NCBI GenBank assembly: GCA_005518185.1
Contig: RKSN01000002.1
Coordinates: 788,452 to 852,451, forward strand
From: Chakrabartia godavariana
Lineage (GTDB): Bacteria; Pseudomonadota; Alphaproteobacteria; Sphingomonadales; Sphingomonadaceae
Length of the DNA stretch: 64,000 nt
Direction of reading: 5' to 3'
The notes below the pieces were generated by a model. It was given only the letters and a program-made list of their open reading frames with translations, did no database searches and was not told where the DNA came from. The position numbers were made by a program, and so were the translations under genes. Positions 1 to 64,000 of this stretch are shown in pieces. How positions within the stretch are numbered: position 1 is the stretch's first letter; the number at the start of each line of letters is the position of its first letter.

Positions 1-417
1 AGCCGCCAGCACCGTCTGCGCAAAGGCGTGGATCGTCTGGATGCGCAGGCCGCCCCCGCGCGCATCAAGCACCTTGGCAAAAAGCTGACGCGCGTCGGCC
101 AGCCGGTTGTCCAGATGCGGCTCGCCCAGCGCGAAGAGTTCCTTGCGCAGATCGGCTTCGGGCAGCGTCACCCAGGCGCCCAGCCGTTCATGGATGCGGT
201 CGGCCATTTCGGCGGCACCCGCCTTGGTAAAGGTCAGGCACAGGATCGCCTCCGGGTCCGCGCCGTTGAGCAGGAGCCGCAGCACGCGCGCCGTCAGCAC
301 CTGCGTCTTGCCCGCGCCTGCCGACGCCGACAGCCAGACCTGCCCGTCCGGCCGGGAGGCGTTGGCCTGGCTGCCCTCCAGCACCGGCAGATGGGAGAAA
401 TTCCTGCGCTTCGGCAT
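1..417 (-). CDS. addA: AddA-type double-strand break repair helicase/nuclease subunit (N-terminal part, cut by window edge)
   Basis: Only the first 139 codons are inside the window. The N-terminus carries a UvrD/RecB-type Walker A (LSASAGAGKTQVL, about residues 29-41) followed by LTFTKAGAAEMADRI, the motif Ia region of superfamily 1 helicases. In the family, AddA unwinds and cuts broken DNA ends together with AddB until a recombination hotspot is met, and then loads RecA. The ATG overlaps the TGA of addB (TGATG), so translation is probably coupled. It is the last visible gene of a leftward operon that starts at divL. Identity is secure because it follows addB directly and the motif order fits. 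Confidence 0.9.
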   Translation of the reverse strand, partial: MPKRRNFSHLPVLEGSQANASRPDGQVWLSASAGAGKTQVLTARVLRLLLNGADPEAILCLTFTKAGAAEMADRIHERLGAWVTLPEADLRKELFALGEPHLDNRLADARQLFAKVLDARGGGLRIQTIHAFAQTVLAA

Positions 418-3335
418 CAGTCGCGGCCCTGCCATTCTTCAAGCCGCATCAGCTGGTCGAACTCGCCATAGGTGAAGTCCGGGTGCAGCTTCGCAACGAA
501 CGGCTCCTCCCCGGTCAGCCATCGGGCCGCGTGCGTGCGGAAGGCGGCAACGATCGTTTCGACAAAAGCGTCCGCGGAGATACGGTCTCCCTTCTCGCCC
601 GTTGGCGTTTCCATCTTGCCGAAATCGTCGCCGTCCTTCTGGAACGTCCAATATTCGAACGCCTCGGCGGGCAGGCTGTCAATGTCCTTGAAGCCGCCCT
701 GTTCGGCGATGGCGCCGAGCAGGCCAAGCTGAACCGCCAGCCCCGCCTTCACCTGCCTGGCGCTGGGCGCGCGGCCCGTCTTATAGTCGATGATGGCGAC
801 TCCCCCGAGGGTCCGGTCAATGCGGTCCGCGCGCCCGGTGACAGTCACGCCGTCAATGTCGATGCGCCCGTCAATTTCCGCACGGAACGGGGTGCGTCCC
901 TTCACGCGGTTTGCCTCAACCTCGGCCTCGATCCACTCCGCCACCTTTTCAAGGCGCGGCAGCCAGAGCGTGCGGACGACCGGGCTCACCGCCTCACCGT
1001 CCAGCGCATGGCGCATCCGGTGGACGAGCGCGCCCGCTGCATAGGAATCTTCCTTGGCCCAATCCTCCAACACCTTGTGAATGACCGAGCCCTTCCATGA
1101 GGCGCCGGGCTCCTCATCGACATTGTCGAGCGATTTCAGCTTCAGGATGGCCTTGGCGTAGAAGGCATAAGGGTCGGCAGCGAGGCGATCGACATCGGTC
1201 ACCGAAATCCGGCGCGGACGGGCGTCCAGCGGGACGTCCACCGCAGGACGCGTGGCGCGGTTGGGCTGCCCCTCATGCCCGTCAAGCGCGCGGGCGAGCA
1301 GATCGACGCGCAGGTCCGGCTCGGGCAGATGGCCCGCCATCGTTTCCAGCCGCAGCCAGAAGCGCGAGGCATTGGTGGGGCCGCTCGTGTCGCGCTGCGC
1401 CCGCGTCAGCAGCACATTGGGCGCCCCCAAGGCGCCAGCCAGATCATGCGCGGACAGGCCAATGCGCCGCTCCAGACTTGGCAGGCCGAGCGACCGGCGC
1501 ACGGCGGGGGCAAGCCACGGGTCGGGCGACGGCAGCGCCGGCCAGACGCCTTCGTTGAGGCCGCCAAGGATCATCGTCTCCGCCGATTGCAGCTTCGCTT
1601 CCAGCAGGCCCCAGATGAACACGCGGGGATGCCCGCCGCGCGCGGGGCGGCAGGTCGTCGCATCGCACAGCTGGCGCAGCAGGCGGGGCAAACTGGCGGG
1701 ATCGACCGCAGACGGCCCATCGGCGGCATGGGCTTGCAGATCGGCAAAGAGATCGGCGAGCGCACGCCCGGCCTCGCCCGACCAGATCGCGTCGCCGCCC
1801 AAGGTCTGGAGGGCGGTGCGCAGCGTTTCCAGCAGGGACGGAAGCGTCGGGGTCGCGCGGAACGCCGCCTGCACCGGCTCCAGCAGCGGCACCACGTCCC
1901 GCCACCAGGGCAGGGCCGCGTTGCGCACATCGCCTTCATATTTGTCGGGCGTTTCGAGAAGGGCCGTGATGCCGTGCAGGCCTTCGCCCGGGCGCGGGCC
2001 ACGCAAGGCCCGGTCCAGCCGCCGCGCGCCGTCGAGCCAGTCGATCCGCGCCATGCCGCCCGTCACCAGCGGATGCTTGAGCAGGGCGAGCAGCGGGACG
2101 GGCGCGAAATCCTCCGCCGCCGCAGTCGCGAGTGTCAGGAGCAGCATGCCCGGTGGCGTGGTCGACAAAGGCAGGCCCGCTGAGTCATCGGCGTCGATCT
2201 TCCACCGCTTCAGATGCGCGGACACGCGGCGCGCGAGCGCCCGGTCCGGCGTGACCAGCGCCACCGTGCCGGGGCGTTCCAGCGCCTCGCGGATGGCGAG
2301 TGCAATCGCCTGCGCCTCATCGGCCGGCGTCGGCACCTCAATCGCCCGGACACCCGTCAGGCGGCGATCGGCGGCGGGCAGATCGACCCATTTGTCGGTG
2401 AAGCGCGCAGGCGCCAGCGCGTTCGAAATCGCGCGGGACCGGGCGGGCGGCGCATCGGCATCGCTGCCATAGCGCCACAGCTTCACCTCGGCGCGGGCGA
2501 CACCCATCCGGTCCAGCATCTGCGCCAGATGGAATTGGGGGTGCGTCTCAATGGGCGGCGCATCATCCTTGCCGGCCACCGCATCCCATTCGGCATCGGG
2601 CATTTGCTGGTCGAGCCCGGCCAGCACGACCTTGCCGTTTGCCAGCCGCGCCACGCGCCGGAGCAGGCGGGCAACCGCAGGTGCGCCCGTGCTGACCCCC
2701 GCTGCGACGACGAAGCCGGGCGGCGGCTCCCGCCCCCAGCGATCCTCGACCCGGTTGAGAAGCTGGTTGCGCCGGTCCGCCAGATCGATGACCCCGCGCT
2801 TTGCCAGTTCATCGGGCCATTGGCTCAGGACGAGCGTGAGAAGATCGAGCGCGCGGTCCCAATGCGCCGACAGTCCTTCGGCGAGGTCGAGCGTCGTCAG
2901 ATCATGAAGCGATTTTTCCTCGACCAGCAGCTGGTCCTGCACCCGGCCCAGTTCAGCCGCCAGCCGCATCGCTTCGGCGGCGTCCATCGCGCGCTCGGCC
3001 TGCAGCATCCGCGCGAAGATGAGCTGACGGCGCAGCGGATCAATGGCGGGCGGCAGCGGGGCTTCCGACAGGGGATCGAGTGCAGGGCCGGTGCGATCAT
3101 CCAGCTCGGGATCGCCAATCGGGACAAGGCGCGGCATGAGCAGACCGCCTTCGGCCCGCCGCACAAAGGCATCGCTGACCGCCTGTCCCGCACGATTGTT
3201 CGGCACAAGGATGATCCCCCGGGCCAGCGCCATGCGGTCGCCGCCGTGGAGCGCGAGAAGGCCGGTCACGAGCGCGTCGGCAAAGGCCCTGTGGGGCGGG
3301 ATGGTGTAAACGGCGGGTGTGCGCCGATCAGCCAT
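417..3335 (-). CDS. addB: AddB-type double-strand break repair protein
   Basis: A 972-residue protein with the alphaproteobacterial AddB layout: an N-terminal inactivated helicase-like region, ILGGLNEGVWP in the middle, and a C-terminal PD-(D/E)XK nuclease module with GSVIHKVLEDW and the catalytic VAIIDYKTGRAP. It is the partner of AddA in RecA-dependent repair of double-strand breaks. The chosen start is ATG (MADRRTPAVY); the frame stays open further upstream, but that part lies inside murU and looks like out-of-frame murU sequence. The start overlaps the end of murU by 8 nt, and the stop overlaps the addA start. No iron-sulfur cysteine cluster of the Bacillus AddB type is evident. Confidence is high. 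Confidence 0.93.
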   Translation of the reverse strand: MADRRTPAVYTIPPHRAFADALVTGLLALHGGDRMALARGIILVPNNRAGQAVSDAFVRRAEGGLLMPRLVPIGDPELDDRTGPALDPLSEAPLPPAIDPLRRQLIFARMLQAERAMDAAEAMRLAAELGRVQDQLLVEEKSLHDLTTLDLAEGLSAHWDRALDLLTLVLSQWPDELAKRGVIDLADRRNQLLNRVEDRWGREPPPGFVVAAGVSTGAPAVARLLRRVARLANGKVVLAGLDQQMPDAEWDAVAGKDDAPPIETHPQFHLAQMLDRMGVARAEVKLWRYGSDADAPPARSRAISNALAPARFTDKWVDLPAADRRLTGVRAIEVPTPADEAQAIALAIREALERPGTVALVTPDRALARRVSAHLKRWKIDADDSAGLPLSTTPPGMLLLTLATAAAEDFAPVPLLALLKHPLVTGGMARIDWLDGARRLDRALRGPRPGEGLHGITALLETPDKYEGDVRNAALPWWRDVVPLLEPVQAAFRATPTLPSLLETLRTALQTLGGDAIWSGEAGRALADLFADLQAHAADGPSAVDPASLPRLLRQLCDATTCRPARGGHPRVFIWGLLEAKLQSAETMILGGLNEGVWPALPSPDPWLAPAVRRSLGLPSLERRIGLSAHDLAGALGAPNVLLTRAQRDTSGPTNASRFWLRLETMAGHLPEPDLRVDLLARALDGHEGQPNRATRPAVDVPLDARPRRISVTDVDRLAADPYAFYAKAILKLKSLDNVDEEPGASWKGSVIHKVLEDWAKEDSYAAGALVHRMRHALDGEAVSPVVRTLWLPRLEKVAEWIEAEVEANRVKGRTPFRAEIDGRIDIDGVTVTGRADRIDRTLGGVAIIDYKTGRAPSARQVKAGLAVQLGLLGAIAEQGGFKDIDSLPAEAFEYWTFQKDGDDFGKMETPTGEKGDRISADAFVETIVAAFRTHAARWLTGEEPFVAKLHPDFTYGEFDQLMRLEEWQGRD

Positions 3336-4089
3336 GGGCGAGGATCGCCTCGGTCGCGGGGATCGCCTGTGGCGTGCCGACGTCGAACCAGAGGCCCTGA
3401 TGCACGACACCGTAGCAGCGGCCCGCCTCAATCGCGCGGTTCCAGAACAGGTTGGTCGAAAACGGCCCGTCGGGTGCATCGGCCAGCAGTTTCTTCGACA
3501 TCATCTGGATGCCGGTGAAGACGAAGGGCGCCACACGGTTCGGCTTGCGGCGCGACAGACGGCCCAGCGGGTCCATGTGGAAATCGCCCTTGCCGTTGTG
3601 ATTGTTCGCCCGCGCCAGCGGCACGAGCAGCAAGAGCGCATCCATCTCCTCCGCGTTCCACCTTCCGGCGAGCAGGCGCAGCGCGTTGACCGGGCCATCG
3701 ACCCAGAGATTGTCACTGTTGACGCACAGGAAGGGGTCGGCGTCGATCAGGTCCTTCGCCTGCATCAGGCCGCCGCCTGTCTCCATCAGCTGGCGACGCT
3801 CGTCCGACACGGCGATGTCGATGCCCGACACGCGCGTGCGCAGATGCGCCTCGACCGAGTCCGCCAGATAATGGACGTTGACCACGGCCTTCTCGACGCC
3901 ACCCGCCTTCAGCCGGTCAATGCAGTGATCGAGCAGCGTCCGCCCCGCCACTTCGACGAGCGGCTTGGGCCGCGTCGTGGTCAGCGGCCGCATCCGCTTG
4001 CCAAGGCCTGCCGCCATGACCATCGCGGTGCGCGGCGGATCGGCGCCGTCCTGCGGCTGGATCGACAGCGGCTTGCGGATTTTGCTCAC
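3328..4089 (-). CDS. murU: N-acetylmuramate-1-phosphate uridylyltransferase (nucleotidyltransferase)
   Basis: Sugar-1-phosphate nucleotidyltransferase of about 253 residues with the signature MVMAAGLGKRMRPLT, then KPLVEVAGRTLLDH, and a metal-binding FLCVNSDNLW. In the family MurU makes UDP-MurNAc from MurNAc-1-phosphate in the cell-wall recycling route that bypasses de novo synthesis. Its neighbour amgK encodes the kinase that makes this substrate, which favours MurU over a mannose-1-phosphate guanylyltransferase. The start is taken as GTG in a GTGA overlap with the amgK stop; an ATG 18 nt upstream (4107) is the alternative. The route matters because cells that have it can feed on salvaged MurNAc and may be less sensitive to fosfomycin (family knowledge, not tested here). 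Confidence 0.82.
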   Translation of the reverse strand: MSKIRKPLSIQPQDGADPPRTAMVMAAGLGKRMRPLTTTRPKPLVEVAGRTLLDHCIDRLKAGGVEKAVVNVHYLADSVEAHLRTRVSGIDIAVSDERRQLMETGGGLMQAKDLIDADPFLCVNSDNLWVDGPVNALRLLAGRWNAEEMDALLLLVPLARANNHNGKGDFHMDPLGRLSRRKPNRVAPFVFTGIQMMSKKLLADAPDGPFSTNLFWNRAIEAGRCYGVVHQGLWFDVGTPQAIPATEAILAHG

Positions 4090-5072
4090 GGCCGGACAGC
4101 CTCCCAATAAGCGGCGCGCTTCTCGGCCGGCACGTGCGCATCAAACCAGGCGCGCACCGGCGCCAGTGCGGGCTGCGCCAGATTGCGTTCGACCAGCCCC
4201 CACATGCGCGGTTGAAACGTCGTGTAATGCGGCTTGCCGTCCCGCTTCCACAGGCGGACAAAGACGCCGAGGATACGCGTGTTGCGCTGCGCACCGAGCG
4301 CCCAATAGGCGTCCTCAAAGTCCGCGCCCTGCCCCGTTTCCGCCATGTAACGGGCAAGCTGCGCCGCCTCGACCGCCGGTGTCACGTCGCGCCGCGCATC
4401 TTCCAGCATCGAGACAAGATCATAGGCCGGATGCCCGACCAAGGCGTCCTGAAAGTCGAGCAGTCCGAAGCGGTTTACGCCCGAGCGCCCATCGAGCAGC
4501 ATGATGTTTTCGGCGTGATAATCGCGCAGTTCGGTGACGCTCTGCCCCTGCGCATCGACCGGCGCCAGCACCGCGCGCCAGGCCGCAAGAAAGCTGTCGC
4601 GATCCACCTCAAGCCCGACCGCCGGGCAATACCAGTCGGTGAACAGGCATACCTCGTCGAGCCACTGGTCACGCCCGTGGACCTTCAGCCCCGGCGGCGG
4701 CGCATGGCGATGCAGTTCGATCAGGACATCGACGACACCCGCATAGATGTCCGGCTCCAGCGTGATGTCCGCATCCACTGTCTCGCGCATCCGGACCGAG
4801 CCAAAGTCCTCAATGAGGAGCAAGCCCTGGTCCAGATCGCGCGCAAGGATTGCGGGCGCGGACAGGCCGATGCCCGTCAGATATTCAGCGACATGGATGA
4901 AGGGACGCGGGTCCTCATGCGGCGGCGGCGCATCCATCAGCACGGCCTGCCTCGTCCCATCGACGACGCGGAAATAGCGGCGGAAGGACGCATCGCCTGC
5001 CAGCGGCAGGATCTCCGCCCCGCCCCAGCCCGCAGTTGCAAGGAAAGCCCCGGCCCCCGCCGGCGGTGTCAT
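4086..5072 (-). CDS. amgK: N-acetylmuramate/N-acetylglucosamine anomeric kinase (aminoglycoside phosphotransferase fold)
   Basis: A 328-residue phosphotransferase with LPLAGDASFRRYFRV near the N-terminus, a hinge LLIEDFG, the catalytic loop ELRDYHAENIML (the D is the catalytic base) and FGLLDFQDALVGHPAYDLVSML for metal binding. In the family AmgK phosphorylates MurNAc and GlcNAc at the anomeric carbon. It sits between tsaE (ATGA overlap at its start) and murU (GTGA overlap at its end), so the salvage pair is translated as a unit. The start MTPPAGAG was chosen for the 4-nt overlap; the frame is open for 42 more codons but those lie inside tsaE. It might be annotated simply as an aminoglycoside phosphotransferase. 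Confidence 0.85.
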   Translation of the reverse strand: MTPPAGAGAFLATAGWGGAEILPLAGDASFRRYFRVVDGTRQAVLMDAPPPHEDPRPFIHVAEYLTGIGLSAPAILARDLDQGLLLIEDFGSVRMRETVDADITLEPDIYAGVVDVLIELHRHAPPPGLKVHGRDQWLDEVCLFTDWYCPAVGLEVDRDSFLAAWRAVLAPVDAQGQSVTELRDYHAENIMLLDGRSGVNRFGLLDFQDALVGHPAYDLVSMLEDARRDVTPAVEAAQLARYMAETGQGADFEDAYWALGAQRNTRILGVFVRLWKRDGKPHYTTFQPRMWGLVERNLAQPALAPVRAWFDAHVPAEKRAAYWEAVRP

Positions 5073-5524
5073 GGAAATGGCCATCTGTCTTCCCAAGACG
5101 GCGGCACCGTCGCTGTCAAGCGCCGCGGCCCGCGCTCCGGCACATGGATGTGGAGCCGCAGCGCGTCGGGCCAGAGCCAGTCGAGCCGCTCCGGCCATTC
5201 GATGACCAGCGCGCCATCGCCCAGCGCATCATCAAGGCCGAGTTCGGCGGCATCGTCGGGATCATCGAGCCGGTAGAGATCGACATGCCACACGGGCAGG
5301 CGCACCTGCGGCGGTTCATAAGGAATGACAATGGCATAGCTCGGGCTTGGCGCCTCATCGGCCAGACCAAGGGCGGCCAGAAGCCCGCGCGCAAGGCTCG
5401 TCTTGCCCGCGCCAAGATCGCCCGACAGCGCAATCACATCGCCTGCGCGCAGGACCTTTGCCAGCGCGCGGCCCGCCGCGTCGGTCGCCTCGGCATCGCT
5501 AAGTTCCACCGTCCGGTCGCTCAT
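5069..5524 (-). CDS. tsaE: tRNA threonylcarbamoyladenosine biosynthesis ATPase TsaE
   Basis: A 151-residue P-loop ATPase with Walker A (ALSGDLGAGKTSLARGLL, about residues 32-49), VWHVDLYRLD and VIEWPERL, all hallmarks of the YjeE/TsaE family. TsaE works with TsaB and TsaD to put the t6A modification at position 37 of ANN-decoding tRNAs. It overlaps divL upstream and amgK downstream by four nucleotides each. Length and motifs match the family, so the assignment is firm. Confidence 0.95.
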   Translation of the reverse strand: MSDRTVELSDAEATDAAGRALAKVLRAGDVIALSGDLGAGKTSLARGLLAALGLADEAPSPSYAIVIPYEPPQVRLPVWHVDLYRLDDPDDAAELGLDDALGDGALVIEWPERLDWLWPDALRLHIHVPERGPRRLTATVPPSWEDRWPFP

Positions 5525-7872
5525 GCGCGCGGCAGCTCGATGGTGACGGCGGTGCCCTCGCCCACTTCGGAAATCAGCGTCAGCGTGCCGCCATGGCCTT
5601 CGACAAACTGGCGCGCGAGCGGCAGGCCAATGCCCAGCGACCCGTCGCCTTCGCGCCCCATGGCCGCCCCGACGCGGCTGAACCGGTCAAGTGCGCGCGC
5701 CTGTTCGGTCTCGTCCATGCCGGGGCCGTGGTCCGACACGACGATAACCGCCTTGTCGGTCGTCCCGCTGCCGTGCAGCAGAACGCGCCCGCCATCGTCG
5801 GTATAGCTGATCGCATTGACGAGAAGCTGGTCGACCGATTGCAGGATGCGCTTCCGGTCGCCCTTGATCGTCCCGATGGACGCGTCGATTTCCACAGCGA
5901 GGTCGATCGACTTTGCATCCGCCTCGGCCTGACGGGCGGCGGCCGCTTCGCGCAGCAGAGGGGCAAGATCGATCCGCTTGCGCTCAATGGGCAGGGCGCC
6001 CGCATCGCTCTGCGTGAGGTCGAGCACATTGTCGATGAGCGTGCCAAGCCGCCCAGTGGAATCGAGGATCGCCGCCAGATAGTCGATCGCCTGCGGCCCC
6101 AGATCCCCGGCCAAGCCCGATTGCAGCATCTCTGCAAAGCCCTGGATCGAGGTGAGCGGTGTGCGCAGCTCATAGCTCATGTTCGCGACGAACGCGGTCT
6201 TGATCCGGTCGCTCTCTTCCAGCGCAGCCGCGCGTTCGCGCAGGACGTTTTCGACCTGCCGGCTGTCGGTAATGTCGAGCATCGTAAAGAGCGCATTGCC
6301 ATCGGGCAGCGGGACGGCGGCAAATTCGAAATAGCGCCCGTTCTTGAGCGCAACGCGCCCGCCGCGCTGCTTGCGGTCGACAGTCGCCGAACGGACCAGC
6401 TCCCGGATCAGGCTCGCCCGCTCCGGATTCTGCAGGCGGGGCGCAGCCATTTCGACAAGCATGTCGACGCGCGGGTGACCGACAAGGAACTCTTCGTCAA
6501 ACTCCCACACCTCGCGGAACCGGTTGTTCCAGGTGCTGAGGCGCCCGTTCGATTCAAACACGCCAATCGCTTCGAACAGATTGTCGAGCGTGGCCGTGCG
6601 CACCCGCAGCAGCGTGTCGCGCGCACTGGCCAGCTGTGCCTGCTCGGTCCGGTCCTCCAGAATGATCAGCAGCCCGCCATCAGGCAGCGGCTGGCCGACC
6701 AGCCGGAAATGCTGGCCGCCGGGCAGAATCCATGTTTCTTCCACCGCCCCATCGACCGAGTTGAACCACTGCCGCCGCTCCGCCTTCCAGGCGGGGAAGT
6801 CGCGCGTTTCGGGCAGGCGGTTGGCCTCACGCATCCGGTCCAGCAGGCGGTCAAAATCCGGTCGCTCGGCCACCCATTCGGGCTTCAGGCCGAACATCTG
6901 CTGAAAGGGCTGGTTGCAGAAGACAAGGCCCCGGTCATCGGCGAACTGCGCAACCGCCGCCGACAGCCGGTCGAGCGTGTCGCGCTGCGTCTCGGCAAAA
7001 CGGCGGAACGCCTGCCGTGCGCGTTCCACCTCTTCGACGTCGATGGCATAGCCTGCAATCCCGGCATCGCCCAAGGGCACGTCGACGATGCGCAGGGCCC
7101 GGCGTTCCCCGTTGATGGTTGCCGGCACGACGCGCGCAGTGGGCGTGCCCTGCGCGCGCGCGGCGGCCGCTGCTGCCATCGGCGTCGGCCCGCCATCGGC
7201 ATCGATCAGCTCCAGCCCGCGCTCGATCACCTCGGCGGCACTGTCCGCCTCGACCGACCGGACATAAGCCGTGTTGACCATCGCGAGCCGCAGGTCCGGC
7301 CCGCGGTGCCACATCGGGAAGGGCGCTGCCTCCAGCAGGCCGGTCAGCGTGGCGAAGGATCGGGCCATCTGCTCCGCTTCTTCCGACAGGCGGGCAATTT
7401 CCGCCTGGCTCTCGGTCATGTCGAAGAACCACAGGGTCACAGCGTTCTGGCCCGACAGGCGCAGCGCCGAGGGCAGACCGCGGATCATCAGCGTCCGGTT
7501 TCCCCCGCGCGGCATGACAGAGCGCGTAAAGGGTCGTGCGCTGCGCTGCACCGCCGTCACGTCCTTCGCCAAGGCCTGCATGTCCTCCGGCGCAAGGCCG
7601 AGATCGCCCAGCGACAGGTCCGACAGGAAATTGGGCATACGCTGAAGCCCGAGCCAGATGACCAGCCGCTCCTGCGCTTCCACCCGCCCGTCATTGCGCA
7701 CGATGAGCGGCACGGCGGGCGCGGACTCAAGCAGGGTGGCCAGCCGGTTCGCCTGATCCGAACTGTAGAGGGCGCGCCGCCGCAGCTTCAGGCCCGTCGC
7801 GAGCGCCCAGGCACTGGCCGCGAGCCAGAGCGCCAGGATCACGCCGGCCATGACAGCCGCAGAGGCGGACAT
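5521..7872 (-). CDS. divL: DivL-type multi-PAS sensor (histidine kinase-like protein with Tyr at the phospho-acceptor site)
   Basis: A 783-residue protein with one N-terminal membrane segment (about residues 8-26), three to four PAS-like segments and C-terminal HisKA/HATPase regions. The H-box reads VANMSYELRTPLTS: the usual His is Tyr567 (codon at 6172-6174), the hallmark of Caulobacter DivL. The ATPase part keeps an N-box (LLVNAISYTDDGG) and a G2-type SLGIGLPLA. In Caulobacter DivL binds DivK and controls the CckA-CtrA cell-cycle phosphorelay at the pole. The downstream tsaE overlaps its stop. ATG 7872 was chosen; GTG 7881 is possible. Function here is inferred from the Tyr, the architecture and the neighbour tsaE. 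Confidence 0.85.
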   Translation of the reverse strand: MSASAAVMAGVILALWLAASAWALATGLKLRRRALYSSDQANRLATLLESAPAVPLIVRNDGRVEAQERLVIWLGLQRMPNFLSDLSLGDLGLAPEDMQALAKDVTAVQRSARPFTRSVMPRGGNRTLMIRGLPSALRLSGQNAVTLWFFDMTESQAEIARLSEEAEQMARSFATLTGLLEAAPFPMWHRGPDLRLAMVNTAYVRSVEADSAAEVIERGLELIDADGGPTPMAAAAAARAQGTPTARVVPATINGERRALRIVDVPLGDAGIAGYAIDVEEVERARQAFRRFAETQRDTLDRLSAAVAQFADDRGLVFCNQPFQQMFGLKPEWVAERPDFDRLLDRMREANRLPETRDFPAWKAERRQWFNSVDGAVEETWILPGGQHFRLVGQPLPDGGLLIILEDRTEQAQLASARDTLLRVRTATLDNLFEAIGVFESNGRLSTWNNRFREVWEFDEEFLVGHPRVDMLVEMAAPRLQNPERASLIRELVRSATVDRKQRGGRVALKNGRYFEFAAVPLPDGNALFTMLDITDSRQVENVLRERAAALEESDRIKTAFVANMSYELRTPLTSIQGFAEMLQSGLAGDLGPQAIDYLAAILDSTGRLGTLIDNVLDLTQSDAGALPIERKRIDLAPLLREAAAARQAEADAKSIDLAVEIDASIGTIKGDRKRILQSVDQLLVNAISYTDDGGRVLLHGSGTTDKAVIVVSDHGPGMDETEQARALDRFSRVGAAMGREGDGSLGIGLPLARQFVEGHGGTLTLISEVGEGTAVTIELPRA

Positions 7873-8032
7873 CGTCACCACAGCAGCAATGCAGAAAGGC
7901 CCGGCACCATGGACCGTCTCTTACGGAGGACCGCGCCGGATTGGAACAGGCGGATGACGGGTGCAGTGAATATGGTGGGGATGGGATGTACGTTGGTACT
8001 TCACACGAAGACGCGACGGGTATCTGCGTGTT

Positions 8033-8061
8033 CGTCATGCTGAACTTGGTTCAGGATGACG
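8033..8061. repeat. REP-like palindromic unit
   Basis: Inverted repeat with 13-nt arms and a TTG loop (CGTCATGCTGAAC / GTTCAGGATGACG, one mismatched pair). Elements of the type GTCATGCTGAACTTG...CAG are common intergenic repeats in sphingomonads; only this one clear copy was noticed in the window. Confidence 0.5.
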
Positions 8062-8316
8062 GATGGAGGGGGGCTCTAAATCCTTCCCCATCGGGGAGGA
8101 ACTGATGCAACTTCCCCTCCGCGTCGCCGCGTCTCCGCGTGAACGGCACCCAACTAAAAAAGCACTTTCCTACAGCCCCGCAATTGTGCCAGCGTCATCC
8201 CATGCCCGCGCCATCCGCCCGCGCCGCCTCCCCCGAAGTTGCCCCTTTCCTACACCCCACGGGTTTCTGCCGCATGAGGCCCTCAACTTCCTCCACTTCC
8301 ACACCTTTGGCGGACC

Positions 8317-8349
8317 AAAAAAAGGGGCCGGATGTTGCCATCCGACCCC
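8317..8349 (-). terminator. Rho-independent terminator of ahcY
   Basis: Hairpin with 11-nt arms at 8324-8334 and 8339-8349 (one G-T pair), followed on the minus strand by seven T residues. It begins about 25 nt after the ahcY stop codon. Confidence 0.85.
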
Positions 8350-8374
8350 AATTTTCTGCGTAAGGAACCGCTGA

Positions 8375-9766
8375 TCAATAGCGGTAGTGATCCGGCTTGA
8401 ACGGCCCTTCGGTCGTTACGCCGATATACGATGCCTGCTTGGGCGACAGCTTGGTCAGCTTCACGCCCAGCTTTTCGAGGTGCAGCGCCGCGACCTTTTC
8501 GTCGAGATGCTTGGGCAGGACGTAGACCTTGTTTTCATACTGGCCCGGGTTGGTGAACAGCTCGATCTGCGCCAGCACCTGATTGGTGAAGGACGAGGAC
8601 ATGACGAAGCTCGGATGGCCCGTCGCGCAGCCCAGGTTCACCAGACGGCCCTTGGCAAGGATGATGATCTGCTTGCCATCGGGGAATTCGACGAGGTCTG
8701 TGCCCGGCTTGATCTCGTCCCACTTGTAGTTGGAGAGTGCCGAAATCTGGATCTCGCTGTCGAAGTGACCGATGTTGCACACGATCGACATGGGCTTCAT
8801 GGCCTTCATGTGATCGGCGGTGATGACGTCTTCGTTGCCGGTTGCCGTCACGAAGATGTCAGCGCGGGTGACCGCTTCTTCCATCGTCACGACTTCATAG
8901 CCTTCCATCGCGGCCTGCAGCGCGCAGATGGGATCGATTTCGGTGACGAGCACGCGGGCGCCGCCCTGACGCAGCGAAGCCGCCGACCCCTTGCCGACGT
9001 CGCCGAAGCCGGCCACGCAGGCGACCTTGCCGGCGAGCATGACGTCGGTGGCGCGGCGGATCGCGTCAACGAGCGATTCCTTGCAGCCATAAAGGTTGTC
9101 GAACTTCGACTTGGTGACGCTGTCGTTCACGTTGATCGCCGGGAAGGGCAGCTTGCCGTCCTTGGCAATCTGATAAAGGCGGTGCACGCCCGTGGTCGTT
9201 TCTTCCGAAACGCCCTTGATGTGCGCGACCGACATGGTGAGGTAGCCCGGCTTGGCCTTCACAAAGGCCTTCAGCGCGCGCTGGAACTCGACTTCTTCCT
9301 CATTGCCCGGTTCACCCAGCGTGTCCCCGGCTTCGAGGCGGGCGCCCCAGAGCGCGAACATCGTGGCGTCGCCACCATCGTCGAGGATCATGTTGGCGGT
9401 CTGCCCATCGCCCCAGTCGAAGATGCGGCCGACATAGTCCCAGTAATCGGCAAGGCTCTCACCCTTGACCGCAAAGACCGGGATACCGGCGGCCGCGATG
9501 GCAGCTGCGGCGTGATCCTGCGTCGAGAAGATGTTGCAGGTGGCCCAGCGCACGTCCGCGCCGAGTTCGACGAGCGTTTCGATGAGGACGGCCGTCTGGA
9601 TCGTCATGTGGAGCGAGCCGGTGATGCGCGCGCCCTTGAGCGGCTTCGACGCGCCATATTCGGCGCGCAAGGCCATCAGGCCCGGCATTTCGGTTTCGGC
9701 AATCGCGATTTCCTTGCGACCGAAATCGGCAAGACTCAGATCGGCGACGACATAGTCATGGGCCAC
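8375..9766 (-). CDS. ahcY: Adenosylhomocysteinase (S-adenosyl-L-homocysteine hydrolase)
   Basis: A 463-residue enzyme that splits S-adenosylhomocysteine into adenosine and homocysteine and so keeps methyltransferases active. Visible family signatures are [15 protein letters not shown] and [15 protein letters not shown] near the N-terminus, [16 protein letters not shown], the NAD-binding [15 protein letters not shown] and a C-terminus PDHYRY. Length is normal for the bacterial long form. It is monocistronic, with a terminator downstream and a palindrome 69-88 nt upstream of the start that may be an ArsR/SahR-type operator. Confidence 0.97.
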
Positions 9767-9834
9767 GGGGGATTCTCCGGCAAATTATGGAATTCGCCAG
9801 CCCCTAGCCGCACGCTCTGTGAAACGCAATCGGA

Positions 9835-9854
9835 ATATAAAGATTTCTTTATAT
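9835..9854. promoter_or_regulatory. Perfect palindrome upstream of ahcY, candidate operator
   Basis: ATATAAAG-ATTT-CTTTATAT: 8-nt arms with a 4-nt spacer, AT-rich in a GC-rich genome, 69-88 nt before the ahcY start. The shape suits an ArsR-family repressor such as SahR, which controls SAM-cycle genes in other Proteobacteria. The regulator is not in the window and the assignment is inferred. Confidence 0.55.
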
Positions 9855-9933
9855 GAATGCGACGATCCTCAACCGAACAGAGGCGGGGCGCTCCCTTGGG
9901 TCCGCCCCGCCCCGTCCGATCGATCCCTGTGCC

Positions 9934-10422
9934 TCAGCGCGCTGCCGCGAAGCTGGTCGGGCATTGCCTCCCGACGCGCGGCTGGATGTCGGCGCTGATC
10001 GCCAGCCGTTCCAGCTGCGCAACGCTGTGGCTCCCCGCGAGCGCCGCGCTGGTTATGTCGCTCAGATCGCCGCAGTCCAGTTCGGCGATGCCCGCGCCAT
10101 AGCGGTTGGCAATGGAGGTGACGAACCCGTCATAGGCGTTGAGCCCGCGCGCGGGGCCGAAGTCAGATACGAACTGCTGGCGCAGGACATCGTTGACCTG
10201 CGCCAGAATCGGACGTCCTTCGCGCACGAACTGGTTGTATCGCGCCAGAAAATCCCGGCCGCTTGTCCGGCACCGCAAGGCGGACACCATCAGCATCGTT
10301 TCAAATTCGCGGATCTTTGCTGCCGCAATTGCTTCCTTCGACCAGCAGTTTGCCTGTGCCGGCGTCGCCAGCAAGGCGGCGATCGCCGCCAGTCCCACAA
10401 ATCCTGTCTTTCGCATTTTCAT
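9934..10422 (-). CDS. Secreted protein of unknown function
   Basis: A 162-residue protein with a clear Sec signal peptide (MKMRKTGFVGLAAIAALLATPAQA, cleavage after AQA) and a mature part with four cysteines (NCW, LRCRT, LDCGD, RQCPT) that could form two disulfides. It is mostly helical in appearance. A similar small secreted protein next to ahcY occurs in other sphingomonads and is sometimes misnamed after its neighbour, but nothing in it resembles a hydrolase. The ATG at 10422 or the one at 10416 could be the start. Function unknown. Confidence 0.7.
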   Translation of the reverse strand: MKMRKTGFVGLAAIAALLATPAQANCWSKEAIAAAKIREFETMLMVSALRCRTSGRDFLARYNQFVREGRPILAQVNDVLRQQFVSDFGPARGLNAYDGFVTSIANRYGAGIAELDCGDLSDITSAALAGSHSVAQLERLAISADIQPRVGRQCPTSFAAAR

Positions 10423-10678
10423 TGTGCCGTTCCCTTCGCACGCTTGACGAGAGGAAGGTCACAGACCCGCGCTGTCAGATTATTAAGCGGAATGGTTAAC
10501 GCAACGGCTTTGCGACGAGCTGTTGCCCTGTCTTCAAAGCGGATCAGACCCGCCGACTGTCCCGTTTCCGGACAAGGTGCGGAAAGACCTGTAAAATCCT
10601 TGGCCTTGGAGCCGAACTGTGGTTAACCTTGGGTCAAACAATAATCGGGCCGCATTCAACCTCTCCGAAAGGAAGACA

Positions 10679-12118
10679 ATGCATCTGCTCGCCCGTACCG
10701 CCCTCATCACAATGGCCGCCCTTGTCGCCATGCCCGCCATGGCCACCACGGTCGTCACCGGTTCCGCCGGCGGCGGACAGCCGGTGTCCAATTACCAACC
10801 CTCTCTGGTGCTGAGCCAGGTCGTCCAGTCGCAGGGCATTTTCCCGCGGCGCGACATCGATGCCGGCGCCGGCGCTGTCATGGGGATGGTACGCACCTTT
10901 GCGTGGGACTTCGGAACGCCCAAGGCGCAGGGACAACTCATCCCGATTTCCCAGAACACCGCCTTGTTCTCGATCCTCGGCACAACCTATGGCGGGGACG
11001 GCCGCACGACCTTCGCGCTGCCCGACCTTGTCGGGCGGACCGTCGTTGGGGCGGGACAGGGCCCGGGCCTTTCCGTATCGACGCTGGGTGAGTTCGCAGG
11101 GTCCGCCAGCATCAGCCTGACCGCAGGCAACATGCCCGCCCACGTCCACAGCCTGCCATCGGGCGGGGTGACCTCGGTTGCAGGCGGCAACCAGCCGTTC
11201 GACAATGAACAGCCGTCCCTTGCCCTCAATTACATGATCCAGGCCGAGGGTATCTATCCCTCACCGAGCGGCCCGCAGGCGGGAGACCCCTCGCCATACT
11301 TTATCGGTGGATCGGCCTTTATCGGGCAAGTGGGCGTCTTCGCCGGCAATTTCCAACCCGGCTGGATGTTCGCTGACGGGCGACTGTTGCCGATCGACCA
11401 ATATACAGCGCTCTTTTCCCTGATCGGCACAACCTATGGCGGAGATGGGCAGACAACGTTCGCGCTGCCCGACCTGCGCGGGCGCGTCGCGCGCGGCACA
11501 GGTCAGGGCCCCGGCCTGAGCAACATCGCGTTGGGTGAGACGGGCGGCGCGGAAAACACGTCCCTGACCGCCCTTCAACTGCCCAACCATGACCATGACT
11601 TGCCCGGCGGCGGCACCACCGGTGCGACGGGTGGCAATCAGCCGGTCAGCAATGAGCAGCCCTATCTCGGGATGAACTACGCCATCGCGCTGCAGGGAAT
11701 CTTCCCGGCGCGCGACAGGCCGCTGGGCGAGGATGTTTACATCGGCGAAGTGATCCAGCTTGCAGGAAATTTCGCACCAAGAGGTTATGCGCTCGCCAAT
11801 GGGCAGCTGCTGTCGATTGCCCAGAACCAAGCCCTGTTCGCCTTGCTCGGGACGACGTTCGGCGGTGACGGTCGCACGACCTTTGCCCTGCCTGATTTGC
11901 GTGGTCGCATCGTCGTCGGCTCGGGCAACGGCTTCGACATCGGGCAGAAGTTCGGAGCACAAACCTTCACGCTCACCGAAGCCAATCTGCCGCCGCACAC
12001 GCACAGCTTTGAAGTGAAGGGCGGCGTCCCTGAACCGGCAAGCTGGGCCATGATGCTGGCCGGTTTTGGCATCGTCGGCGGCGCGCTCCGGCGTCGCGTG
12101 GCTGTCCGCCCCGCCTGA
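10679..12118 (+). CDS. Triple tail-collar domain protein with PEP-CTERM sorting signal
   Basis: A 479-residue exported protein. It has a signal peptide (HLLARTALITMAALVAMPAMA), three tandem modules of about 150 residues, each with a GGxQPxxNxQPSL-like opening and a tail-collar core (GTTYGGDGRTTFALPDL, GTTYGGDGQTTFALPDL, GTTFGGDGRTTFALPDL), then VPEPASWAMMLAGFGIVGG and an Arg-rich end, the PEP-CTERM signal. Tail-collar domains are best known from phage tail fibres and from the microcystin-dependent protein family (COG4675). PEP-CTERM proteins are processed by an exosortase/archaeosortase; no such enzyme is in the window. The start is set by the AAAGGAAG ribosome binding site; an earlier in-frame codon at 10619 lacks one. 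It stands alone, with no phage genes near. Confidence 0.82.
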   Translation: MHLLARTALITMAALVAMPAMATTVVTGSAGGGQPVSNYQPSLVLSQVVQSQGIFPRRDIDAGAGAVMGMVRTFAWDFGTPKAQGQLIPISQNTALFSILGTTYGGDGRTTFALPDLVGRTVVGAGQGPGLSVSTLGEFAGSASISLTAGNMPAHVHSLPSGGVTSVAGGNQPFDNEQPSLALNYMIQAEGIYPSPSGPQAGDPSPYFIGGSAFIGQVGVFAGNFQPGWMFADGRLLPIDQYTALFSLIGTTYGGDGQTTFALPDLRGRVARGTGQGPGLSNIALGETGGAENTSLTALQLPNHDHDLPGGGTTGATGGNQPVSNEQPYLGMNYAIALQGIFPARDRPLGEDVYIGEVIQLAGNFAPRGYALANGQLLSIAQNQALFALLGTTFGGDGRTTFALPDLRGRIVVGSGNGFDIGQKFGAQTFTLTEANLPPHTHSFEVKGGVPEPASWAMMLAGFGIVGGALRRRVAVRPA

Positions 12119-12134
12119 GCGCCAAATTCAGGCG

Positions 12135-12695
12135 TCAGGCGTTGCCACTGGCTGAGGACAGCAGGCGCGGGTCTATTCCATCCCCGTGGAAGGCCCGCGT
12201 CCAGCGCTCCTGCGCGGGCACGGCAAAGACCAGATCATCCGTCCCATCGGCAACATGCCAGCCATGGCGGTGCATTTCCTCATCGAGCTGTCCTTCGCCC
12301 CATCCGGCATAGCCCAGAGCGACAAGCCAGCGTGTCGGGCCCCGACCTTCGGCGATGGCCTTGAGCACATCCATCGTGCCCGTCAGCGCCCATCGATCGG
12401 CAGCTTGAGCCGTGCCCTCTCCCGCCCAATCAAGACTGTGGAGGACAAATCCCCGCGCGGGCTCGACCGGACCACCATAATGGACGGCGACGTCCGGCGC
12501 GCTTCCGATGTCGATGCCGAGCTGCTCCATCAGCTTGTGGAGCCCTATCCCTTCGAGAACATGGCCGATACCGACGCCAATGGCCCCATTCTCGTCATGC
12601 GCGCACATCGCGATGACGGCATGTTCAAATCGCGGATCCCCGATCCCCGGCATGGCTAGGAGCAGACGGCCGGTCAGGAATCGGGCTTGGGACAT
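12135..12695 (-). CDS. YqgE/AlgH family protein
   Basis: A 186-residue DUF179 (UPF0301) protein with the typical opening FLTGRLLLAMPGIGDPRFEHAVI, HYGGPVEPARGFVLHS and VALGYAGWGEGQLDEE. The family is widespread in Proteobacteria; AlgH is linked to alginate and stress regulation in Pseudomonas, but the biochemical role is unsettled. It converges on the tail-collar gene with a 16-nt gap and stands alone otherwise. Length is normal. Confidence 0.92.
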   Translation of the reverse strand: MSQARFLTGRLLLAMPGIGDPRFEHAVIAMCAHDENGAIGVGIGHVLEGIGLHKLMEQLGIDIGSAPDVAVHYGGPVEPARGFVLHSLDWAGEGTAQAADRWALTGTMDVLKAIAEGRGPTRWLVALGYAGWGEGQLDEEMHRHGWHVADGTDDLVFAVPAQERWTRAFHGDGIDPRLLSSASGNA

Positions 12696-12796
12696 GGGTC
12701 GCGTGGTACCCCAAAGATCGCCTGCGGGGAAATCGGCACGTCCCGTATTTCCCGGCAGGCGGCTTGATCTGTCAGATACCCGGAGCGGGAGGCGCC

Positions 12797-13108
12797 CTAA
12801 TTGTCCTTCTTCAGCTCGCGTCCGGCGGCCTCGGCCGCGCGATCAACCTTCTCCGCGCCGTCCTTCACGGATTGCGTAACGTCCTTGGTCGCCGCCTTCA
12901 CATCCTTGCCGGTATCGCGCGCCTCGGCTTCAGCCTTGTTGCCCGCCCGCTCCAGATCCTGACCGACTTCATCGACTTTCTGGCCCGCATCCTGGACCGT
13001 CCGGTCCACAGCGGCCCCCGCTTCCTGAGCGGTTGCCTGCTTGTCCTTGTTGGTGTCGCAACCGGACACGGCCAGCCCGGCAATGGCTATCGCAACGATG
13101 ATGCGCAT
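12797..13108 (-). CDS. Small stress-type lipoprotein with amphipathic repeats
   Basis: A 103-residue predicted lipoprotein: signal peptide with lipobox LAVSGC, then a charged Ala/Lys/Asp-rich helix with repeating units such as DAGQKVDEVGQDLERAGNKAE and DVTQSVKDGAEKVDRAA, reminiscent of LEA-like or CsbD-like stress proteins. The mature protein would be an extended helix anchored to a membrane. An EcfG-type promoter lies 47-72 nt upstream, inside the end of the AI-2E family gene. No precise function can be given. Confidence 0.8.
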   Translation of the reverse strand: MRIIVAIAIAGLAVSGCDTNKDKQATAQEAGAAVDRTVQDAGQKVDEVGQDLERAGNKAEAEARDTGKDVKAATKDVTQSVKDGAEKVDRAAEAAGRELKKDN

Positions 13109-13122
13109 TCGTCTCTCCTCTG

Positions 13123-14301
13123 TCAGCGGGCGGAGGCCCTGCCCTGTTCGCCTAAACCACGACCGGCGGTTTCCGGTTCCGCAGGCTCCGCGTCCTGCGC
13201 ATCGGCCTCCACCTCATTGTGCCAATATTCGAGGAGGAAGAGCGTGATGGTCAGCACCACGGGGCCAAGAATGATCCCCGCCGGGCCAAAGGCGAAGACC
13301 CCGCCGACCAGCGAGATGAAGGTCGGGATGGTGTGCATCCGGATGCGATTGCCGACAAGAATGGGGTAAAGGAGATTGTCGATGGTCCCGACAACGAGCA
13401 GGCTCCAGGCGAGCAGGACCAGCGCACGGGTTGTCTCCCCCATCGAGAACAGGATGATGACCGCAGGCGCCCAGACGACGAAGGTGCCGAGGACGGGCAC
13501 GATTGCGACGACCCCCATGACAAAACCCCAGAGAAGCGGCGCCGGCAGGCCCAGCATCCAGAACATCGTCCCGCCCAGCATTCCCTGAATCATGGCGACG
13601 GCGACCGTCCCGAACACGGTCGCGCGGATCGTGTCGGCGATACGGCCGTACAGCGTCGTCATTTCCTGCCGGGTGAAGGGCGCGATGCTGGCAAGGATGG
13701 CAAGCGCCGCCCGGCGGTCCCGTACCATGTAGAACAGCAGGTAGAGCATGATGAGCGTGGCAACGATCTGCTCGCCCGATCCCTGAACGATCCCCGGCAG
13801 ATGGTTCGCCACCCAGGAGGATGCCTGCTCGGCAAGGTCGGGAAAGCGGAAGCGGCGGTCGACCCACTCGATCGCCTCGGCGATCCAGCCATTGGACGGA
13901 AACAGATCCCGCCATCCGTTGCTGTCGACCATGCGGGTCAGAAAGGCGGTCGCGTCGCCCGCCTGCACGAGCACCTGCTGCCCCAGCAGAAACAGCGGGA
14001 GGGCAACCGCCAGTACGGCCACCGCAACGCAGACAAACGCTGCCATACCGGGACGCCCGGTCTCTGCAATCAAGGCGCGGTTGAGGGGCGCCAGCAGAAC
14101 CGCGAGCGCCAGCGCCGATGCGAGAGGCGGGAGGAAAGGCTCCACCAGTCGATAGGACAGGAACAGGAACAGCAGCGTGATGCCGATCAACGTGAGGAGG
14201 CTCAGCTGACGGAAGGTCTCCCGCCCCTGCACCAGATGTGAACCGCTCGCCCCCTCGGGCGGGGGCATGGGCGGGCCCGGAAACAGCCGACTGTTCTTCA
14301 T
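13123..14301 (-). CDS. AI-2E family transporter (PerM-like permease)
   Basis: A 392-residue membrane protein with about eight hydrophobic segments, two near the N-terminus (LTLIGITLLFLFLSY, LASALALAVLLAPL) and a cluster in the C-terminal half. Family marks include MLYLLFYMVRD, GRIADTIRATVFGTVAVAMIQG and a C-terminal FGPAGIILGPVVLT. Members export or take up small molecules or Na+/H+; the substrate here is unknown. The start MKNSRLF is preferred: it lies just downstream of an EcfG-type promoter (14335-14360), and a longer frame would begin within the promoter. The small lipoprotein gene follows on the same strand but has its own promoter. Confidence 0.85.
   Translation of the reverse strand: MKNSRLFPGPPMPPPEGASGSHLVQGRETFRQLSLLTLIGITLLFLFLSYRLVEPFLPPLASALALAVLLAPLNRALIAETGRPGMAAFVCVAVAVLAVALPLFLLGQQVLVQAGDATAFLTRMVDSNGWRDLFPSNGWIAEAIEWVDRRFRFPDLAEQASSWVANHLPGIVQGSGEQIVATLIMLYLLFYMVRDRRAALAILASIAPFTRQEMTTLYGRIADTIRATVFGTVAVAMIQGMLGGTMFWMLGLPAPLLWGFVMGVVAIVPVLGTFVVWAPAVIILFSMGETTRALVLLAWSLLVVGTIDNLLYPILVGNRIRMHTIPTFISLVGGVFAFGPAGIILGPVVLTITLFLLEYWHNEVEADAQDAEPAEPETAGRGLGEQGRASAR
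13155..13180 (-). promoter_or_regulatory. EcfG-type promoter of the 13108 lipoprotein gene
   Basis: Minus strand reads GGAAC-N17-GGTT, the consensus known for alphaproteobacterial EcfG sigma factors. It overlaps the 3' end of the upstream permease gene. Confidence 0.7.
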
Positions 14302-14334
14302 GGATGATGTCCCCGCACGGCCCAGCCCATGAAG

Positions 14335-14360
14335 AACCCGAAACGCGTCGCCAATGTTCC
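14335..14360 (-). promoter_or_regulatory. EcfG-type promoter of the AI-2E family gene
   Basis: Minus strand reads GGAAC-N17-GGTT, with the -10 element 34 nt before the ATG at 14301. It is back to back with the plus-strand EcfG-type promoter at 14416. Confidence 0.72.
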
Positions 14361-14415
14361 GTCGCACCCGGAGCGGCGGTTCGTCGCTGGAGCATTAACC
14401 CACAGTAACCACGAA

Positions 14416-14440
14416 GGAACTTCCCCGGTGCTCCCCCGTT
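14416..14440 (+). promoter_or_regulatory. EcfG-type promoter of the 14482 PEP-CTERM gene
   Basis: Perfect GGAAC-N16-CGTT on the plus strand, about 40 nt before the start codon. Confidence 0.75.
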
Positions 14441-14481
14441 GCGGGGGTCCCTCCATGTGTCACCTCAAGAAAGGTCTTCCA

Positions 14482-15018
14482 ATGAGAAGCTTCATACTCT
14501 CTGCCGCCCTTGCGACTGCAGCAGTCATGGTGGCGTCGGCGCCCGCCAACGCCGCGCACACGCTCACGCTGTCGCCGCCTGCCCCTGATGGATCGATTTC
14601 TGGCGTGTTTCAGAATCTCGCCATCGGTGCCGGTGACTTCACCGACACCTATACGTTCAACCTCGCCAATCCCGGTCTGATCAATGCGACGCTGTCGTCG
14701 ATCTTCCAGGCTGCGCTCAACAACAACGTTGATTTCACGAGCGCGACGATCAACGGTCAGGAATTCACGATCGGCTCAACGGGCAATGTGGAGTTCCGGT
14801 ATCTGAACGGCCTGAATATTGCGGCGGGCCCGCAGACGCTGATCATCGCCGGCAAGAGCGGCGGCAATGGGTCCTATGCGGGCACCTTGTCCTATTCGCG
14901 CCTGCTGAACGGCGTGCCTGAACCGGCGGCCTGGGCCACCCTCCTCACTGGCTTTGTTCTGGTCGGCAGCAGCATGCGTCGCAAGCGTATGACGAAGCTT
15001 CCCCGCGTTTCCGCCTAA
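14482..15018 (+). CDS. FxDxF-type PEP-CTERM protein
   Basis: A 178-residue secreted protein: signal peptide ending in APANAA, a beta-rich body opening with IGAGDFTDTYTFNL (the FxDxF box that names one PEP-CTERM subfamily), and a C-terminal sorting signal VPEPAAWATLLTGFVLVGSS followed by Arg/Lys. Such proteins are surface-anchored or released after exosortase processing and are often linked to exopolysaccharide or biofilm. The start MRSFILS was chosen because it gives a proper signal peptide and follows an EcfG-type promoter. A strong hairpin covers the stop codon and a terminator follows. Confidence 0.85.
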   Translation: MRSFILSAALATAAVMVASAPANAAHTLTLSPPAPDGSISGVFQNLAIGAGDFTDTYTFNLANPGLINATLSSIFQAALNNNVDFTSATINGQEFTIGSTGNVEFRYLNGLNIAAGPQTLIIAGKSGGNGSYAGTLSYSRLLNGVPEPAAWATLLTGFVLVGSSMRRKRMTKLPRVSA

Positions 15019-15071
15019 AGGCGGAAACTACCCCGCGGCGCCCCATCCCCCCCGGGGCGCTGCGGGGTTTT
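15007..15071 (+). terminator. Double hairpin terminator after the PEP-CTERM gene
   Basis: A perfect 9-nt-arm hairpin at 15007-15028 straddles the TAA. It is followed by a 14-nt-arm GC hairpin (15031-15044 with 15054-15067, one mismatch) and TTTT, a standard intrinsic terminator. Confidence 0.85.
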
Positions 15072-15101
15072 GATTTGAGCAGCAGGAAGGACCGCGCCCC
15101 C

Positions 15102-15545
15102 ATGTCGATTGTCGAACTGTTTCGCAGCCATCCCATGGGTGTTGATGACGGCCCTTTGCTCCACGCCGTCGCCGAAGCCATTACCTGTGCCATCATCTGC
15201 ACCGGCTGCGCCGATGCGTGTCTTTCAGAAGAAGAGCCTGCCAAACTGGCCCGCTGCATCCGTCTTGACCTGGATTGTGCCGACATCTGCACCGCCATGG
15301 CGGCACAGGCGATGCGCGAACCCCGCACTTCATCCGAACGATTCATATCCTTGCTCCAGCTGTGCGCCGAGTCCTGCGATGCCTGTGCTGCCGAGTGCGC
15401 GCTGCATCAGGACATGCATGACCACTGCGCGATCTGCGCGCGCGCTTGCCGAAAATGCGCACAGGCCTGCCGTGATGCGATCGCGGGGCTGCAGGGTGCT
15501 GCCCCACGTTCGCAGGCCTACGACACACCGGCCGTCACGCTTTAG
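15102..15545 (+). CDS. Cys-rich four-helix bundle copper-binding protein
   Basis: A 147-residue cytosolic protein with about nineteen cysteines spaced along amphipathic helices (CAIICTGCADAC, CADIC, CAESCDACAAEC, CAICARACRKCAQAC). The pattern matches the DUF326/Csp family, which packs many Cu(I) ions inside a four-helix bundle and stores or buffers copper. It lacks an export signal, so it would be a cytosolic copper sponge. The ATG at 15102 follows an AGGAAGG motif; an in-frame TTG at 15075 is less likely. A 58-codon gene follows after 11 nt. Confidence 0.82.
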   Translation: MSIVELFRSHPMGVDDGPLLHAVAEAITCAIICTGCADACLSEEEPAKLARCIRLDLDCADICTAMAAQAMREPRTSSERFISLLQLCAESCDACAAECALHQDMHDHCAICARACRKCAQACRDAIAGLQGAAPRSQAYDTPAVTL

Positions 15546-15556
15546 GGGTCTGACCC

Positions 15557-15733
15557 ATGCCGCGCGGGGACAAGGACGCCTACACCGACAAGCAGAAGCG
15601 AAAGGCCGCGAAGATCGAGGCCGGTTATGAGGCAAAGGGCGTCCCGGAAACCGAAGCCGAGCGTCGTGCCTGGGCGACGGTGAACAAGCAGGACGGCGGC
15701 GGCAAAAAGTCAGGCGCCGGCCGCAAGTCCTGA
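15557..15733 (+). CDS. Small basic conserved protein (58 aa)
   Basis: Short reading frame beginning MPRGDKDAYTDKQKRK and ending in a Gly/Lys/Ser-rich tail (GGGKKSGAGRKS). Very similar small proteins (MPRGDK..YTDKQKRKA..IE.GYE..GV...EAERRAWATVNK) are widespread in Proteobacteria and are sometimes called plasmid stabilization protein without proof. It is highly charged and probably unstructured or nucleic-acid binding (inference). It is likely co-transcribed with the Cys-rich gene 11 nt upstream, and its last 24 nt overlap the 3' end of the convergent superoxide dismutase gene. Confidence 0.8.
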   Translation: MPRGDKDAYTDKQKRKAAKIEAGYEAKGVPETEAERRAWATVNKQDGGGKKSGAGRKS

Positions 15734-16363
15734 TCCGTTGGGCTTCTGATCGGCCCGCGCCGCGCCCCCGCCATCTAGATTCTGTGCGGCAAAAGCCCAG
15801 TTGAGGCACCGCTCCAGCACCGCGTTCGCATAATCCTGCCGATTGTTCCGATAGTCGATGTAATAGGCGTGTTCCCACACGTCGATCGTCAGGAGTGGCG
15901 CTGCCCCGGCATGCACCAGCGGCGTATCCGCGTCGTGGAAGGACCGCACGACCAGCCTGCCCTCTTCCAGCAGCAGCCAAGCCCAGCCGTTGGAAAAATG
16001 GGTGACCGCCTCCTGCCGGAAGGCATCGACCAACGCGGCGACCGATCCAAAGCCGTCATCGATCAACCGAGACAGTTCTGCGCCCGGCGAAACGGGTTCG
16101 GGCGTCAGCGAGTGCCAATAGAAATTGTGGTTCCACGCCTGCGCCGCATTGTTGAACAAAGCACGCTGCTTTCCCGCATGCGCCGCGCGCACGACCTCTA
16201 CCAGCGAGGCATCGCTCAGCCCGGCCTCATCGCGCACCAGTGTGGAGAGCGTCTCCACATATTTGCGGTGATGCTTGCCGTAATGGAAGTCGATTGTTTC
16301 CTGAGAGATGACCGGCGCAAGCGCGGCGGGGTCGAACGGCAAGGGCATCAATGTGAACGACAA
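15710..16363 (-). CDS. Superoxide dismutase (Fe/Mn family)
   Basis: A 217-residue enzyme converting superoxide to hydrogen peroxide and oxygen. Metal ligands are visible in DFHYGKHHRKYV, AQAWNHNFYWHSL and IDVWEHAYYIDYRNNRQDY; the central stretch FSNGWAWLL is a slight variant of the usual GSGWAWL. The start is taken as TTG: an AGGAG box sits 7 nt before it and it yields SFTLMPLPFDP, the family's usual N-terminus, whereas the ATG five codons later has no site at proper spacing. It has an unusual 3' tail of about 20 residues. Its leader contains three hairpins and an apparent terminator (16439-16612), with an EcfG-type promoter further up. Confidence 0.9.
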   Translation of the reverse strand: MSFTLMPLPFDPAALAPVISQETIDFHYGKHHRKYVETLSTLVRDEAGLSDASLVEVVRAAHAGKQRALFNNAAQAWNHNFYWHSLTPEPVSPGAELSRLIDDGFGSVAALVDAFRQEAVTHFSNGWAWLLLEEGRLVVRSFHDADTPLVHAGAAPLLTIDVWEHAYYIDYRNNRQDYANAVLERCLNWAFAAQNLDGGGAARADQKPNGSGLAAGA

Positions 16364-16438
16364 GGGGAGTCTCCTGTTTCTGCAGGAAAAACGCCCGCAG
16401 GCCCGAGCTGTTCCGCAGGCGCCTCCATCCCTGACGCC

Positions 16439-16612
16439 AAAAAAAATGGCCCGCCATCCCGGGGAGGATGACGGGCCGAATAGGTTGGTAAAACCAACCC
16501 TGTCCACTCCGACACCGGGAAACAGGCACCCGGCATCTTGCCAAACTGCTTGACCAACCGCCGAGCCACGGGGGGGGGGAGGGGAGAGCGGGGCAGTTGA
16601 CAGTCTGACGTG
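16439..16612 (-). ncRNA. Putative stress-induced small RNA or structured leader of the superoxide dismutase gene
   Basis: Reading leftward from the likely start near 16612, the transcript passes a hairpin (CCGGG arms at 16515-16519/16529-16533), a perfect 7-nt-arm hairpin (16483-16489/16493-16499) and a 12-nt-arm hairpin (16448-16459/16466-16477, one mismatch) followed by eight T residues. The last is a textbook intrinsic terminator 76 nt before the dismutase start. So it is either a stand-alone RNA of about 170 nt or an attenuating leader. No known RNA family is recognised. Confidence 0.5.
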
Positions 16613-16617
16613 GGATA

Positions 16618-16642
16618 AACTCGCGGCGCACGCCTTTGTTCC
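16618..16642 (-). promoter_or_regulatory. EcfG-type promoter upstream of the RNA candidate and superoxide dismutase
   Basis: Minus strand reads GGAAC-N16-AGTT. The -35 element is perfect and the -10 keeps the GTT core. Confidence 0.55.
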
Positions 16643-16712
16643 ACGCTTCTGAAAAAAATTTGTGTTTTCTGAAAATCGCCGATCCCCAATCAAAGGGGCG
16701 CGACCGAGGAGT

Positions 16713-17195
16713 TCACGCGTCGGGCGAGACGGTCGCGTGTTTGCCCTCCATGTCGCGCTCGACATTCCGGCCCAGCAGCATCTTTGCGATCGACACGGGC
16801 GACATCTCACCGACCCAGATTTCGGCCGCGCCGATGTCCAGTCGCATGACACAGAGTTCGGGGTCGTCGCGGCCACCCTCATACCAGGCCGCGATCTGCG
16901 GCGACCAGAGCCGGTCAATCAGCGCGCGGTCACCTTCCTGTTCGAGCAGGCCGTCGAGGCGGGCAAAAAAATCCTGCTTGCGCGACATGATGCGCGCCAT
17001 CGCCGGGCCGCCCGCGCTGATGTCGTTGCTCCGCTTCGTGAAGATCCACACCGCATTGCGCGACCCTTCATCCGAATAGAGCGTCATGGGGACGTCGCCG
17101 CTGGCATCAGCGGTGCGGCCGACAAAGGCGAAACAATGCCCCTTCAACTCGTCCCACAGCATCTTGCGCAGGTCTTCATCCGAATAGCGTGTCAT
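16713..17195 (-). CDS. Pyridoxamine 5'-phosphate oxidase-like stress protein (flavin-binding split barrel)
   Basis: A 160-residue protein of the general stress protein 26 type: DELKGHCFAFVGR, VPMTLYSDEGSRNAVWIFTKRSND, then WYEGGRDDPELCVMRLDIGAAEIWVG. These proteins bind FMN, FAD or F420 in a split beta-barrel and are linked to oxidative or general stress; they are not true PdxH enzymes. The start MTRYSDED has AAAGGAG at good spacing (ATG 17195); an upstream in-frame codon is rejected. The divergent neighbour is a Crp-type regulator with an EcfG-type promoter, but no such site faces this gene. Confidence 0.85.
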   Translation of the reverse strand: MTRYSDEDLRKMLWDELKGHCFAFVGRTADASGDVPMTLYSDEGSRNAVWIFTKRSNDISAGGPAMARIMSRKQDFFARLDGLLEQEGDRALIDRLWSPQIAAWYEGGRDDPELCVMRLDIGAAEIWVGEMSPVSIAKMLLGRNVERDMEGKHATVSPDA

Positions 17196-17269
17196 CGGCC
17201 TTTCTCCTTTGCGGCGATAACCCCGATGCACGGCAATTGGTCCGGCGCGCCTGTGCATATGCCCCTAAG

Positions 17270-17294
17270 GGAACGTTCGTCCCCGTCGCGTGTT
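17270..17294 (+). promoter_or_regulatory. EcfG-type promoter of the Crp-type gene at 17326
   Basis: GGAAC-N16-TGTT on the plus strand, the same -10 form as seen at phyR and nepR. Confidence 0.65.
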
Positions 17295-17325
17295 CTCTCG
17301 GCGAAAAGAGAAGGGGAATCACGTC

Positions 17326-18060
17326 GTGCTCCAAGACGCCTTTCAGACCCGCGAAAGCTGGGCACCGCCTGTCATGTCTGCCGGCTATGCCGACCGGATG
17401 CCGGGCGTTTTATCCAATCTGCGCCAGCATCAACATCTGGCGCGTGGCGGCGAACGACCTGAACATCTGCTGCAGATCCTGCACGGATGGGCCGGGCGTT
17501 ATCGGCTGCTGTCCGACGGGCGCCGGCAGATCACCGGCCTCTACCTCCCGGGCGATCTGTGCGATCCGTGCTGGCTCGACGGCGGTCGCAGCGTCCAGTC
17601 GGTGGTCGCCCTGACGCCCATTCAGGCCAGTCGCGCGCCCCGCCGCGAGATGGAAACGCAGGCAGCCGTGGATGCCAGCCTTATGAAGGCCATGTGGCGT
17701 CAGGCGCAGTTTTCGCAACAGGTGCAGGCCGAATGGCTGGTCAACCTCGGGCGCAAGAACGCGATCGAGCGCCTGTCACATCTGCTGTGCGAACTCTACA
17801 CGCGCCTGTCACTGGCGGGTGCTGCACATGGGCCGAGCTGCGACATGCCGCTGACGCAGCTCGACCTTGCCGATATCGCCGGGCTGACGCCGGTCCACGT
17901 CAACCGCACGTTGCAGGAAATGCGCGCCATGCGGCTCATCGAACTGCAGTCCCGCCGCCTTACAATCCTCGATTGGGAAGCGCTGCGCCGGATCGCATGG
18001 TTCGACCCGACCTATCTCTCGACGCGTGGATCACGGGAGAATTACCAAGCCGCAGCCTGA
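17326..18060 (+). CDS. Crp/Fnr family transcription regulator
   Basis: A 244-residue regulator with an N-terminal cyclic-nucleotide-like barrel (LLQILHGWAGRYRLLSDGRRQITGLYLPGDLCDP) and a C-terminal winged helix (LTQLDLADIAGLTPVHVNRTLQEMRAMRLIELQSRRLTILD). No Fnr-type N-terminal cysteine cluster is present, and the barrel lacks the Arg-Ser phosphate cassette of cAMP-binding Crp, so the ligand is unknown. The start is set as GTG at 17326, after AAGGGGA and downstream of the EcfG-type promoter; ATG 17374 is an alternative. A hairpin terminator follows. Confidence 0.82.
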   Translation: MLQDAFQTRESWAPPVMSAGYADRMPGVLSNLRQHQHLARGGERPEHLLQILHGWAGRYRLLSDGRRQITGLYLPGDLCDPCWLDGGRSVQSVVALTPIQASRAPRREMETQAAVDASLMKAMWRQAQFSQQVQAEWLVNLGRKNAIERLSHLLCELYTRLSLAGAAHGPSCDMPLTQLDLADIAGLTPVHVNRTLQEMRAMRLIELQSRRLTILDWEALRRIAWFDPTYLSTRGSRENYQAAA

Positions 18061-18080
18061 TGCAGGCAACACCACATGAC

Positions 18081-18110
18081 GGGCCGACCTTTCGCAGGTC
18101 GGCCCTTCTC
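18081..18110. terminator. Bidirectional terminator between crp-type and hemerythrin genes
   Basis: Perfect 10-nt-arm hairpin (GGGCCGACCT / AGGTCGGCCC) with loop TTCGC, followed on the plus strand by TTCTCTGT. It serves the two convergent genes. Confidence 0.75.
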
Positions 18111-18115
18111 TGTGT

Positions 18116-18610
18116 TCAGCTGACTGCTTCCATCTTGGGCGGCGGCAACGTGCCCTCATCGGCCATCGCCATCAGGTCCGCCTTGCGCGCCGACATCTGT
18201 TCGCCAAGCGCGTTCAGATCGACCCCAGCCTTGCGGGCCTGCGCAAACATGGAATCGCGCTGCTTTTCCTCTTCCTTCACGTGATGCTCGATCTGTTCCT
18301 GAAGGACCGTCACCTTGGCCTTGTAAAACGCCTCGTCGGGCTCGGCATCCCGCAGTGCCAGCAGAAGCATCTTGGCCCCGTCATGCTCCACATAGGCCTC
18401 ATTGAGCAGGTCGTCCTCGATCTGCCCGCGCAGGGCCGGATAGAAGATTTCCTCCTCGATCATCGTGTGCACCGTCAGTTCGTCACACAGTTGCGCGACG
18501 ATCTTTTGCTGGGCCGCAGCCCCGCGTGCCTTCTCAAACTTCTCGAACAACATTTCGACCTTGCGGTGATCTTCCGTCAGCAAGTCGATCGCAGATTGTG
18601 CCTTAGCCAT
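18116..18610 (-). CDS. Hemerythrin domain-containing protein
   Basis: A 164-residue protein with the hemerythrin ligand pattern: LLTEDHRKVEMLF, VHTMIEEEIFYPAL, YVEHDGAKMLL and EQIEHHVKEEEKQRDSMF, which provides the His and Glu ligands for a di-iron site in a four-helix bundle. Roles in the family include oxygen or peroxide sensing and protection of iron pools. ATG 18610 has a GGAAGGAGG site. An EcfG-type promoter precedes it, divergent from that of the 18710 gene. A second hemerythrin lies at 26380-26985. Confidence 0.92.
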   Translation of the reverse strand: MAKAQSAIDLLTEDHRKVEMLFEKFEKARGAAAQQKIVAQLCDELTVHTMIEEEIFYPALRGQIEDDLLNEAYVEHDGAKMLLLALRDAEPDEAFYKAKVTVLQEQIEHHVKEEEKQRDSMFAQARKAGVDLNALGEQMSARKADLMAMADEGTLPPPKMEAVS

Positions 18611-18637
18611 AGATGGCCTCCTTCCATGATCAACACC

Positions 18638-18663
18638 AACCGCTCATGGCGCGCGACAGTTCC
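18638..18663 (-). promoter_or_regulatory. EcfG-type promoter of the 18610 hemerythrin gene
   Basis: Minus strand reads GGAAC-N17-GGTT, about 28 nt before the ATG. Confidence 0.72.
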
Positions 18664-18676
18664 GTGAAAGCGGACC

Positions 18677-18701
18677 GGAACTTCAAAATGAATTGCTGGT
18701 T
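18677..18701 (+). promoter_or_regulatory. EcfG-type promoter of the 18710 gene, predicted leaderless
   Basis: GGAAC-N16-GGTT on the plus strand. The -10 element ends 8 nt before the ATG at 18710, so transcription would start at or next to the start codon. Confidence 0.68.
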
Positions 18702-18709
18702 CTTTCGCC

Positions 18710-19210
18710 ATGAAGGACCAGGGCAGCATCGCCAGCCTCATCGGCGAAGATCGCGCGTTTCAGGAGGCCTATTGGTCGTTTCAGCGCGGCGCATGGGCAC
18801 TCTTTGCGCTGCTGATCACGGTCGCGTTGCTGGGTGGCGCAGGAGGCGCAGGCCCCTTCGCGCGTCAGACCATCCAGGCGGGCAGCGCGGTGATCGATGC
18901 CCCACGCGTCATGCGGTGGGCCGCAAATGACCGCATTTCGATACGGCATGCGGTGGCCCCGCGCGAAAGCATCGAAATTGTCCTTTCACCCGCGTTCAAC
19001 GACGCCCTGCAGCTGGACACCATTTCGCCCCAGCCGTTCCAGTCGGCGGCGACGCGTGCGGGGACGAGTTACTGGTTCTTTCTGGAGCCGGGCGCCCGGT
19101 CCGACATCGTCTTCGACGTCAAGCCGCTAAAGCCGACCCTGCGATTTACCGGGACGGTGACCGTCGGTCAGGCACCACCCGTGCCGCTGACCTTCACCAT
19201 TCTACCTTAG
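18710..19210 (+). CDS. Single-pass membrane protein of unknown function
   Basis: A 166-residue protein with a cytoplasmic N-terminus of about 25 residues, one membrane segment (WALFALLITVALLGGAGGAG), and a beta-rich outer domain ending in LTFTILP. No family is recognised. The start ATG lies 8 nt after an EcfG -10 element, with no ribosome binding site, which suggests a leaderless mRNA. A DUF421 gene follows after 9 nt, so the pair probably forms an operon and may act together in the envelope during stress. Confidence 0.75.
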   Translation: MKDQGSIASLIGEDRAFQEAYWSFQRGAWALFALLITVALLGGAGGAGPFARQTIQAGSAVIDAPRVMRWAANDRISIRHAVAPRESIEIVLSPAFNDALQLDTISPQPFQSAATRAGTSYWFFLEPGARSDIVFDVKPLKPTLRFTGTVTVGQAPPVPLTFTILP

Positions 19211-19219
19211 GAGCTCGCA

Positions 19220-19672
19220 ATGGACATGGTTGCCCGCGCGGCCTCAATCTACCTTGTGCTCCTCGTCATTCTGAGGATCTCCGGCCGCCGATCGGTCGCA
19301 CAGCTGACGCCTTTCGACCTTGTCCTACTGCTGATCATTTCGGAAACCACGCAGCAGGCGCTGCTCGGGGAAGATTTCTCGATCACCAACGCCATCATTG
19401 TGATGATCACGCTGTTCGGAGTGGACCTCCTTCTCGCCTGGTTCAAGCGACGCTGGCCGACGGTTGCCAAGCTCGTCGATGGCGGGCCGACATTGCTGGT
19501 CGATCGCGGCAAGCCCGACTTCCATGCCCTGCGCCGGTCTCGGCTGGACATTGCCGATATACTCGCCGCCGCCCGGACCGAGCAGGGCCTGATGCGGCTC
19601 AGTGAGATCGACTTTGCCGTCCTTGAAGCCGACGGCCAAGTCAGCATCATTCCAAAACAAAAGACGTCGTGA
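19220..19672 (+). CDS. DUF421 (YetF-like) membrane protein
   Basis: A 150-residue protein with two to three N-terminal membrane segments (AASIYLVLLVILRISG, AIIVMITLFGVDLLLAW) and a C-terminal soluble YetF domain (GPTLLVDRGKPDFHALRRSRLD...LMRLSEIDFAVLEADGQVSII). The usual family signature RxxGRRSxxQLTPFDxVxLLxI is present. YetF proteins are linked to spore or stress physiology; the biochemical role is unknown. It is co-directional with the 18710 gene, and a long inverted repeat follows. Confidence 0.85.
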   Translation: MDMVARAASIYLVLLVILRISGRRSVAQLTPFDLVLLLIISETTQQALLGEDFSITNAIIVMITLFGVDLLLAWFKRRWPTVAKLVDGGPTLLVDRGKPDFHALRRSRLDIADILAAARTEQGLMRLSEIDFAVLEADGQVSIIPKQKTS

Positions 19673-19680
19673 AGGCAGGC

Positions 19681-19733
19681 CTATCGCGCTCCGGAAGGAG
19701 AGGAGCGGGTGGGCATATTCCGGAACGCGATAG
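19681..19733. repeat. Long imperfect inverted repeat after the DUF421 gene
   Basis: Arms of 16 nt (19681-19696 and 19718-19733, one mismatch) around a 21-nt loop. There is no T-run behind it, so it may be a terminator without U-tract, a 3' stability hairpin or a protein-binding site. Confidence 0.45.
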
Positions 19734-19865
19734 ACCCTACCCGAGCAACCTACAGGCCCCTGCAAGGTTCCTGCCTCGACCCGGATCGGTCTTGCAGGAT
19801 GGGCATTCCGTCGACCGACTGACGGGTCCGTCGGACTGTCGGGTTTCCACCGCGCCCAATGTGCA

Positions 19866-19902
19866 GGGAACGCGGCTGGCTGTCCCGATCAGCCGCGTTC
19901 CC
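19866..19902 (-). terminator. Hairpin downstream of the 20240 gene
   Basis: Perfect 13-nt-arm inverted repeat (GGGAACGCGGCTG / CAGCCGCGTTCCC) starting 8 nt after the stop of the minus-strand gene. It lacks a T-run, so termination efficiency is uncertain. Confidence 0.5.
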
Positions 19903-19910
19903 AACCCTTG

Positions 19911-20240
19911 CTATTCGTTGTCGGGAGGACCCTTGTCGGCGCCCGCGCCGGGCAGCGTGGCCTTGCTGCCTGCCCGTCCCTCTGAGCGGCCCTTGTCGCC
20001 CTGGGGCGGGCCGCCCGCCTCAGACTTGGGCACCGGCGACTGTCCTGCGTACCGGCTTTGCCCGCCGCCATAGGCGGTCTCCCCAAAATGCGTGCGATAG
20101 CCCGCGCGATCCTTCGACATGGGCCCTCCGCGCGCCTCCGGTGTGGGCGCGTCGCGTGCGCCGTCCGGGCGGGTTCGCTCGTTTTGAGCCCCTGCCACCG
20201 GCTGCTCGTCTCTGCCTGAGGAAGTCCGCTTGTCGTTCAT
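19911..20240 (-). CDS. Low-complexity hydrophilic stress protein
   Basis: A 109-residue Gly/Pro/Asp/Arg-rich protein with no hydrophobic core, probably disordered. Segments such as GYRTHFGETAYGGGQSRYAGQ and GGPPQGDKGRSEGRAGSK recall hydrophilin-like desiccation proteins, but no family is recognised. The start ATG has GAGGTGG upstream. It lies behind a perfect EcfG-type promoter that is divergent from the one of the 20355 gene. Coding status is inferred from the promoter, ribosome site and downstream hairpin. Confidence 0.68.
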   Translation of the reverse strand: MNDKRTSSGRDEQPVAGAQNERTRPDGARDAPTPEARGGPMSKDRAGYRTHFGETAYGGGQSRYAGQSPVPKSEAGGPPQGDKGRSEGRAGSKATLPGAGADKGPPDNE

Positions 20241-20268
20241 CAAAACCACCTCATGCCGGGGCGAGAAA

Positions 20269-20293
20269 AACGAAGCGCACGGGACAATGTTCC
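20269..20293 (-). promoter_or_regulatory. EcfG-type promoter of the 20240 gene
   Basis: Minus strand reads GGAAC-N16-CGTT, a perfect match, 28 nt before the ATG. Confidence 0.75.
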
Positions 20294-20304
20294 GGCCACG
20301 GTGG

Positions 20305-20330
20305 GGAACCCTCCCCGCATTGACCGCGTT
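20305..20330 (+). promoter_or_regulatory. EcfG-type promoter of the 20355 gene
   Basis: GGAAC-N17-CGTT, a perfect match, 24 nt before the ATG. Its -35 lies only 11 nt from the -35 of the divergent promoter. Confidence 0.75.
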
Positions 20331-20354
20331 CACTTGCCGAAAAGGAGAACAGAA

Positions 20355-20708
20355 ATGTCGAGCACGCAGACAAAAGCCAAGGACAGCAAGAAGAGCCGCA
20401 AGCCCAATGGCCAAAGTGAAGACACCCTTTTCGGCATGACTCCGCAGACGATGAAGACGCTCGGCACCATCACGCTGGCCGCCGCGACCATCACAAGCGC
20501 TGCTGTCTATGCCTGGCGCCGGATGCGCGAAGAGGCCGAGGGACCGGCCCATTCGGCGGCCTTTGCACATGGCGAGATCGAACCCGGCAACTTTGATCAG
20601 ACCCGCTCTGCCGGACCCGAAGGCATGCGGGACACGCCCGTCCAGTGGGACAAGATTGATCAGGCGGCTGATGAATCCTTTCCGGCAAGCGACCCGCCCA
20701 GCTTTTGA
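20355..20708 (+). CDS. Small stress protein with one membrane segment and DESFPASDPP tail
   Basis: A 117-residue protein: Lys-rich N-terminus, one hydrophobic segment (LGTITLAAATITSAAVYAW, about residues 36-54) and a hydrophilic C-terminus ending IDQAADESFPASDPPSF. The DESFPASDPP tail recurs in small alphaproteobacterial proteins of unknown function. A good ribosome site (AAAGGAG) precedes ATG 20355. The EcfG-type promoter marks it as a general stress response target. Confidence 0.8.
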   Translation: MSSTQTKAKDSKKSRKPNGQSEDTLFGMTPQTMKTLGTITLAAATITSAAVYAWRRMREEAEGPAHSAAFAHGEIEPGNFDQTRSAGPEGMRDTPVQWDKIDQAADESFPASDPPSF

Positions 20709-20814
20709 GGCGTGCAGCCGTCGACAGCGTCCCTTCGCCGCTGCATGACCCGGCAGGATGTTCGAGCCTTGCGGCTCGGACACATCCGACAGAAGGGACG
20801 TATACGCCTGAACC

Positions 20815-21327
20815 ATGGCGAATGAATCGACAGACCGGTGCTTTGCGCCCGTCGTGGACGCAGGGACACGCGTCCTCATCCTGGGGAGTCTGCCGGGCCA
20901 GCGGTCGCTATCGGCCGGCCAATATTATGCGCATCCAAAGAACCAGTTCTGGCGGCTGATCGGTGCGGTCATCGGGGCAGACGTCCATGCGCGGCCCTAT
21001 GCCAGTCGGCTCACGACGCTTCGCGCACACGGCGTCGGGCTTTGGGATAGTGTGGCAGAGGCGCGCCGCCCCGGCAGCCTCGACAGCGCGCTGCGCGACA
21101 TTGCCGCCAATGATCTGGGTGCGCTGGTCGCGTCCTTGCCCGGGCTCCGCCTGATCGCCTTCAACGGGCAGAAGGCACATGACATCGGGATGCGCACGTT
21201 CCGCCATCTCGACCCTGTGGCGACGGCTGCATTGCCATCAAGCAGCCCGGCCTACACCTTGGCATTCGACCAGAAAGCAGTCGCGTGGTGCGCCGCGCTT
21301 CGGCCTGCAATCGGCGTCACTGATTAG
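20815..21327 (+). CDS. DNA-deoxyinosine (hypoxanthine-DNA) glycosylase, uracil-DNA glycosylase superfamily
   Basis: A 170-residue protein with the family 6 motifs LILGSLPGQRSLSAGQYYAH, PKNQFWRLIGAV, LIAFNGQKAHDIG and the terminal LPSSSPAYT. Members remove hypoxanthine (deaminated adenine) from DNA; the Asn in the first motif of classical uracil glycosylases is replaced in this branch. It is a stand-alone repair gene within the stress region, but no EcfG-type site was found in front of it. Length is normal. Confidence 0.88.
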   Translation: MANESTDRCFAPVVDAGTRVLILGSLPGQRSLSAGQYYAHPKNQFWRLIGAVIGADVHARPYASRLTTLRAHGVGLWDSVAEARRPGSLDSALRDIAANDLGALVASLPGLRLIAFNGQKAHDIGMRTFRHLDPVATAALPSSSPAYTLAFDQKAVAWCAALRPAIGVTD

Positions 21328-21384
21328 CCAGACCGACCCCTGTTGCGTTCCGGCAACATGGGCACAAGTTCATGCAATCCACGC

Positions 21385-21410
21385 GGAACCGGCGACCCCC
21401 GGGCGTCGTT
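21385..21410 (+). promoter_or_regulatory. EcfG-type promoter of the SemiSWEET gene
   Basis: GGAAC-N17-CGTT, perfect consensus, 28 nt before ATG 21439. Confidence 0.75.
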
Positions 21411-21438
21411 TTGTTCGGTGGAAAGGCAATGTCCATTC

Positions 21439-21774
21439 ATGCAAGGCGAGGATGTCACCCAGATGGTCGGCGCGATGGCCGCCATCTTATCGACGGCCAG
21501 CTTCGCGCCACAGGCGTGGAAAGTGATCTGGACGCGCGACGTCGAAGGGTTGTCGTCCGGCATGTACATGCTGACCGTCTCGGCATTCGCGCTGTGGCTC
21601 GGTTACGGCATCTTGCGCGCCGATTGGGCGCTGATGCTGCCCAATGGGCTCTGCCTTATCCTCTCGGCGTTCATTCTGGTGATGACCGTCGTGTCGCAGC
21701 GAACACGCGTGCGCATCGCGGAAAAGATCGAAGATGGCCTTCAAAAAGGAATGAGTGCCAAACATGGCGAATGA
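21439..21774 (+). CDS. SemiSWEET-type sugar transporter
   Basis: A 111-residue protein with three membrane helices forming one triple-helix bundle: MVGAMAAILSTASFAPQAWKVI, SGMYMLTVSAFALWLGYGILR and LPNGLCLILSAFILVMTVV. The PQ motif (FAPQ) and the LPN motif are both present. Two copies would dimerise to carry sugar across the inner membrane. ATG 21439 lies downstream of the EcfG promoter; ATG 21463 is also possible. The response regulator gene starts before its stop codon, so both probably share one mRNA. Confidence 0.85.
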   Translation: MQGEDVTQMVGAMAAILSTASFAPQAWKVIWTRDVEGLSSGMYMLTVSAFALWLGYGILRADWALMLPNGLCLILSAFILVMTVVSQRTRVRIAEKIEDGLQKGMSAKHGE

Positions 21775-22123
21775 TACTGATATTCTGGTTGTCGACGACG
21801 ATCCCTTGTTGCGGCTCGGCATGGTCTGCATGCTGCGTGACATGGGCTATCAGGCGATCGCCGCGCAGGACCCGATGCGTGCTTTGCCTATGGTTCATCA
21901 GGGAATCGGCGTCGATCTGCTGATCACCGATTACAGCATGCCCGGGATGACCGGTGTCGAACTGGCGCACAGGATGGTGCGGGCGCGTCCGGGGCTGCAC
22001 GTTCTGATCATGACTGGCCACCAGAAGCTGCCCGATGAGCTGGACCCGGAATGGCGCAAGCTGACCAAGCCCTTCACCGAGTCCGACCTGCGCCGCGAAA
22101 TCGAGGCCATGTCGCTAAGCTGA
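21764..22123 (+). CDS. Single-domain response regulator
   Basis: A 119-residue receiver domain: acidic pair ILVVDDDPLL, phospho-acceptor Asp in LLITDYSMPGMTG, Thr in VLIMTGHQ and Lys in RKLTKPF. It has no output domain. It lacks the FATGUY-type motif of the SdrG proteins that act in sphingomonad stress signalling, yet it is next to phyP (convergent, 9-nt overlap) and shares the EcfG-driven transcript with SemiSWEET. It could be a phosphate sink or relay for the locus (inference). GTG 21755 is an alternative start. Confidence 0.85.
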   Translation: MANDTDILVVDDDPLLRLGMVCMLRDMGYQAIAAQDPMRALPMVHQGIGVDLLITDYSMPGMTGVELAHRMVRARPGLHVLIMTGHQKLPDELDPEWRKLTKPFTESDLRREIEAMSLS

Positions 22124-23806
22124 CGCCAGCACCTCGGCACAGGGAAAACGGACCGACACGGTGCGTCCGCCGCCCGTGGTCTCAGACACCGACAACTGCC
22201 CTTCGAGCTGTGCTGTCAGCGCCTGCATGAGGTCGAGACCCATGCCAGCGGCGCCTTCCCCACCGACCGCCCCGATCCCATCATCCGAGACGGAGAGCAG
22301 CCCGTCCTGCCCTTCACGGACCAGCGTCACATCAATCCGGCCGGTTCGATCCCGGGGAAAGCCGTGGCGGTAGGCGTTGGTGACGGCTTCGACCACGATC
22401 AATGCCGCCGAAACTGCCTGATCGCCTGAAATCACGCCGAGGCTGGAGTGGCAATGCGTCGAGATCTGCGTCGACTGGTAGTTGGAGTGGATCTGCGTGC
22501 ACAGCTCGGTGAAGAGCCGCGCGGTGTCCACCGCGCCGCGTTCACTTTCATCGAGTTCGTAGACCAGCCGCTGAACGAGCGCGAGTGCGCCGACGCGCAA
22601 GCGCGTCTGGGTCATCAGCCGACGCGCCTCGGGATCGGACAGGCGCGACGCCTGCAGACTGACGAGGCTGGTGATCATCTGGAGGTTGTTCTTGACCCGG
22701 TGGTTCACCTCCCGCGCCATCGCGTCCTTGGCGGCAAGCGCACTGCGCAGCGCGTGATCGCGTCCGCTGACTGAACGGGCCATGTCATCGAGATCCTGCC
22801 CCAGCCGCTGCAACTCGACCGGGGCTGTCCGGAAGTCGTCGGGTTCTTCCCGATAGTCGCCCTCGGCCAGATGGCGCACGCGGCGCCCCGCCCGGCGGAG
22901 CCACCGGATCACAAACCGGTCGATCGAGAGCCACAGGGCAAAGCACGTCAGCAACATGGCGATCAACGGCAAGAGCAGACTGTAACGAAACTGTTCGCGC
23001 GAAAACGAGAAGGCCATGCTCTGCGGCTCTGCGTAAAAGACAAAGAGCTGGCCGTCATAAAGTGGCGCCGAGGCGTAGATCCACGTCGCCCCATCCCGCC
23101 CCTTTGCCACGGCCGCCCGCCGATCCGACGCGCGCAGGTTGATACCGCCAAGTGCTGACGGCCCGGACGAAGTGAGGATGTTACCCGACGCATCCGCAAT
23201 CCCAACTAGCGCGCGCGGCGACAGCCGCCGTTCGACGAGCGAGCGTTCAATCCACGAGAGATCGATGGCCGCTGTGAGCGCCCCCTGCCAGGCGCCCGAC
23301 GCACCCAGGACCGGCTGTACCGCGACCAAGATACGGCGCGGGACAACGCGCCCATAAAGCGGCGCGCTGACGACGAAATGCCGGCTGCGTTCCGCCGCGT
23401 TCCACCAGGGCGCCTCTGCCCGCACGCCGCCCATGGTCGGCGCAATGGCGGAACATCTCAGCGCCCCGCCCGCGTCCCAGCGGACGAAGTTGACGATTGG
23501 CATCCGGCCTTCGACGCGGTCTTTCAGGATCGCGCTACACTGGGGCGTCATGTTGCGCACGCGATCGTCGCGCGCGATGGTTTCCAGAATGCGCCGCGCC
23601 ATCATGATCGGGTCGCGCTGTTCCAGTGCGGTCATCGACGCGGAGGCGACGAGCCGGTCTCCGATCATCCGGTGCAGGGTCTCCCGCACGGTCAGGCTCT
23701 GGTAGATGCTCAGAAGTGCGAAGGGGAGAAGCGCCGCCCCCACTGCCAGCAGAAGCGTCGCATTCAATGTCAGCCTGTTGCGCCGACCTGCCTTGGGCGA
23801 AATCAC
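22115..23806 (-). CDS. phyP: PhyP-type membrane sensor histidine kinase/phosphatase (HisKA_2)
   Basis: A 563-residue sensor with a membrane segment at about 15-36, a periplasmic sensing domain of about 240 residues, a second membrane segment (LLLPLIAMLLTCFALWLS), a HAMP-like linker, and a HisKA_2 box MAREVNHRVKNNLQMITSLVSLQ with an ATPase domain (VVEAVTNAYRHGF, GMGLDLMQALTAQL). In Sphingomonas the gene after ecfG encodes PhyP, which controls PhyR phosphorylation and mainly acts as a PhyR phosphatase. The 4-nt ATGA overlap with ecfG supports co-expression. The phospho-His is conserved. The name rests on locus position and architecture. Confidence 0.85.
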   Translation of the reverse strand: MISPKAGRRNRLTLNATLLLAVGAALLPFALLSIYQSLTVRETLHRMIGDRLVASASMTALEQRDPIMMARRILETIARDDRVRNMTPQCSAILKDRVEGRMPIVNFVRWDAGGALRCSAIAPTMGGVRAEAPWWNAAERSRHFVVSAPLYGRVVPRRILVAVQPVLGASGAWQGALTAAIDLSWIERSLVERRLSPRALVGIADASGNILTSSGPSALGGINLRASDRRAAVAKGRDGATWIYASAPLYDGQLFVFYAEPQSMAFSFSREQFRYSLLLPLIAMLLTCFALWLSIDRFVIRWLRRAGRRVRHLAEGDYREEPDDFRTAPVELQRLGQDLDDMARSVSGRDHALRSALAAKDAMAREVNHRVKNNLQMITSLVSLQASRLSDPEARRLMTQTRLRVGALALVQRLVYELDESERGAVDTARLFTELCTQIHSNYQSTQISTHCHSSLGVISGDQAVSAALIVVEAVTNAYRHGFPRDRTGRIDVTLVREGQDGLLSVSDDGIGAVGGEGAAGMGLDLMQALTAQLEGQLSVSETTGGGRTVSVRFPCAEVLASA

Positions 23807-24378
23807 CGCGGTGTCGTGAGCACCGGTGCCCGAGGCTTCAGGGGATCCGCCTCGTCATCAAGTGCCGGCCCGTCGATCAGCGCAGCAAGCGCCACGCGCC
23901 CACGGGCCAGACGACTTTTGATCGTGCCAATGGCACAGCCCATGATTTCGGCAGCTTCCTCATAGGACACGCCATTGGCGCCGATGAGGAGAAGGACTTC
24001 GCGCTGTTCCGCCGGCAGCTTCAGCAAGGCGGCCTGCACGTCCTGAACGTTCAGTCCGTCATGCTGGGCAGGTGCGGCGACGAGCACACGCTCCGCCACC
24101 TCGGGGTCCCATGAGACCATGCGGGCGTTCTTGCGCAGCGTGGTGTAATAATGATTGCGCAGGATCATGAACATCCAGGCGCGGAAATTGGACCCCGCAG
24201 CATAGCTCTGCCGCGCAGCCCAAGCCCGCGTCATCGCATCCTGCACCATGTCATCAGCCATGTCCCGGTTGCCGCACAGGCCGCGCGCAAAAGCGCGCAA
24301 CGACGGAATGATCGCCACCAGCTGGTCGCGAAAGTCCTTATCGTCATGGGGGGCGGCTTTGGGCGCTTCCTCGGTCAT
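23803..24378 (-). CDS. ecfG: EcfG-type RNA polymerase sigma factor of the general stress response
   Basis: A 191-residue ECF sigma factor: region 2 (ARGLCGNRDMADDMVQDAMTRAW, then NFRAWMFMILRNHYYTTLRK) and region 4 (ALLKLPAEQREVLLLIGANGVSYEEAAEIMGCAIGTIKSRLARGR). The EcfG class directs transcription from GGAAC-N16/17-CGTT promoters; matching sites abound in this window. The gene follows nepR with an ATGA overlap and is followed by phyP with the same. It is autoregulated if the promoter at 24685-24709 works as predicted. Only the usual sequences are seen; no truncation. Confidence 0.95.
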   Translation of the reverse strand: MTEEAPKAAPHDDKDFRDQLVAIIPSLRAFARGLCGNRDMADDMVQDAMTRAWAARQSYAAGSNFRAWMFMILRNHYYTTLRKNARMVSWDPEVAERVLVAAPAQHDGLNVQDVQAALLKLPAEQREVLLLIGANGVSYEEAAEIMGCAIGTIKSRLARGRVALAALIDGPALDDEADPLKPRAPVLTTPR

Positions 24379-24566
24379 TCCGACGGCGCAGTCCCATCCA
24401 GTTTGCGCTCGATTTCGCCCAGCAGACGCAGGAAATCGTCCGGCAAAGGCTCCGCGACCACCTCGTCATGCAGGCGCCGGAGCGCGGCCCCGATGGGATC
24501 ATCAATGGGCATCATCGGTTCTCTTGCGGCCCCGGCATCCGCCTTGGACCCACTCTTGTCCGGCAT
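24375..24566 (-). CDS. nepR: NepR anti-sigma factor
   Basis: A 63-residue protein containing the NepR core IGAALRRLHDEVVAEPLPDDFLRLLGEIERKL. NepR holds EcfG inactive; phosphorylated PhyR binds NepR in place of the sigma factor and frees EcfG. The ATG at 24566 has AGGAG at 9 nt; the frame continues upstream to 24683 but that part has no ribosome site and is unlike NepR N-termini. Leader from the EcfG promoter to this ATG is about 110 nt. The gene order nepR-ecfG-phyP is typical of sphingomonads. Confidence 0.93.
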   Translation of the reverse strand: MPDKSGSKADAGAAREPMMPIDDPIGAALRRLHDEVVAEPLPDDFLRLLGEIERKLDGTAPSE

Positions 24567-24684
24567 CGTGATCGACTCCTGCACATGCAAAGATGAGGCC
24601 TTGCTCACGATGTCCGACTTGTTCAAACTTGTCACCTTGACTGCGCCCCCAAACGCGGATGAGCTCCGCATTGTTGGTGCCACA

Positions 24685-24709
24685 AACAGTTAGCGAACGA
24701 TTATGTTCC
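24685..24709 (-). promoter_or_regulatory. EcfG-type promoter of nepR-ecfG-phyP
   Basis: Minus strand reads GGAAC-N16-TGTT, giving positive autoregulation of the operon. Its -35 is only 8 nt from the -35 of the divergent phyR promoter. Confidence 0.75.
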
Positions 24710-24717
24710 AACGCACA

Positions 24718-24742
24718 GGAACAATTTCGTCCGGCACTTGTT
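24718..24742 (+). promoter_or_regulatory. EcfG-type promoter of phyR
   Basis: GGAAC-N16-TGTT on the plus strand, 25 nt before ATG 24768. Confidence 0.75.
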
Positions 24743-24767
24743 GGACCGTTACGAAGCGGGAGGACTT

Positions 24768-25550
24768 ATGCCATTCATGAAATCGGTCGCGGCAGAATTG
24801 CCTTATCTGCGGCGCTATGCGCGCGCCGTGACGGGGGCGGCTGATCTGGGCGATGCCGCCGTGCGCGAAACGCTGGAGGCACTGCTGGAGGCGCCGCGCG
24901 AGTTCGACATGACCCGCCCGCCCCGGCTCGAGCTTTACCGGATATTTCACTACCTCTGGCGGTCGGAGACGATCTCGGCATTGAAGTCGGGTGGCCCGGT
25001 TGCGCATCTGACGCCCCGTTCGAGACAGGCCCTTCTGCTGACGGCGGTCGAAGGATTCTCCGTTGACGATGCGGCGGAAATTCTAGCGATCTCGTCCGAT
25101 ATTGTGCGCGACGATATCGACGCGGCGCGCGCACAGCTAGCCGACCAGCTCTGTTCCGACGTGATGATCATCGAGGATGAAACGATCATCGCCCTCCACA
25201 TCAAGTCGATCGTGCGCGAGATCGGACACCGCGTCGTCGGCGTGTCGCGCACGCACAGCGAGGCCGTGGAGATGGCACGATCAACGTCGCCGGAGCTGGT
25301 GCTCGCTGACATTTGCCTTGCTGACGGGTCGAGCGGGATCGACGCGGTCAAGGAGATTCTGGCGAGCGTCGACGTGCCCGTCATCTTCGTCACGGCTTTT
25401 CCGGAACGTCTGCTGACAGGCGAGCGTCCGGAGCCGACCTACCTCATCACCAAGCCGTTCGATGCGGCCGTTCTGACGGCCACCATCGCGCAGGCCTTGC
25501 TCTTCCACCGCGAGGCACAGGCGCTCGGTCGGGATCGCGCCGCCGCCTGA
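24768..25550 (+). CDS. phyR: PhyR, anti-anti-sigma response regulator
   Basis: A 260-residue protein with an N-terminal sigma-like domain (about 1-125) that mimics EcfG and a C-terminal receiver (about 130-255). The receiver shows VMIIEDETIIALHI, the phospho-acceptor Asp181 in LVLADICLADGSSGIDAV, FVTAF and YLITKPF. Phosphorylation frees the sigma-like part to bind NepR. ATG 24768 has GGGAGGA; an upstream TTG (24738) would lie inside the promoter and is rejected. It is divergent from nepR. Confidence 0.95.
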   Translation: MPFMKSVAAELPYLRRYARAVTGAADLGDAAVRETLEALLEAPREFDMTRPPRLELYRIFHYLWRSETISALKSGGPVAHLTPRSRQALLLTAVEGFSVDDAAEILAISSDIVRDDIDAARAQLADQLCSDVMIIEDETIIALHIKSIVREIGHRVVGVSRTHSEAVEMARSTSPELVLADICLADGSSGIDAVKEILASVDVPVIFVTAFPERLLTGERPEPTYLITKPFDAAVLTATIAQALLFHREAQALGRDRAAA

Positions 25551-25603
25551 CACGCGGTGCGGCCATTGCTGCCTAAAGTGCGCTTAATGCCCGCCTTTGG
25601 TGC

Positions 25604-25628
25604 GGACCATTCACGCGTCGTCCACGTT
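25604..25628 (+). promoter_or_regulatory. Possible EcfG-type promoter of the PRC-barrel gene
   Basis: GGACC-N16-CGTT: perfect -10 but one mismatch in the -35 element. It lies 32 nt before ATG 25661. Confidence 0.45.
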
Positions 25629-25660
25629 GTCCCAGTTCCCCCAAATAGAGGAGAACTGCC

Positions 25661-26341
25661 ATGGAAAACGAAGGCAACAATCCAAGCACGTCAACCGATT
25701 CCTGGGTTGGCAAGGGCGCGACGTCCGGGCTGGAAGGCACGCAGGCTGATCGCGATCGCAACACTGCCGGCATGCATCCCGACGGTGAAGGCACTGCCAG
25801 TGGCGTTTCCGGAATGCATTCCGAAACCGACCGCGGCGGCAGCGGCCTGTCTGCCGAACTCGGCCAGCCCCGCATGGGGAATGATGCGACAACGGGCATG
25901 GGGTCTGACCCGAGCGGCAAGCAGTCGGCCGTCAGCGGCAGTGCAGCGGGGATGACCGGTAAGACCGACGATGGCACCAGCTCCGCCGCGTTCAACACCT
26001 GGGAAACCAGCACCAACCCAATGATCGCGTCCAATCGCGTGGAGGGCACGGCCGTCTATAACAGCGAACGCGAGCGGCTGGGCACGATCCAGCACATCAT
26101 GATCGACAAGTTGAGCGGCCAGTCCGAATTTGCGGTCATGTCCTTTGGCGGCTTTCTTGGTATCGGGAGCGACTATTACCCGATCCCCTGGAACAAGCTG
26201 AGCTACGATACCGAAGCGGGTGGCTATGTGGTGGACCTGACACAGGATCAGCTGACAAGCGCGCCGCGCCACGGCGAAGATGAAAACCCGGACTATAACG
26301 CGGACTATACCGGCGAAATCGGCCGCTATTACGGCCTCTGA
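25661..26341 (+). CDS. PRC-barrel domain protein with low-complexity N-terminal half
   Basis: A 226-residue protein. The first 110 residues are Gly/Ser/Thr/Asp-rich with repeated Met-Gly/His turns (NTAGMHPDGEGTASGVSGMHSETD), probably disordered. The second half is a PRC-barrel (NRVEGTAVYNSERERLGTIQHIMIDKLSGQSEFAVMSFGGFLGIGSDYYPIPWNKL is its span, about residues 124-180). PRC-barrels bind partners such as ribosome or photosynthetic complexes and often occur in stress regulons. GAGGAG precedes ATG 25661. A strong terminator follows. Confidence 0.85.
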   Translation: MENEGNNPSTSTDSWVGKGATSGLEGTQADRDRNTAGMHPDGEGTASGVSGMHSETDRGGSGLSAELGQPRMGNDATTGMGSDPSGKQSAVSGSAAGMTGKTDDGTSSAAFNTWETSTNPMIASNRVEGTAVYNSERERLGTIQHIMIDKLSGQSEFAVMSFGGFLGIGSDYYPIPWNKLSYDTEAGGYVVDLTQDQLTSAPRHGEDENPDYNADYTGEIGRYYGL

Positions 26342-26350
26342 TACGGAAAA

Positions 26351-26378
26351 GGGGCGGCCAAAAGGTCGCCCCTTTTTT
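26351..26378. terminator. Terminator between PRC-barrel and hemerythrin genes
   Basis: Hairpin with 9-nt arms (26351-26359 / 26364-26372, one mismatch), loop AAAA, then TTTTTT on the plus strand and an A-run on the other side, so it can serve both convergent genes. Confidence 0.85.
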
Positions 26379-26379
26379 G

Positions 26380-26985
26380 TCAGGCGAGCTTCAGGCCCTC
26401 TTTCCAGACCCGCGCATTGGCCTGCTTCGTTTCCTCCGCACTCATTGCGCGCTTGAGCCGGGGAAAGAGCTCCCCTTCCTCCATCTGCACGTGACGCTCA
26501 ATCAAAGCCTGCAAGTCCTGAATGCGGCTCAGGAAGACGGCGTCGGCCTTATCCATGCGGTCAAGGTCATAGAGCGCCTTCTTGATGTCGGCATGGTCGC
26601 TGAACAGCTCATCTTCAGAGTTCTGCGCATCGATCCGCTGCAAGGCGGGGTAGATCGCGTTCTCCTCCTCAATTGCATGCTTCATCAGCGCGTGCTTGAT
26701 CTTGGCAAGCAGGGCCGTGCGTTTGCCCGTATCGCGGTCGTCGGTCTCGAGGATGCGGTTAAACAACTCTTCGACCGCGCGGTGTTCAAGTTGCAGCACA
26801 TCATCCCAGTCGCGGCTCATGCCGCCAGCCGCCGCCTGTACCGCGACCTTGCGGCCCAGCGATGTGGCAAGACCGATGATGATCCCAGCACCCACTGCGC
26901 CGAGCGTCATTCCGATCTGACTGCGGGACGTGCCGCTGCCGTTGGTCCAGTGGAGTGTGTCTGTGTCGTCAGCTTGCGATGGCAT
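26380..26985 (-). CDS. Hemerythrin domain protein with N-terminal hydrophobic segment
   Basis: A 201-residue protein with a glycine-rich hydrophobic stretch (GMTLGAVGAGIIIGLATSLG, about 26-45), then a hemerythrin bundle: QLEHRAVEELFN, MKHAIEEENAIYPAL, FSDHADIKKALY and LIERHVQMEEGELFPRL. It may be tethered to the membrane, unlike the hemerythrin at 18116-18610. ATG 26985 has a fair ribosome site. A partial EcfG-like site (GGAAC-N17-GCTT at 27044-27019) precedes it but the -10 is poor, so regulation is uncertain. Confidence 0.85.
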   Translation of the reverse strand: MPSQADDTDTLHWTNGSGTSRSQIGMTLGAVGAGIIIGLATSLGRKVAVQAAAGGMSRDWDDVLQLEHRAVEELFNRILETDDRDTGKRTALLAKIKHALMKHAIEEENAIYPALQRIDAQNSEDELFSDHADIKKALYDLDRMDKADAVFLSRIQDLQALIERHVQMEEGELFPRLKRAMSAEETKQANARVWKEGLKLA

Positions 26986-27057
26986 GAGCGAGTCCTTTCC
27001 CATTGATGCTGCGGATGAAAGCGCCTCTGCCCGCGCCTTGTTCCGTGACCGCCCGCA

Positions 27058-27082
27058 GGAACATGGGTCCGCACGGCTGGTT
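27058..27082 (+). promoter_or_regulatory. EcfG-type promoter of the 27091 small gene, predicted leaderless
   Basis: GGAAC-N16-GGTT on the plus strand. The -10 ends exactly 8 nt before ATG 27091, the same geometry as at 18710. Confidence 0.66.
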
Positions 27083-27090
27083 TGGGTCAG

Positions 27091-27234
27091 ATGGACGACG
27101 AACCCATTGAACGCACCGAAAACCAGGCCCGTGCAGGCTCGACCCCGCATATTGTGCGCTATGTGCTCGGCTTCTCGCTGGCGCTTGCCGTGCTGGCCAT
27201 GGCCGCAATTCTGATAGCCGGTTTCCGGACATGA
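27091..27234 (+). CDS. Small single-pass membrane protein (47 aa)
   Basis: A 47-codon gene. The N-terminus is charged (MDDEPIERTENQARAG) and the C-terminal half is one membrane helix (YVLGFSLALAVLAMAAILIAG) ending FRT. No family is recognised. There is no ribosome site; the EcfG-type promoter places the transcript start at or near the ATG. A palindrome directly after the stop acts as terminator. The precise promoter-to-ATG match makes it a believable gene despite its size. Confidence 0.65.
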   Translation: MDDEPIERTENQARAGSTPHIVRYVLGFSLALAVLAMAAILIAGFRT

Positions 27235-27257
27235 AAAGGGCCCCGCAAGCGGGGCCC
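27234..27257 (-). terminator. Terminator of the glsB-like gene, shared with the 27091 gene
   Basis: Perfect 9-nt-arm GC hairpin (GGGCCCCGC / GCGGGGCCC) with a 2-nt loop and TTTT on the minus strand. It also follows the stop codon of the plus-strand small gene by 3 nt. Confidence 0.75.
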
Positions 27258-27283
27258 GATCCAATCGCACAGCGGCTGGTGCG

Positions 27284-27553
27284 TTAACGCACGCTGCCCC
27301 TGCGGAACAGGTTGACGATCGCCAGCAGGATGATCGCGCCGACAAGCGACACGAGCAGCGCCTCCAGCGAGAACGACCCCGATGTGATCGGCGGCGCTCC
27401 GACAAGCGGGGAAATGATCAGGCCCGCCAGCAACGCGCCGACGATGCCGACGACCACGTTGAGCACGATCCCCTGCTGGGCATCGGTCCGCATGAGCATG
27501 CTGGCAAGCCAGCCCAGAATGCCGCCAACAATGATGATGTATAGAATAGTCAT
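27284..27553 (-). CDS. GlsB/YeaQ/YmgE family stress membrane protein
   Basis: An 89-residue protein with three glycine-rich membrane helices (ILYIIIVGGILGWLASMLM, IVLNVVVGIVGALLAGLII, LEALLVSLVGAIILLAIVNLF). The family (former transglycosylase-associated proteins) is induced by stress in many bacteria; its action is unknown. It follows the PA2169-like gene after 13 nt and likely shares its EcfG-driven transcript. Confidence 0.92.
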   Translation of the reverse strand: MTILYIIIVGGILGWLASMLMRTDAQQGIVLNVVVGIVGALLAGLIISPLVGAPPITSGSFSLEALLVSLVGAIILLAIVNLFRRGSVR

Positions 27554-27566
27554 CGCATCTCTCTCC

Positions 27567-28040
27567 TCATTCTGTCGCCCAGGTGGACGAGCTTCCCGTC
27601 ACCCCGTGCTTCAGGTCACGCATCTGGTCGTGGCCCTCTTTCACGGAACGGAAACAGCGCTGCACAATCTCGCGGCACTGCGGCGACAGGTCGGTGTCGG
27701 CAAGTGCAGCTTCGTATTTGTGCTTGATATGGTCTTCGCCGCGTTCGACTTCGGCGATGACAGCGTCATCGTCGCGGCCTGTCACGGAATCGCGGATGTT
27801 CATCATGAAGCGATGGGCGCCCGCCAGGGTCGACCCGTCATCCTCCGGCGTACCGCCAAGCTGGCGGACATGCTCCTGAAGTTCCCGTACGACTTCTTCC
27901 CGCTCATCCGCGCGGGCGGCGAAAATCGAGCGGAACTGCTGGTTGTCGGCGTCGGTGGCTGCGGCCCGATAGCCATCCACGCTGTCGATCGTCGTGGCGA
28001 TCAGGGAATTGATCACCCGCACATCATGGTCGTTGTGCAT
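27567..28040 (-). CDS. PA2169/DUF2383 family four-helix bundle protein
   Basis: A 157-residue helical protein of the ferritin-like DUF2383 type: INSLIATTIDSVDGYRAAATDA, IFAARADEREEVVRELQEHV, LGGTPEDDGSTLAGAHRFMMNIRD and a last helix with CREIVQRCFRSVKEGHDQMRDLK. The family is stress-associated; metal binding is possible but unproven. ATG 28040 (MHNDHDV) has GAGAAGG; the frame extends to 28106 but that runs through the promoter. It forms a two-gene unit with the GlsB-like gene. Confidence 0.88.
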   Translation of the reverse strand: MHNDHDVRVINSLIATTIDSVDGYRAAATDADNQQFRSIFAARADEREEVVRELQEHVRQLGGTPEDDGSTLAGAHRFMMNIRDSVTGRDDDAVIAEVERGEDHIKHKYEAALADTDLSPQCREIVQRCFRSVKEGHDQMRDLKHGVTGSSSTWATE

Positions 28041-28073
28041 GGTCCGTCTTCTCCTTCGGATTGGAGCAGAGGT

Positions 28074-28099
28074 AACCGCGCGCGACGCCGGAAAGTTCC
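28074..28099 (-). promoter_or_regulatory. EcfG-type promoter of the 28040/27553 operon
   Basis: Minus strand reads GGAAC-N17-GGTT, 33 nt before ATG 28040. Confidence 0.72.
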
Positions 28100-28102
28100 G
28101 GC

Positions 28103-29572
28103 TCAATGCGCCGCTGGCGGACGGAGCAAACGTGGTTTGCGAAACAGGTTGCGGCGCGCCGGCACTTCGAACATCGCCTCCGGGTCTTCGGGGTCGAGCA
28201 ACTCATTGTCGGCAATGAATTCCTCCAGCGGACCGAGCGCCGGCAGCGACAGGGCCGTAAGGAAGGGACTTCCCTCACGCCGCTCGGCAACCAGGTCTGC
28301 CATGGACATGCCGCGCGCAAGGCGCGCTTCGACAAGCGCCGGGTTCAGCCCGCAATGTTCGGCCAGAAGGGCGGCGCGCAGCTTGAAGATCGACTGAGAG
28401 ACAAGATCGCCCTCCGCCTCGGCCTTCAGGACAAGGTCGCACTCGCTGTCGAGGCCGAGCGAACGGTTGTTCATATTGGCCGACCCCACGCGCAGGATGA
28501 GATCGTCGACGATCAGCAGCTTGGCATGGACATAGACAGGCGTACCGTCCGCCGATGCGGGCGTCATGATCGAGAAACGGTGCCGGACGTCCTTTTCGGT
28601 CAGCGCCCGGACCAGCCGGACGCGCGCGCCATCCATGGCCTTCTGCTCAAGCCAGCCGTCCGCAGATTCGGGCTGGACGAGGAAGATTTCGGGCGGATCG
28701 GGCTCCGCCAGACGGCGCGCCATCGCCTCCGCGATCTTGCGCGATGTGAAGTACTGGTTCTCGGCATAGATGAAGCGCCGCGCCGTTGCGATCTGATCGA
28801 GAAACATCTGCTCGATCTCGCGCACGTCGCCATTGCCCTGATAGTCCGCGCGCGTCCGCGACACCGCGACATCGACATTGCGAAATTGCGGCACAAGCCC
28901 GTCCGGCCAGATGCGGTGGTCGGGCGCACAGGGCGCCAGCACCTCGCCACCGGCCCGGTGCCAGCGGTCCCGCCCCAACTTGCCGAGGGCCGCCGCCGCT
29001 TCGCCATCGACGGCCATCGTCACATCGTGCCAGGGGCCGTAAAGGCGGCCGCTTGGCCGCTGGCGGCGTGGATCATGGCCGATATGGTCCGGCGTGTCCC
29101 ACCGGTCGGCGGTGGCATCGATCCCGCCGCAAAAGGCAAGGGCATCGTCGATTACGACGATCTTCTGATGGTGGGAACAGCCGACGGGATGGGCGGCGTC
29201 CAGCTTGAAGCCGATCCTGTCGTGCAATGCCCATCGCGCCGCCGTCAGGATCGTCGTGCCGCGCGCGAGCATCTTGACCGACCCGAAATTCCATTTGAGG
29301 ATCCTGATGTCGAGCCCGGGCCGCGTCTTCGCGAGCCAGAGGACGAGGTCGCCCAGCCGGGCGGGCGGCTCGTCGCGCGCCGATCGGGTCCGTGCCAGCG
29401 AGATGCGGGTGTCGAAATCCCAGCCGATCATCAGGATCCGCTGCCGCGCGGCCAGCATCGCGTTGCGCAGATGGATGAAATAGTCGCACGCATCGACGAT
29501 GACGGCGGCGCGATCCGCCTGTGCCACCTGCCAGCAGTTGCGACCGGGCTCGAAAAGGAGGTCCGATGTCAT
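28103..29572 (-). CDS. Phospholipase D/cardiolipin synthase-like protein
   Basis: A 489-residue protein with two HKD motifs: SHHQKIVVIDDALAFCGGID in the first half and VHAKLLIVDDLILRVGSANM in the second, each with the downstream Gly/Gly-Ser turn. An YAENQYFTS segment precedes the second. Such proteins hydrolyse or transfer phosphatidyl groups; with no N-terminal membrane helices it is closer to a soluble phospholipase D than to Cls synthase. Start MTSDLLFE has AAGGAGG at good spacing; an ATG 45 nt upstream is an alternative. No EcfG-type site was found. Confidence 0.88.
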   Translation of the reverse strand: MTSDLLFEPGRNCWQVAQADRAAVIVDACDYFIHLRNAMLAARQRILMIGWDFDTRISLARTRSARDEPPARLGDLVLWLAKTRPGLDIRILKWNFGSVKMLARGTTILTAARWALHDRIGFKLDAAHPVGCSHHQKIVVIDDALAFCGGIDATADRWDTPDHIGHDPRRQRPSGRLYGPWHDVTMAVDGEAAAALGKLGRDRWHRAGGEVLAPCAPDHRIWPDGLVPQFRNVDVAVSRTRADYQGNGDVREIEQMFLDQIATARRFIYAENQYFTSRKIAEAMARRLAEPDPPEIFLVQPESADGWLEQKAMDGARVRLVRALTEKDVRHRFSIMTPASADGTPVYVHAKLLIVDDLILRVGSANMNNRSLGLDSECDLVLKAEAEGDLVSQSIFKLRAALLAEHCGLNPALVEARLARGMSMADLVAERREGSPFLTALSLPALGPLEEFIADNELLDPEDPEAMFEVPARRNLFRKPRLLRPPAAH

Positions 29573-29676
29573 GGGCCGGACCCCTCCTTCTGGTTCGGAT
29601 ATCTTGCGCGCCATCATCCTGTCCGCTGCCGGGAACCGAGCTTAGCCTGCCCGGTCCCCGCCTGCGTTATCATGGA

Positions 29677-32022
29677 TCAGCTTGCCGCCTTGGCCGGGGT
29701 GACGGCCATGGCCTTGACCCGACGGCTGAGCGAGGGCGCCAGCCGGCGATAGGTGGCCAGCGCCTGACCGACGATCTGGTCCATGTTGTAATAGCGGTAG
29801 GTCGCCAGCCGTCCGACAAAGATCGTGTCGCTCGCATCCGCCAGACGGGCATAGCGGTTGTAGAGCTCCTGATTTTCGGCGCGCGGAATCGGATAATAGG
29901 GATCGCCCCCGGCGGCGGGATATTCATAGACGATGCTCGTGGTCTCACCCACTTCGCCTGTCAGATGCCCGAATTCCGTGATCCGCGTATAAGGCACCTG
30001 CTCCGACGGATAGTTGACCGTGCCCGTCGGCTGGAAGCGCGGCACCGGCAGCGTGCGGTGGTCGAACCGAAGCGAACGATAGGGCAACTTCCCGAAGCAG
30101 CAGCCGAAATATTCGTCGATCGGTCCCGACCAGATCAGGCGGTCATACTGGATCTGGTCGGCAATCTCCTGATGCGACACGCCCGTCCGCACATCGATGT
30201 TCGGGTGGTCGAGCATCCGTTCAAACATCGCCGTATAGCCGTTGAGCGGCATGCCCTGGAACGTATCGGTGAAGTAGCGGTCATCGGTGTTGGTCCGCGT
30301 CGGGATCCGCGCCGTCACCGACTTGTCGAGCTCGGACGGATCGAGGCCCCATTGCTTGCGGGTATACCCCCGGAAGAACAGCTCGAACAGTTCACGCCCG
30401 ACCGCTGAGACGACGACATCTTCGGATGTCCTGATCTCTGCAACCGGCTCCTGCCGACTTTCAAGGAAGGCCGCAGCCTCGGCCTCAGTCTGCAGGTCGA
30501 GCCCGTAGAGCGTATTGATCGTCGTGCGATTGATCGGAATGGGGACGAGCTTGTCATTCACCTCGCCCAGCACCTTGTGTTCATAGGGCCGCCACTTGGT
30601 GAAGCGCGTCAGATAGTCGAAGATGTCCGCCGAGTTGGTGTGGAAGATGTGCGGCCCATAGCGATGGATGAGATGGCCGTGCGCATTGCGTTCGTCATAC
30701 GCATTGCCGCCAATGTGCGGCCGCTTGTCGACGACAAGAACGCGCTGCCCGCCATCGACCGCCAAGCGCTCCGCCATCACCGCCCCGGCAAAGCCTGCGC
30801 CGACGATCACGAAATCATAGCGCGTGCGCGAGAGCGAGCGGAGCTTGGAGAGCGATTCCGCCCGGGCCAGCCCTGCCTCGATGTGCTTGCGCATCTCCCA
30901 CTGGGTCCGGTCCCACGAAATCTGCGAGAGAATTTCATCGACGCCCGGGAGCCAGTCCGAACGGTCCTGTGCCAGCAGGATCGCAGCATCGCAGGCCGCA
31001 GCAAAACCTTCGGCATCGTCAGCCAGCATGACGCCCTTCAGACCGCCATAATGCCGCTCTACGTCGCGCACGCCGGTCGACACCACCGGACGGCCCGCCG
31101 CCAGATATTCGGGCGTCTTGGTCGGGCTGATGAACCGGGTGGAATCGTTCCGCGCAAAAGGCATCATCGCGGCATGCCAGCGGCCGAGGCAGGCCGGCAG
31201 GGCCGCATAAGGCTGTGACGGTGTATAGACGATGTTGGGGCGCTGCGGCAGCGCAGCGGCATCGATCTTGACCACAGGGCCGACGATTTCAAACCGGATG
31301 TCCGGTCGCAGTTCGGCCACCCGGTCCACGAGGTCCACATCAAGCCGCTCATCGATCACGCCGTAAAAGCCAATCGTCGGGAGGGTGTTGGCTTCAGGCA
31401 CAAGATCGCGCGCCTGCGCAAAATGGTCGATATCCACCGCAGACGGGAAGGGATGCACATTGTCGTGCTGCTGCTGCTTGGCCTCATAGAGGCTATGGCC
31501 GCCGGTGAAGACGACGTCGGCGGCATCGAACAATTCCCGTTCCAGCGCGGCAAGCTCAGGCGGCGCGAAGCGGAACGCCGACAGCTCGTCCATGCAGTCA
31601 TAGACAGTGAACGCGGCATTCAGGTGCTGCGCGATCGGCAGCATCATCGGCGTGTAGAACCAGCGGACGAGATGCCCCGGCTCGCCAACGAGAACCTCGT
31701 TGAGCAGCGAGCGCAAGAGCCGTGTCTTGTCCTCCTCGGCCAGCCCCGCGGGCAGGCGCGGCGTCACGACGGTCACGCCACTTTCATCATGATGGACATC
31801 AAGCCCTGGCGCGCCGTCGCTGTCGAGCGGCTCTTCCCAGAACAGAACATCATAATCCTTTGCGAACCGCGTCATCAGATGCTGCGGGCGCTGAAAGACG
31901 AAGTTCCAGCGCAGATGCGAAAAGCAGATCAGCTTTGTTCTGATGACAGAAGGGTCTTTGGGCCGCGTCGCCGGACGTTCGGCGTTGGCGGATGTCGAAG
32001 GTGAGGTGGCGTCACGAAGCAC
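29677..32022 (-). CDS. Fused glycosyltransferase / UDP-galactopyranose mutase
   Basis: A 781-residue fusion. Residues 28-385 are a GT-B glycosyltransferase (SHLRWNFVFQRPQHLM, YDCMDELSAFR, GFYGVIDERLD, SPTKTPEYLAAGRPVVSTG). Residues 402-765 are a flavin-dependent UDP-galactopyranose mutase (FVIVGAGFAGAVMAERL, HIGGNAYDERN, RYGPHIFHTN, GYTRKQWGLDP, VNYPSEQVPYTRITEF, YPIPR). The mutase makes UDP-galactofuranose; the transferase could use it or a related sugar for exopolysaccharide or glycolipid. The continuous frame with no internal start shows a true fusion. A perfect EcfG-type promoter lies about 110 nt upstream. Confidence 0.9.
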   Translation of the reverse strand: MLRDATSPSTSANAERPATRPKDPSVIRTKLICFSHLRWNFVFQRPQHLMTRFAKDYDVLFWEEPLDSDGAPGLDVHHDESGVTVVTPRLPAGLAEEDKTRLLRSLLNEVLVGEPGHLVRWFYTPMMLPIAQHLNAAFTVYDCMDELSAFRFAPPELAALERELFDAADVVFTGGHSLYEAKQQQHDNVHPFPSAVDIDHFAQARDLVPEANTLPTIGFYGVIDERLDVDLVDRVAELRPDIRFEIVGPVVKIDAAALPQRPNIVYTPSQPYAALPACLGRWHAAMMPFARNDSTRFISPTKTPEYLAAGRPVVSTGVRDVERHYGGLKGVMLADDAEGFAAACDAAILLAQDRSDWLPGVDEILSQISWDRTQWEMRKHIEAGLARAESLSKLRSLSRTRYDFVIVGAGFAGAVMAERLAVDGGQRVLVVDKRPHIGGNAYDERNAHGHLIHRYGPHIFHTNSADIFDYLTRFTKWRPYEHKVLGEVNDKLVPIPINRTTINTLYGLDLQTEAEAAAFLESRQEPVAEIRTSEDVVVSAVGRELFELFFRGYTRKQWGLDPSELDKSVTARIPTRTNTDDRYFTDTFQGMPLNGYTAMFERMLDHPNIDVRTGVSHQEIADQIQYDRLIWSGPIDEYFGCCFGKLPYRSLRFDHRTLPVPRFQPTGTVNYPSEQVPYTRITEFGHLTGEVGETTSIVYEYPAAGGDPYYPIPRAENQELYNRYARLADASDTIFVGRLATYRYYNMDQIVGQALATYRRLAPSLSRRVKAMAVTPAKAAS

Positions 32023-32339
32023 TGATTGAATTCTCCCGTGCAGCGTCGCTCCGGAAACCGGGGCAACCTGAGATTGCGCTGAAAACTGCGGCGATCGGGG
32101 AAGTCGCGCCGCGGCGGTCCGATCAGTTGATCAACGGCGCGGGCATTGGTTCGTTCCCAAAGGGCGCGACTTCCTAACCTGAATTAGGCCCGCTTCAGCA
32201 CGTCGTCGGGGTAAAACTGTGTCCGCATCAATCTAATCATGCGCAGCCCGGGAATTGGTCTTAACTTTCTGGTGTCAATTACCGCCATAGTAACATAAGT
32301 TGATTCCATATCGGCGGCGTACGGCCTGGGAGAGCGCGC
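32023..32339. other. Divergent intergenic region upstream of the fusion gene and fixL-like gene
   Basis: About 317 bases with no supported gene. The minus strand has an EcfG-type promoter (32133-32157). The rest is somewhat AT-richer. A TTGATTCCATATC stretch near 32299 only half-matches an Fnr/FixK box. Confidence 0.55.
32133..32157 (-). promoter_or_regulatory. EcfG-type promoter of the glycosyltransferase/mutase fusion
   Basis: Minus strand reads GGAAC-N16-CGTT, perfect consensus. Confidence 0.7.
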
Positions 32340-33872
32340 TTGAGACTGCTGGCACGGATGACGAAGCTGGCGGAAATTGGCATCTCCCGACCTTGGTCGG
32401 GCGCGCGCGCCATCGCCTTTTCCAGCCTTTTTCTCGCTGTGGGCATCGTAAGCGGGATCGCATTCGATTTTTCCGACGGAAAACATGAGCTGAACGTCTT
32501 CCTGCTGCCCTCCATCGTTCTGGCAGCGGGTCTAGGTGGCTTCGTGCCGGGCGTCCTGATGACTGTGCTGGCGCTTCTTGCGGACTCGGCGATCGACTAT
32601 GCGGTGTCGGGACGGGAAGGCCTGGCCCTAGGCCCCGATCTGGCTTTTCTGGCAACGGGCCTGCTGATGTCCTTTGGCGGCCACCTGTTCCGGCAGTCGC
32701 TGATCAATTCCGGCAAGATGTATGCCGAGCTGCAGCAGCGCGAAGCGGATCTGCGCGCCATCGTGGAAACCGTGCCGGACTCGCTGGTCGTGATCGATCA
32801 TGAAGGGGTGATCGTCCAATTCAGTCCGGGGGCCCAGAACCAGTTTGGCTGGGCGCCGGACGAAGCGATCGGCCAGAATGTCTCCATGCTTATGCCGTCA
32901 CCCTATCGCGAGCAGCATCAGGACTATATCACGCGGCACGCGGGGCACCGCACAACCGGTGTCATGGGCAGAAGCCGCCAGCTCGCCGGGCTGCGCAAGG
33001 ACGGCTCCACCTTCCCCATCGAGGTCAGTCTGGGCGAGCTCCAATATGACGGGCAGCACCATTATGTCGGTTTCATCCGCGACCTGTCCGAACGCCGTGA
33101 AGCCGAAGCGCGCCTGCAGGAGCTGCAGAACGAACTGTTCCACGTCTCGCGCCTCTCTGCGCTCGGCCAGCTGGCCTCGGCGCTCGCGCATGAGATCAAC
33201 CAGCCTTTGTCGGCCATTTCGAATTATATTGCGGGCGCAAAGAAGCTGGTCGGCGACGCCAGTCGTCGCGACAGCCTGGCCGAGGCGCTGGACTTCGCAG
33301 GCCGGGAGGCGCTGCGCGCGGGCGAGACGATCCGCAAGCTGCGCGGGTTCCTGTCGCGCGGCGAATCCGACATGCGGGCCGAACAAGTTGCCGATGTCAT
33401 CGATGAAGCGGTCACGATCGCTCTCGTCGGCAACCATTCGCGCAAGGTGCGGCTGCAGACCAAGCTGTCGCCGCTGGCGCCCACTGCCCTGGTGGACCGT
33501 GTTCAAATCCAGCAGGTTCTGCTCAATCTGATCCGCAACGCCATTGAAGCGATGAATGAGGCGGGAAGCCCCCGCATCCTGATCGAGACAGCGCCAGCCG
33601 ACCACAACATGATCATGTTTTCCGTGACAGATAATGGCTCGGGCATGTCGCCCGAGGTCATGGCACAGCTCTTCCAGCCCTTCGTCACCTCCAAGGCAAC
33701 GGGCATGGGGATCGGCCTGTCCATCACGCGCAGCATCGTTGAGGCGCATGGCGGCCGGATCTGGAGCGAGCCCAATCCGTCAGGCGGGACCATCTTCCGG
33801 TTCACTGTCCGGGCGGCGCCCGGGGAGACAATTCAGGGACATGCCGCCCAAGACCTTCCGATAAAAGAATAA
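32340..33872 (+). CDS. FixL-like PAS sensor histidine kinase (first of tandem pair)
   Basis: A 510-residue kinase: membrane segments in the first 120 residues (DUF4118-like), a PAS domain (about 135-250) and HisKA/HATPase ([16 protein letters not shown] with phospho-His284; [28 protein letters not shown]). The PAS resembles FixL heme PAS: the proximal His is present (PYREQHQDY, His193), Arg199 and Arg213 are kept, but the loop between is changed (position equivalent to His214 is Gly, Ile215 is Val). It might bind heme with altered oxygen affinity. Start is TTG after GGGAGAG; ATG 32358 is possible. No fixJ is nearby. Confidence 0.85.
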   Translation: MRLLARMTKLAEIGISRPWSGARAIAFSSLFLAVGIVSGIAFDFSDGKHELNVFLLPSIVLAAGLGGFVPGVLMTVLALLADSAIDYAVSGREGLALGPDLAFLATGLLMSFGGHLFRQSLINSGKMYAELQQREADLRAIVETVPDSLVVIDHEGVIVQFSPGAQNQFGWAPDEAIGQNVSMLMPSPYREQHQDYITRHAGHRTTGVMGRSRQLAGLRKDGSTFPIEVSLGELQYDGQHHYVGFIRDLSERREAEARLQELQNELFHVSRLSALGQLASALAHEINQPLSAISNYIAGAKKLVGDASRRDSLAEALDFAGREALRAGETIRKLRGFLSRGESDMRAEQVADVIDEAVTIALVGNHSRKVRLQTKLSPLAPTALVDRVQIQQVLLNLIRNAIEAMNEAGSPRILIETAPADHNMIMFSVTDNGSGMSPEVMAQLFQPFVTSKATGMGIGLSITRSIVEAHGGRIWSEPNPSGGTIFRFTVRAAPGETIQGHAAQDLPIKE

Positions 33873-33952
33873 ACCCGCCGAAACTGCTTGAAAACACAGC
33901 CAATTCGGAAGAGACCCGTCACGCGGCGGAATGAAGGGTCGGCAAGAATCTC

Positions 33953-35428
33953 ATGCAATCGAGCGGACAGCAGCGGGTCTTGGCCGGCACGAATTGGCGA
34001 AACATACGCGCGGTCCTGATTGCGACGCTGGTTCTGGCCGTGGGCCTCGCGGCCCGGCTCGGCCTTGATCCCTATCTGGAGGGCCGCGCCACCTATATCT
34101 TCTTCTCCCCCGCGCTCGTGACGGCAACCGCACTCGGTGGATTTGGGCCGGGCCTTGTGCTGGCCATTCTGGGTGCGGGCGCGGGACTGTTCACCGATTA
34201 CGAAACCGGCACCGTCGAATTTGGCGATTACGTCGCAGCGGCCGTGTATGTCGGCATCGGCGCGGCCATTGCCTGGGGCGGCGGGCAGATGCACCGGGCG
34301 CTTCAGGCGCAGGACGCTGCCAATCGGGCCGCCGCGCTCCGCGAGGAGCACCTCCGGTCCATATTGGCAACCGTCCCCGATGCGCTGATCCTGATCGATG
34401 CGGCGGGCATCATCCGGGACTTTTCAGCTGCGGCAGAGCGCCAGTTCGGCTGGACAGCCGCCGACGCAGTTGGCCAGAATGTGAAGGTGCTGATGCCGTC
34501 CCCCTATCGGGAGCAGCATGACGATTATCTGGCGCGCTATCACGCGACCGGCGAGCGGCGGATCATCGGCATTGGCCGCGTCGTGATGGGGCAGCGCCGC
34601 GATGGCACGACATTTCCGATGGAGCTTGCCGTCGGCGAGACGACGCTGGGCGGCGAGCGGCACTATACGGGCTTTGTGCGCGACCTGACCGAGCATCAGG
34701 ACCGCGAAGCCCGGATGCAGGAGCTGCAGTCCGAACTCTTCCATATCTCGCGACTGACAGCGCTCGGCGAGCTTGCCTCCGCCCTTGCCCATGAAATCAA
34801 CCAGCCGCTGGCGGCGATCAGCAATTACATGGCGGGCGGGCGACATCTCCTCAAATCGGACCGGCCGGACCCCGCGATGCTGCAGCAGATCTTCACCAAC
34901 TCCGGCGCGGAAGCGATGCGCGCGGGGGAAATCATCCGCCGGCTGCGCAACTTCGTGGCGCGCGGGGAAACGGATCGCCGCCCGGAGAATCTCCAGAAGC
35001 TGGTGGAAGAGGCCAGCGCCCTCGCGCTGGTCGGCGTCAAGGTACACAACATCGAGGTGCGATACGCCTTTGACCCGGACATCGGGGATGTGATGGTCGA
35101 CCGAATCCAGATTCAGCAGGTACTGCTCAACATCATCCGCAATGCAGTGGATGCCATGATTGACCAGCCGCGGCGCGAGCTTTGCGTCTCGACAGCGCTG
35201 CAGGGACCCGGCGTCGCCCGGGTGTCGGTCCACGATACCGGGCCAGGCATCGATCCGGTGGTTGAGAGCCGCCTGTTCCAGCCCTTCGTGTCGTCCAAGG
35301 AGACCGGCATGGGCATCGGCCTGTCAATTTCGCGGACCATCATCGAAGCACATGGCGGGCGGATCTGGGCCGAGCCCAACGCGCCGTCCGGCACCGTCTT
35401 CCACATCACGCTGGAAACCACCGACTGA
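33953..35428 (+). CDS. fixL: FixL-type oxygen sensor histidine kinase (second of tandem pair)
   Basis: A 491-residue kinase about half identical to its upstream neighbour. Three to four N-terminal membrane segments precede a heme-PAS with [17 protein letters not shown] (proximal His189, Arg195) and [21 protein letters not shown] (Ile204 and Arg209 match FixL Ile215 and Arg220), then [20 protein letters not shown] and the ATPase domain ([18 protein letters not shown]). All residues expected for oxygen-sensing FixL are there except His214, which is Arg203. In rhizobia FixL phosphorylates FixJ under low oxygen; the partner here is not in the window. Confidence 0.88.
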
Positions 35429-35502
35429 CCGCCGGGCCAGCCCCCGACGCGGCTGAAATTAGCGCAAGACCTTTGCGATCAAGCCGACTATCAATTGCGG
35501 CC

Positions 35503-37809
35503 ATGCATGGAGAATATCCCCGCCCGCTCCTGCTGGCGGCCGTCTTGCTCCTCTATCTCGCGGCGGGCTCGCTCTCGCTGCAATTTGTCGCCCGGCCGGA
35601 AAACATCGCCTATTTCTGGCCCGCCGCCGGCATTGCCGCCGGGGCGCTGGCCTCGGTACAATCCTCGAGACGCCCGGCCTTCGCACTTGCCATTGCCGTG
35701 GCCGTCATCCTGGCCAATCTCGGTTCCGGCAGAAGCCTGACCGCCATTGCCATCTTCACCGCCGGCAACACGCTGGAGGCCGTCGTCTTTGCGGCACTGG
35801 CAACCCGGCTGACGGGCGGGGCGGTCCGGCTCAACTCGATCCGCGAGGTCAATATTCTGATCGGGGCGGCGGCTCTGGCGGCGGCCGTGACCGCACTGTT
35901 CACGATGGCCGCCCTGCGGCTGAGCGGAGAAAGCGCGGCCCCGCCGGTCGAACTGGCCATCACCTGGGCGCTGGCAGACTTTGCGGGCATCGTCGCGGTC
36001 GCCCCGCTGATCATTACCCTGACGCAGGACCGTCTGCCACGCTGGGACGGCCGCCTGCGCGAAGGCGTGGTGGCGCTCGCCCTGCTCGGCGTCGTTGCCT
36101 TTTACGGCTATCATCAGGCCCCGGCGTCGCTCGACTGGACCAACCTCACTGCCTTTTCGGCGACCTTGCCCTTCATCCTCTGGATTGCCGCGCGTGCCCC
36201 GCGCCAGGTGACGGCCGCCGCCCCCGCGCTCGTCGCCTTCATCGTGGTGGCCCAGACAGTCCGGGGTTTCGGCCCCTATGCCCACCCGGCCTATCCCATG
36301 GACGCGCGGATCACAGCCGCCCAGTTTGAACTCGTCATCTTTGCGGTCATGGCGCTCTATCTCGGCTGCCTCTTTGCCGGGTACCGACGCGCGCTCGACG
36401 AAGTGACCGCCCGTCGCGCCGAACTCGAATCCCGCTTCAGCGAACTGGAAGCGCTCTATGCCGAAGCCCCGCTTGGCCTCGGGATGCTCGATACCGATTT
36501 GCGGTTCGTGCGGATCAATGAGGCGCTCGCCGACATGAACGGCTTTTCCGCCAGCCAGCACATCGGCCGGTCGGTCTGGGATCTGGTCCCCGCGCTCAAG
36601 CCGGAGGCCGAGCCGCCACTGCGCCGCGTCCTTGAAACCGGAGAGCCGCTGCGCGACATCGAGATCCATGGCACGACCGCGGCCAAGCCCGGCCAGATGC
36701 GCGAATGGTGCGAGCAATTCTATCCCGTAAAATCGGGCGGAGAGGTCGTCGGCATCGGAATCGTCTGCGAAGAAGTCACGGAAAAACGCCGCGCGCAGGA
36801 GCGCGAACGCCTGCTCTCACGCGAGGTGGATCACCGCGCGAAGAACCTTCTCGCGGTTGTCCATTCGATCGTCCAGCTCTCGCAGGGGGATGACGTCGCG
36901 CAATATCGCGCGGCCATTTCGAACCGCATCCACTCGCTTGCCCGCACGCACAGCCTGCTCGCCGGGTCGCGCTGGGAAGGCGCAGGGCTGCGCCGCGTCG
37001 TCAGCGAGGAACTGTCCCCCTTCCTGCGCGGCGGCCGCATCTCGATTGACGGCCCCGACGTCCATCTCGACCCCTCGGCCACGCAGGATCTGGCGCTCGT
37101 CCTCCACGAACTCGCCACCAACGCTGCCAAATATGGCGCACTGTCGACCGACACCGGACATCTGAGCGTCCGCTGGGAGATTGTGACAACCTCCGAGCCG
37201 CCAAAGCTTGACCTTTATTGGGCGGAAACGGGTGGCCCCCCTGTGCGCGCACCGGAACGGCAGGGCTTCGGCTCGGCACTTGTCGAAGCGACGCTCTCAG
37301 GCGATCTGCGCGGCGATGCGGTGTTCGACTGGCAGCCCGAGGGCCTGCGGGCGACGCTGCACTTTCCGCTGTCGCGTGCGGTGCACTGGGTTGATCCGTC
37401 GGGCAGCACAACGCCCGTTGCGCCACAGGCGCCCGACAGTCCGCGTCCCCTGTCGGGCAAACGCGTCCTCCTGATCGAAGACGAACCGCTGATTGGACTG
37501 CACGCGCAAAACTGCCTCGAGGCCGCCGGGTGCGACGTGGTCGGCCCTGTCGCCCGCATCGAGCCCGCGATGGCCGCCGCGCGCGAGGCCAGTTTCGACT
37601 TCGCGATCCTCGACATCAACCTTGCCGGACAGATGACTTTCGGCGTCGCCGACCTGCTGCTCGCCCGCGGCCAGCCCTTCACCTTCTGCTCGGGCTATGC
37701 CGCCGCCGCCGACATCCCCGAACGCTTCCGCCACATCCCCATCCTGCGCAAACCGCTCAACGAAACCGTCCTCATCGACGCCGTCGCGCAATTGGATCAG
37801 GGCACGTAA
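35503..37809 (+). CDS. MASE1-PAS-HWE histidine kinase with C-terminal receiver
   Basis: A 768-residue hybrid kinase. Residues 1-300 form a MASE1-like membrane sensor with eight to nine helices (opening LLLAAVLLLYLAAGSLSLQF). A PAS domain follows (APLGLGMLDTDLRFVRINEALADMNG), then an HWE/HisKA_2 kinase core (REVDHRAKNLLAVVHSIVQLS, LVLHELATNAAKYGALS, GFGSALVEATL), and a receiver (VLLIEDEPLIGLHAQNCL, FDFAILDINLAG, FCSGYAA, ILRKP). Such kinases commonly feed the PhyR pathway in alphaproteobacteria, which is a reasonable but unproven role here. ATG 35503 chosen; a start at 35473 is possible. Confidence 0.88.
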   Translation: MHGEYPRPLLLAAVLLLYLAAGSLSLQFVARPENIAYFWPAAGIAAGALASVQSSRRPAFALAIAVAVILANLGSGRSLTAIAIFTAGNTLEAVVFAALATRLTGGAVRLNSIREVNILIGAAALAAAVTALFTMAALRLSGESAAPPVELAITWALADFAGIVAVAPLIITLTQDRLPRWDGRLREGVVALALLGVVAFYGYHQAPASLDWTNLTAFSATLPFILWIAARAPRQVTAAAPALVAFIVVAQTVRGFGPYAHPAYPMDARITAAQFELVIFAVMALYLGCLFAGYRRALDEVTARRAELESRFSELEALYAEAPLGLGMLDTDLRFVRINEALADMNGFSASQHIGRSVWDLVPALKPEAEPPLRRVLETGEPLRDIEIHGTTAAKPGQMREWCEQFYPVKSGGEVVGIGIVCEEVTEKRRAQERERLLSREVDHRAKNLLAVVHSIVQLSQGDDVAQYRAAISNRIHSLARTHSLLAGSRWEGAGLRRVVSEELSPFLRGGRISIDGPDVHLDPSATQDLALVLHELATNAAKYGALSTDTGHLSVRWEIVTTSEPPKLDLYWAETGGPPVRAPERQGFGSALVEATLSGDLRGDAVFDWQPEGLRATLHFPLSRAVHWVDPSGSTTPVAPQAPDSPRPLSGKRVLLIEDEPLIGLHAQNCLEAAGCDVVGPVARIEPAMAAAREASFDFAILDINLAGQMTFGVADLLLARGQPFTFCSGYAAAADIPERFRHIPILRKPLNETVLIDAVAQLDQGT

Positions 37810-37845
37810 GGGCACCCCGAAGGGGGAGTGCAATTTGAGAGGAGG

Positions 37846-37935
<90 letters not shown>

Positions 37936-38057
37936 GCAGAGGCGTTATCAGGCGCGCGGGGCGCCCATGGGCCAGTAGACGGCGGCGCTTAGCGGAGCGC
38001 GGGGGACAGTGCAAGCGGGCGCTTGCGATTCTTGCAGCAGACACTAGATTCAGGATC

Positions 38058-38426
38058 ATGAGGAGTTCGCACCACAATATCTTCGGCACAGACGCCCCGC
38101 CGGTCTCGCACGCACGCTTTGGCATTGGCGACATTGTCCGCCACCGCATCTTCCCGTTCCGGGGCGTTGTGTTCGATGTGGACCCGGTCTTTGCGAACAG
38201 TGAGGAATGGTATGACTCCATTCCCGCCGACATCCGCCCGGCCAAAGACCAGCCCTTTTACCACCTGCTCGCCGAAAATGGTGAGTCGAGCTACGTCGCC
38301 TATGTCAGCCAGCAGAACCTGCTGCCCGACGAGGAGGAAGGCCCGGTCGATCATCCCGAGCTGCGCCAGCTGTTCGAGGAATATGAGAATGGCCGCTACC
38401 CGCTGAAGCGCGAGCTGCGCCACTGA
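38058..38426 (+). CDS. hspQ: Heat shock protein HspQ
   Basis: A 122-residue protein with the HspQ/YccV core ARFGIGDIVRHRIFPFRGVVFDVDPVFANSEEWY, then DQPFYHLLAENGESSYVAYVSQQNLL. In E. coli HspQ is a specificity factor for Lon protease and binds hemimethylated DNA. The acidic C-terminus is typical for alphaproteobacterial versions. It stands alone between a tRNA gene and a convergent secreted protein gene. Confidence 0.93.
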   Translation: MRSSHHNIFGTDAPPVSHARFGIGDIVRHRIFPFRGVVFDVDPVFANSEEWYDSIPADIRPAKDQPFYHLLAENGESSYVAYVSQQNLLPDEEEGPVDHPELRQLFEEYENGRYPLKRELRH

Positions 38427-38459
38427 GGCAACGGGCCCGGCGCGCCCGCGCCACCTTCG

Positions 38460-40430
38460 CTACTGGATCAGCGCGTTGAAGAGCAGCGCCATTGCCGCCC
38501 CGCTGGTCAGTGATGACGTCAGCATGATGACTGTGCCTGATGAGAAGCTCGCGCCGACGGGATCATTTTCGTCCGCGCCCGCATTGTCATCATCCTCCAC
38601 CGTTGCCGCCGTCGCGCACGACGTCCCCGACCGCATCGATCCGGCCACGTAGCTGAGCTGCGTCGGCAGCGTGTCGGTGGCGATGACGGTCGTCGCGGTC
38701 GCAGGCCCCGCATTGCTGACCAGCAGGCAGTAGCGGATCGAGGCACCGGGGATCATCTTCGGGTTGGTGGTGCCATTGACGGGATCGCTCAGCACCGTGC
38801 TGGTCTTGGCGACGGTGATGGCGGCACGCTGCACGCTGAAGGTGATCTCATCGATATTGTAGAAATTAGCCTGGGTCTCCGACGCGGCGCCTGAGCCGGG
38901 GCCGCGGATCAGCCCGGCAAGCGCACCGATCGTGCTGGTCGATCCATCGCGGGCAAAAGCGCGCAGCGTCCAGCCGCCGCTCGTGGCCGCACTGAGCGGG
39001 ATGGTGGGCGCAGGCTCTGCCGGGACCGAGCCGTCATTGGTCCACAGAGCGTCGCCTGCCACCGCATCGCCATGCGTCCCGTCATTGTAGAGGAGGAAGT
39101 CGGTCCCAACCGAGGTGCCGCCATTGTCAAAGATCCGCGCGATCATCGGGGCGGTCGCGGCGCTGGGCGCTGCATCCACCTGCACCGTGATCGGGAGAAC
39201 CTGGCCGGGCGCATAGGTGTTGCCCGTGGCAGGCGTTGCGATGTTCGCGCCAAAGGCCTGCGGCGTGCCCAGAGTGGCGACGACGACCGACCATTCGACG
39301 TCGTCGATGTGGAACCAGCTCTTGTACAGGACCGTATGGCTGGTCGTGATGCGCAGCGTCACCGTCTGACCGGCAAAGGCGGCGAGCGAGACACTGCGCG
39401 TCCACCACGGCTCTGCCGCATAAGCGACGGTCATGCCCTGCTGGTGGGTGCCCGTCGTTGTCATGTCGAAGCCGTTATAGTGCCGGTACCCTGCGGCCGT
39501 CGTGGAAGCCTGCCCCGTCCCATAGTTCGGGCTGAACGGCACGGTGGCATAAGAACCGAGCGTTGGCCCGACGACTTCGGTCGTGGTCGTCCCGACGATC
39601 TGGATGCGGACATAGTCAAAGCTGTTGCTGCCGTTGACGTTGCTGTCCCAGCCTTCAGGACGCCAGCGCAGCGTCAGATTGCCTGGCGTCGTCGCGGGCA
39701 CGGTGAACGTCTTTTCAAGCGTGATGCGGTTCTGCCCGGTCCCGGCCTCATTGTTCGTCCGCGCGCCGAGCAGGTAGGAGAATTGCCCGGTATTGGGGGT
39801 CCCGTCGGTCGTGCGCGGGCTGTTGATCAGGTTGGTGCCGTCCGAGGTGATGGTGGGCGTTTCGCTCGGCCGGATTTCCGAATCGAGCGTTGCTTCCACC
39901 TTCGACGCCGTCGACCAGCCGGGCGGCAGTGCCGTGCCCGCGCCGCCGCGTTCAAAGTTGCCGTTGATCGGCGTCTGAGGGTTGGCAGGCTTGGCCCCGT
40001 TCTGGGTGATGTCGAAATAAAGATAGTAGGTGGTCGCCCCGGCATCCTGCAGGATGAAACGCACTTCGCCGCGCGCATTGCCGGTCGCGTCGGTAGTCCC
40101 GCCAAAGACCGAATCGGTAAATTCCTGCGTGGTCGCGATGGTGCCGTTGGCGCGGACGACGCGCGGGCTGTTCACATCGAACGTGCCGGTGACGCCCATG
40201 GTGGTCAAAAGCGCCTGAAAATCGACATCGACCTTCACGGTCGAATTGACGGTCGCGCCCCCCGGGACGTTGATGGCCACGCGGTAATGCCAGTCGGGAC
40301 CCGTGCCGACGGCGTTCTGGTCCCACCAGGTTGGGCCGGTTCGGAGGTCGGCACGCGCGGGGGCCACGGGCGCCAGCACCATTGCCAGCATCACCCAGAC
40401 CCGCAGAAACTGGCCCAATACGCGCGACAA
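38460..40430 (-). CDS. Large secreted protein with DUF11-type domain
   Basis: A 656-residue exported protein with signal peptide (LRVWVMLAMVLAPVAPARA). The body is Thr/Gly/Asn-rich and beta-like; a middle segment (ILQDAGATTYYLYFDI, TLRITTSHTVLYKSWFHIDDVEW) suggests concanavalin- or MAM-like jelly rolls, and a C-terminal DUF11 repeat (IRYCLLVSNAGPATATTVIATDTLP) with one Cys pair follows. DUF11 proteins are usually surface or adhesive. No LPxTG, PEP-CTERM or autotransporter signal is seen. Function unknown. Confidence 0.75.
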   Translation of the reverse strand: MSRVLGQFLRVWVMLAMVLAPVAPARADLRTGPTWWDQNAVGTGPDWHYRVAINVPGGATVNSTVKVDVDFQALLTTMGVTGTFDVNSPRVVRANGTIATTQEFTDSVFGGTTDATGNARGEVRFILQDAGATTYYLYFDITQNGAKPANPQTPINGNFERGGAGTALPPGWSTASKVEATLDSEIRPSETPTITSDGTNLINSPRTTDGTPNTGQFSYLLGARTNNEAGTGQNRITLEKTFTVPATTPGNLTLRWRPEGWDSNVNGSNSFDYVRIQIVGTTTTEVVGPTLGSYATVPFSPNYGTGQASTTAAGYRHYNGFDMTTTGTHQQGMTVAYAAEPWWTRSVSLAAFAGQTVTLRITTSHTVLYKSWFHIDDVEWSVVVATLGTPQAFGANIATPATGNTYAPGQVLPITVQVDAAPSAATAPMIARIFDNGGTSVGTDFLLYNDGTHGDAVAGDALWTNDGSVPAEPAPTIPLSAATSGGWTLRAFARDGSTSTIGALAGLIRGPGSGAASETQANFYNIDEITFSVQRAAITVAKTSTVLSDPVNGTTNPKMIPGASIRYCLLVSNAGPATATTVIATDTLPTQLSYVAGSMRSGTSCATAATVEDDDNAGADENDPVGASFSSGTVIMLTSSLTSGAAMALLFNALIQ

Positions 40431-40572
40431 CCGTCTTCTCCACTATCGCCGTGGCAGGCTGGCCGTTAGACCTTGCTCCGCTATGGCGTCGATTGATGCC
40501 GTTATGGCGCATTTACGGTAAACGAAGGGTTACCCTGCCCAAGCGACCGCTTTCAAAAGTGCGGCTTTGCGG

Positions 40573-40601
40573 TTGACAGAATCGTGACGCCCCTCTAGCG
40601 A
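40573..40601 (+). promoter_or_regulatory. Sigma-70 type promoter of rplU-rpmA
   Basis: TTGACA at 40573-40578, 17-nt spacer, TAGCGA at 40596-40601, about 80 nt before rplU. Confidence 0.6.
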
Positions 40602-40681
40602 ACCCGCTTCCGCGCCAAGGCAATGCCTTCTGGCGATGTTTTGCGCGGCATCGAAGCTTTTAGAAGAAGTGATTGATAGCC

Positions 40682-41086
40682 ATGTTCGCAATCGTGCGCA
40701 CTGGCGGCAAGCAGTACCGCGTCGCCGCCGGAGACAAGATCGTCGTTGAGAAGCTTGCTGGTGAAGCAGGCGACACGGTGACGCTGGATGACGTCCTTTT
40801 CGCGAGCGATGCTGGCGAAGTGAAGCCGACCGCCGGTCTTTCGGTGTCCGCCGAAATCCTGACGCAGGGTCGCGGTGACAAGGTCATCGTCTTCAAGAAG
40901 CGTCGTCGTCACAACTATCGTCGTCGCAATGGCCACCGCCAGAGCCTGACGGTGTTGAAGATTCTCGCTGTCGGTTCGCCTGTGAAGGCTGCACCGAAGA
41001 AGGCAGCAGCTGCGCCCGTCGAGGCGGCCGCTGAAGCCAAGCCCGCCAAGAAGCCTGCGGCCAAAAAAGCCGCTGCGGCAGAATAA
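40682..41086 (+). CDS. rplU: 50S ribosomal protein L21 (bL21)
   Basis: A 134-residue protein opening [20 protein letters not shown] with [18 protein letters not shown] as rRNA-binding patch. The last 30 residues form an Ala/Lys/Pro-rich extension ([20 protein letters not shown]) common in sphingomonads. It is followed by rpmA after 13 nt. Confidence 0.97.
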
Positions 41087-41099
41087 GGAGTAACGGACC

Positions 41100-41369
41100 A
41101 TGGCACATAAAAAGGCAGGTGGTTCCTCACGCAACGGCCGCGACTCTGCGGGCCGTCGTTTGGGCGTCAAGAAGTTCGGTGGCGAAACCGTTCTCGCCGG
41201 CAACATCATCGTGCGTCAGCGCGGCACGCGCGTCTATCCGGGCGTGAATGTCGGTCTGGGCAAGGATCACACGCTGTTCGCCACCTCGGGTGGCCGCGTG
41301 CGTTTCCACGAAGGCCGCCAGGGCCGCAAATACGTGTCGGTCGACGCGATTGCGATGGCAGCCGAATAA
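41100..41369 (+). CDS. rpmA: 50S ribosomal protein L27 (bL27)
   Basis: An 89-residue protein starting [20 protein letters not shown], the family's conserved N-terminus that reaches the peptidyl transferase centre, and containing [20 protein letters not shown]. It is the second gene of the rplU operon; GAGTAACGG precedes its ATG. Confidence 0.98.
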
Positions 41370-41432
41370 ACGGCGATCCGCATACGGGTCGCCCTTGGGG
41401 TGGCCCGACAGCCTGACTTGATCAGGCATGAA

Positions 41433-41475
41433 GGGAGACGGGACCACCCCCAAAGGGCGGTCCGGCTCCCTTTTT
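41433..41475 (+). terminator. Intrinsic terminator after rpmA
   Basis: Interrupted GC hairpin (GGGAG and GGACC arms pairing with GGTCC and CTCCC) ending in TTTTT, 64 nt after the stop codon. A small palindrome (41411-41427) lies just before it. Confidence 0.7.
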
Positions 41476-41594
41476 CTTTCTCCCTTCACCCGTCCGTCGC
41501 CATCCGGGCACATTTGCCCGCTGGCCGGTTTGAAATGTCCCGCAGCCGTCACATCTGCACGGTAGCGGGGCGCGGAACGAAGGAGTGTTTCACC

Positions 41595-42161
41595 ATGTTC
41601 GCAAGAACAGAACGCCTGCTGCTGAGACCGGGCTGGGCCGACGATGCCGCCGCCCTGCATGACGCCATCGCCCATGAGGCCGTGGCGATGAAGCTCGCAC
41701 GCGTGCCCTGGCCCTATGGCGTGGACGATGCCGCCGCCTATCTCGCCGCGCAGGCGGAACGCGCGCATCCGCACATGCTGATCTTTGCACGGACGGCGGG
41801 CAAGCCGCGTCTGGTCGGGGGAATCGGTCTGGAGGTCACCGGCCGTGCCGCCGAACTCGGTTTCTGGATCTCGCCGCCTTATTGGGGCCTTGGCTTTGCG
41901 ACCGAGGCCGCCCGTGTCGTCGTCGATGCCGCGCGCAGCTCGCTGCCGTGCCGCAAGCTCGTCGCGCATCATTTTGTCGACAACCCGGCGTCGGGGAACG
42001 TGCTGCGCAAGCTCGGCTTCTGCCGGACCAGCCGCGTGATCGCCCGGCCGTGCCTCGCGCGCGGGCGCGACGTGCCGAGCTATGACTATGTGCTCGACTT
42101 TGCGGGTCAGGATGACTGTCCGGACGACACTATGACGGGCCGTACGCTCCTCGCGGCCTGA
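41595..42161 (+). CDS. GNAT family N-acetyltransferase (RimJ/RimL type)
   Basis: A 188-residue acetyltransferase: TERLLLRPGWADDAAALHDAI at the N-terminus, LGFWISPPYWGLGFATEAARVVVDAA (acetyl-CoA binding Q/RxxGxG/A loop variant) and VDNPASGNVLRKLGFCR, typical of the RimJ/RimL branch that acetylates protein N-termini or small amines. ATG 41595 has AAGGAG. It is not linked to other genes; substrate unknown. Confidence 0.85.
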   Translation: MFARTERLLLRPGWADDAAALHDAIAHEAVAMKLARVPWPYGVDDAAAYLAAQAERAHPHMLIFARTAGKPRLVGGIGLEVTGRAAELGFWISPPYWGLGFATEAARVVVDAARSSLPCRKLVAHHFVDNPASGNVLRKLGFCRTSRVIARPCLARGRDVPSYDYVLDFAGQDDCPDDTMTGRTLLAA

Positions 42162-42179
42162 CCGGGGCCACGCGTCCGG

Positions 42180-42638
42180 TCAGTCGCATTTCTGATAGGT
42201 AAAGCTCGATCTGCTGCCGCCTTCGGTCCGCACGAGGCTGGTGCCGCCCTGCGCCAGTTCGAACGTCTGTTCGTTGCGCCAGCGCTGGCCCTCCCCGTCA
42301 AAGTCGAAGGTGCCGGAAACTTTGGTCGGTGACTGGACCTTGAGGCCCGGCGTCACGCCGCGCGCCTCGTAAAAGCGCACGGTCTTGGCGTCGATCGTCA
42401 TCAGCCCCTTGGCGGCGGCATCGCCGCGACAGTCGGCCGTGACCATGCTCCAGCGCCCGAGAAAGGCGGTCGGAAAGCCGGAGACGCGTTCCCCGCGCGC
42501 TTCGGCGGCGACCGAGGGCGGCACATTGACCGGGCCGGCCGGTGTGCTGGCATTGCCGCCACGCACATCGGCGGTCGTGACGGAGGCATTATCGCACCCC
42601 ACAAGAAGGAACGGCAGGACGCAGAACAGGTGTCGCAT
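42180..42638 (-). CDS. Lipoprotein of unknown function
   Basis: A 152-residue predicted lipoprotein with lipobox FLLVGC in a short signal peptide. The mature part has FLGRWSMVTADCRGDAAAKGLMTIDAKTVRFYE, which looks like a small beta-barrel of the kind seen in uncharacterised sphingomonad lipoproteins, with a C-terminal Cys (QKCD) that may pair with the Cys in ADCRG. The ATG at 42638 was preferred; the longer frame to 42668 would run into the promoter. An EcfG-type promoter lies just upstream. Confidence 0.78.
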   Translation of the reverse strand: MRHLFCVLPFLLVGCDNASVTTADVRGGNASTPAGPVNVPPSVAAEARGERVSGFPTAFLGRWSMVTADCRGDAAAKGLMTIDAKTVRFYEARGVTPGLKVQSPTKVSGTFDFDGEGQRWRNEQTFELAQGGTSLVRTEGGSRSSFTYQKCD

Positions 42639-42669
42639 GGTCGATCCTCCGAAGACGTGTCGGCGCATA

Positions 42670-42695
42670 AACCGCGTGAGGGATCGGCCGGTTCC
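42670..42695 (-). promoter_or_regulatory. EcfG-type promoter of the 42638 lipoprotein gene
   Basis: Minus strand reads GGAAC-N17-GGTT, 31 nt before the ATG. It lies far from the stress cluster. Confidence 0.68.
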
Positions 42696-42763
42696 GCCTA
42701 GGGCCTTGACGGACGGCGCATTTCCTCCGACTTGGACCTATCGGTCGCAGGTGGGGTAAAGGC

Positions 42764-43438
42764 GTGAACGACGCAGCGCAGGAAAAGCGTCTGTCTGCCA
42801 TCCGTGCCGCCTTCGCGTGCTCGGATGAGATCGCCCGCGTCATCGACGGGCTCACCCAGCTTGTCCATACCGATCCCGACGGCACCATCCTGTATGCGGG
42901 CGAAAGCGCGCCCTACGTCTTTCTCCTTCTTCAGGGCCGTGCCCAGGCCGTCGTCTATTCGGCGCAAGGGCAGCTCGTGCTGCTCGACACCTATGCCGAG
43001 GGCGACCTCTTTGGCGAAGTGGACATTGTCGGCACGACGACCGCCTGGGATCAGGTGATCGCCGTGACCGCCGTGGACTCCGGGCGGCTGCGGCAGCAGG
43101 ATTTTGTCATGCTGCTGGAAAGCCACCCATCGCTTGCGATGGCGGTGCTGCGGCAGGTCACGGCCCGCCTCAGCCGCACCGCGCGCCGGATGGTCGAACG
43201 CAGCACGCTGTCGGCCACGGGCCGCATCTATGCCGAACTGCTGCGTCAGGCCGGCGAAGGCGATGGCCGCACGATCCGCCCCGTCCCGACGATGACCGAA
43301 CTCGCGCTGATCGTGCAATCGACGCGCGAAACCGTCTCACGCACGATCAACGATCTCGAACGCCGCGGCTATATCACCCGGGACAAGGACGCGCTGATGA
43401 TCGTCGCCCCGCACCGCGTGCAGGAACTGATTATTTAA
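42764..43438 (+). CDS. Crp/Fnr family transcription regulator
   Basis: A 224-residue regulator: cNMP-type barrel (PYVFLLLQGRAQAVVYSAQGQLVLLDTYAEGDLFGEVDIVG) and C-terminal winged helix (TMTELALIVQSTRETVSRTINDLERRGYITRDKDALMIV). The GDLFGE motif resembles ligand-binding Crp, but the Arg-Ser cAMP cassette is replaced. No Fnr cysteine cluster. The start is GTG 42764. It converges with the Rrf2 gene, with a 4-nt overlap of stop codons. Confidence 0.85.
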   Translation: MNDAAQEKRLSAIRAAFACSDEIARVIDGLTQLVHTDPDGTILYAGESAPYVFLLLQGRAQAVVYSAQGQLVLLDTYAEGDLFGEVDIVGTTTAWDQVIAVTAVDSGRLRQQDFVMLLESHPSLAMAVLRQVTARLSRTARRMVERSTLSATGRIYAELLRQAGEGDGRTIRPVPTMTELALIVQSTRETVSRTINDLERRGYITRDKDALMIVAPHRVQELII

Positions 43439-43863
43439 GCGGAGAAATCCCCCGCGACGGCGGCCGCGAGGCTCGTGCCATCCAATATGCGCGCGGTGTC
43501 ATCGCGCACGATCGTCATCGCACGGCGGATCTCGCATGTGGCTTCATCCTTGCAGTCCTTGCAGCGCTTGTACGCGGTGCGGCTCACGCAGGGGACAAGC
43601 GCGAGCGGGCCTTCGATCACGCGGATGACATCACCAAAAGAGATAAGCTCGGCGGGCCGCGCAAGGTGAAATCCGCCCTGTTTGCCGCGCGTGCTGACGA
43701 CCAGATTGGCATTCTTCAGATCGGTCAGGATGATCTCGAGAAACTTGCGCGGCACGACGGCTTCAGAGGCGATGCGGCTCATCGGGACGGGCGGGGCGCC
43801 GGCCGGTTCCCGCGCGAGAAGCAGCATGGCGCGCAGGCCATAACGGGATCGTTGGGTCAGCAT
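43435..43863 (-). CDS. Rrf2 family transcription regulator
   Basis: A 142-residue regulator: N-terminal winged helix (MLTQRSRYGLRAMLLLARE, RKFLEIILTDLKNANLVVSTRGKQGGFHLA) and a C-terminal cysteine set CVSRTAYKRCKDCKDEATC that can bind an iron-sulfur cluster or sense cysteine precursors. It looks like the branch that controls sulfur or iron-sulfur metabolism rather than canonical IscR, whose isc operon is absent here. A palindromic CCTA...TAGG site directly upstream may be its autoregulatory operator. Confidence 0.88.
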   Translation of the reverse strand: MLTQRSRYGLRAMLLLAREPAGAPPVPMSRIASEAVVPRKFLEIILTDLKNANLVVSTRGKQGGFHLARPAELISFGDVIRVIEGPLALVPCVSRTAYKRCKDCKDEATCEIRRAMTIVRDDTARILDGTSLAAAVAGDFSA

Positions 43864-43871
43864 TCCAATAA

Positions 43872-43887
43872 CCTAATGTCCAGTAGG
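43872..43887. promoter_or_regulatory. Possible Rrf2 autoregulatory operator
   Basis: CCTAATGTCCAGTAGG: outer inverted repeat CCTA/TAGG around 8 nt, 9 nt upstream of the Rrf2 start and about 25 nt before the ssrA -35 element, so it could also affect ssrA. Confidence 0.45.
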
Positions 43888-43912
43888 AATTAGAGCAACC
43901 CCGAGGGGGGAC

Positions 43913-43941
43913 TTAACTTTCCGGCAAAGCGTCCCTATATC
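43913..43941 (+). promoter_or_regulatory. Sigma-70 type promoter of ssrA
   Basis: TTAACT at 43913, 17-nt spacer, TATATC at 43936, placing the start near 43947 where the tmRNA acceptor piece begins. Confidence 0.55.
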
Positions 43942-43945
43942 CCTT

Positions 43946-44290
43946 GGTGCCGGGTTCGCCCGGCTATGGTGATAAATTGTGCCGTGTAATAGATGCAGCG
44001 GACCCGGGGGCGGTACCCGGCGGCTCCACCATTTGCCCCGCTTCGGCAGGGCACATGACGGGGCCGAAACAGCATCGACGTGCGTTGAAAGACGGTATTT
44101 TCTCCCGGCCTGAATGAGCCGTAAAACCGTTCAAAACCTATAAGTGCCAACGATAACGAAGCACTTGCTCTTGCTGCGTAACTGAGGGCCTTCGTGGCCT
44201 GACGTTATCCAAATAGAACACGGCGGGGACTGCGCCGGGTAACAGAAGCAGAAACCGGCGGCCCGGGGGTGCCGAGCAACAGAAACCCCC
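43946..44290 (+). ncRNA. ssrA: Permuted two-piece tmRNA
   Basis: The acceptor piece comes first (about 43946-44031) and ends in the T-arm and GGCTCCACCA. After a spacer that would be removed, the coding piece begins at 44060 with GGGGCCG, which pairs with CGGCTCC of the acceptor end. The tag frame runs from GCC 44146 to TAA 44181: ANDNEALALAA. tmRNA frees stalled ribosomes and marks the peptide for ClpXP-type proteases. The permuted order is the known alphaproteobacterial form. Outer ends are approximate. Confidence 0.92.
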
Positions 44291-44302
44291 ACCTCCCCTA
44301 TT

Positions 44303-46072
44303 TCATTCGGCCGGTTTGACGCGCCACATGCGGAACGGCGAATCCGCCGGAAGCGCGACCGGCGTCAGCCAGTCCGGCACGATGCCCTTTTCCAGACGGG
44401 CATACAGGCCGTTGCGCGCATTTTGCCGGTGGTTGGTCGCCTCCGGGCTGTTGAGGCAGATCAGGACATAGTCGGCATGGTGCGCCCGGACGATGGGCTC
44501 CGCCACCTCCGGCGATCCCCGAAAGACGTGGAAGACGTCGAGGATGGCGGCGCCATTGCGATGATAGGGGCCCGCAATTGCCTTGTGCGGCGTCATCGCG
44601 ATGAGGCGCGGCCCCAGATCGACAAAGGTGAAGACGACGCCCGGCGGCAACTGCGCGATGGGACGCAGCGCCGACAGTGTCGGGCAACGCGCATCGGCGC
44701 GCTTGACCGCCGCGAGGCGGGGCACCGGCCGGTCGATCGGCGCGAAGGTGAAGGTGAAGTTCACGATCAGCCCCGAAATCACGAAGAAGGCCAAGATCAC
44801 GCCAAAGACGCGCGTGACGAAGTAGCGCGAGCGCGAGAGCGGCGGAAGGATGTGCCAGGCCAGCGCCGTCGCCCCCGGGACCGCGAGCAATTGCGCGCCC
44901 GCACCCGCGCGCGTCTGCCACAGGAGCAGCGCGACCGAGGCGAGATTGAGCAGCGCAAACGGCCCCCAGAGGACGAGGTGCCGCTGATCGCGGCGCAGCA
45001 TCCACAGGCTGCCGATCAGTCCCATGACGGGGAGCGCGGCTGTCGACATCGCCATTTGCAGCGTCTGCGCATAGAGCGGCTTCACCTCACGGATATTGAC
45101 GAACCACATGCGGTACAGCTCGTCCGAAATCCCTTCGGGCCGGCCAAGGCATTGCGGCCAGCTGAGCACAAAGGCGACCACGATAACCGCGCCGGCCGCC
45201 CCAGAGGCACCCAGACGCAGCCACAGACGTTCACTGCGGATCAGCGACAGGAGGACGATCATCGCCCCCGCCAGCGCCATCACCGACAGCCAGACGGGCG
45301 ACAGCGCGTCGCAGCGGGGCACGCGATTGGCATAGGAAGCAAAGACGAGATAGCCGACCGTCGTTCCGGCGGCGAGCACGATGCCATAGGCCCGGATGAA
45401 CCCCGCCTCCGTCCGGTCCAGCACCCAGCGGATTACGCAGAAGCCGCCGCACAGCGCGAGATAGGGGAGCATTTCCAGCCCGATGGCGAGCGACGCCGCC
45501 GAGGCCAGACCAACGGTCAGCCCGCCGCGGACGCGCCGCGCATCGACTAGCCCGGCCAGCGTGAGGGCCAGAAAGGCGAGCTGCCAGCCATGATGGTCGA
45601 TGCGCGTCGGCATGAACATGTTCATCGTTGACGGCGCGCAGATCAGAAGACCGGCCGCAAATGCCCAGGCCCGTGTGTCGACCAGCCGCCGCGCGGTCAG
45701 GCAGACGCCCGTCATCGCCACGCCAAAGGGAAGGAGTGGGGCTACGCCCACGGCCACCTTTTCCGCCGTCAGGAAGCCCACGAACGGCTTCAGCGCAAGG
45801 ATGATGGCGGCGATGGGCAGATCGACGAGACGCGACCAGTGGATGTCGGCCCCGACCGGCGGATTGAGCCGATATTGGCGCAGATCATACCAGCCCTGCC
45901 CGCCCAGCCAGCTTTTCACCTGGGCCAGACGCAGATTGTCATCGGTGTCCGCAAGGATCAGGAAATGGATGTTGGTCCAGCGGAAAGCGACGAGCGCACA
46001 GCAGGTCAGCAGCCAGATCGACAGCATCCAGCGCTTCCAATGCGCGTCGTCGTGTGGATTGCCCGTTTGCAT
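44303..46072 (-). CDS. GT-C type membrane glycosyltransferase (STT3/AglB-like)
   Basis: A 589-residue membrane protein with about twelve helices. The first outer loop carries LADTDDNLRLAQVKSWL, like the DxD-type motif of GT-C enzymes, and NPPVGADIHWSRLVDLP. The C-terminal soluble part (VFTFVDLGPRLIAMTPH, DYVLICLNSPEATNHRQN) is in the place where oligosaccharyltransferases keep their peptide-binding domain. It may transfer lipid-linked sugar to a cell-surface acceptor. Start MQTGNPHDD preferred; a longer frame overlaps GtrA's promoter region. It is divergent from the gtrA-like gene. Confidence 0.72.
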   Translation of the reverse strand: MQTGNPHDDAHWKRWMLSIWLLTCCALVAFRWTNIHFLILADTDDNLRLAQVKSWLGGQGWYDLRQYRLNPPVGADIHWSRLVDLPIAAIILALKPFVGFLTAEKVAVGVAPLLPFGVAMTGVCLTARRLVDTRAWAFAAGLLICAPSTMNMFMPTRIDHHGWQLAFLALTLAGLVDARRVRGGLTVGLASAASLAIGLEMLPYLALCGGFCVIRWVLDRTEAGFIRAYGIVLAAGTTVGYLVFASYANRVPRCDALSPVWLSVMALAGAMIVLLSLIRSERLWLRLGASGAAGAVIVVAFVLSWPQCLGRPEGISDELYRMWFVNIREVKPLYAQTLQMAMSTAALPVMGLIGSLWMLRRDQRHLVLWGPFALLNLASVALLLWQTRAGAGAQLLAVPGATALAWHILPPLSRSRYFVTRVFGVILAFFVISGLIVNFTFTFAPIDRPVPRLAAVKRADARCPTLSALRPIAQLPPGVVFTFVDLGPRLIAMTPHKAIAGPYHRNGAAILDVFHVFRGSPEVAEPIVRAHHADYVLICLNSPEATNHRQNARNGLYARLEKGIVPDWLTPVALPADSPFRMWRVKPAE

Positions 46073-46154
46073 GCGCTTCAAACCGCCCTTAAAGGCTCGG
46101 CGCCAAAGGGCAAGAAGGGCGGGCGTGACCGAGCACGAAAGACATGAACGGCTA

Positions 46155-46535
46155 ATGCTGATCGGCCAGATCATCCGCTTCGGGATGGTCGGTGGTCTGC
46201 TGACCGTGCTCGTGGCAGCGGCCTATTGGGCTGTGGCCGAATTTCTGTCGGTGGACCCAATGGTGTCGATGACGCTCGTCTATCTCGTCTTCACGGGGCT
46301 GGGCTACATCCTGCACAGCCGGGTAAGCTTCAAGGACCACGGCACACGCGACCAGATCCATGTCCGCACGGTCCGCTTCTTCATCACCAACACGGTCGGC
46401 TTTCTGTCGAACCAGTTCTTTGTCTGGCTGCTAGTGAAGATGATGCATGGGCCGACCTGGTGGCCGGTCATCCCGATTATTTTCGTGACGCCGCTTCTGA
46501 CCTTTACGCTAAACCGCCGCTGGGTGTTCGGGTGA
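46155..46535 (+). CDS. GtrA family membrane protein
   Basis: A 126-residue protein with four helices: IIRFGMVGGLLTVLVAAAYWAV, MVSMTLVYLVFTGLGYILHS, FFITNTVGFLSNQFFVWLLV, VIPIIFVTPLLTFTLNRRWVF, the last with the family's C-terminal NRRWVF. GtrA proteins flip polyprenyl-linked glucose or similar donors. It precedes a GtrB-like transferase by 43 nt and likely works with it. A GTG at 46125 could be the true start. Confidence 0.9.
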   Translation: MLIGQIIRFGMVGGLLTVLVAAAYWAVAEFLSVDPMVSMTLVYLVFTGLGYILHSRVSFKDHGTRDQIHVRTVRFFITNTVGFLSNQFFVWLLVKMMHGPTWWPVIPIIFVTPLLTFTLNRRWVFG

Positions 46536-46578
46536 GACCGCTTTTGCCAGACACGACCGCGCGCTAGAGAGACGCCAG

Positions 46579-47577
46579 ATGGAAATGCAGACCACATCCA
46601 CCCCGATCCTGTCGGTCATCGTCCCCGTGAAGAACGAGGAGGTGGCGATCCAGACCTTTGTCACGCGCGTCGCTGCCGTGATCGAGCGGCTGAACGATCC
46701 CGCCGCCCAGTCCTATGAGATCCTGTTCGTGGACGATGGCAGCACCGATGCGACCATGGCCGCGATTGTCGCCGCGCATCAGCGCAACCCGCATGTGCGC
46801 TGCATCTCCCTGTCGCGCAATTTCGGGAAGGAAGCGGCGCTTTCCGCCGGACTTGACCATGCGCGCGGACAGGCCGTGGTGCCGATGGACGTCGATTTGC
46901 AGGACCCGCCCGAAGTGCTGGGCGAAATGGTCGCCAAATGGCGCGCCGGATATGACACGATCTACGGTGTGCGCCGCAACCGGGCGTCGGACAGCCTGCC
47001 CAAGCGGCTGTCGGCGGATCTCTATTACAAGGCGCACAACCTGTTGAGCGCGGACAAGATCCCGGACCATGCGGGCGATTTCCGCCTGCTCGACCGGCGC
47101 GTCGTCAATGTGCTGCGGGCGCTCCCCGAACGCAATCGCTTCATGAAAGGCCTCTTCGCCTGGAGTGGCTTCAAGCAGACCTCGGTCGAATATGACCGCG
47201 CGGAACGCACGCTCGGCGAGACCAAGTTCAAGCCCTGGAAGCTGTGGACGCTGGCGCTTGACGGCATCACCTCCTCCTCCACCGTGCCGCTGCGCATCTG
47301 GACCTATGTCGGCGCCGGGATTGCGCTTCTGTCGTTCCTCTACGCCTTCGTCATCATCGCCAAGGTGCTGGTGTTTGGCATTGCTGTTCCCGGCTACGCG
47401 TCGCTGATGGTCGCGATCCTGTTCTTTGGCGGGCTGCAGCTGCTGTCGCTCGGCATTCTGGGCGAATATGTGGGCCGCATCATGATCGAGGCCAAGCAAC
47501 GCCCCCTGTACATCATCCGCGACACCATCGGCATGACGGATGCCGAAACCGTGCGCATCACCGGAAAGGTCGCCTGA
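46579..47577 (+). CDS. Family 2 glycosyltransferase (GtrB/polyprenyl-phosphate glycosyltransferase type)
   Basis: A 332-residue enzyme: GT-A opening LSVIVPVKNEEVAIQTFV, nucleotide pocket LFVDDGSTDATMAAI, DXD in MDVDLQDPPEVL, DHAGDFRLLDR and two C-terminal membrane helices (WTYVGAGIALLSFLYAFVII, LMVAILFFGGLQLLSLGILG) ending EYVGRIMIEAKQRPLYIIRD. It moves a sugar from a nucleotide to polyprenyl phosphate on the inner face of the membrane. Operon with GtrA upstream and a methyltransferase starting 3 nt after its stop. Confidence 0.93.
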   Translation: MEMQTTSTPILSVIVPVKNEEVAIQTFVTRVAAVIERLNDPAAQSYEILFVDDGSTDATMAAIVAAHQRNPHVRCISLSRNFGKEAALSAGLDHARGQAVVPMDVDLQDPPEVLGEMVAKWRAGYDTIYGVRRNRASDSLPKRLSADLYYKAHNLLSADKIPDHAGDFRLLDRRVVNVLRALPERNRFMKGLFAWSGFKQTSVEYDRAERTLGETKFKPWKLWTLALDGITSSSTVPLRIWTYVGAGIALLSFLYAFVIIAKVLVFGIAVPGYASLMVAILFFGGLQLLSLGILGEYVGRIMIEAKQRPLYIIRDTIGMTDAETVRITGKVA

Positions 47578-47580
47578 CCC

Positions 47581-48303
47581 ATGGATCGCGCCGTTTATGA
47601 CCGCATGGCCGAGCACGACGCCACCCATTGGTGGTACGTCGCCCGCCGCCGCATCCTCGCGCGGCTGATCGCCACCGAAATCAAGCCGCCCAAGGGCGCC
47701 CGCATCCTGGAGGTCGGCTGCGGCACGGGCCACAATTTCGGGATGCTCGGCGCCTTTGGCAGCATCGATGCGATCGAGATTGACGATGGCGCGCGTGAGG
47801 TTGCCGAAGGCCGCCTTGGCAAGCCGATCCTGACCGCCCCGCTGCCCGGCCTGACCGGCGTCGAGGACGGCGCCTATGACATCGTGGCCCTGCTCGACGT
47901 GCTGGAACATATTGTCGAGGACGAAGCCTCGCTCGCGAGCATCCGCACCAAGCTGAAGCCCGGCGGTCGCATCCTGCTGACGGTTCCGGCCAATCCCTGG
48001 ATGTGGAGCGCGCATGACACCGCGCACCACCATCACCGGCGCTACACCATGGCCAGCCTCAAGGCCGTCGCGGGCAAGGCGGGCCTCAAGGTGCATCTGA
48101 TGAGCCACTTCAACAGCCTGCTCTTCCCGGTGGCTGCCGTCGCCCGGATCATCGGCAAGGCGATGGGCAAGCAGACCAGCGACGATCAGATGCCGTCGGC
48201 CCCGGTCAACGCGCTGCTGACGCGCATCTTCGGGCTGGAGACGCATCTGGTCGGGCGCGTGCCGCTGCCCGCGGGTGTGTCGATCGTCGCTATTTTGTCG
48301 TGA
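47581..48303 (+). CDS. Class I SAM-dependent methyltransferase
   Basis: A 240-residue enzyme with SAM-binding motif I ARILEVGCGTGHNFGML, acidic loop IDAIEIDDGAREVA, YDIVALLDVLEHI and an HHHRRYTMASL segment shared with glycan-linked methyltransferases. The substrate is unknown, but the 3-nt spacing behind the glycosyltransferase suggests that it decorates the same lipid-linked sugar. Its last 14 nt overlap the convergent PAP2-fusion gene. Confidence 0.88.
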   Translation: MDRAVYDRMAEHDATHWWYVARRRILARLIATEIKPPKGARILEVGCGTGHNFGMLGAFGSIDAIEIDDGAREVAEGRLGKPILTAPLPGLTGVEDGAYDIVALLDVLEHIVEDEASLASIRTKLKPGGRILLTVPANPWMWSAHDTAHHHHRRYTMASLKAVAGKAGLKVHLMSHFNSLLFPVAAVARIIGKAMGKQTSDDQMPSAPVNALLTRIFGLETHLVGRVPLPAGVSIVAILS

Positions 48304-50893
48304 CGCGGTAGAGAACGCTATACTCGCCGCGCCAGACGGGCGTGAGGCCGGACAGATCGGCCTTTTCCTTGGGCTGATAGATGGCCCACACATAATCAAA
48401 TGCCCCGCGCGGGAACGTTGCTATGGCGCGCGGAAAGGCCATGCGCTCGATCCGCTCGCACCGGCTTTCGACAACAAATTGCGATGGGTCCGCTCCAAAG
48501 GCGCCGGCGCTCTTATAGGTGACGCTCAACAGCTGCGCGCCCGCTGCCTGCCATTGGTCATTTGCGAAACCGTGGCGGCGCACGATCACCATGCTCGGCA
48601 GATGGTCAAGCCGTCGGGACGGCCAGACAGTCTCGCAATGCTTGCCGACCAAGCCGAGGACGCGGGCGCCTTCGGGCACATGGTCCAGCGCGGCAAGCTC
48701 GCGCCGGAAGCTCTCGTCAAACAGGCCGAAGCTCCACACCGTCCCCACCGTGCGCACGCCGAAGAAGAGGAGCGCTGCAATGGCGAGCGGACGCGGGTCC
48801 CGGCGGGGCATCCCGACCGCGAGCAAAGCGGTCGCCAGCGCAAAGGGCGCCAGACGCATATCGGCATAGGCCGACCCGAGCAGCGCAAAGGGCATCAGCA
48901 CGTAGAGGAGGAGCATCAGCACCGCGGCGATGCCGAGGATGAGGCCCTGCGGCGTCTTTCGCCGCCGCGCCCAAGCAAAAAGAACGGCAAGCTGAAGCGC
49001 GATGACGCTTGCCTTATCGAACCACTCCCACCGGTCCCGCAGGATGCTTCCCACCCAGCGGCTCTTCTGGTCCCAGTTGAACCAGGTATGGCCGAAGGGC
49101 TGCCCGCCCGATCCGCCATGCGCGAAGAGAAGCACCATCGGGAGGAAGGGCAGCGCCAGCGGCAAACAGGCAAGCCCGGCATGGAACGGAACCAGACCCC
49201 ACCGCGCCTGCGATCGCGCATGGCGCACCAGTTCCGCGCTGAAGGCGAGAACGCACAGGATCGCCCAGCCGAAAATGTGCACGGTCCACAAAAGGAGGGA
49301 CAGCACCGCAAACAGGCCCGCCCGCATCCGAAATCTCTCAAGCCGTCCCAGCCGCAGCCACAGCGCAAAGGCAAGGAAGGCGAGAGCCATCGACAGCGCG
49401 TAGTTCACAAAGCCCCAGTTGAACGCGAAATTATAGGCAAGCGGCAGCGCGAGAATGGCGGTCGGCGGCACCCGGCCATGGATTTCGCGCGCGACCGCGA
49501 GGAACCCGGCCGCGGTCAGCATGGGGATGGCGATCACGACCAGCTTTGTGGCGCCCTCCACGCCCAGCACCGGCCCCAGGAAATGGACGAGAATGTCCAC
49601 GCCCAGATTGCCGATCCAGTGCCAGTCAAACGCATACCACTGTGCAAAGCCGGTCGACGGGCCAAGGCCAAGCTGGACGGCATAGCGGCCCATATGGCCG
49701 GGCAGGTCGGTCAGCGGCGGAATGTCCGGAAACCACAAGGGCGCGCCCGACAGCAGGACCAGCAGCGCCAGCACGCCGCGATGTTCCCACCAGGCTGACA
49801 TCGGCGCAGCCGGGCGCTCCCCGGAGGCGCGAAACGCCTTGAACAGCGGCCGCTCAAGCCGGTCGGCCACCTTCCCCATAGCCCACCAGATGACGACGGT
49901 CGCCGCGATCGCGACAATGCCGTCCACGGCATAGTGCCAGCCAAGATGGATCGAGGCGAGCCAGATGATGAAGGCATAGACCGACATGGCCCAGCCGAGC
50001 TTCCGGCTGATCGAAAATCCCGCGACGACAAACAGCGCCGCCACGCCATTGTGCACCGAGGGCATGGCGGAGATGCCGCCCCCGATGATCAGTTCCTCAT
50101 TGCCATAAGCGTAGCGCAGCAGCCTTTGGGCATCGAGCGAGTTGAGCGAATCCGGCCCATAAAGGGCGCCAACCGCCTGCAGCTGTCGGCCCAGTTCGGC
50201 AAAGCTCGCCTGCGGGCCCACATAGTCATTGTAGAAGCACGGACCTGCCGAGGGCAGCAGCCACGCCATGATGGAGCCCAGCCCGATCCAGACGACCATG
50301 TAGCTCAGCAGATATTGGGTGCGCAGGCGGTAGCTCTGCTCGCCCAGAAGCGCGCAGATGATGACCCCGAACGACATCGGCACGAACCACAGATGATAGG
50401 CCCGGTCGAGCAGCAGCGTCATCCAGGGTTCGGAAAAGAGCGCATGCGTCAGCCGCCAGGGATCCTGTCCGAAGAACAGAAGCCGGTCGAGCCGCGCAAG
50501 ATCGGGGTCGAGATGGAACCCCGCGTCGATCAGGACATGCTGTTTGAAGGCGTTGAAGCTGCTCATCAGCCCGGCGAACATGACCGGCGGCCAGATCAGC
50601 GTGGCGAGCCTGTCCCGCTGCCAGCGGGCGCGCAGCAGGTCCTCAAAGGTCGCCAGCGGCGACGGCACCCGGTCATCGGGGTGCGCAATGCGCATGCGCC
50701 GGAAATGGACGCCGAGGGAGAGGAGCAGACCAGCCAGCGCGGTCAGCGCGAAGACCGAACTGAAGTCCGTCCAGAACAGCTCGGCAAGCGCCCCCGGTTC
50801 GACCTTGCCGGTCGCCAGAACGAAGCTCGCATAGACGGTCAGGAGGAAAAGCCCCAGCGCGGTCGCTCTGACGTCTCGCGCGGAAACCTTCAT
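48290..50893 (-). CDS. PAP2/inositolphosphotransferase-like domain fused to a large polytopic membrane domain
   Basis: An 867-residue membrane protein. Residues 95-345 form a PAP2-type domain: SAMPSVHNGVAALFV (His281) and SIHLGWHYAVDG (His320, Asp324), as in Aur1-like phosphotransferases. From about 370 on, a second polytopic region of at least eight helices resembles GT-C enzymes (NLGVDILVHFLGPVLGVEG, NFAFNWGFVNYALSMALAFLAF) and ends in a soluble tail (ARVLGLVGKHCETVWPSRRLDHLPS). It may release or transfer a lipid-linked sugar phosphate (inference). The frame is continuous without an internal start, so it is a real fusion. The partners upstream are gtrA, a GT2 and a methyltransferase. Confidence 0.78.
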   Translation of the reverse strand: MKVSARDVRATALGLFLLTVYASFVLATGKVEPGALAELFWTDFSSVFALTALAGLLLSLGVHFRRMRIAHPDDRVPSPLATFEDLLRARWQRDRLATLIWPPVMFAGLMSSFNAFKQHVLIDAGFHLDPDLARLDRLLFFGQDPWRLTHALFSEPWMTLLLDRAYHLWFVPMSFGVIICALLGEQSYRLRTQYLLSYMVVWIGLGSIMAWLLPSAGPCFYNDYVGPQASFAELGRQLQAVGALYGPDSLNSLDAQRLLRYAYGNEELIIGGGISAMPSVHNGVAALFVVAGFSISRKLGWAMSVYAFIIWLASIHLGWHYAVDGIVAIAATVVIWWAMGKVADRLERPLFKAFRASGERPAAPMSAWWEHRGVLALLVLLSGAPLWFPDIPPLTDLPGHMGRYAVQLGLGPSTGFAQWYAFDWHWIGNLGVDILVHFLGPVLGVEGATKLVVIAIPMLTAAGFLAVAREIHGRVPPTAILALPLAYNFAFNWGFVNYALSMALAFLAFALWLRLGRLERFRMRAGLFAVLSLLLWTVHIFGWAILCVLAFSAELVRHARSQARWGLVPFHAGLACLPLALPFLPMVLLFAHGGSGGQPFGHTWFNWDQKSRWVGSILRDRWEWFDKASVIALQLAVLFAWARRRKTPQGLILGIAAVLMLLLYVLMPFALLGSAYADMRLAPFALATALLAVGMPRRDPRPLAIAALLFFGVRTVGTVWSFGLFDESFRRELAALDHVPEGARVLGLVGKHCETVWPSRRLDHLPSMVIVRRHGFANDQWQAAGAQLLSVTYKSAGAFGADPSQFVVESRCERIERMAFPRAIATFPRGAFDYVWAIYQPKEKADLSGLTPVWRGEYSVLYRVTTK

Positions 50894-50930
50894 TTTGCCC
50901 CCGTCTGGTTTCCCAAGGATGCGGCGCGGC

Positions 50931-52157
50931 CTAGCCGAGCTGGCGCCGTCCCAACAGACGCAGCCTTAGCGCGTTAAGCTTAATAAAGCCCTGAGCATCG
51001 CGCTGGTCATAGGCGCCCTGATCGTCCTCAAAGGTCACCATCCGCTCGGAATAGAGCGAGTTGGGAGACTTGCGGCCGATCACGTGGACGCCGCCCTTGT
51101 AGAGCTTCAGGCGGACCGTGCCCGACACGTGCGTCTGGCTGTGGTCGATCGCGGCCTGCAGCATCTCGCGCTCCGGCGAGAACCAGAAGCCGTTGTACAG
51201 CAGCTCGGCATATTCCGGCATCAGCTTGTCCTTGAGGTGCGCGGCCCCCCGGTCGAGCGTGATCGATTCAATGCCACGGTGCGCCAGATGCAGGATCGTG
51301 CCGCCCGGCGTTTCGTACATGCCGCGCGACTTCATGCCGACGAAACGGTTTTCGACGAGATCAAGGCGACCAATGCCGTGGCGCTTGCCCATCTCGTTGA
51401 GCTTGGCGAGCAGGGTTGCGGGCGACATGCCCTCGCCATTGATGGCAACGGCATCACCGCGTTCAAAATCGATGGTGATGATTTCCGGCTCGTTCGGCGC
51501 GTCTTCGGGATTGTCGGTGCGCGAATAGACATAGTCGGGCACTTCTTCCCACGGATCTTCGAGGACCTTGCCTTCAGACGAGGTGTGCAGGAGGTTCGCA
51601 TCCGTTGAGAACGGGCTTTCGCCGCGCTTGTCCTTGGGCACCATGATCTGGTGCTTTTCGGCAAAGTCGATGAGCGCGGTGCGGCTGTTCAGATCCCATT
51701 CGCGCCACGGCGCGATGACCTTGATATCGGGGTTGAGCGCATAATAGCCGAGCTCGAAACGCACCTGGTCATTGCCCTTGCCGGTCGCGCCATGCGCCAC
51801 GGCATCAGCGCCGACCTTGGCCGCGATCTCGATCTGCTTCTTGGCGATGAGCGGACGGGCAATCGACGTGCCGAGCAGATAGAGCCCTTCATAGAGCGCG
51901 TTGGCGCGCATCATGGGGAAGATGTAGTCGCGGCAGAATTCCTCACGCACGTCTTCAATGAAGATGTGCTCTTCCTTCACGCCCGACATGCGCGCCTTCT
52001 GACGTGCGGGTTCGATCTCTTCGCCCTGCCCCAGATCGGCAGTGAAGGTCACGACTTCGCAGCCATAGGTCTGCTGAAGCCACTTCATGATGACACTGGT
52101 ATCCAGCCCGCCCGAATAGGCGAGGACAACGCGGTTGATGTCTTGCTTGGCAGTCAT
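50931..52157 (-). CDS. argG: Argininosuccinate synthase
   Basis: A 408-residue enzyme joining citrulline and aspartate with ATP in arginine synthesis. The ATP pyrophosphatase loop [18 protein letters not shown] is at the N-terminus, followed by [31 protein letters not shown] and the C-terminal [15 protein letters not shown]. Length is typical. No other arg gene is nearby; it lies alone between the glycan genes and flagellin. Confidence 0.97.
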
Positions 52158-52257
52158 GATGTCGGGGCTTTCCTGTTCGCCGGATGGACGCGTGCGCGCC
52201 TATGACGGATTGCCCCCAAACGCAACCGCAGCCTGATGTCAGACGGGCACCAATCCC

Positions 52258-52294
52258 AAAAAAGAAAAAGCCCTGCGGAAGCTTTCCGCAGGGC
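52258..52294 (-). terminator. Intrinsic terminator of fliC
   Basis: Perfect 11-nt-arm hairpin at 52270-52280 / 52284-52294 followed on the minus strand by a T-rich tract (TTTTTCTTTTTT). It lies about 95 nt past the flagellin stop. Confidence 0.85.
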
Positions 52295-52387
52295 CAGTCT
52301 TGGGTCGCATTGTCTTGTATATCGGTGACGACCCCCCGACCGGTGGGGTGGCCGAGGGGCCGTCCCGTCAATCCTTCGCGGGAAGGA

Positions 52388-53206
52388 TTAGCGGAGCAGG
52401 TTGAGCACGCCCTGCTGGCTCTGGTTGGCCTGGGCGAGCATGGCGGTCGACGCCTGCGCAAGGATCTGCGCCGAAGCGAGCTTCGTGGTTTCGACCGAGA
52501 AGTCGGCGTCTTCGATGCGCGACTTGGATTCGGACAGGTTCGTCACGGTCGACGTCAGGTTGTTGACGGTCGAGTCGAGACGGTTCTGCACGGCACCAAG
52601 CGAGGCGCGTTCCGTTGCAACCGTGTTGATCGCGTCGTCGATGGTGCCAAGCGCCGTCGAAGCGCCTGCCGCCGTCGAGATGTCGAGTGCGCCGACGTTC
52701 AGGCCGGTTGTGCCCGACCCAAGGTTGGCGATCTTGATGTTGACCGACTGGCCGGCGTCCACACCCGTCTGGATGTCCAGATCAGCCGTGCCGTCGAGCA
52801 GCGTCGTGCCGTTGAAGTCGGTGCGGGTCGCGATGTCGTCAATCTGCGCGGTCAGCGCGGTGAATTCCGACTGGAGCGCCGTGCGGTCCGACGCAGCGCC
52901 CGTGCCGCTCGAGGCCTGCACCGACAGTTCACGCATGCGGACGAGGATGTTCGACACTTCGCCCATCGCGCCTTCCGCCGTCTGGGCGAGCGAGATGCCG
53001 TCGTTCGAGTTGCGGATGGCCTGGTTCAGACCGCGGACCTTGGCATCCATGCGGGTCGCAATGGCGAGACCGGCGGCGTCGTCCTTGGCGCTGTTGATGC
53101 GCTTGCCGGACGACAGGCGCTGCATCGCCGTATCCAGGTTGTTGGTCGCAAGACGACCGACATTGTGCGCACGGAGCGCGCTGACGTTGGTGTTAATGAC
53201 AGCCAT
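52388..53206 (-). CDS. fliC: Flagellin
   Basis: A 272-residue flagellin: N-terminal D0/D1 helices ([43 protein letters not shown]), a short central part and a C-terminal D0 helix ([41 protein letters not shown]). The small central domain is usual in alphaproteobacteria. It is monocistronic, with a sigma-28 type promoter and a strong terminator, and is divergent from the fliE operon. Confidence 0.96.
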
Positions 53207-53258
53207 GATTTTTTCCTTCCTTCAGCGACCGTCGGGGCATCGATCGGTCACAGGGCAG

Positions 53259-53285
53259 TTAACGTCGCTGCCGTGGTGCGGTTTA
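53259..53285 (-). promoter_or_regulatory. Sigma-28 type promoter of fliC
   Basis: Minus strand reads TAAA-N15-GACGTTAA, six of eight matches to the -10 consensus GCCGATAA, with correct spacing, about 53 nt before the ATG. Confidence 0.6.
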
Positions 53286-53351
53286 AATCCGGTCTGACGT
53301 TTTTCTGACGCAGCCGAACAAATCGACAATAATTCAACGCTTTATTGCGGA

Positions 53352-53367
53352 TGGCACGTCCCTTGCT
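53352..53367 (+). promoter_or_regulatory. Sigma-54 type promoter of the fliE operon
   Basis: TGGCACG-N4-TTGCT with GG and GC exactly 10 nt apart, 52 nt before fliE. This matches the canonical -24/-12 element and implies an NtrC-like activator such as FlbD. Confidence 0.75.
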
Positions 53368-53418
53368 TTGGTAATCGCGGGCCCGGACGGGCGGCACCTT
53401 CAGAGCGAATTGAGAGGC

Positions 53419-53766
53419 ATGAGTACCATCGACACGGGTCGGCTGATGCAGATGCGGTCAGCAATCCTGAACCAGAATTCCGCGTTGCAGCGGGCAGCAG
53501 GGCGCGAAGGCCCGGCGGCCGTCGGCGGCGCTGCGCCCGCGCAGGGCGGCGGATTTGGCGACACGATGGTCAACGCGCTCAAGGCGGTCAACGAACAGCA
53601 GGCCAAGGCGTCCGGGATCACCGAATCCTTCGAACGCGGCGAAACGAGTGACCTCGTGCAGGTCATGGTCGAGCGCCAGAAAGCCTCGGTCGGCTTTGAA
53701 GCCACGCTGCAGGTCCGCAACAAGCTGCTGTCCGCCTATCGCGACATCATGAACATGCCGGTGTAA
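53419..53766 (+). CDS. fliE: Flagellar hook-basal body complex protein FliE
   Basis: A 115-residue protein with the family C-terminus DLVQVMVERQKASVGFEATLQVRNKLLSAYRDIMNMPV. FliE links the MS ring to the rod. It is the first gene of the long flagellar operon and follows the sigma-54 type promoter. ATG 53419 has GAGAGG. Confidence 0.93.
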   Translation: MSTIDTGRLMQMRSAILNQNSALQRAAGREGPAAVGGAAPAQGGGFGDTMVNALKAVNEQQAKASGITESFERGETSDLVQVMVERQKASVGFEATLQVRNKLLSAYRDIMNMPV

Positions 53767-53770
53767 CCAA

Positions 53771-55390
53771 ATGGCCGAACAAGACATCATTCCCGCCGGT
53801 TCTGCCGCGCGTCTCCAGATGGGCGGCCCGATGGGCAGCGTGCGCAGCTTCATGGCGCAACCGGCCGTCGCCCGCAGCCTGCCGGTGGTCGGCCTGCTCA
53901 CCGCGCTTGCGATTGCGGCCGCCGCCTGGTGGGCATTCCACGTCCCGCCGCAGCGCCCGCTGTTTGAAGGGCTTGCCGAAAACGACAAGGCGGCAGTCGC
54001 CTCCTCGCTGCAGGCGGCGGGCATCGACTATACACTCGACGGTGGCTCGGGCGCGATCAGCGTCGCCGATCAGGATTTCCACAAGGCCCGGATGCTGCTT
54101 GCAGGGCAAGGCCTGCCCAAGGCCGCGCCGAGCGGCGATGCGCTGGTCAGTGCCATTCCGATGGGCGCCAGCCGCGCTGTCGAGGGCCAGACCCTGAAGG
54201 CCGCGCGCGAGGCCGACCTTGCCCGCACGATCGAAGCCATTGACGCCGTCGCCAGCGCGCGGGTCCATCTTGCCACGCCGGAGCCGAGCCTGTTCGTGCG
54301 CGACGCCGCTGAACCGGCCGCGTCGGTCATGCTGCGCCTGCAGCCGGGACGGACATTGTCCGACGCGCAGGTCCGGGCGATCCGTCACCTCGTCGCCTCC
54401 TCGGTCCCGGGGCTTGGCGCCGATCAGGTGTCGATCATCGACCAGTCGGGCGCGCTCCTGTCGCAACAGGGGGCCAATGGTGACGACCGCAATTTCCAGC
54501 TCCAGACCCAGATGGAGGAACGCTACCGTCAGGCCATCATCACGTTGCTGACCCCTGTCATGGGCGCAGGCAACTTCTCGACCGAAGTCCATGCCGAACT
54601 CGATGTGAGCGAAAGCCAGTCGACGCGTGAGACCTACCCCAAGGATGACGTCGCGCTCCGCCGCGAGGAAGGCAACAAGTCGACAGGCGCGACAGCGGCC
54701 CCCGCCATGGGAATCCCGGGCGCAACATCCAACACGCCGCCGCCCGCCACGCAGGTGGCCACCACGCCGCCCGCCGCACAGCCAGCGACGCCCGGAGCGG
54801 CCGCCCCGGCCCAGACCGAAGAACAATATTCGCGCAGCTTTGACGTCGGTCGGGAGATTTCGGTCACCCACCAGCCGGTCGGCCGTCTGAAGCGTGTTTC
54901 GGTGGCGGTGGCGCTCAACAGCACAAAGCCGCTCAAGCCCGCCGAGGTCCAGCAGATCGAGGCTCTGGTGCGCGGCGCCGTTGGCTATGACGCGCAGCGC
55001 GGTGACGTTGTCGCGCTCTCGATGCGGCCCTTTGCCAAGATCGAACAGCCCGAAGAAAAGCTGCTCGACAGCCCCTGGCTGATGCCGCTGCTGCAACAGG
55101 GCGGTGCGCTCCTCGGGGCGCTGCTCGCCTTCCTCTTCATCGGCCGTCCGATCATGAAGGCCCTGAAGCGTCCGGAAGGCGAGGCCGCTGTGGACGAAGC
55201 GCTCGCCGGTCAGCTGATGGCGGCGACCTCGCTCCCCGCCCCCGGTCGGCCGGTGACGCTCGCCATGATCGAGTCCGCCCCCAGCTATGAGGCGCGCGCC
55301 GAGCTTGTCCGGAACTTCGTCAAGCAGGACCCGGCACGCGCCGCGCTCGTCGTGCGGCAGCTGATGCAGGAAGGCCAGAAGAATGGCTGA
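53771..55390 (+). CDS. fliF: Flagellar MS-ring protein FliF
   Basis: A 539-residue protein with two membrane segments (VVGLLTALAIAAAAWWAF at about 38-55; GGALLGALLAFLFIGRPIM at about 442-460), YscJ/FliF ring domains (LFEGLAENDKAAVASSLQAAGIDY, RVHLATPEPSLFVRD) and a Pro/Ala/Thr-rich insert near 310-350. The C-terminal tail binds FliG. Starts 4 nt after fliE; its stop overlaps the fliG start. Confidence 0.95.
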   Translation: MAEQDIIPAGSAARLQMGGPMGSVRSFMAQPAVARSLPVVGLLTALAIAAAAWWAFHVPPQRPLFEGLAENDKAAVASSLQAAGIDYTLDGGSGAISVADQDFHKARMLLAGQGLPKAAPSGDALVSAIPMGASRAVEGQTLKAAREADLARTIEAIDAVASARVHLATPEPSLFVRDAAEPAASVMLRLQPGRTLSDAQVRAIRHLVASSVPGLGADQVSIIDQSGALLSQQGANGDDRNFQLQTQMEERYRQAIITLLTPVMGAGNFSTEVHAELDVSESQSTRETYPKDDVALRREEGNKSTGATAAPAMGIPGATSNTPPPATQVATTPPAAQPATPGAAAPAQTEEQYSRSFDVGREISVTHQPVGRLKRVSVAVALNSTKPLKPAEVQQIEALVRGAVGYDAQRGDVVALSMRPFAKIEQPEEKLLDSPWLMPLLQQGGALLGALLAFLFIGRPIMKALKRPEGEAAVDEALAGQLMAATSLPAPGRPVTLAMIESAPSYEARAELVRNFVKQDPARAALVVRQLMQEGQKNG

Positions 55391-56402
55391 TCGCGAAGAA
55401 GGTGCCGCCGCCACGGTCGACGGAAAGTCGGCGGCTGCCGTCCTGATGATGCTCCTCGCCGAAGATGAGGCCGCCGCCATCGTCAGCCATCTCGATGCCA
55501 ATGAGGTCAAGGCGCTGGGCAGTGCCATGCTCGGCGTCGCCGGCGTCAGCGAGGATCACGTCGATGCCGCGCTGGAGCTGTTTGCCGACAAATGCCGCGG
55601 CGTGAACCCGCTGGCGGCCGACCCGACGCCGCGCGTGCGCTCGGTGATCGAACAGGCGCTCGGCCCGGCACGCGCGGGCACACTGCTTGCCGACATCGCG
55701 CCTGTTTCCTCGCCCCGGCTGGCCGACATGCTCGACTGGATGGAGGTCGATATCCTCGTCTCGATCCTCGACAATGAACACCCGCAGGTCGGCGCGCTGA
55801 TTGTCTCGAGCCTGACCGCCGATATTGCCGCACAGGCGCTCGGCCGTCTCGAGGAGGCGCGCCAAACCGACCTGCTGCTGCGCGCCGCACGGCTTGGCAA
55901 GGTCAGCATGGAAGCGCTCACCGAGCTGGAGGACATCGTCTCCCGCTATGTCGGGGACAGCGCGCCGCCCCCCAAGGTGGAACTGGGCGGCTCAACCGGC
56001 GTCGCCAAGATCATGAACAGCCTCGGCAAGCCCAAGGGCGAGCGCATCATCAAGGCCATCCGCAAGGCGGACAAGCCGATTGCCGACGCAATCGAAGAGG
56101 GCATGTTCGTCTTTGAAGACCTGCTCGATCTCGACGCCAAGGCGCTCGGCACGGTCATGCGTTCGGTCGATTCCGGGTCGCTGGTCTTTGCGCTGAAGGG
56201 CGCGAGCAAGGAACTGGTCGACCGCATCTTTGCCTCCATGTCGCAGCGTGCGGCCCAGTCCATCCAGGACGAGATGGCCGAAAAGACGATGGTCAAGCGC
56301 GCCGAAGTCGATGAGGCGCAAAAGGCCGTCATCGCGATTGCACGCCAGCTCGCCGATGCGGGCGAAATCGTGCTGGGATCGTCGGGCAATGACTATGTCT
56401 GA
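55383..56402 (+). CDS. fliG: Flagellar motor switch protein FliG
   Basis: A 339-residue protein with armadillo-type helices: N-terminal FliF-binding part, EHPQVGALIVSSLTADIAAQAL in the middle and a C-terminal torque domain (FVFEDLLDLDAKALGTVMRSVDSGSLVFALKGASKELVDRIFASMSQRAAQSI). It translates proton flow through MotA into rotation. Confidence 0.95.
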   Translation: MADREEGAAATVDGKSAAAVLMMLLAEDEAAAIVSHLDANEVKALGSAMLGVAGVSEDHVDAALELFADKCRGVNPLAADPTPRVRSVIEQALGPARAGTLLADIAPVSSPRLADMLDWMEVDILVSILDNEHPQVGALIVSSLTADIAAQALGRLEEARQTDLLLRAARLGKVSMEALTELEDIVSRYVGDSAPPPKVELGGSTGVAKIMNSLGKPKGERIIKAIRKADKPIADAIEEGMFVFEDLLDLDAKALGTVMRSVDSGSLVFALKGASKELVDRIFASMSQRAAQSIQDEMAEKTMVKRAEVDEAQKAVIAIARQLADAGEIVLGSSGNDYV

Positions 56403-56964
56403 GGCACTTGCAGTCCCGCTGGGGGCGCTTCGGCCCCTTGTCAGCTCCTTCCGTCAGGGTCTGGGGACCACCACGGCCGGGCGCGGGCCAGACCTTGTCC
56501 AGCCCCAGCCGCAGGATGACTATGCACGCGGCTATGCCGACGGGCTGGCGGCGGCAGCGGCACGCACCGATGAGGACAGCCAGGCCGCAGACATGATCCG
56601 GCAGGCGATCGCGCAGCTGCGCGCAGAGCCTTCGGAAGAACTGGGCCTCTACATTGCCGAAGCGGTGTCGCGCATCGTCCACCAGATTGTCGGTGAGACG
56701 CCGGTCTCGCCCGACGAAATCACCCGCCGCGCGCAGGCAGCCGCAGCCCTCATCGCCGAAAATGACGCCGCAACCGCAATCCGGCTCCACCCGGAGGACG
56801 CCGCGCTGGTCGGGACGACGGTTGGCGACATCGCCGTCGTGGCCGAACCCGGCCTGCGCCGGGGCGACATTCTGGTCGATTGCGCGGCCGGCACCATTGA
56901 AGATGGCAATGCCCGTCGCCTCGCGGCGCTCGACGCCGCCCTTGGCCTTGGGGGTGGGCAATGA
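56395..56964 (+). CDS. fliH: Flagellar assembly protein FliH
   Basis: A 189-residue protein in the FliH position between fliG and fliI. The C-terminal half has the V-ATPase E-like pattern VSRIVHQIVGETPVSPDEITRRAQAAAALIAE...ATAIRLHPEDAALVGTT, split here into two parts. FliH binds FliI and keeps it near the export gate. The second ATG (56395) was chosen; it overlaps fliG by 8 nt. Confidence 0.85.
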   Translation: MSEALAVPLGALRPLVSSFRQGLGTTTAGRGPDLVQPQPQDDYARGYADGLAAAAARTDEDSQAADMIRQAIAQLRAEPSEELGLYIAEAVSRIVHQIVGETPVSPDEITRRAQAAAALIAENDAATAIRLHPEDAALVGTTVGDIAVVAEPGLRRGDILVDCAAGTIEDGNARRLAALDAALGLGGGQ

Positions 56965-58283
56965 GCCGCCTGATGCCTGCCGCGCGCGACCGGCTGTCGG
57001 ACTTTGCGCCACAATTCGGCCCGCTCCGCACAGGGCGTCTGGTCGGCCATGACGGCGTCATGCTGGAGGCCGAAGGGCTCGACCTGCCGCTCGGCGCGAG
57101 CGCCCGGATCCAGGCCGTCGATGGCCGCCGGATGCGCGGGGAAGTCGTCGGCTTTCGCGGCAGCCGCACCCTGCTCGTCCCGCTCGATGGCGCGGCACCC
57201 TATCGCGCGGGCAGCCGCATCGAACCCGATGCCGAGGCAGGCCGCGTCGCCTGTGGCAAGGCGCTCCTGGGGCGCATCATCGGCGCACATGGCGAACCGC
57301 TCGACGGGCGCGGACCGATCCTCGCGCGCGACAGCTGGCCGCTCCACGGGCCGGTCAGCAACCCGCTCAATCGCGGTCGCGTCGTCCGCCCGTTCGATCT
57401 CGGCGTACGCGCCGTCAACGGCCTCCTCACCGCAGGCGAGGGCCAGCGCATCGCGATCATCGCCGGGTCAGGCGTCGGCAAATCGGTCCTGATGGGGCAG
57501 ATGCTCGCGGGCAGCGATTGCGATGTCGTCGTCGTTGGCCTCGTCGGTGAACGCGCGCGCGAAGTGACCGACTTCATCGAAACACGCCTCGCTGCCAGCC
57601 TGCGCCCCCGCGCGGTTGTGGTCGCGGTCCCTGCCGATCACCCCCCGCTCCTTCGGCTGCGCGCGGCGATGCGCGCGACCGCCATTGCCGAACATTTCCG
57701 GCATGAGGGCAAACGCGTTCTCCTCCTCATCGACAGCCTGACGCGCGTTGCCCATGCGCAGCGCGAAATCGGCCTCGCCCTCGGTGAGCCGCCAACGATG
57801 AAGGGCTATCCTCCGTCCGCTCTGGGCCTGATCCCCAGCCTCGTTGAACGCGCGGGACGCGATGTGCGTTCGGGCGGCTCGATCACGGCGCTCTACACGG
57901 TGCTCGCCGATGGCGGGGACAATGACGACCCGGTCGTCGATACGGCCCGCGCCATTGCCGATGGCCATATCATCCTGTCCCGTGCTTTGTCCGAACAGGC
58001 GGTTTTTCCGGCCATCGATGTCGGCAGATCGCTGTCGCGCGTCATGGCAGACATCGCCGATGCCGACCATCTCGCTGCGGCTGCCCGCTTCCGCCAGCTC
58101 TGGTCCACCTATGAGGACAATCGCGATCTCGTGCTGATGGGGGCCTATGTTGCCGGCAATGACGCCGTGCTGGACGAAGCTATCGCGCGGCGCGCCGACA
58201 TGCTCGACTATCTGCGTCAGTCGCCGCACCACAATGTGCCGCTGGCTGCCGCGCGCGCACATCTTCTGGAGGCGTTCGCATGA
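56961..58283 (+). CDS. fliI: Flagellar export ATPase FliI
   Basis: A 440-residue F1-beta-like ATPase with Walker A IIAGSGVGKSVLMGQML, Walker B RVLLLIDSLTRVAHAQREIGLALGEPP and GLIPSLVERAGR. It powers or primes export of flagellar subunits through FlhA/FlhB. Translationally coupled to fliH (4-nt overlap) and to fliJ. Confidence 0.96.
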   Translation: MSRLMPAARDRLSDFAPQFGPLRTGRLVGHDGVMLEAEGLDLPLGASARIQAVDGRRMRGEVVGFRGSRTLLVPLDGAAPYRAGSRIEPDAEAGRVACGKALLGRIIGAHGEPLDGRGPILARDSWPLHGPVSNPLNRGRVVRPFDLGVRAVNGLLTAGEGQRIAIIAGSGVGKSVLMGQMLAGSDCDVVVVGLVGERAREVTDFIETRLAASLRPRAVVVAVPADHPPLLRLRAAMRATAIAEHFRHEGKRVLLLIDSLTRVAHAQREIGLALGEPPTMKGYPPSALGLIPSLVERAGRDVRSGGSITALYTVLADGGDNDDPVVDTARAIADGHIILSRALSEQAVFPAIDVGRSLSRVMADIADADHLAAAARFRQLWSTYEDNRDLVLMGAYVAGNDAVLDEAIARRADMLDYLRQSPHHNVPLAAARAHLLEAFA

Positions 58284-58708
58284 GCCTTGTCGCCCGCCGC
58301 CAGCGCATCCTGTCCGTCCGCGCGCGCCAGACGCGGATCGCCCAGATCCGGCTCGCCGAGGCGCAGCGGCGGCTGGAACGGCTCGAAGGAACGGCTGGAC
58401 AGCTCCGCCGCATGGCCGCCTCCCTGTCGGCCGAGGACGGCATGACGGACGGCCTCTCGCTCCGGGCGCTCGGCGAAATGGGGGAGCGGCTCGTGCAGGC
58501 AGCGCATCAGATGGAAACGCCGATCGCCAACGCTGCTGACGTCCGCGACCTGAAGCTTGCCGACAACATCATCGCCCGCCGGAATGAGAGCACCGCCGAA
58601 AAAATGGCTGAACGCGCCGCGCATCAGGCTGACCATGCCCGCATCGTGCGCAGCGACGCCAATAGGCCCTTCCGTCCCCGCCCCACGCGTCTGGGGTCAG
58701 AAAATTGA
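58280..58708 (+). CDS. FliJ-like flagellar protein
   Basis: A 142-residue mainly helical, charged protein in the usual fliJ position after fliI (ATGA overlap). Coiled-coil-like stretches such as ARQTRIAQIRLAEAQRRLERLEG fit FliJ, the rotor-like partner of FliI, but similarity to typical FliJ is weak, so the name rests on position. Confidence 0.7.
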   Translation: MSLVARRQRILSVRARQTRIAQIRLAEAQRRLERLEGTAGQLRRMAASLSAEDGMTDGLSLRALGEMGERLVQAAHQMETPIANAADVRDLKLADNIIARRNESTAEKMAERAAHQADHARIVRSDANRPFRPRPTRLGSEN

Positions 58709-59736
58709 CGCCGCTCCCCGCTGCCCCTGCCTTTCCCGTCGTGGCGCCGCCCGCAGCGCCGCCATCATCGCCCCTGCCCGCAGCGGCCGCTGCCCCGTCG
58801 CCTGTCGAGGCAGGAACGGCCGCGCCGCCGACCTTCGAGGCGCTGCGCCAGCATGTGCAGGCCAAAGTCCTGCCCGCCGCTGCCCTGCCGCAGCCGCCCG
58901 CCCTCATGGCTTCGGTCGCGCCCGCCATGCCAACCGCCCCGGCCAAGACCGTTGAGGCGGCGCCCGTCGATCCGGACACAGCGGATGCGCCGGACACGGA
59001 CCTGCCTTCGCCAGAGGTCAGCCTGCTGCTGCCCATTGTCGGCATGGCGCCGCCGTCGCCGCCCCTCGCCCCCTCGCCCCCCGAAGCGCGCGGCTCTGGT
59101 CCACTTGGCGGGCTGTCGCCCCGAGGGCCGATGGCCAACCGAGGCGCAAATCCTGCGCCGACGCCCGTGTCGGCCCTTTCGATCGGCGACGGGGATAGCT
59201 CGGCAGGGGATGAGGCTGCTGCGGAATTTGCCCGGACCCTGCTCGCAGCACTCGGCCCCGGCGCGCATCAGGGCCCGCACGTCCAGCATCGCCCGGCCTT
59301 TGACTTTGCCGCCCCCGCTGCGTCAACGGACGCCCTGCCCCGCCTCGACATGCGCAGCGACGCCTGGCTCGACCGGCTGGCGCAGGACATTTCGGCGGCG
59401 GCGAGCAGCGACGGGAAGCTCAGCTTCCGCATCGTGCCGCCCCAGCTTGGTCGGCTCGATATCAACATCGAAACGCGCGATGCAGGCGTTGCCGTCCATA
59501 TGAAGACCGATACGGGCGAAGCGCAGGCGATCGTCGCCAGCGCCCAGCCCCGCCTGCACGATGCCTTTGCCGCACAGGGCATCCGCGTGGCGGAAACCAG
59601 CGTGACGCAGAATGGCGGGGGCGATCTGCCGCGCCCGCATGTCGTCCCGCAAAAACCGCTGATCGAAGCCGTAAACGAAACCGAACGCGACGCCGCTGCG
59701 CCGACCCTGGGTCAGCCTGCAGGCCGCTTCGCCTGA
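58705..59736 (+). CDS. fliK: Flagellar hook-length control protein FliK
   Basis: A 343-residue protein. The first 230 residues are Pro/Ala-rich and disordered, as in FliK rulers; the C-terminus has the FliK/FlgK-type domain LSFRIVPPQLGRLDINIETRDAGVAVHMKTDTGEAQAIVASAQPRLHDAF (about residues 238-290). It sets hook length and triggers the FlhB specificity switch. The TTG start overlaps the fliJ stop (TTGA). Confidence 0.85.
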   Translation: MTPLPAAPAFPVVAPPAAPPSSPLPAAAAAPSPVEAGTAAPPTFEALRQHVQAKVLPAAALPQPPALMASVAPAMPTAPAKTVEAAPVDPDTADAPDTDLPSPEVSLLLPIVGMAPPSPPLAPSPPEARGSGPLGGLSPRGPMANRGANPAPTPVSALSIGDGDSSAGDEAAAEFARTLLAALGPGAHQGPHVQHRPAFDFAAPAASTDALPRLDMRSDAWLDRLAQDISAAASSDGKLSFRIVPPQLGRLDINIETRDAGVAVHMKTDTGEAQAIVASAQPRLHDAFAAQGIRVAETSVTQNGGGDLPRPHVVPQKPLIEAVNETERDAAAPTLGQPAGRFA

Positions 59737-59756
59737 CCATCTGAAGGACTGACACC

Positions 59757-60377
59757 ATGGCCAAGGACAACGCCCCTGTTGAGGGCAAGAAGAAGTCATC
59801 CATGAAGAAGATGCTCATCTTCGGACTGGGCGGCGTGCTGCTGCTCGGGGGCGGCGCAGGCGCAGGCCTTTATTTCGGCGGTGCCTTTGCGCCCCACGCC
59901 GAAGAGAAGAAGGAAGATCCGCACCGCCCCAAGCTCGTCGTGAAGAGCGAAGAGCCGGCTGAGGCCGGGGGTGAGGGCGAAGGCGGCGAAGCCAAGCCGG
60001 CGCCGCGCGTCGGCACGGTCTATGTCGAAAGCGACCGGATGAAGGTGGACCCCCGCAAATACGAGGCGGGATATCTGCCCCTGCCCGAAAACTTCACCTC
60101 GAACCTCGCCAATGGGGACGGGTTCGTGCAGGTCGGCCTCAGCGTCTCGACCTATTATGACGACAAGGTGTTCGCCAATGTGAAGCGGCACATGGTGCCG
60201 ATCCGCTCTGCGATCCTCATGGTCCTGTCGCTTCAGGACGGCGTCGGCCTCTCCACCCCCGAAGGCAAGACGCACCTGCAGAAGGAGCTGACTGAAGCGA
60301 TCAACAAGGTGCTGCGCGAGAAGGAAGGCTTTGGCGGCATCGACAATGTCTATTTTTCGAATCTGGTGATCCAGTGA
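59757..60377 (+). CDS. fliL: Flagellar basal body-associated protein FliL
   Basis: A 206-residue protein: cytoplasmic Lys-rich N-terminus, one membrane helix (MLIFGLGGVLLLGGGAGAGLYFGGAF), an Ala/Glu-rich linker and a periplasmic stomatin-like domain (PLPENFTSNLANGDGFVQVGLSVSTYYDD...EAINKVLREKEGFGGIDNVYFSNLVIQ). FliL supports stator function. Confidence 0.92.
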   Translation: MAKDNAPVEGKKKSSMKKMLIFGLGGVLLLGGGAGAGLYFGGAFAPHAEEKKEDPHRPKLVVKSEEPAEAGGEGEGGEAKPAPRVGTVYVESDRMKVDPRKYEAGYLPLPENFTSNLANGDGFVQVGLSVSTYYDDKVFANVKRHMVPIRSAILMVLSLQDGVGLSTPEGKTHLQKELTEAINKVLREKEGFGGIDNVYFSNLVIQ

Positions 60378-61258
60378 CGCTTGCCGGGATGCGTACCGCC
60401 GACGTCCAGCCGGCCTCGCTTGAGGTCAGCGGAGACCGGGGACAGGAAATTGTCGACGCCCTCAACATCGTCACAGACCGCATGGTCGACGATGTGTCAG
60501 CCGCGCTGACCACGATGGGGCTGACGGTCGCGGTCTCCCCCGACCGGTCGGAGACGATCCGCTTTGGTGACTGGCACGCTGGCCTGTCGCCGCTCTGCGC
60601 CGTCGCCGTGTGCAAGATGCCGCCGCTCAAGGGCCAGATTCTCATTTCGGTGCCGCCCGCGTTGGTCGCGCGGCTGACCGACATCTTCTTCGGCGGTGAT
60701 GGCGAGAGCGTCGCCGACCGGACAAGCTTCACGCCGACCGAACAGCGCATCTTCCTCCGCCTCGCAGACATGCTGGCCGATGCCCATTCGCAGGCCTGGC
60801 CCGGCCCCGCCACACCCGAAATCTCGGCCATTGAGACTGTGCGCAACAATCTGCGCATGGCGCGCGACGGTGACCCGGCCATCATGCAGTCGCTGACGAT
60901 CCAGCGCGGCAAGACGCAACTGGGGCGGATCGAATTCGTCCATGCCGCGCCCCAGTTGCGCGGCATGTTCGGGCCCGATGAGGCAGGTGTCAAAGAACCG
61001 GCAAGCCCGGTCTGGCGCAAGCAGATCGAGGCCGCGATGCTGCAGGTCCACCTGCCGGTGCGGTCGGTCATCGCGCGTCCGGAAATCACCGTAGAAACGC
61101 TTTTCCGCCTGTCTCCGGGCGACATCATTCCCCTCATCCTGCCTCAGACGGTGCCTGTCATCGTATCTGGCAGAGTTCTTGCAAGAGGTTCGATTGGCGA
61201 GGCCAATGGTCGCGCCGCGATCAGAATCGAACAGCTTGAAGAACGGAACAGTGTATGA
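60374..61258 (+). CDS. fliM: Flagellar motor switch protein FliM (short N-terminus)
   Basis: A 294-residue FliM with the CheC-like middle domain (TDIFFGGDGESVADRTSFTPTEQRIFLRLADMLADA) and a C-terminal SpoA domain (QVHLPVRSVIARPEITVETLFRLSPGDIIPL). The GTG start overlaps fliL. The usual N-terminal LSQxEIDALL motif, which binds phosphorylated CheY, is absent: the protein begins TLAGMRTADVQPASLEVSG. Rotational control must differ or use another contact. Confidence 0.9.
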   Translation: MTLAGMRTADVQPASLEVSGDRGQEIVDALNIVTDRMVDDVSAALTTMGLTVAVSPDRSETIRFGDWHAGLSPLCAVAVCKMPPLKGQILISVPPALVARLTDIFFGGDGESVADRTSFTPTEQRIFLRLADMLADAHSQAWPGPATPEISAIETVRNNLRMARDGDPAIMQSLTIQRGKTQLGRIEFVHAAPQLRGMFGPDEAGVKEPASPVWRKQIEAAMLQVHLPVRSVIARPEITVETLFRLSPGDIIPLILPQTVPVIVSGRVLARGSIGEANGRAAIRIEQLEERNSV

Positions 61259-61581
61259 GCGACATGACCGAAGCCCCGGACGCCGGTGCGCGCGCCAGGG
61301 CCCAGGAATTCAGCGGTCCCAATTATGAACTCCTCTCGGGCGTCTCGCTGCGCCTGTCGGTCGAGGCCGGATCGACATCGATGCCGCTGGCAGAATTGCT
61401 CGCCCTCAACGAAGGCAGCGTGGTCGAACTGAACCGTCAGGCGGGTGAACTGCTCGACGTGATGGTCAACGGCACCGTCGTCGCCAAGGGAGAGATCGTC
61501 ACCGTGGATGGCCGCTATGGCATCCGCATTGTCGAAGTCGCGTCCGCCAACCAGCGGGCGGCCGGCGTCGAAAGGCGGTGA
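61255..61581 (+). CDS. fliN: Flagellar motor switch protein FliN
   Basis: A 108-residue protein with the SpoA core YELLSGVSLRLSVEAGSTSMPLAELLALNEGSVVELNRQAGELLDVMVNGTVVAKGEIVTVDGRYGIRIVEV. FliN forms the C-ring with FliM and FliG. Overlaps fliM by 4 nt. Confidence 0.95.
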   Translation: MSDMTEAPDAGARARAQEFSGPNYELLSGVSLRLSVEAGSTSMPLAELLALNEGSVVELNRQAGELLDVMVNGTVVAKGEIVTVDGRYGIRIVEVASANQRAAGVERR

Positions 61582-61582
61582 C

Positions 61583-61846
61583 ATGGGCGAGTATATTCTG
61601 CGCCTCGTCGCGCTGATCCCCATGGTGGGCGGGCTCGCCTGGGGCTCGCTGTGGATGTGGAAGAAGCTGCAGCTGGGCCTGCCCGCGCAGGGCGGTGCCA
61701 AGGACAACAGCCGGTCGCTCCGCATCGTCGAGGTGCTCCCGCTCGGTCTCGGCAGCAAGCTCGCCATTGTCGAGTTTCAGGGCCGCGAACTGCTCGTTTC
61801 CGTGTCCAAGTCTGACGTCCGTCTGATTGCCGACAGCCATGATTAA
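61583..61846 (+). CDS. fliO: Flagellar biosynthetic protein FliO
   Basis: An 87-residue protein with one N-terminal membrane helix (YILRLVALIPMVGGLAWGSLWMW) and a small beta-rich cytoplasmic part (RSLRIVEVLPLGLGSKLAIVEFQGRELLVSVSKSDVRLI). FliO helps assemble the FliP ring. Its stop overlaps the fliP start (ATGATTAA). Confidence 0.9.
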   Translation: MGEYILRLVALIPMVGGLAWGSLWMWKKLQLGLPAQGGAKDNSRSLRIVEVLPLGLGSKLAIVEFQGRELLVSVSKSDVRLIADSHD

Positions 61847-62585
61847 GTTCATCTGCCGTGCGGCAGCCGTCGCCGCCCTGTGCGTCGCGGCGCCCGCCTT
61901 TGCACAGGAAGCGCAGATGCAGGGCGCGCTCTCCAGCCTGGCCGGGGACGGCAAGCCCCTGTCGCTGTCGCTGCAGGTGCTCCTGCTGATGAGCCTGCTG
62001 ACGATCCTGCCGTCGCTTGTCCTCATGATGACGAGCTTCACGCGGATCATCATTGTCCTGTCGATCCTGCGACAGGCGCTCGGCCTGCAGAACACGCCGC
62101 CCAACCAGGTGCTGGTGGGACTGTCGCTGTTCCTGTCCATATTCGTGATGCAGCCGCAGCTGAGCGAGATCAACAAGACCGCCTTCCAGCCCTATATGGC
62201 AAACCAGATGCCGATCGATCAGGGCATCGTCCGTTCGGGCGAGGTGCTGCACGGCTTCATGATGCAGCAGACGCGCAAGACCGACCTGCTGCTCTTTGCC
62301 GATCTGGCCAAGGCCCCCAAGTTCAAATCGCCAAAGGACGTGCCCTTTGCGATCCTGCTCCCCGCTTATGTGACGAGCGAGCTCAAGACCGCGTTCCAGA
62401 TCGGCTTCCTGATCTTCCTGCCGTTCCTCATCATCGACCTCATCGTTTCCTCAGCGCTGATGTCGCTGGGCATGATGATGCTGTCACCGGCGGTGGTCGC
62501 GATGCCGTTCAAGCTGCTGCTGTTCGTCCTCATCGACGGCTGGGCGCTGACGATGGGCTCGCTCGCCGCCTCGTTCGGGACGTGA
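61839..62585 (+). CDS. fliP: Flagellar export gate protein FliP
   Basis: A 248-residue protein with a cleavable signal (FICRAAAVAALCVAAPAFA), then helices with the family marks LLMSLLTILPSLVLMMTSFTRIIIVLSILRQALGLQNTPPNQVLVGLSLFLSIFVM and ELKTAFQIGFLIFLPFLIIDLIVSSALMSLGMMMLSP. Forms the export gate with FliQ and FliR. Confidence 0.96.
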   Translation: MIKFICRAAAVAALCVAAPAFAQEAQMQGALSSLAGDGKPLSLSLQVLLLMSLLTILPSLVLMMTSFTRIIIVLSILRQALGLQNTPPNQVLVGLSLFLSIFVMQPQLSEINKTAFQPYMANQMPIDQGIVRSGEVLHGFMMQQTRKTDLLLFADLAKAPKFKSPKDVPFAILLPAYVTSELKTAFQIGFLIFLPFLIIDLIVSSALMSLGMMMLSPAVVAMPFKLLLFVLIDGWALTMGSLAASFGT

Positions 62586-62589
62586 CACG

Positions 62590-62859
62590 ATGGAGTCGAT
62601 GGAATTCCTTGCAGTCGCGCAGCAGGCGCTGTGGATCCTCGCTTTGGCCTCCGCGCCGATCCTGATCCCGGCGCTGTTGACGGGCGTGCTGCTCGGCATG
62701 GTGCAGGCGGCGACCTCGATCAACGAACAGACGCTCACCTTCGTGCCAAAGCTCGTCGTGACGGCGGCCTGCCTTGCCATCTTCGGCGGCAGCATCCTCG
62801 CCTTGCTCGTCGATTTCACGCAGGATCTGTTCGCGATGATCCCGGACATGGTCCGATGA
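62590..62859 (+). CDS. fliQ: Flagellar export gate protein FliQ
   Basis: An 89-residue protein with two membrane helices (QQALWILALASAPILIPALLTGVLLGMVQAATSINEQTLTFVPKL in one conserved run, and LAIFGGSILALLVDFTQDLFAMI). Family length and the INEQTLTFVPK motif match. Confidence 0.96.
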   Translation: MESMEFLAVAQQALWILALASAPILIPALLTGVLLGMVQAATSINEQTLTFVPKLVVTAACLAIFGGSILALLVDFTQDLFAMIPDMVR

Positions 62860-63635
62860 TCCCATCCGGCCTCATCCAGTTTGAGGCATCGCTCTGGCTC
62901 TGGATTTTCGCAGCGATCCGGCCCGGTGCGGCATTCCTTGTCGCCCCCCTGTTCGGCGCGCCGGGCGTGCCGATGCAGTTGCGGCTGGTCGTCGCCATGG
63001 CGCTGGGCATGCCCGCGCTTGCAGCGGGCCATGTCGCCCTGCCGCCCGATGGGCTGATGTCACTGACCGGGGTGCTGGCCATCGCGGGCGAAGTGACCGC
63101 CGGGCTCGCCCTTGGTCTTGCCACGCAGATCGGCTTTGCCGCAGCCATTGCAGCCGGGGAAACGATCAGCAACGCCATGGGCCTCGGCTTTGCCGCGATG
63201 GCCGATCCGCTGAGCGGTGCGCCCAATCCCGCCATCGGGCAGTTTCTGTCGATGGTTGCGCTCTTCCTGTTTCTGGGGACGGGCGGCCATCTCGCGCTCG
63301 CCGCCATCATTGCGGAAAGCTATGCCGCGCTCCCGGCGGGGCAGGCATGGCTTGGCCATGATGCCGTCGGCAGCCTCGTAGAGTTTGGAGGCGTCATTCT
63401 GGCCGCCGGCGTGGTGATCGCCATGCCGGTCGCCTTTGCGCTGGTCCTTGTGCAGATCGGCATGGGCGTGCTCACCCGCTCGGCCCCGGCACTCAATCTC
63501 TTTGCAGTCGGGATGCCGGCGGCATCGCTTGCCGGGATCATCCTTCTCGCCCTTGCTCTTCCCGCCATGACCGGATCGATCAGCCTCGCGCTGCGCGACG
63601 GGCTGGACATGGCGCGCACGCTCGCGGGGCGCTGA
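62856..63635 (+). CDS. fliR: Flagellar export gate protein FliR
   Basis: A 259-residue polytopic protein with MIPSGLIQFEASLWLWIFAAIRPGAAFLVAPLFG at the N-terminus and AMGLGFAAMADPLSGAPNPAIGQFLSMVALFLFLGTGGHLALAAIIAESYAALP in the middle, both characteristic. The ATG overlaps the fliQ stop. Confidence 0.95.
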   Translation: MIPSGLIQFEASLWLWIFAAIRPGAAFLVAPLFGAPGVPMQLRLVVAMALGMPALAAGHVALPPDGLMSLTGVLAIAGEVTAGLALGLATQIGFAAAIAAGETISNAMGLGFAAMADPLSGAPNPAIGQFLSMVALFLFLGTGGHLALAAIIAESYAALPAGQAWLGHDAVGSLVEFGGVILAAGVVIAMPVAFALVLVQIGMGVLTRSAPALNLFAVGMPAASLAGIILLALALPAMTGSISLALRDGLDMARTLAGR

Positions 63636-63638
63636 TCC

Positions 63639-64000
63639 ATGGCCGACGTCGATCGCGACCAGAAGACCGAAGAAGCGACCGCCAAGCGCAAGCGCGAGTC
63701 GGCGGAAAAGGGCGATGTTCTCGCCTCCCGCGAACTGGCGACCGCGCTTGCGATGGCCTTCGGAACCGGCTGGATCGCGCTGGCCGGAGGCTGGGCCGTC
63801 TCCACCTGGGGGCGGATGCTGAAGGCCGGACTGTCGCTCGAACCCGGCGTGACGCGGGACTTTGATGTGGGGCACAAGGTTACGGAGATGATCGGCCTTG
63901 CCGCGCTGCCGCTGCTTGGCCTGTTCGGCGCGATGCTGCTCGCCGCCCTTGCGGGGCCCGCGCTCCTGGGCTCGCTCGGCTTTCGGGGGGGGGCGATGGC
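63639..64000 (+). CDS. flhB: Flagellar export gate substrate-specificity switch protein FlhB (cut by window edge)
   Basis: The first 120 codons are visible: MADVDRDQKTEEATAKRKRESAEKGDVLASRELATALAM matches the FlhB N-terminus (DxxEKTEEPTxKRxxxAxxxGxVxxSxE), followed by the first membrane helices. The autocleaving NPTH site is outside the window. A run of nine G residues (63985-63993) lies in frame (Arg-Gly-Gly-Ala). Confidence 0.93.
   Translation, partial: MADVDRDQKTEEATAKRKRESAEKGDVLASRELATALAMAFGTGWIALAGGWAVSTWGRMLKAGLSLEPGVTRDFDVGHKVTEMIGLAALPLLGLFGAMLLAALAGPALLGSLGFRGGAM

What the first reader, a model, noticed from the sequence alone, without database searches (positions are those of the whole stretch)
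13155..42695. A general stress response island: about sixteen EcfG-type promoters clustered around ecfG, nepR and phyR
Sites of the form GGAAC-N16/17-NGTT with strict spacing precede sixteen transcription units: 13108, 14301, 14482, the 16612 RNA/SOD, 17326, 18610, 18710, 20240, 20355, 21439, nepR, phyR, 27091, 28040, 32022 and 42638, with a weaker one at 25661. Twelve to fourteen fall within 15 kb of ecfG. Targets include two-gene units of unknown function (18710-19672, 27284-28040), a SemiSWEET, a Crp-type regulator, a hemerythrin, surface lipoproteins and PEP-CTERM proteins. A regulator with its regulon clustered around it is unusual, since EcfG regulons are usually scattered.
Basis: partly seen in the sequence, partly recalled or inferred. 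Interest (0 to 1): 0.75.

Follow-up and report, generated by a model that had tools for sequence, protein, structure and literature searches.

The report
Stress regulon clustered around its regulator
In this sphingomonad-like bacterium the master switch of the general stress response sits inside a block of about 20 kilobases in which nearly every gene seems to carry that switch's own start signal, including a small RNA, and related bacteria show the same tendency, mostly in weaker form.

Summary
The window has 19 exact GGAAC-N16/17-NGTT sites, all between 13155 and 42695; 18 face a gene (16) or an RNA candidate (2), and 41574 is rejected. The genome (3.17 Mb) has 107, so this interval holds 19 against 0.84 expected; wrong spacings give 94 genome-wide, none in the window. 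The locus is a complete PhyR-NepR-EcfG core. The claim that such clustering is unusual is only half right: in 59 alphaproteobacterial phyR loci the sites peak at phyR and fall away with distance (median 7 per 21 kb; wrong-spacing control 1.2). One of the 59 exceeds this window's 14. Within the family it stands out (25 other loci: 1-6), though another genus (G052) has 16 sites in 40 kb. Close congeners keep a compact backbone with 4-5 sites. Here 19 genes fill five gaps in it; 14 of their 15 presumed units have an exact or one-mismatch site. Ten of 36 homologues examined elsewhere in the family keep an exact site, and few of the homologues lie near phyR. The RNA near 16612 is conserved in three congeners with its EcfG site, C-rich 5' part and terminator, resembling Caulobacter GsrN. 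EcfG dependence is untested; gain and loss are not separated.

The parts
23803..24378 (-). ecfG, ECF sigma factor of the general stress response
   Evidence: Pfam Sigma70_r2, r4_2 and PhyR_sigma2; 49-86% identity to EcfG-like genes beside phyR in the relatives listed
24375..24566 (-). nepR, anti-sigma factor (a start at 24626 is also possible)
   Evidence: Pfam NepR PF18557 E=3e-9
24768..25550 (+). phyR, anti-anti-sigma response regulator (ATG start; listed ORF begins at TTG 24738)
   Evidence: Pfam PhyR_sigma2, PhyR_sigma-like, Response_reg
22115..23806 (-). HisKA_2 sensor kinase, likely kinase of PhyR
   Evidence: Pfam HisKA_2, HATPase_c
21764..22123 (+). single-domain response regulator, backbone gene
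   Evidence: Pfam Response_reg; same place in L099, L102, L101
13155..13180 (-). EcfG site, 46 nt upstream of small lipoprotein gene 12797-13108 (site lies in the 3' end of 13123-14301)
14335..14360 (-). EcfG site, 33 nt upstream of AI-2E-family transporter 13123-14301
14416..14440 (+). EcfG site, 41 nt upstream of PEP-CTERM protein 14482-15018
16390..16414 (-). EcfG site, 41 nt upstream of Fe/Mn superoxide dismutase 15710-16348
16618..16642 (-). EcfG site of the small RNA; GGAAC-N16-NGTT also in the 3 of 3 congeners whose homologue is complete
16440..16612 (-). small RNA gene (GsrN-like), ends approximate: C-rich 5' part, conserved hairpins, terminator hairpin at about 16448-16477 followed by a T run
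   Evidence: homologues in G085, G086, G089 and part in G087; paired changes; fold z=-2.9 for 16445-16590; no Rfam family there at E<=5
17270..17294 (+). EcfG site, 31 nt upstream of Crp-family regulator 17326-18060; kept in L099, L102, L101
18638..18663 (-). EcfG site, 27 nt upstream of hemerythrin 18116-18610
   Evidence: 6 of 17 homologues examined have an exact site
18677..18701 (+). EcfG site, 8 nt upstream of 18710-19210 (one long helix plus strands) and YetF/DUF421 protein 19220-19672
19747..19771 (-). EcfG site without an ORF; faces a strong hairpin (about 19670-19741), candidate second RNA
   Evidence: z=-5.0; conservation not checked
20269..20293 (-). EcfG site, 28 nt upstream of 19911-20240 (no Pfam family)
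20305..20330 (+). EcfG site, 24 nt upstream of 20355-20708 (no Pfam family)
   Evidence: in L099 and L102 the homologue follows crp directly and has no exact site
21385..21410 (+). EcfG site, 28 nt upstream of SemiSWEET 21439-21774
24685..24709 (-). EcfG site of nepR-ecfG
   Evidence: kept in L099, L102, L100, L101, L074
24718..24742 (+). EcfG site of phyR, 8 bp from the nepR -35 box
   Evidence: kept in L099, L102, L100, L074; no exact site in L101
27058..27082 (+). EcfG site, 8 nt upstream of 47-aa protein 27091-27234
28074..28099 (-). EcfG site, 33 nt upstream of PA2169/DUF2383 protein 27567-28040 and Transgly_assoc (GlsB-like) protein 27284-27553
32133..32157 (-). EcfG site, 110 nt upstream of glycosyltransferase/UDP-galactopyranose mutase 29677-32022; kept in L099 and L100
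42670..42695 (-). EcfG site, 31 nt upstream of 42180-42638; isolated outlier
17219..17243 (-). one-mismatch site (GGACC) upstream of Pyrid_ox_like (general-stress-protein-26 type) 16713-17195
25604..25628 (+). one-mismatch site (GGACC, CGTT) upstream of PRC-barrel protein 25661-26341
27019..27044 (-). one-mismatch site (GCTT) upstream of second hemerythrin 26380-26982
29634..29658 (-). one-mismatch site (GGGAC) upstream of phospholipase-D-family protein 28103-29617

Best explanation
This is the core locus of the alphaproteobacterial general stress response grown into a local regulon. Stress makes a HisKA_2 kinase phosphorylate PhyR; PhyR takes NepR away from EcfG (established for the family, inferred here). 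Free EcfG then starts its own operon, phyR and about fifteen further units packed within 19 kb (13155-32157), each from its own GGAAC-N16/17-NGTT promoter: hemerythrin, SOD, a SemiSWEET, PA2169/GlsB-like proteins, a lipoprotein, a PEP-CTERM protein, a Crp-type regulator and a GsrN-like small RNA; four more units have a one-mismatch site. Evolutionarily (inferred), a small cluster (small RNA, crp, nepR-ecfG, phyR, glycosyltransferase/mutase) is kept in close congeners, while promoter-bearing stress genes come and go around it; this genome carries 19 such genes in five gaps. The small RNA probably pairs through its C-rich 5' part with G-rich leaders, as GsrN does (inference).
For: Core genes by Pfam. 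19 exact sites against 0.84 expected, none with wrong spacing; 0 of 100 shuffles of the window reach 19. 18 of 19 face a gene or an RNA candidate. Outside the window 54 of 79 classified sites lie inside genes. Five sites kept at the same places in L099 and four in L102, with GGAAC and GTT intact while spacers differ. Class-wide: N16 328 and N17 112 matches in 59 loci against 17-43 for each of 18 other spacings, falling with distance from phyR. Homologues keep the site: 10 of 36 examined have an exact site within 220 bases upstream, against 2 of 36 for eight wrong spacings together; GlsB-like genes on other contigs of G085 and G086 (about 50% identity, possibly paralogues) each have one, and the PRC-barrel gene next to phyR in G050 has one. 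Another cluster with overlapping genes: G052 (16 distinct sites in 40 kb, with DUF2383 and the 18710-YetF pair); by reading translations also L127 and L173. Small RNA conserved from promoter to terminator in three congeners and in part in a fourth. In Sphingomonas melonis Fr1 a cAMP-binding (Crp-type) gene, a PRC-barrel gene and a general stress protein 26 are among the top EcfG-dependent genes (PMC6599016, passages with part of Table 1).
Against: No expression data: EcfG dependence is inferred from motif, spacing, position and conservation. Gain and loss are not separated: SOD homologues lie 4-6 kb from phyR in six of seven other genera and in G050, and DUF2383 and GlsB-like homologues lie near phyR in Sphingorhabdus (L104), so some 'inserted' genes may be old and lost in the congeners. 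26 of 36 homologues examined have no exact site, and most of the 93 family matches were not examined for one. The strict motif misses weaker promoters, so the share of the regulon inside the island is not known; in Fr1 166 genes count as likely direct targets (PMC6599016). L101 lacks an exact phyR site. 42670 is 10.5 kb from its nearest accepted neighbour and may be a scattered member.
Confidence: 0.82

Rival explanations
1. Ordinary locus: the core GSR genes are autoregulated and the remaining matches are chance hits of a motif that fits the base composition.
For: The core promoters are known from the family; 54 of 79 classified sites outside the window are inside genes, and outside the window right and wrong spacings are equally frequent (88 and 94).
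Against: 19 observed against 0.84 expected; zero wrong-spacing matches in the window; 18 of 19 directly in front of a gene or RNA candidate; at most 6 in 100 shuffles.
Confidence: 0.03
2. A horizontally acquired genomic island that brought the stress genes in one piece.
For: The 19 extra genes have no room in the L099 and L102 loci, and 14 of 17 window proteins searched have no match at E<=1e-8 in G085, G086 or G089.
Against: The extra genes sit in five separate gaps of a conserved backbone; GC of the five inserted stretches 0.629-0.636 against 0.616-0.649 for the backbone; no integrase or transposase domain in the 30 proteins scanned; nearest homologues are in different relatives.
Confidence: 0.07
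3. Ancestral large island, eroded in the congeners; this genome is the one that kept it.
For: SOD near phyR in six of seven other genera and in G050; DUF2383 and GlsB-like homologues near phyR in L104, UDG and SemiSWEET in L103, PLD and DUF2383 in L127; G052 has a comparable cluster.
Against: The congener loci that could be read (L099, L102, L101 over most of the region, L100 and L074 in part) lack the extra genes, including the more distant L101. Of 93 family matches outside G000 to five island proteins, 42 are on the same contig as a phyR and 3 of these, in G052 and G061, lie within 25 kb of it.
Confidence: 0.3
4. The clustering is adaptive because EcfG made at its own gene acts first on nearby promoters (local concentration or shared chromosomal domain).
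For: Density falls off with distance from phyR over about 10 kb in 59 loci, and different lineages gather partly overlapping genes.
Against: No direct evidence; co-inheritance, or easier recruitment of promoters next to existing ones, would give the same pattern.
Confidence: 0.2

Closest known systems
PhyR-NepR-EcfG general stress response locus (ECF15), e.g. Sphingomonas melonis Fr1 and Sphingopyxis granuli TFA
   Same: Same core proteins with a kinase nearby; nepR-ecfG operon divergent from phyR with EcfG promoters on both, the usual layout as stated in PMC4814048 (passage); same promoter consensus GGAAC-N16-CGTT (PMC7083833) or GGAAC-N17-20-GTT (PMC6599016).
   Different: The top Fr1 targets seen in Table 1 carry gene numbers from 0072 to above 3500 (PMC6599016), which suggests a scattered regulon; here 17 predicted promoters lie within 15 kb of ecfG.
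GsrN, sigma-T-dependent small RNA of Caulobacter, and the predicted GsrN-like RNAs of Rhizobiaceae (PMC5869019, passages)
   Same: EcfG-type promoter, position near the GSR core, C-rich 5' region, 3' terminator.
   Different: No sequence link to GsrN shown; about 170 nt instead of 106; strong matches only in one genus. The paper reports no apparent gsrN-like gene in Erythrobacter litoralis, its outgroup.
Other dense EcfG-site clusters at phyR found here: a Pararhizobium MAG (L173, 15 sites), Roseibium polysiphoniae (L113, 13), family member G052 (16 in 40 kb)
   Same: Many EcfG sites around phyR. In L173 10 of 15 sites and in G052 13 of 18 site rows have an ORF within 200 bases by a simple finder; L113 was not looked at gene by gene.
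   Different: Gene sets overlap only in part: DUF2383 and the YetF pair in G052; small membrane proteins by reading.

Membership tests
PhyR-NepR-EcfG GSR core locus | PhyR with sigma-like domain plus receiver | tested here: met
   PF22029, PF22233, PF00072
PhyR-NepR-EcfG GSR core locus | NepR anti-sigma factor in operon with EcfG | tested here: met
   PF18557; nepR and ecfG reading frames overlap by 4 bases
PhyR-NepR-EcfG GSR core locus | EcfG-type promoters on nepR-ecfG and phyR | tested here: met
   24685(-) and 24718(+)
EcfG regulon membership of the 18 units | consensus promoter at strict spacing in front of the unit | tested here: met
   18 sites; wrong-spacing control zero
EcfG regulon membership of the 18 units | loss of induction in ecfG/phyR mutant | not testable with these tools
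   no expression data
GsrN-like small RNA | near-consensus EcfG site upstream | tested here: met
   GGAAC-N16-NGTT in 4 of 4 aligned sequences that reach the promoter, own included
GsrN-like small RNA | proximity to the phyR/ecfG locus | tested here: met
   8 kb from phyR here, 4 kb in L099 and L102
GsrN-like small RNA | exposed cytosine-rich 5' loop | tested here: inconclusive
   C-rich run in all four sequences; only partly unpaired in the predicted fold
GsrN-like small RNA | evidence of transcription | not testable with these tools
   no RNA data
GsrN-like small RNA | sequence similarity to GsrN | not tested
   GsrN sequence not compared; no Rfam match there at E<=5
Horizontally acquired genomic island | deviating composition | tested here: not met
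   GC 0.629-0.636 inserted, 0.616-0.649 backbone
Horizontally acquired genomic island | one contiguous insertion | tested here: not met
   five gaps in a conserved backbone
Horizontally acquired genomic island | integrase, transposase or flanking repeats | tested here: inconclusive
   none among the 30 proteins scanned; not all genes scanned, repeats not searched

The most novel reading that the evidence does not exclude
The neighbourhood of phyR/ecfG is a recurrent gathering place for the EcfG regulon across Alphaproteobacteria: stress genes carrying their own EcfG promoters accumulate there independently in different lineages, producing 'GSR islands' of up to about 18 units, because proximity to the sigma factor's gene is itself favoured.
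Probability: 0.4. Interest if true: 0.7.

Novelty: new variant of a known kind. Interest (0 to 1): 0.55.

Why it matters
It turns an anecdote (targets near the regulator) into a measurable property: density of EcfG promoters against distance from phyR, with a spacing control, can be computed for any alphaproteobacterial genome and gives cheap predictions of stress genes of unknown function and of small RNAs. It also offers a natural comparison for asking whether distance from the sigma factor's gene matters for induction: homologous genes with the same kind of promoter lie beside phyR in one genome and elsewhere in another.

Tried and rejected
Chance: rejected by genome count, wrong-spacing control and shuffles. 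Site 41574 as a promoter: rejected, it overlaps the ribosome-binding site and start codon of a GNAT gene, and a similar string with the same layout occurs in G085. Reversed-pattern control as printed by the pattern tool (159 genome-wide) was set aside because it is more frequent than the motif itself, probably for compositional reasons; wrong spacing and shuffles are fairer. Family-wide search with the small-RNA model: 30 of 119 genomes have a match at E<=0.01 (own included), but those outside the training sequences score 20-32 bits against 111-141 for the four sequences the model was built from, and look like GC-rich hairpins; treated as chance. Rfam scan: no family for the RNA. Fold of 18710-19210 (pLDDT 82): one long helix plus strands, weak matches only (TM about 0.2-0.5), no function assigned. 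Divergent promoter pairs as copied modules: the sequences between them do not look alike on reading; no test run.

Literature: seven searches of open-licence PubMed Central papers. Neither the titles and abstract openings listed nor the passages I read (PMC6599016, PMC7083833, PMC4814048, PMC8103513, PMC5869019, PMC3892343) describe clustering of the EcfG regulon around phyR as a general property. PMC5869019 says that predicted gsrN homologues are typically near the core genes. No paper was read whole, and subscription reviews were not available.

Counting notes: a palindromic site is found on both strands; without such doubles the 59-locus mean is 7.27 instead of 7.46, median unchanged, window count unchanged. 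The 59 are those of the best 80 of 174 PhyR relatives whose locus is full length. Of 88 sites outside the window 79 were classified; 7 were not listed by the tool and 2 listed ones were not fetched. The 18 genomes were chosen mostly from the high end. Grouping of the 19 extra genes into 15 units is by hand.

Full report
What is there. The window lies in contig C2 (788452-852451) of a 3.17 Mb genome in five contigs. The nearest named records in a PhyR search are uncultured Sphingomonadales MAGs, then Sphingobium and Sphingorhabdus. Pfam identifies EcfG (23803-24378), NepR (24375-24566), PhyR (24768-25550) and a HisKA_2 kinase (22115-23806) with a single-domain response regulator (21764-22123).

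The sites. An exact scan finds 19 GGAAC-N16/17-NGTT sites, all between 13155 and 42695. Sixteen precede a coding sequence by 8 to about 118 bases, two face non-coding RNA candidates (16618, 19747) and one (41574) is an accident of a ribosome-binding site and start codon. Four further units have a one-mismatch site in the right place: 16713-17195 (general-stress-protein-26 type), PRC-barrel, second hemerythrin and phospholipase-D-like. A one-mismatch scan gives 78 hits in the window, so these four are weaker evidence. Three divergent pairs have -35 boxes only 8-13 bases apart and a fourth pair 55.

Is it more than chance? The genome has 107 exact sites, 88 of them outside the window; the expectation for 13155-42695 is 0.84. 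Shuffles of the window give 2.3 on average and 6 at most. The wrong-spacing control has 94 genome-wide and none in the window, so outside the window correct spacing (88) is no more frequent than wrong spacing. Of 79 outside sites classified with a simple codon-usage gene caller, 54 are inside genes, 25 are not, and 16 of those 25 have a gene start within 250 bases. Some of the genes behind them look like known kinds of EcfG target by reading the translations only: a glycosidase, a PRC-barrel protein and an EgtD-like methyltransferase. So roughly half of the plausible strict-consensus promoters lie in about 1% of the genome. Weaker promoters were not counted genome-wide.

Is it unusual? In 59 full-length phyR loci (about 21 kb each, by their titles mainly Rhizobiales, Caulobacterales and Rhodobacterales relatives) the median is 7 sites and the mean 7.3, control 1.2. 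Summed over these loci the counts are 328 for N16 and 112 for N17, against 17 to 43 for each of 18 other spacings; density falls from 2.0 per 2 kb just before phyR to 0.2-0.4 at 8-10 kb, control about 0.06 there. Eighteen genomes counted whole give 2.6- to 15-fold enrichment; the window gives 24-fold. One of 59 loci (L173, Pararhizobium MAG, 15) has more than the window's 14 within 10 kb of phyR. In 25 other loci of the family the count is 1 to 6 (G052 and G061 are not among them); 20 background stretches hold 12 sites in all, against 66 in the 20 phyR stretches of the same genomes. But G052, another genus of the family, has 16 distinct sites from 21 kb before to 8 kb after phyR, near a DUF2383 gene and the 18710-YetF pair; 13 of its 18 site rows have an ORF within 200 bases. 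So the tendency is general, and this is an extreme but not unique case in its family.

Comparison with congeners. L099 and L102 (PhyR 84-86%) have the order AlgH-type gene (name recalled), small RNA, crp, 20355 homologue, response regulator, kinase, ecfG, nepR, phyR, then the glycosyltransferase/mutase (L099 only) and a PAS kinase, with five and four sites: small RNA, crp, nepR, phyR and, in L099, the mutase. L101 (PhyR 68%) has AlgH-type gene, small RNA, crp, response regulator, ecfG, nepR, phyR, then another gene; 982 bases between the first two were not identified, and its phyR has no exact site, while a fourth match lies inside phyR. L100 and L074 show parts of the same layout. G082 has only the C-terminal part of phyR next to the AlgH-type gene, and five of the 13 genus genomes (G079, G080, G081, G084, G088) gave no full-length PhyR. 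Relative to L099, the window has 19 additional genes in five gaps and 11 additional exact sites inside those gaps. Of 17 window proteins searched in G085, G086 and G089, 14 have no match at E<=1e-8; the others are distant AI-2E relatives, the backbone gene 20355 and a GlsB-like gene on another contig. Five island proteins searched in all 13 genomes of the genus match only here and in G050. History is not settled: SOD lies 4-6 kb from phyR in six of seven other genera looked at (G052 is the exception) and about 5 kb away in G050, and DUF2383 and GlsB-like genes lie near phyR in Sphingorhabdus (L104), so loss in the congeners is as likely as gain for some genes.

Regulon membership often goes with the gene. 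Of 36 homologues of island genes in 29 loci from across the family, 10 have an exact site within 220 bases upstream, against 2 with any of eight wrong spacings; 26 have none. Best is the hemerythrin, 6 of 17. The GlsB-like genes of G085 and G086, on other contigs than phyR, each have a site about 67 bases upstream. The 18710 homologue of G052 has a site at 26 bases. Yet of 93 family matches to five island proteins outside this genome, 42 lie on the same contig as a phyR and only 3 of these within 25 kb of it.

The small RNA. A 261-base query finds matches in 5 of 13 genus genomes: its own, G085, G086, G089 and part in G087. In G085 and G086 similarity starts at the EcfG site and ends at the terminator. 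The alignment shows GGAAC-N16-NGTT in all four sequences that reach it, a C-rich run, a conserved hairpin and a terminator; five of 35 predicted pairs show a change on both sides, others are broken in one sequence. A covariance model built from these four scores them at 111-141 bits, by construction; other matches are weak. It meets two of the three criteria by which PMC5869019 recognised GsrN-like RNAs outside Caulobacteraceae (site and proximity; transcription unknown), and a C-rich 5' part is present. That paper (passages) says Erythrobacter litoralis has no apparent gsrN-like gene.

How it most likely works. Shown here: genes, motif, spacing, position, conservation. From established knowledge of the family: the PhyR-NepR partner switch. 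Inferred: EcfG dependence of each unit, targets of the small RNA, and why the genes gather. Judgement: a real and strong example of a tendency that I did not find described as such in the searches named above.

Noticed in passing
window 19660-19771 (-): An EcfG site with no ORF faces a hairpin with z=-5.0 and a C-rich loop, between the convergent genes YetF and 19911-20240; candidate second small RNA or terminator.
   Followed up: partly
window 18677-18710 and 27058-27091: Only 8 bases separate the -10 box from the start codon, suggesting leaderless or nearly leaderless messages.
   Followed up: no
window 15102-15545: Small cysteine-rich protein with a weak, below-cutoff match to the Csp1 copper-storage family (TIGR04401), behind the PEP-CTERM gene.
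   Followed up: no
window 37849-37935 (-): tRNA gene outside the main cluster.
   Followed up: no
L244 (G050 C1 about 3300000-3302050): In G050 the homologues of the hemerythrin, Pyrid_ox_like and DUF2383 genes form a second small cluster about 590 kb from phyR, with two EcfG sites.
   Followed up: partly
L280 (G033): Hemerythrin, 18710-like and YetF genes lie in tandem far from phyR without an exact EcfG site, suggesting that the three travel together.
   Followed up: partly
L180 (G000 C1 75589-75658): A divergent pair of EcfG sites outside the island, one in front of a 642-aa glycosidase-like gene (by reading).
   Followed up: partly
G079, G080, G081, G084, G088, G082: Five genus genomes (all fragmented MAG-like assemblies) show no full-length PhyR and a sixth only the C-terminal part: possible loss of the stress response core, or assembly gaps.
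   Followed up: no
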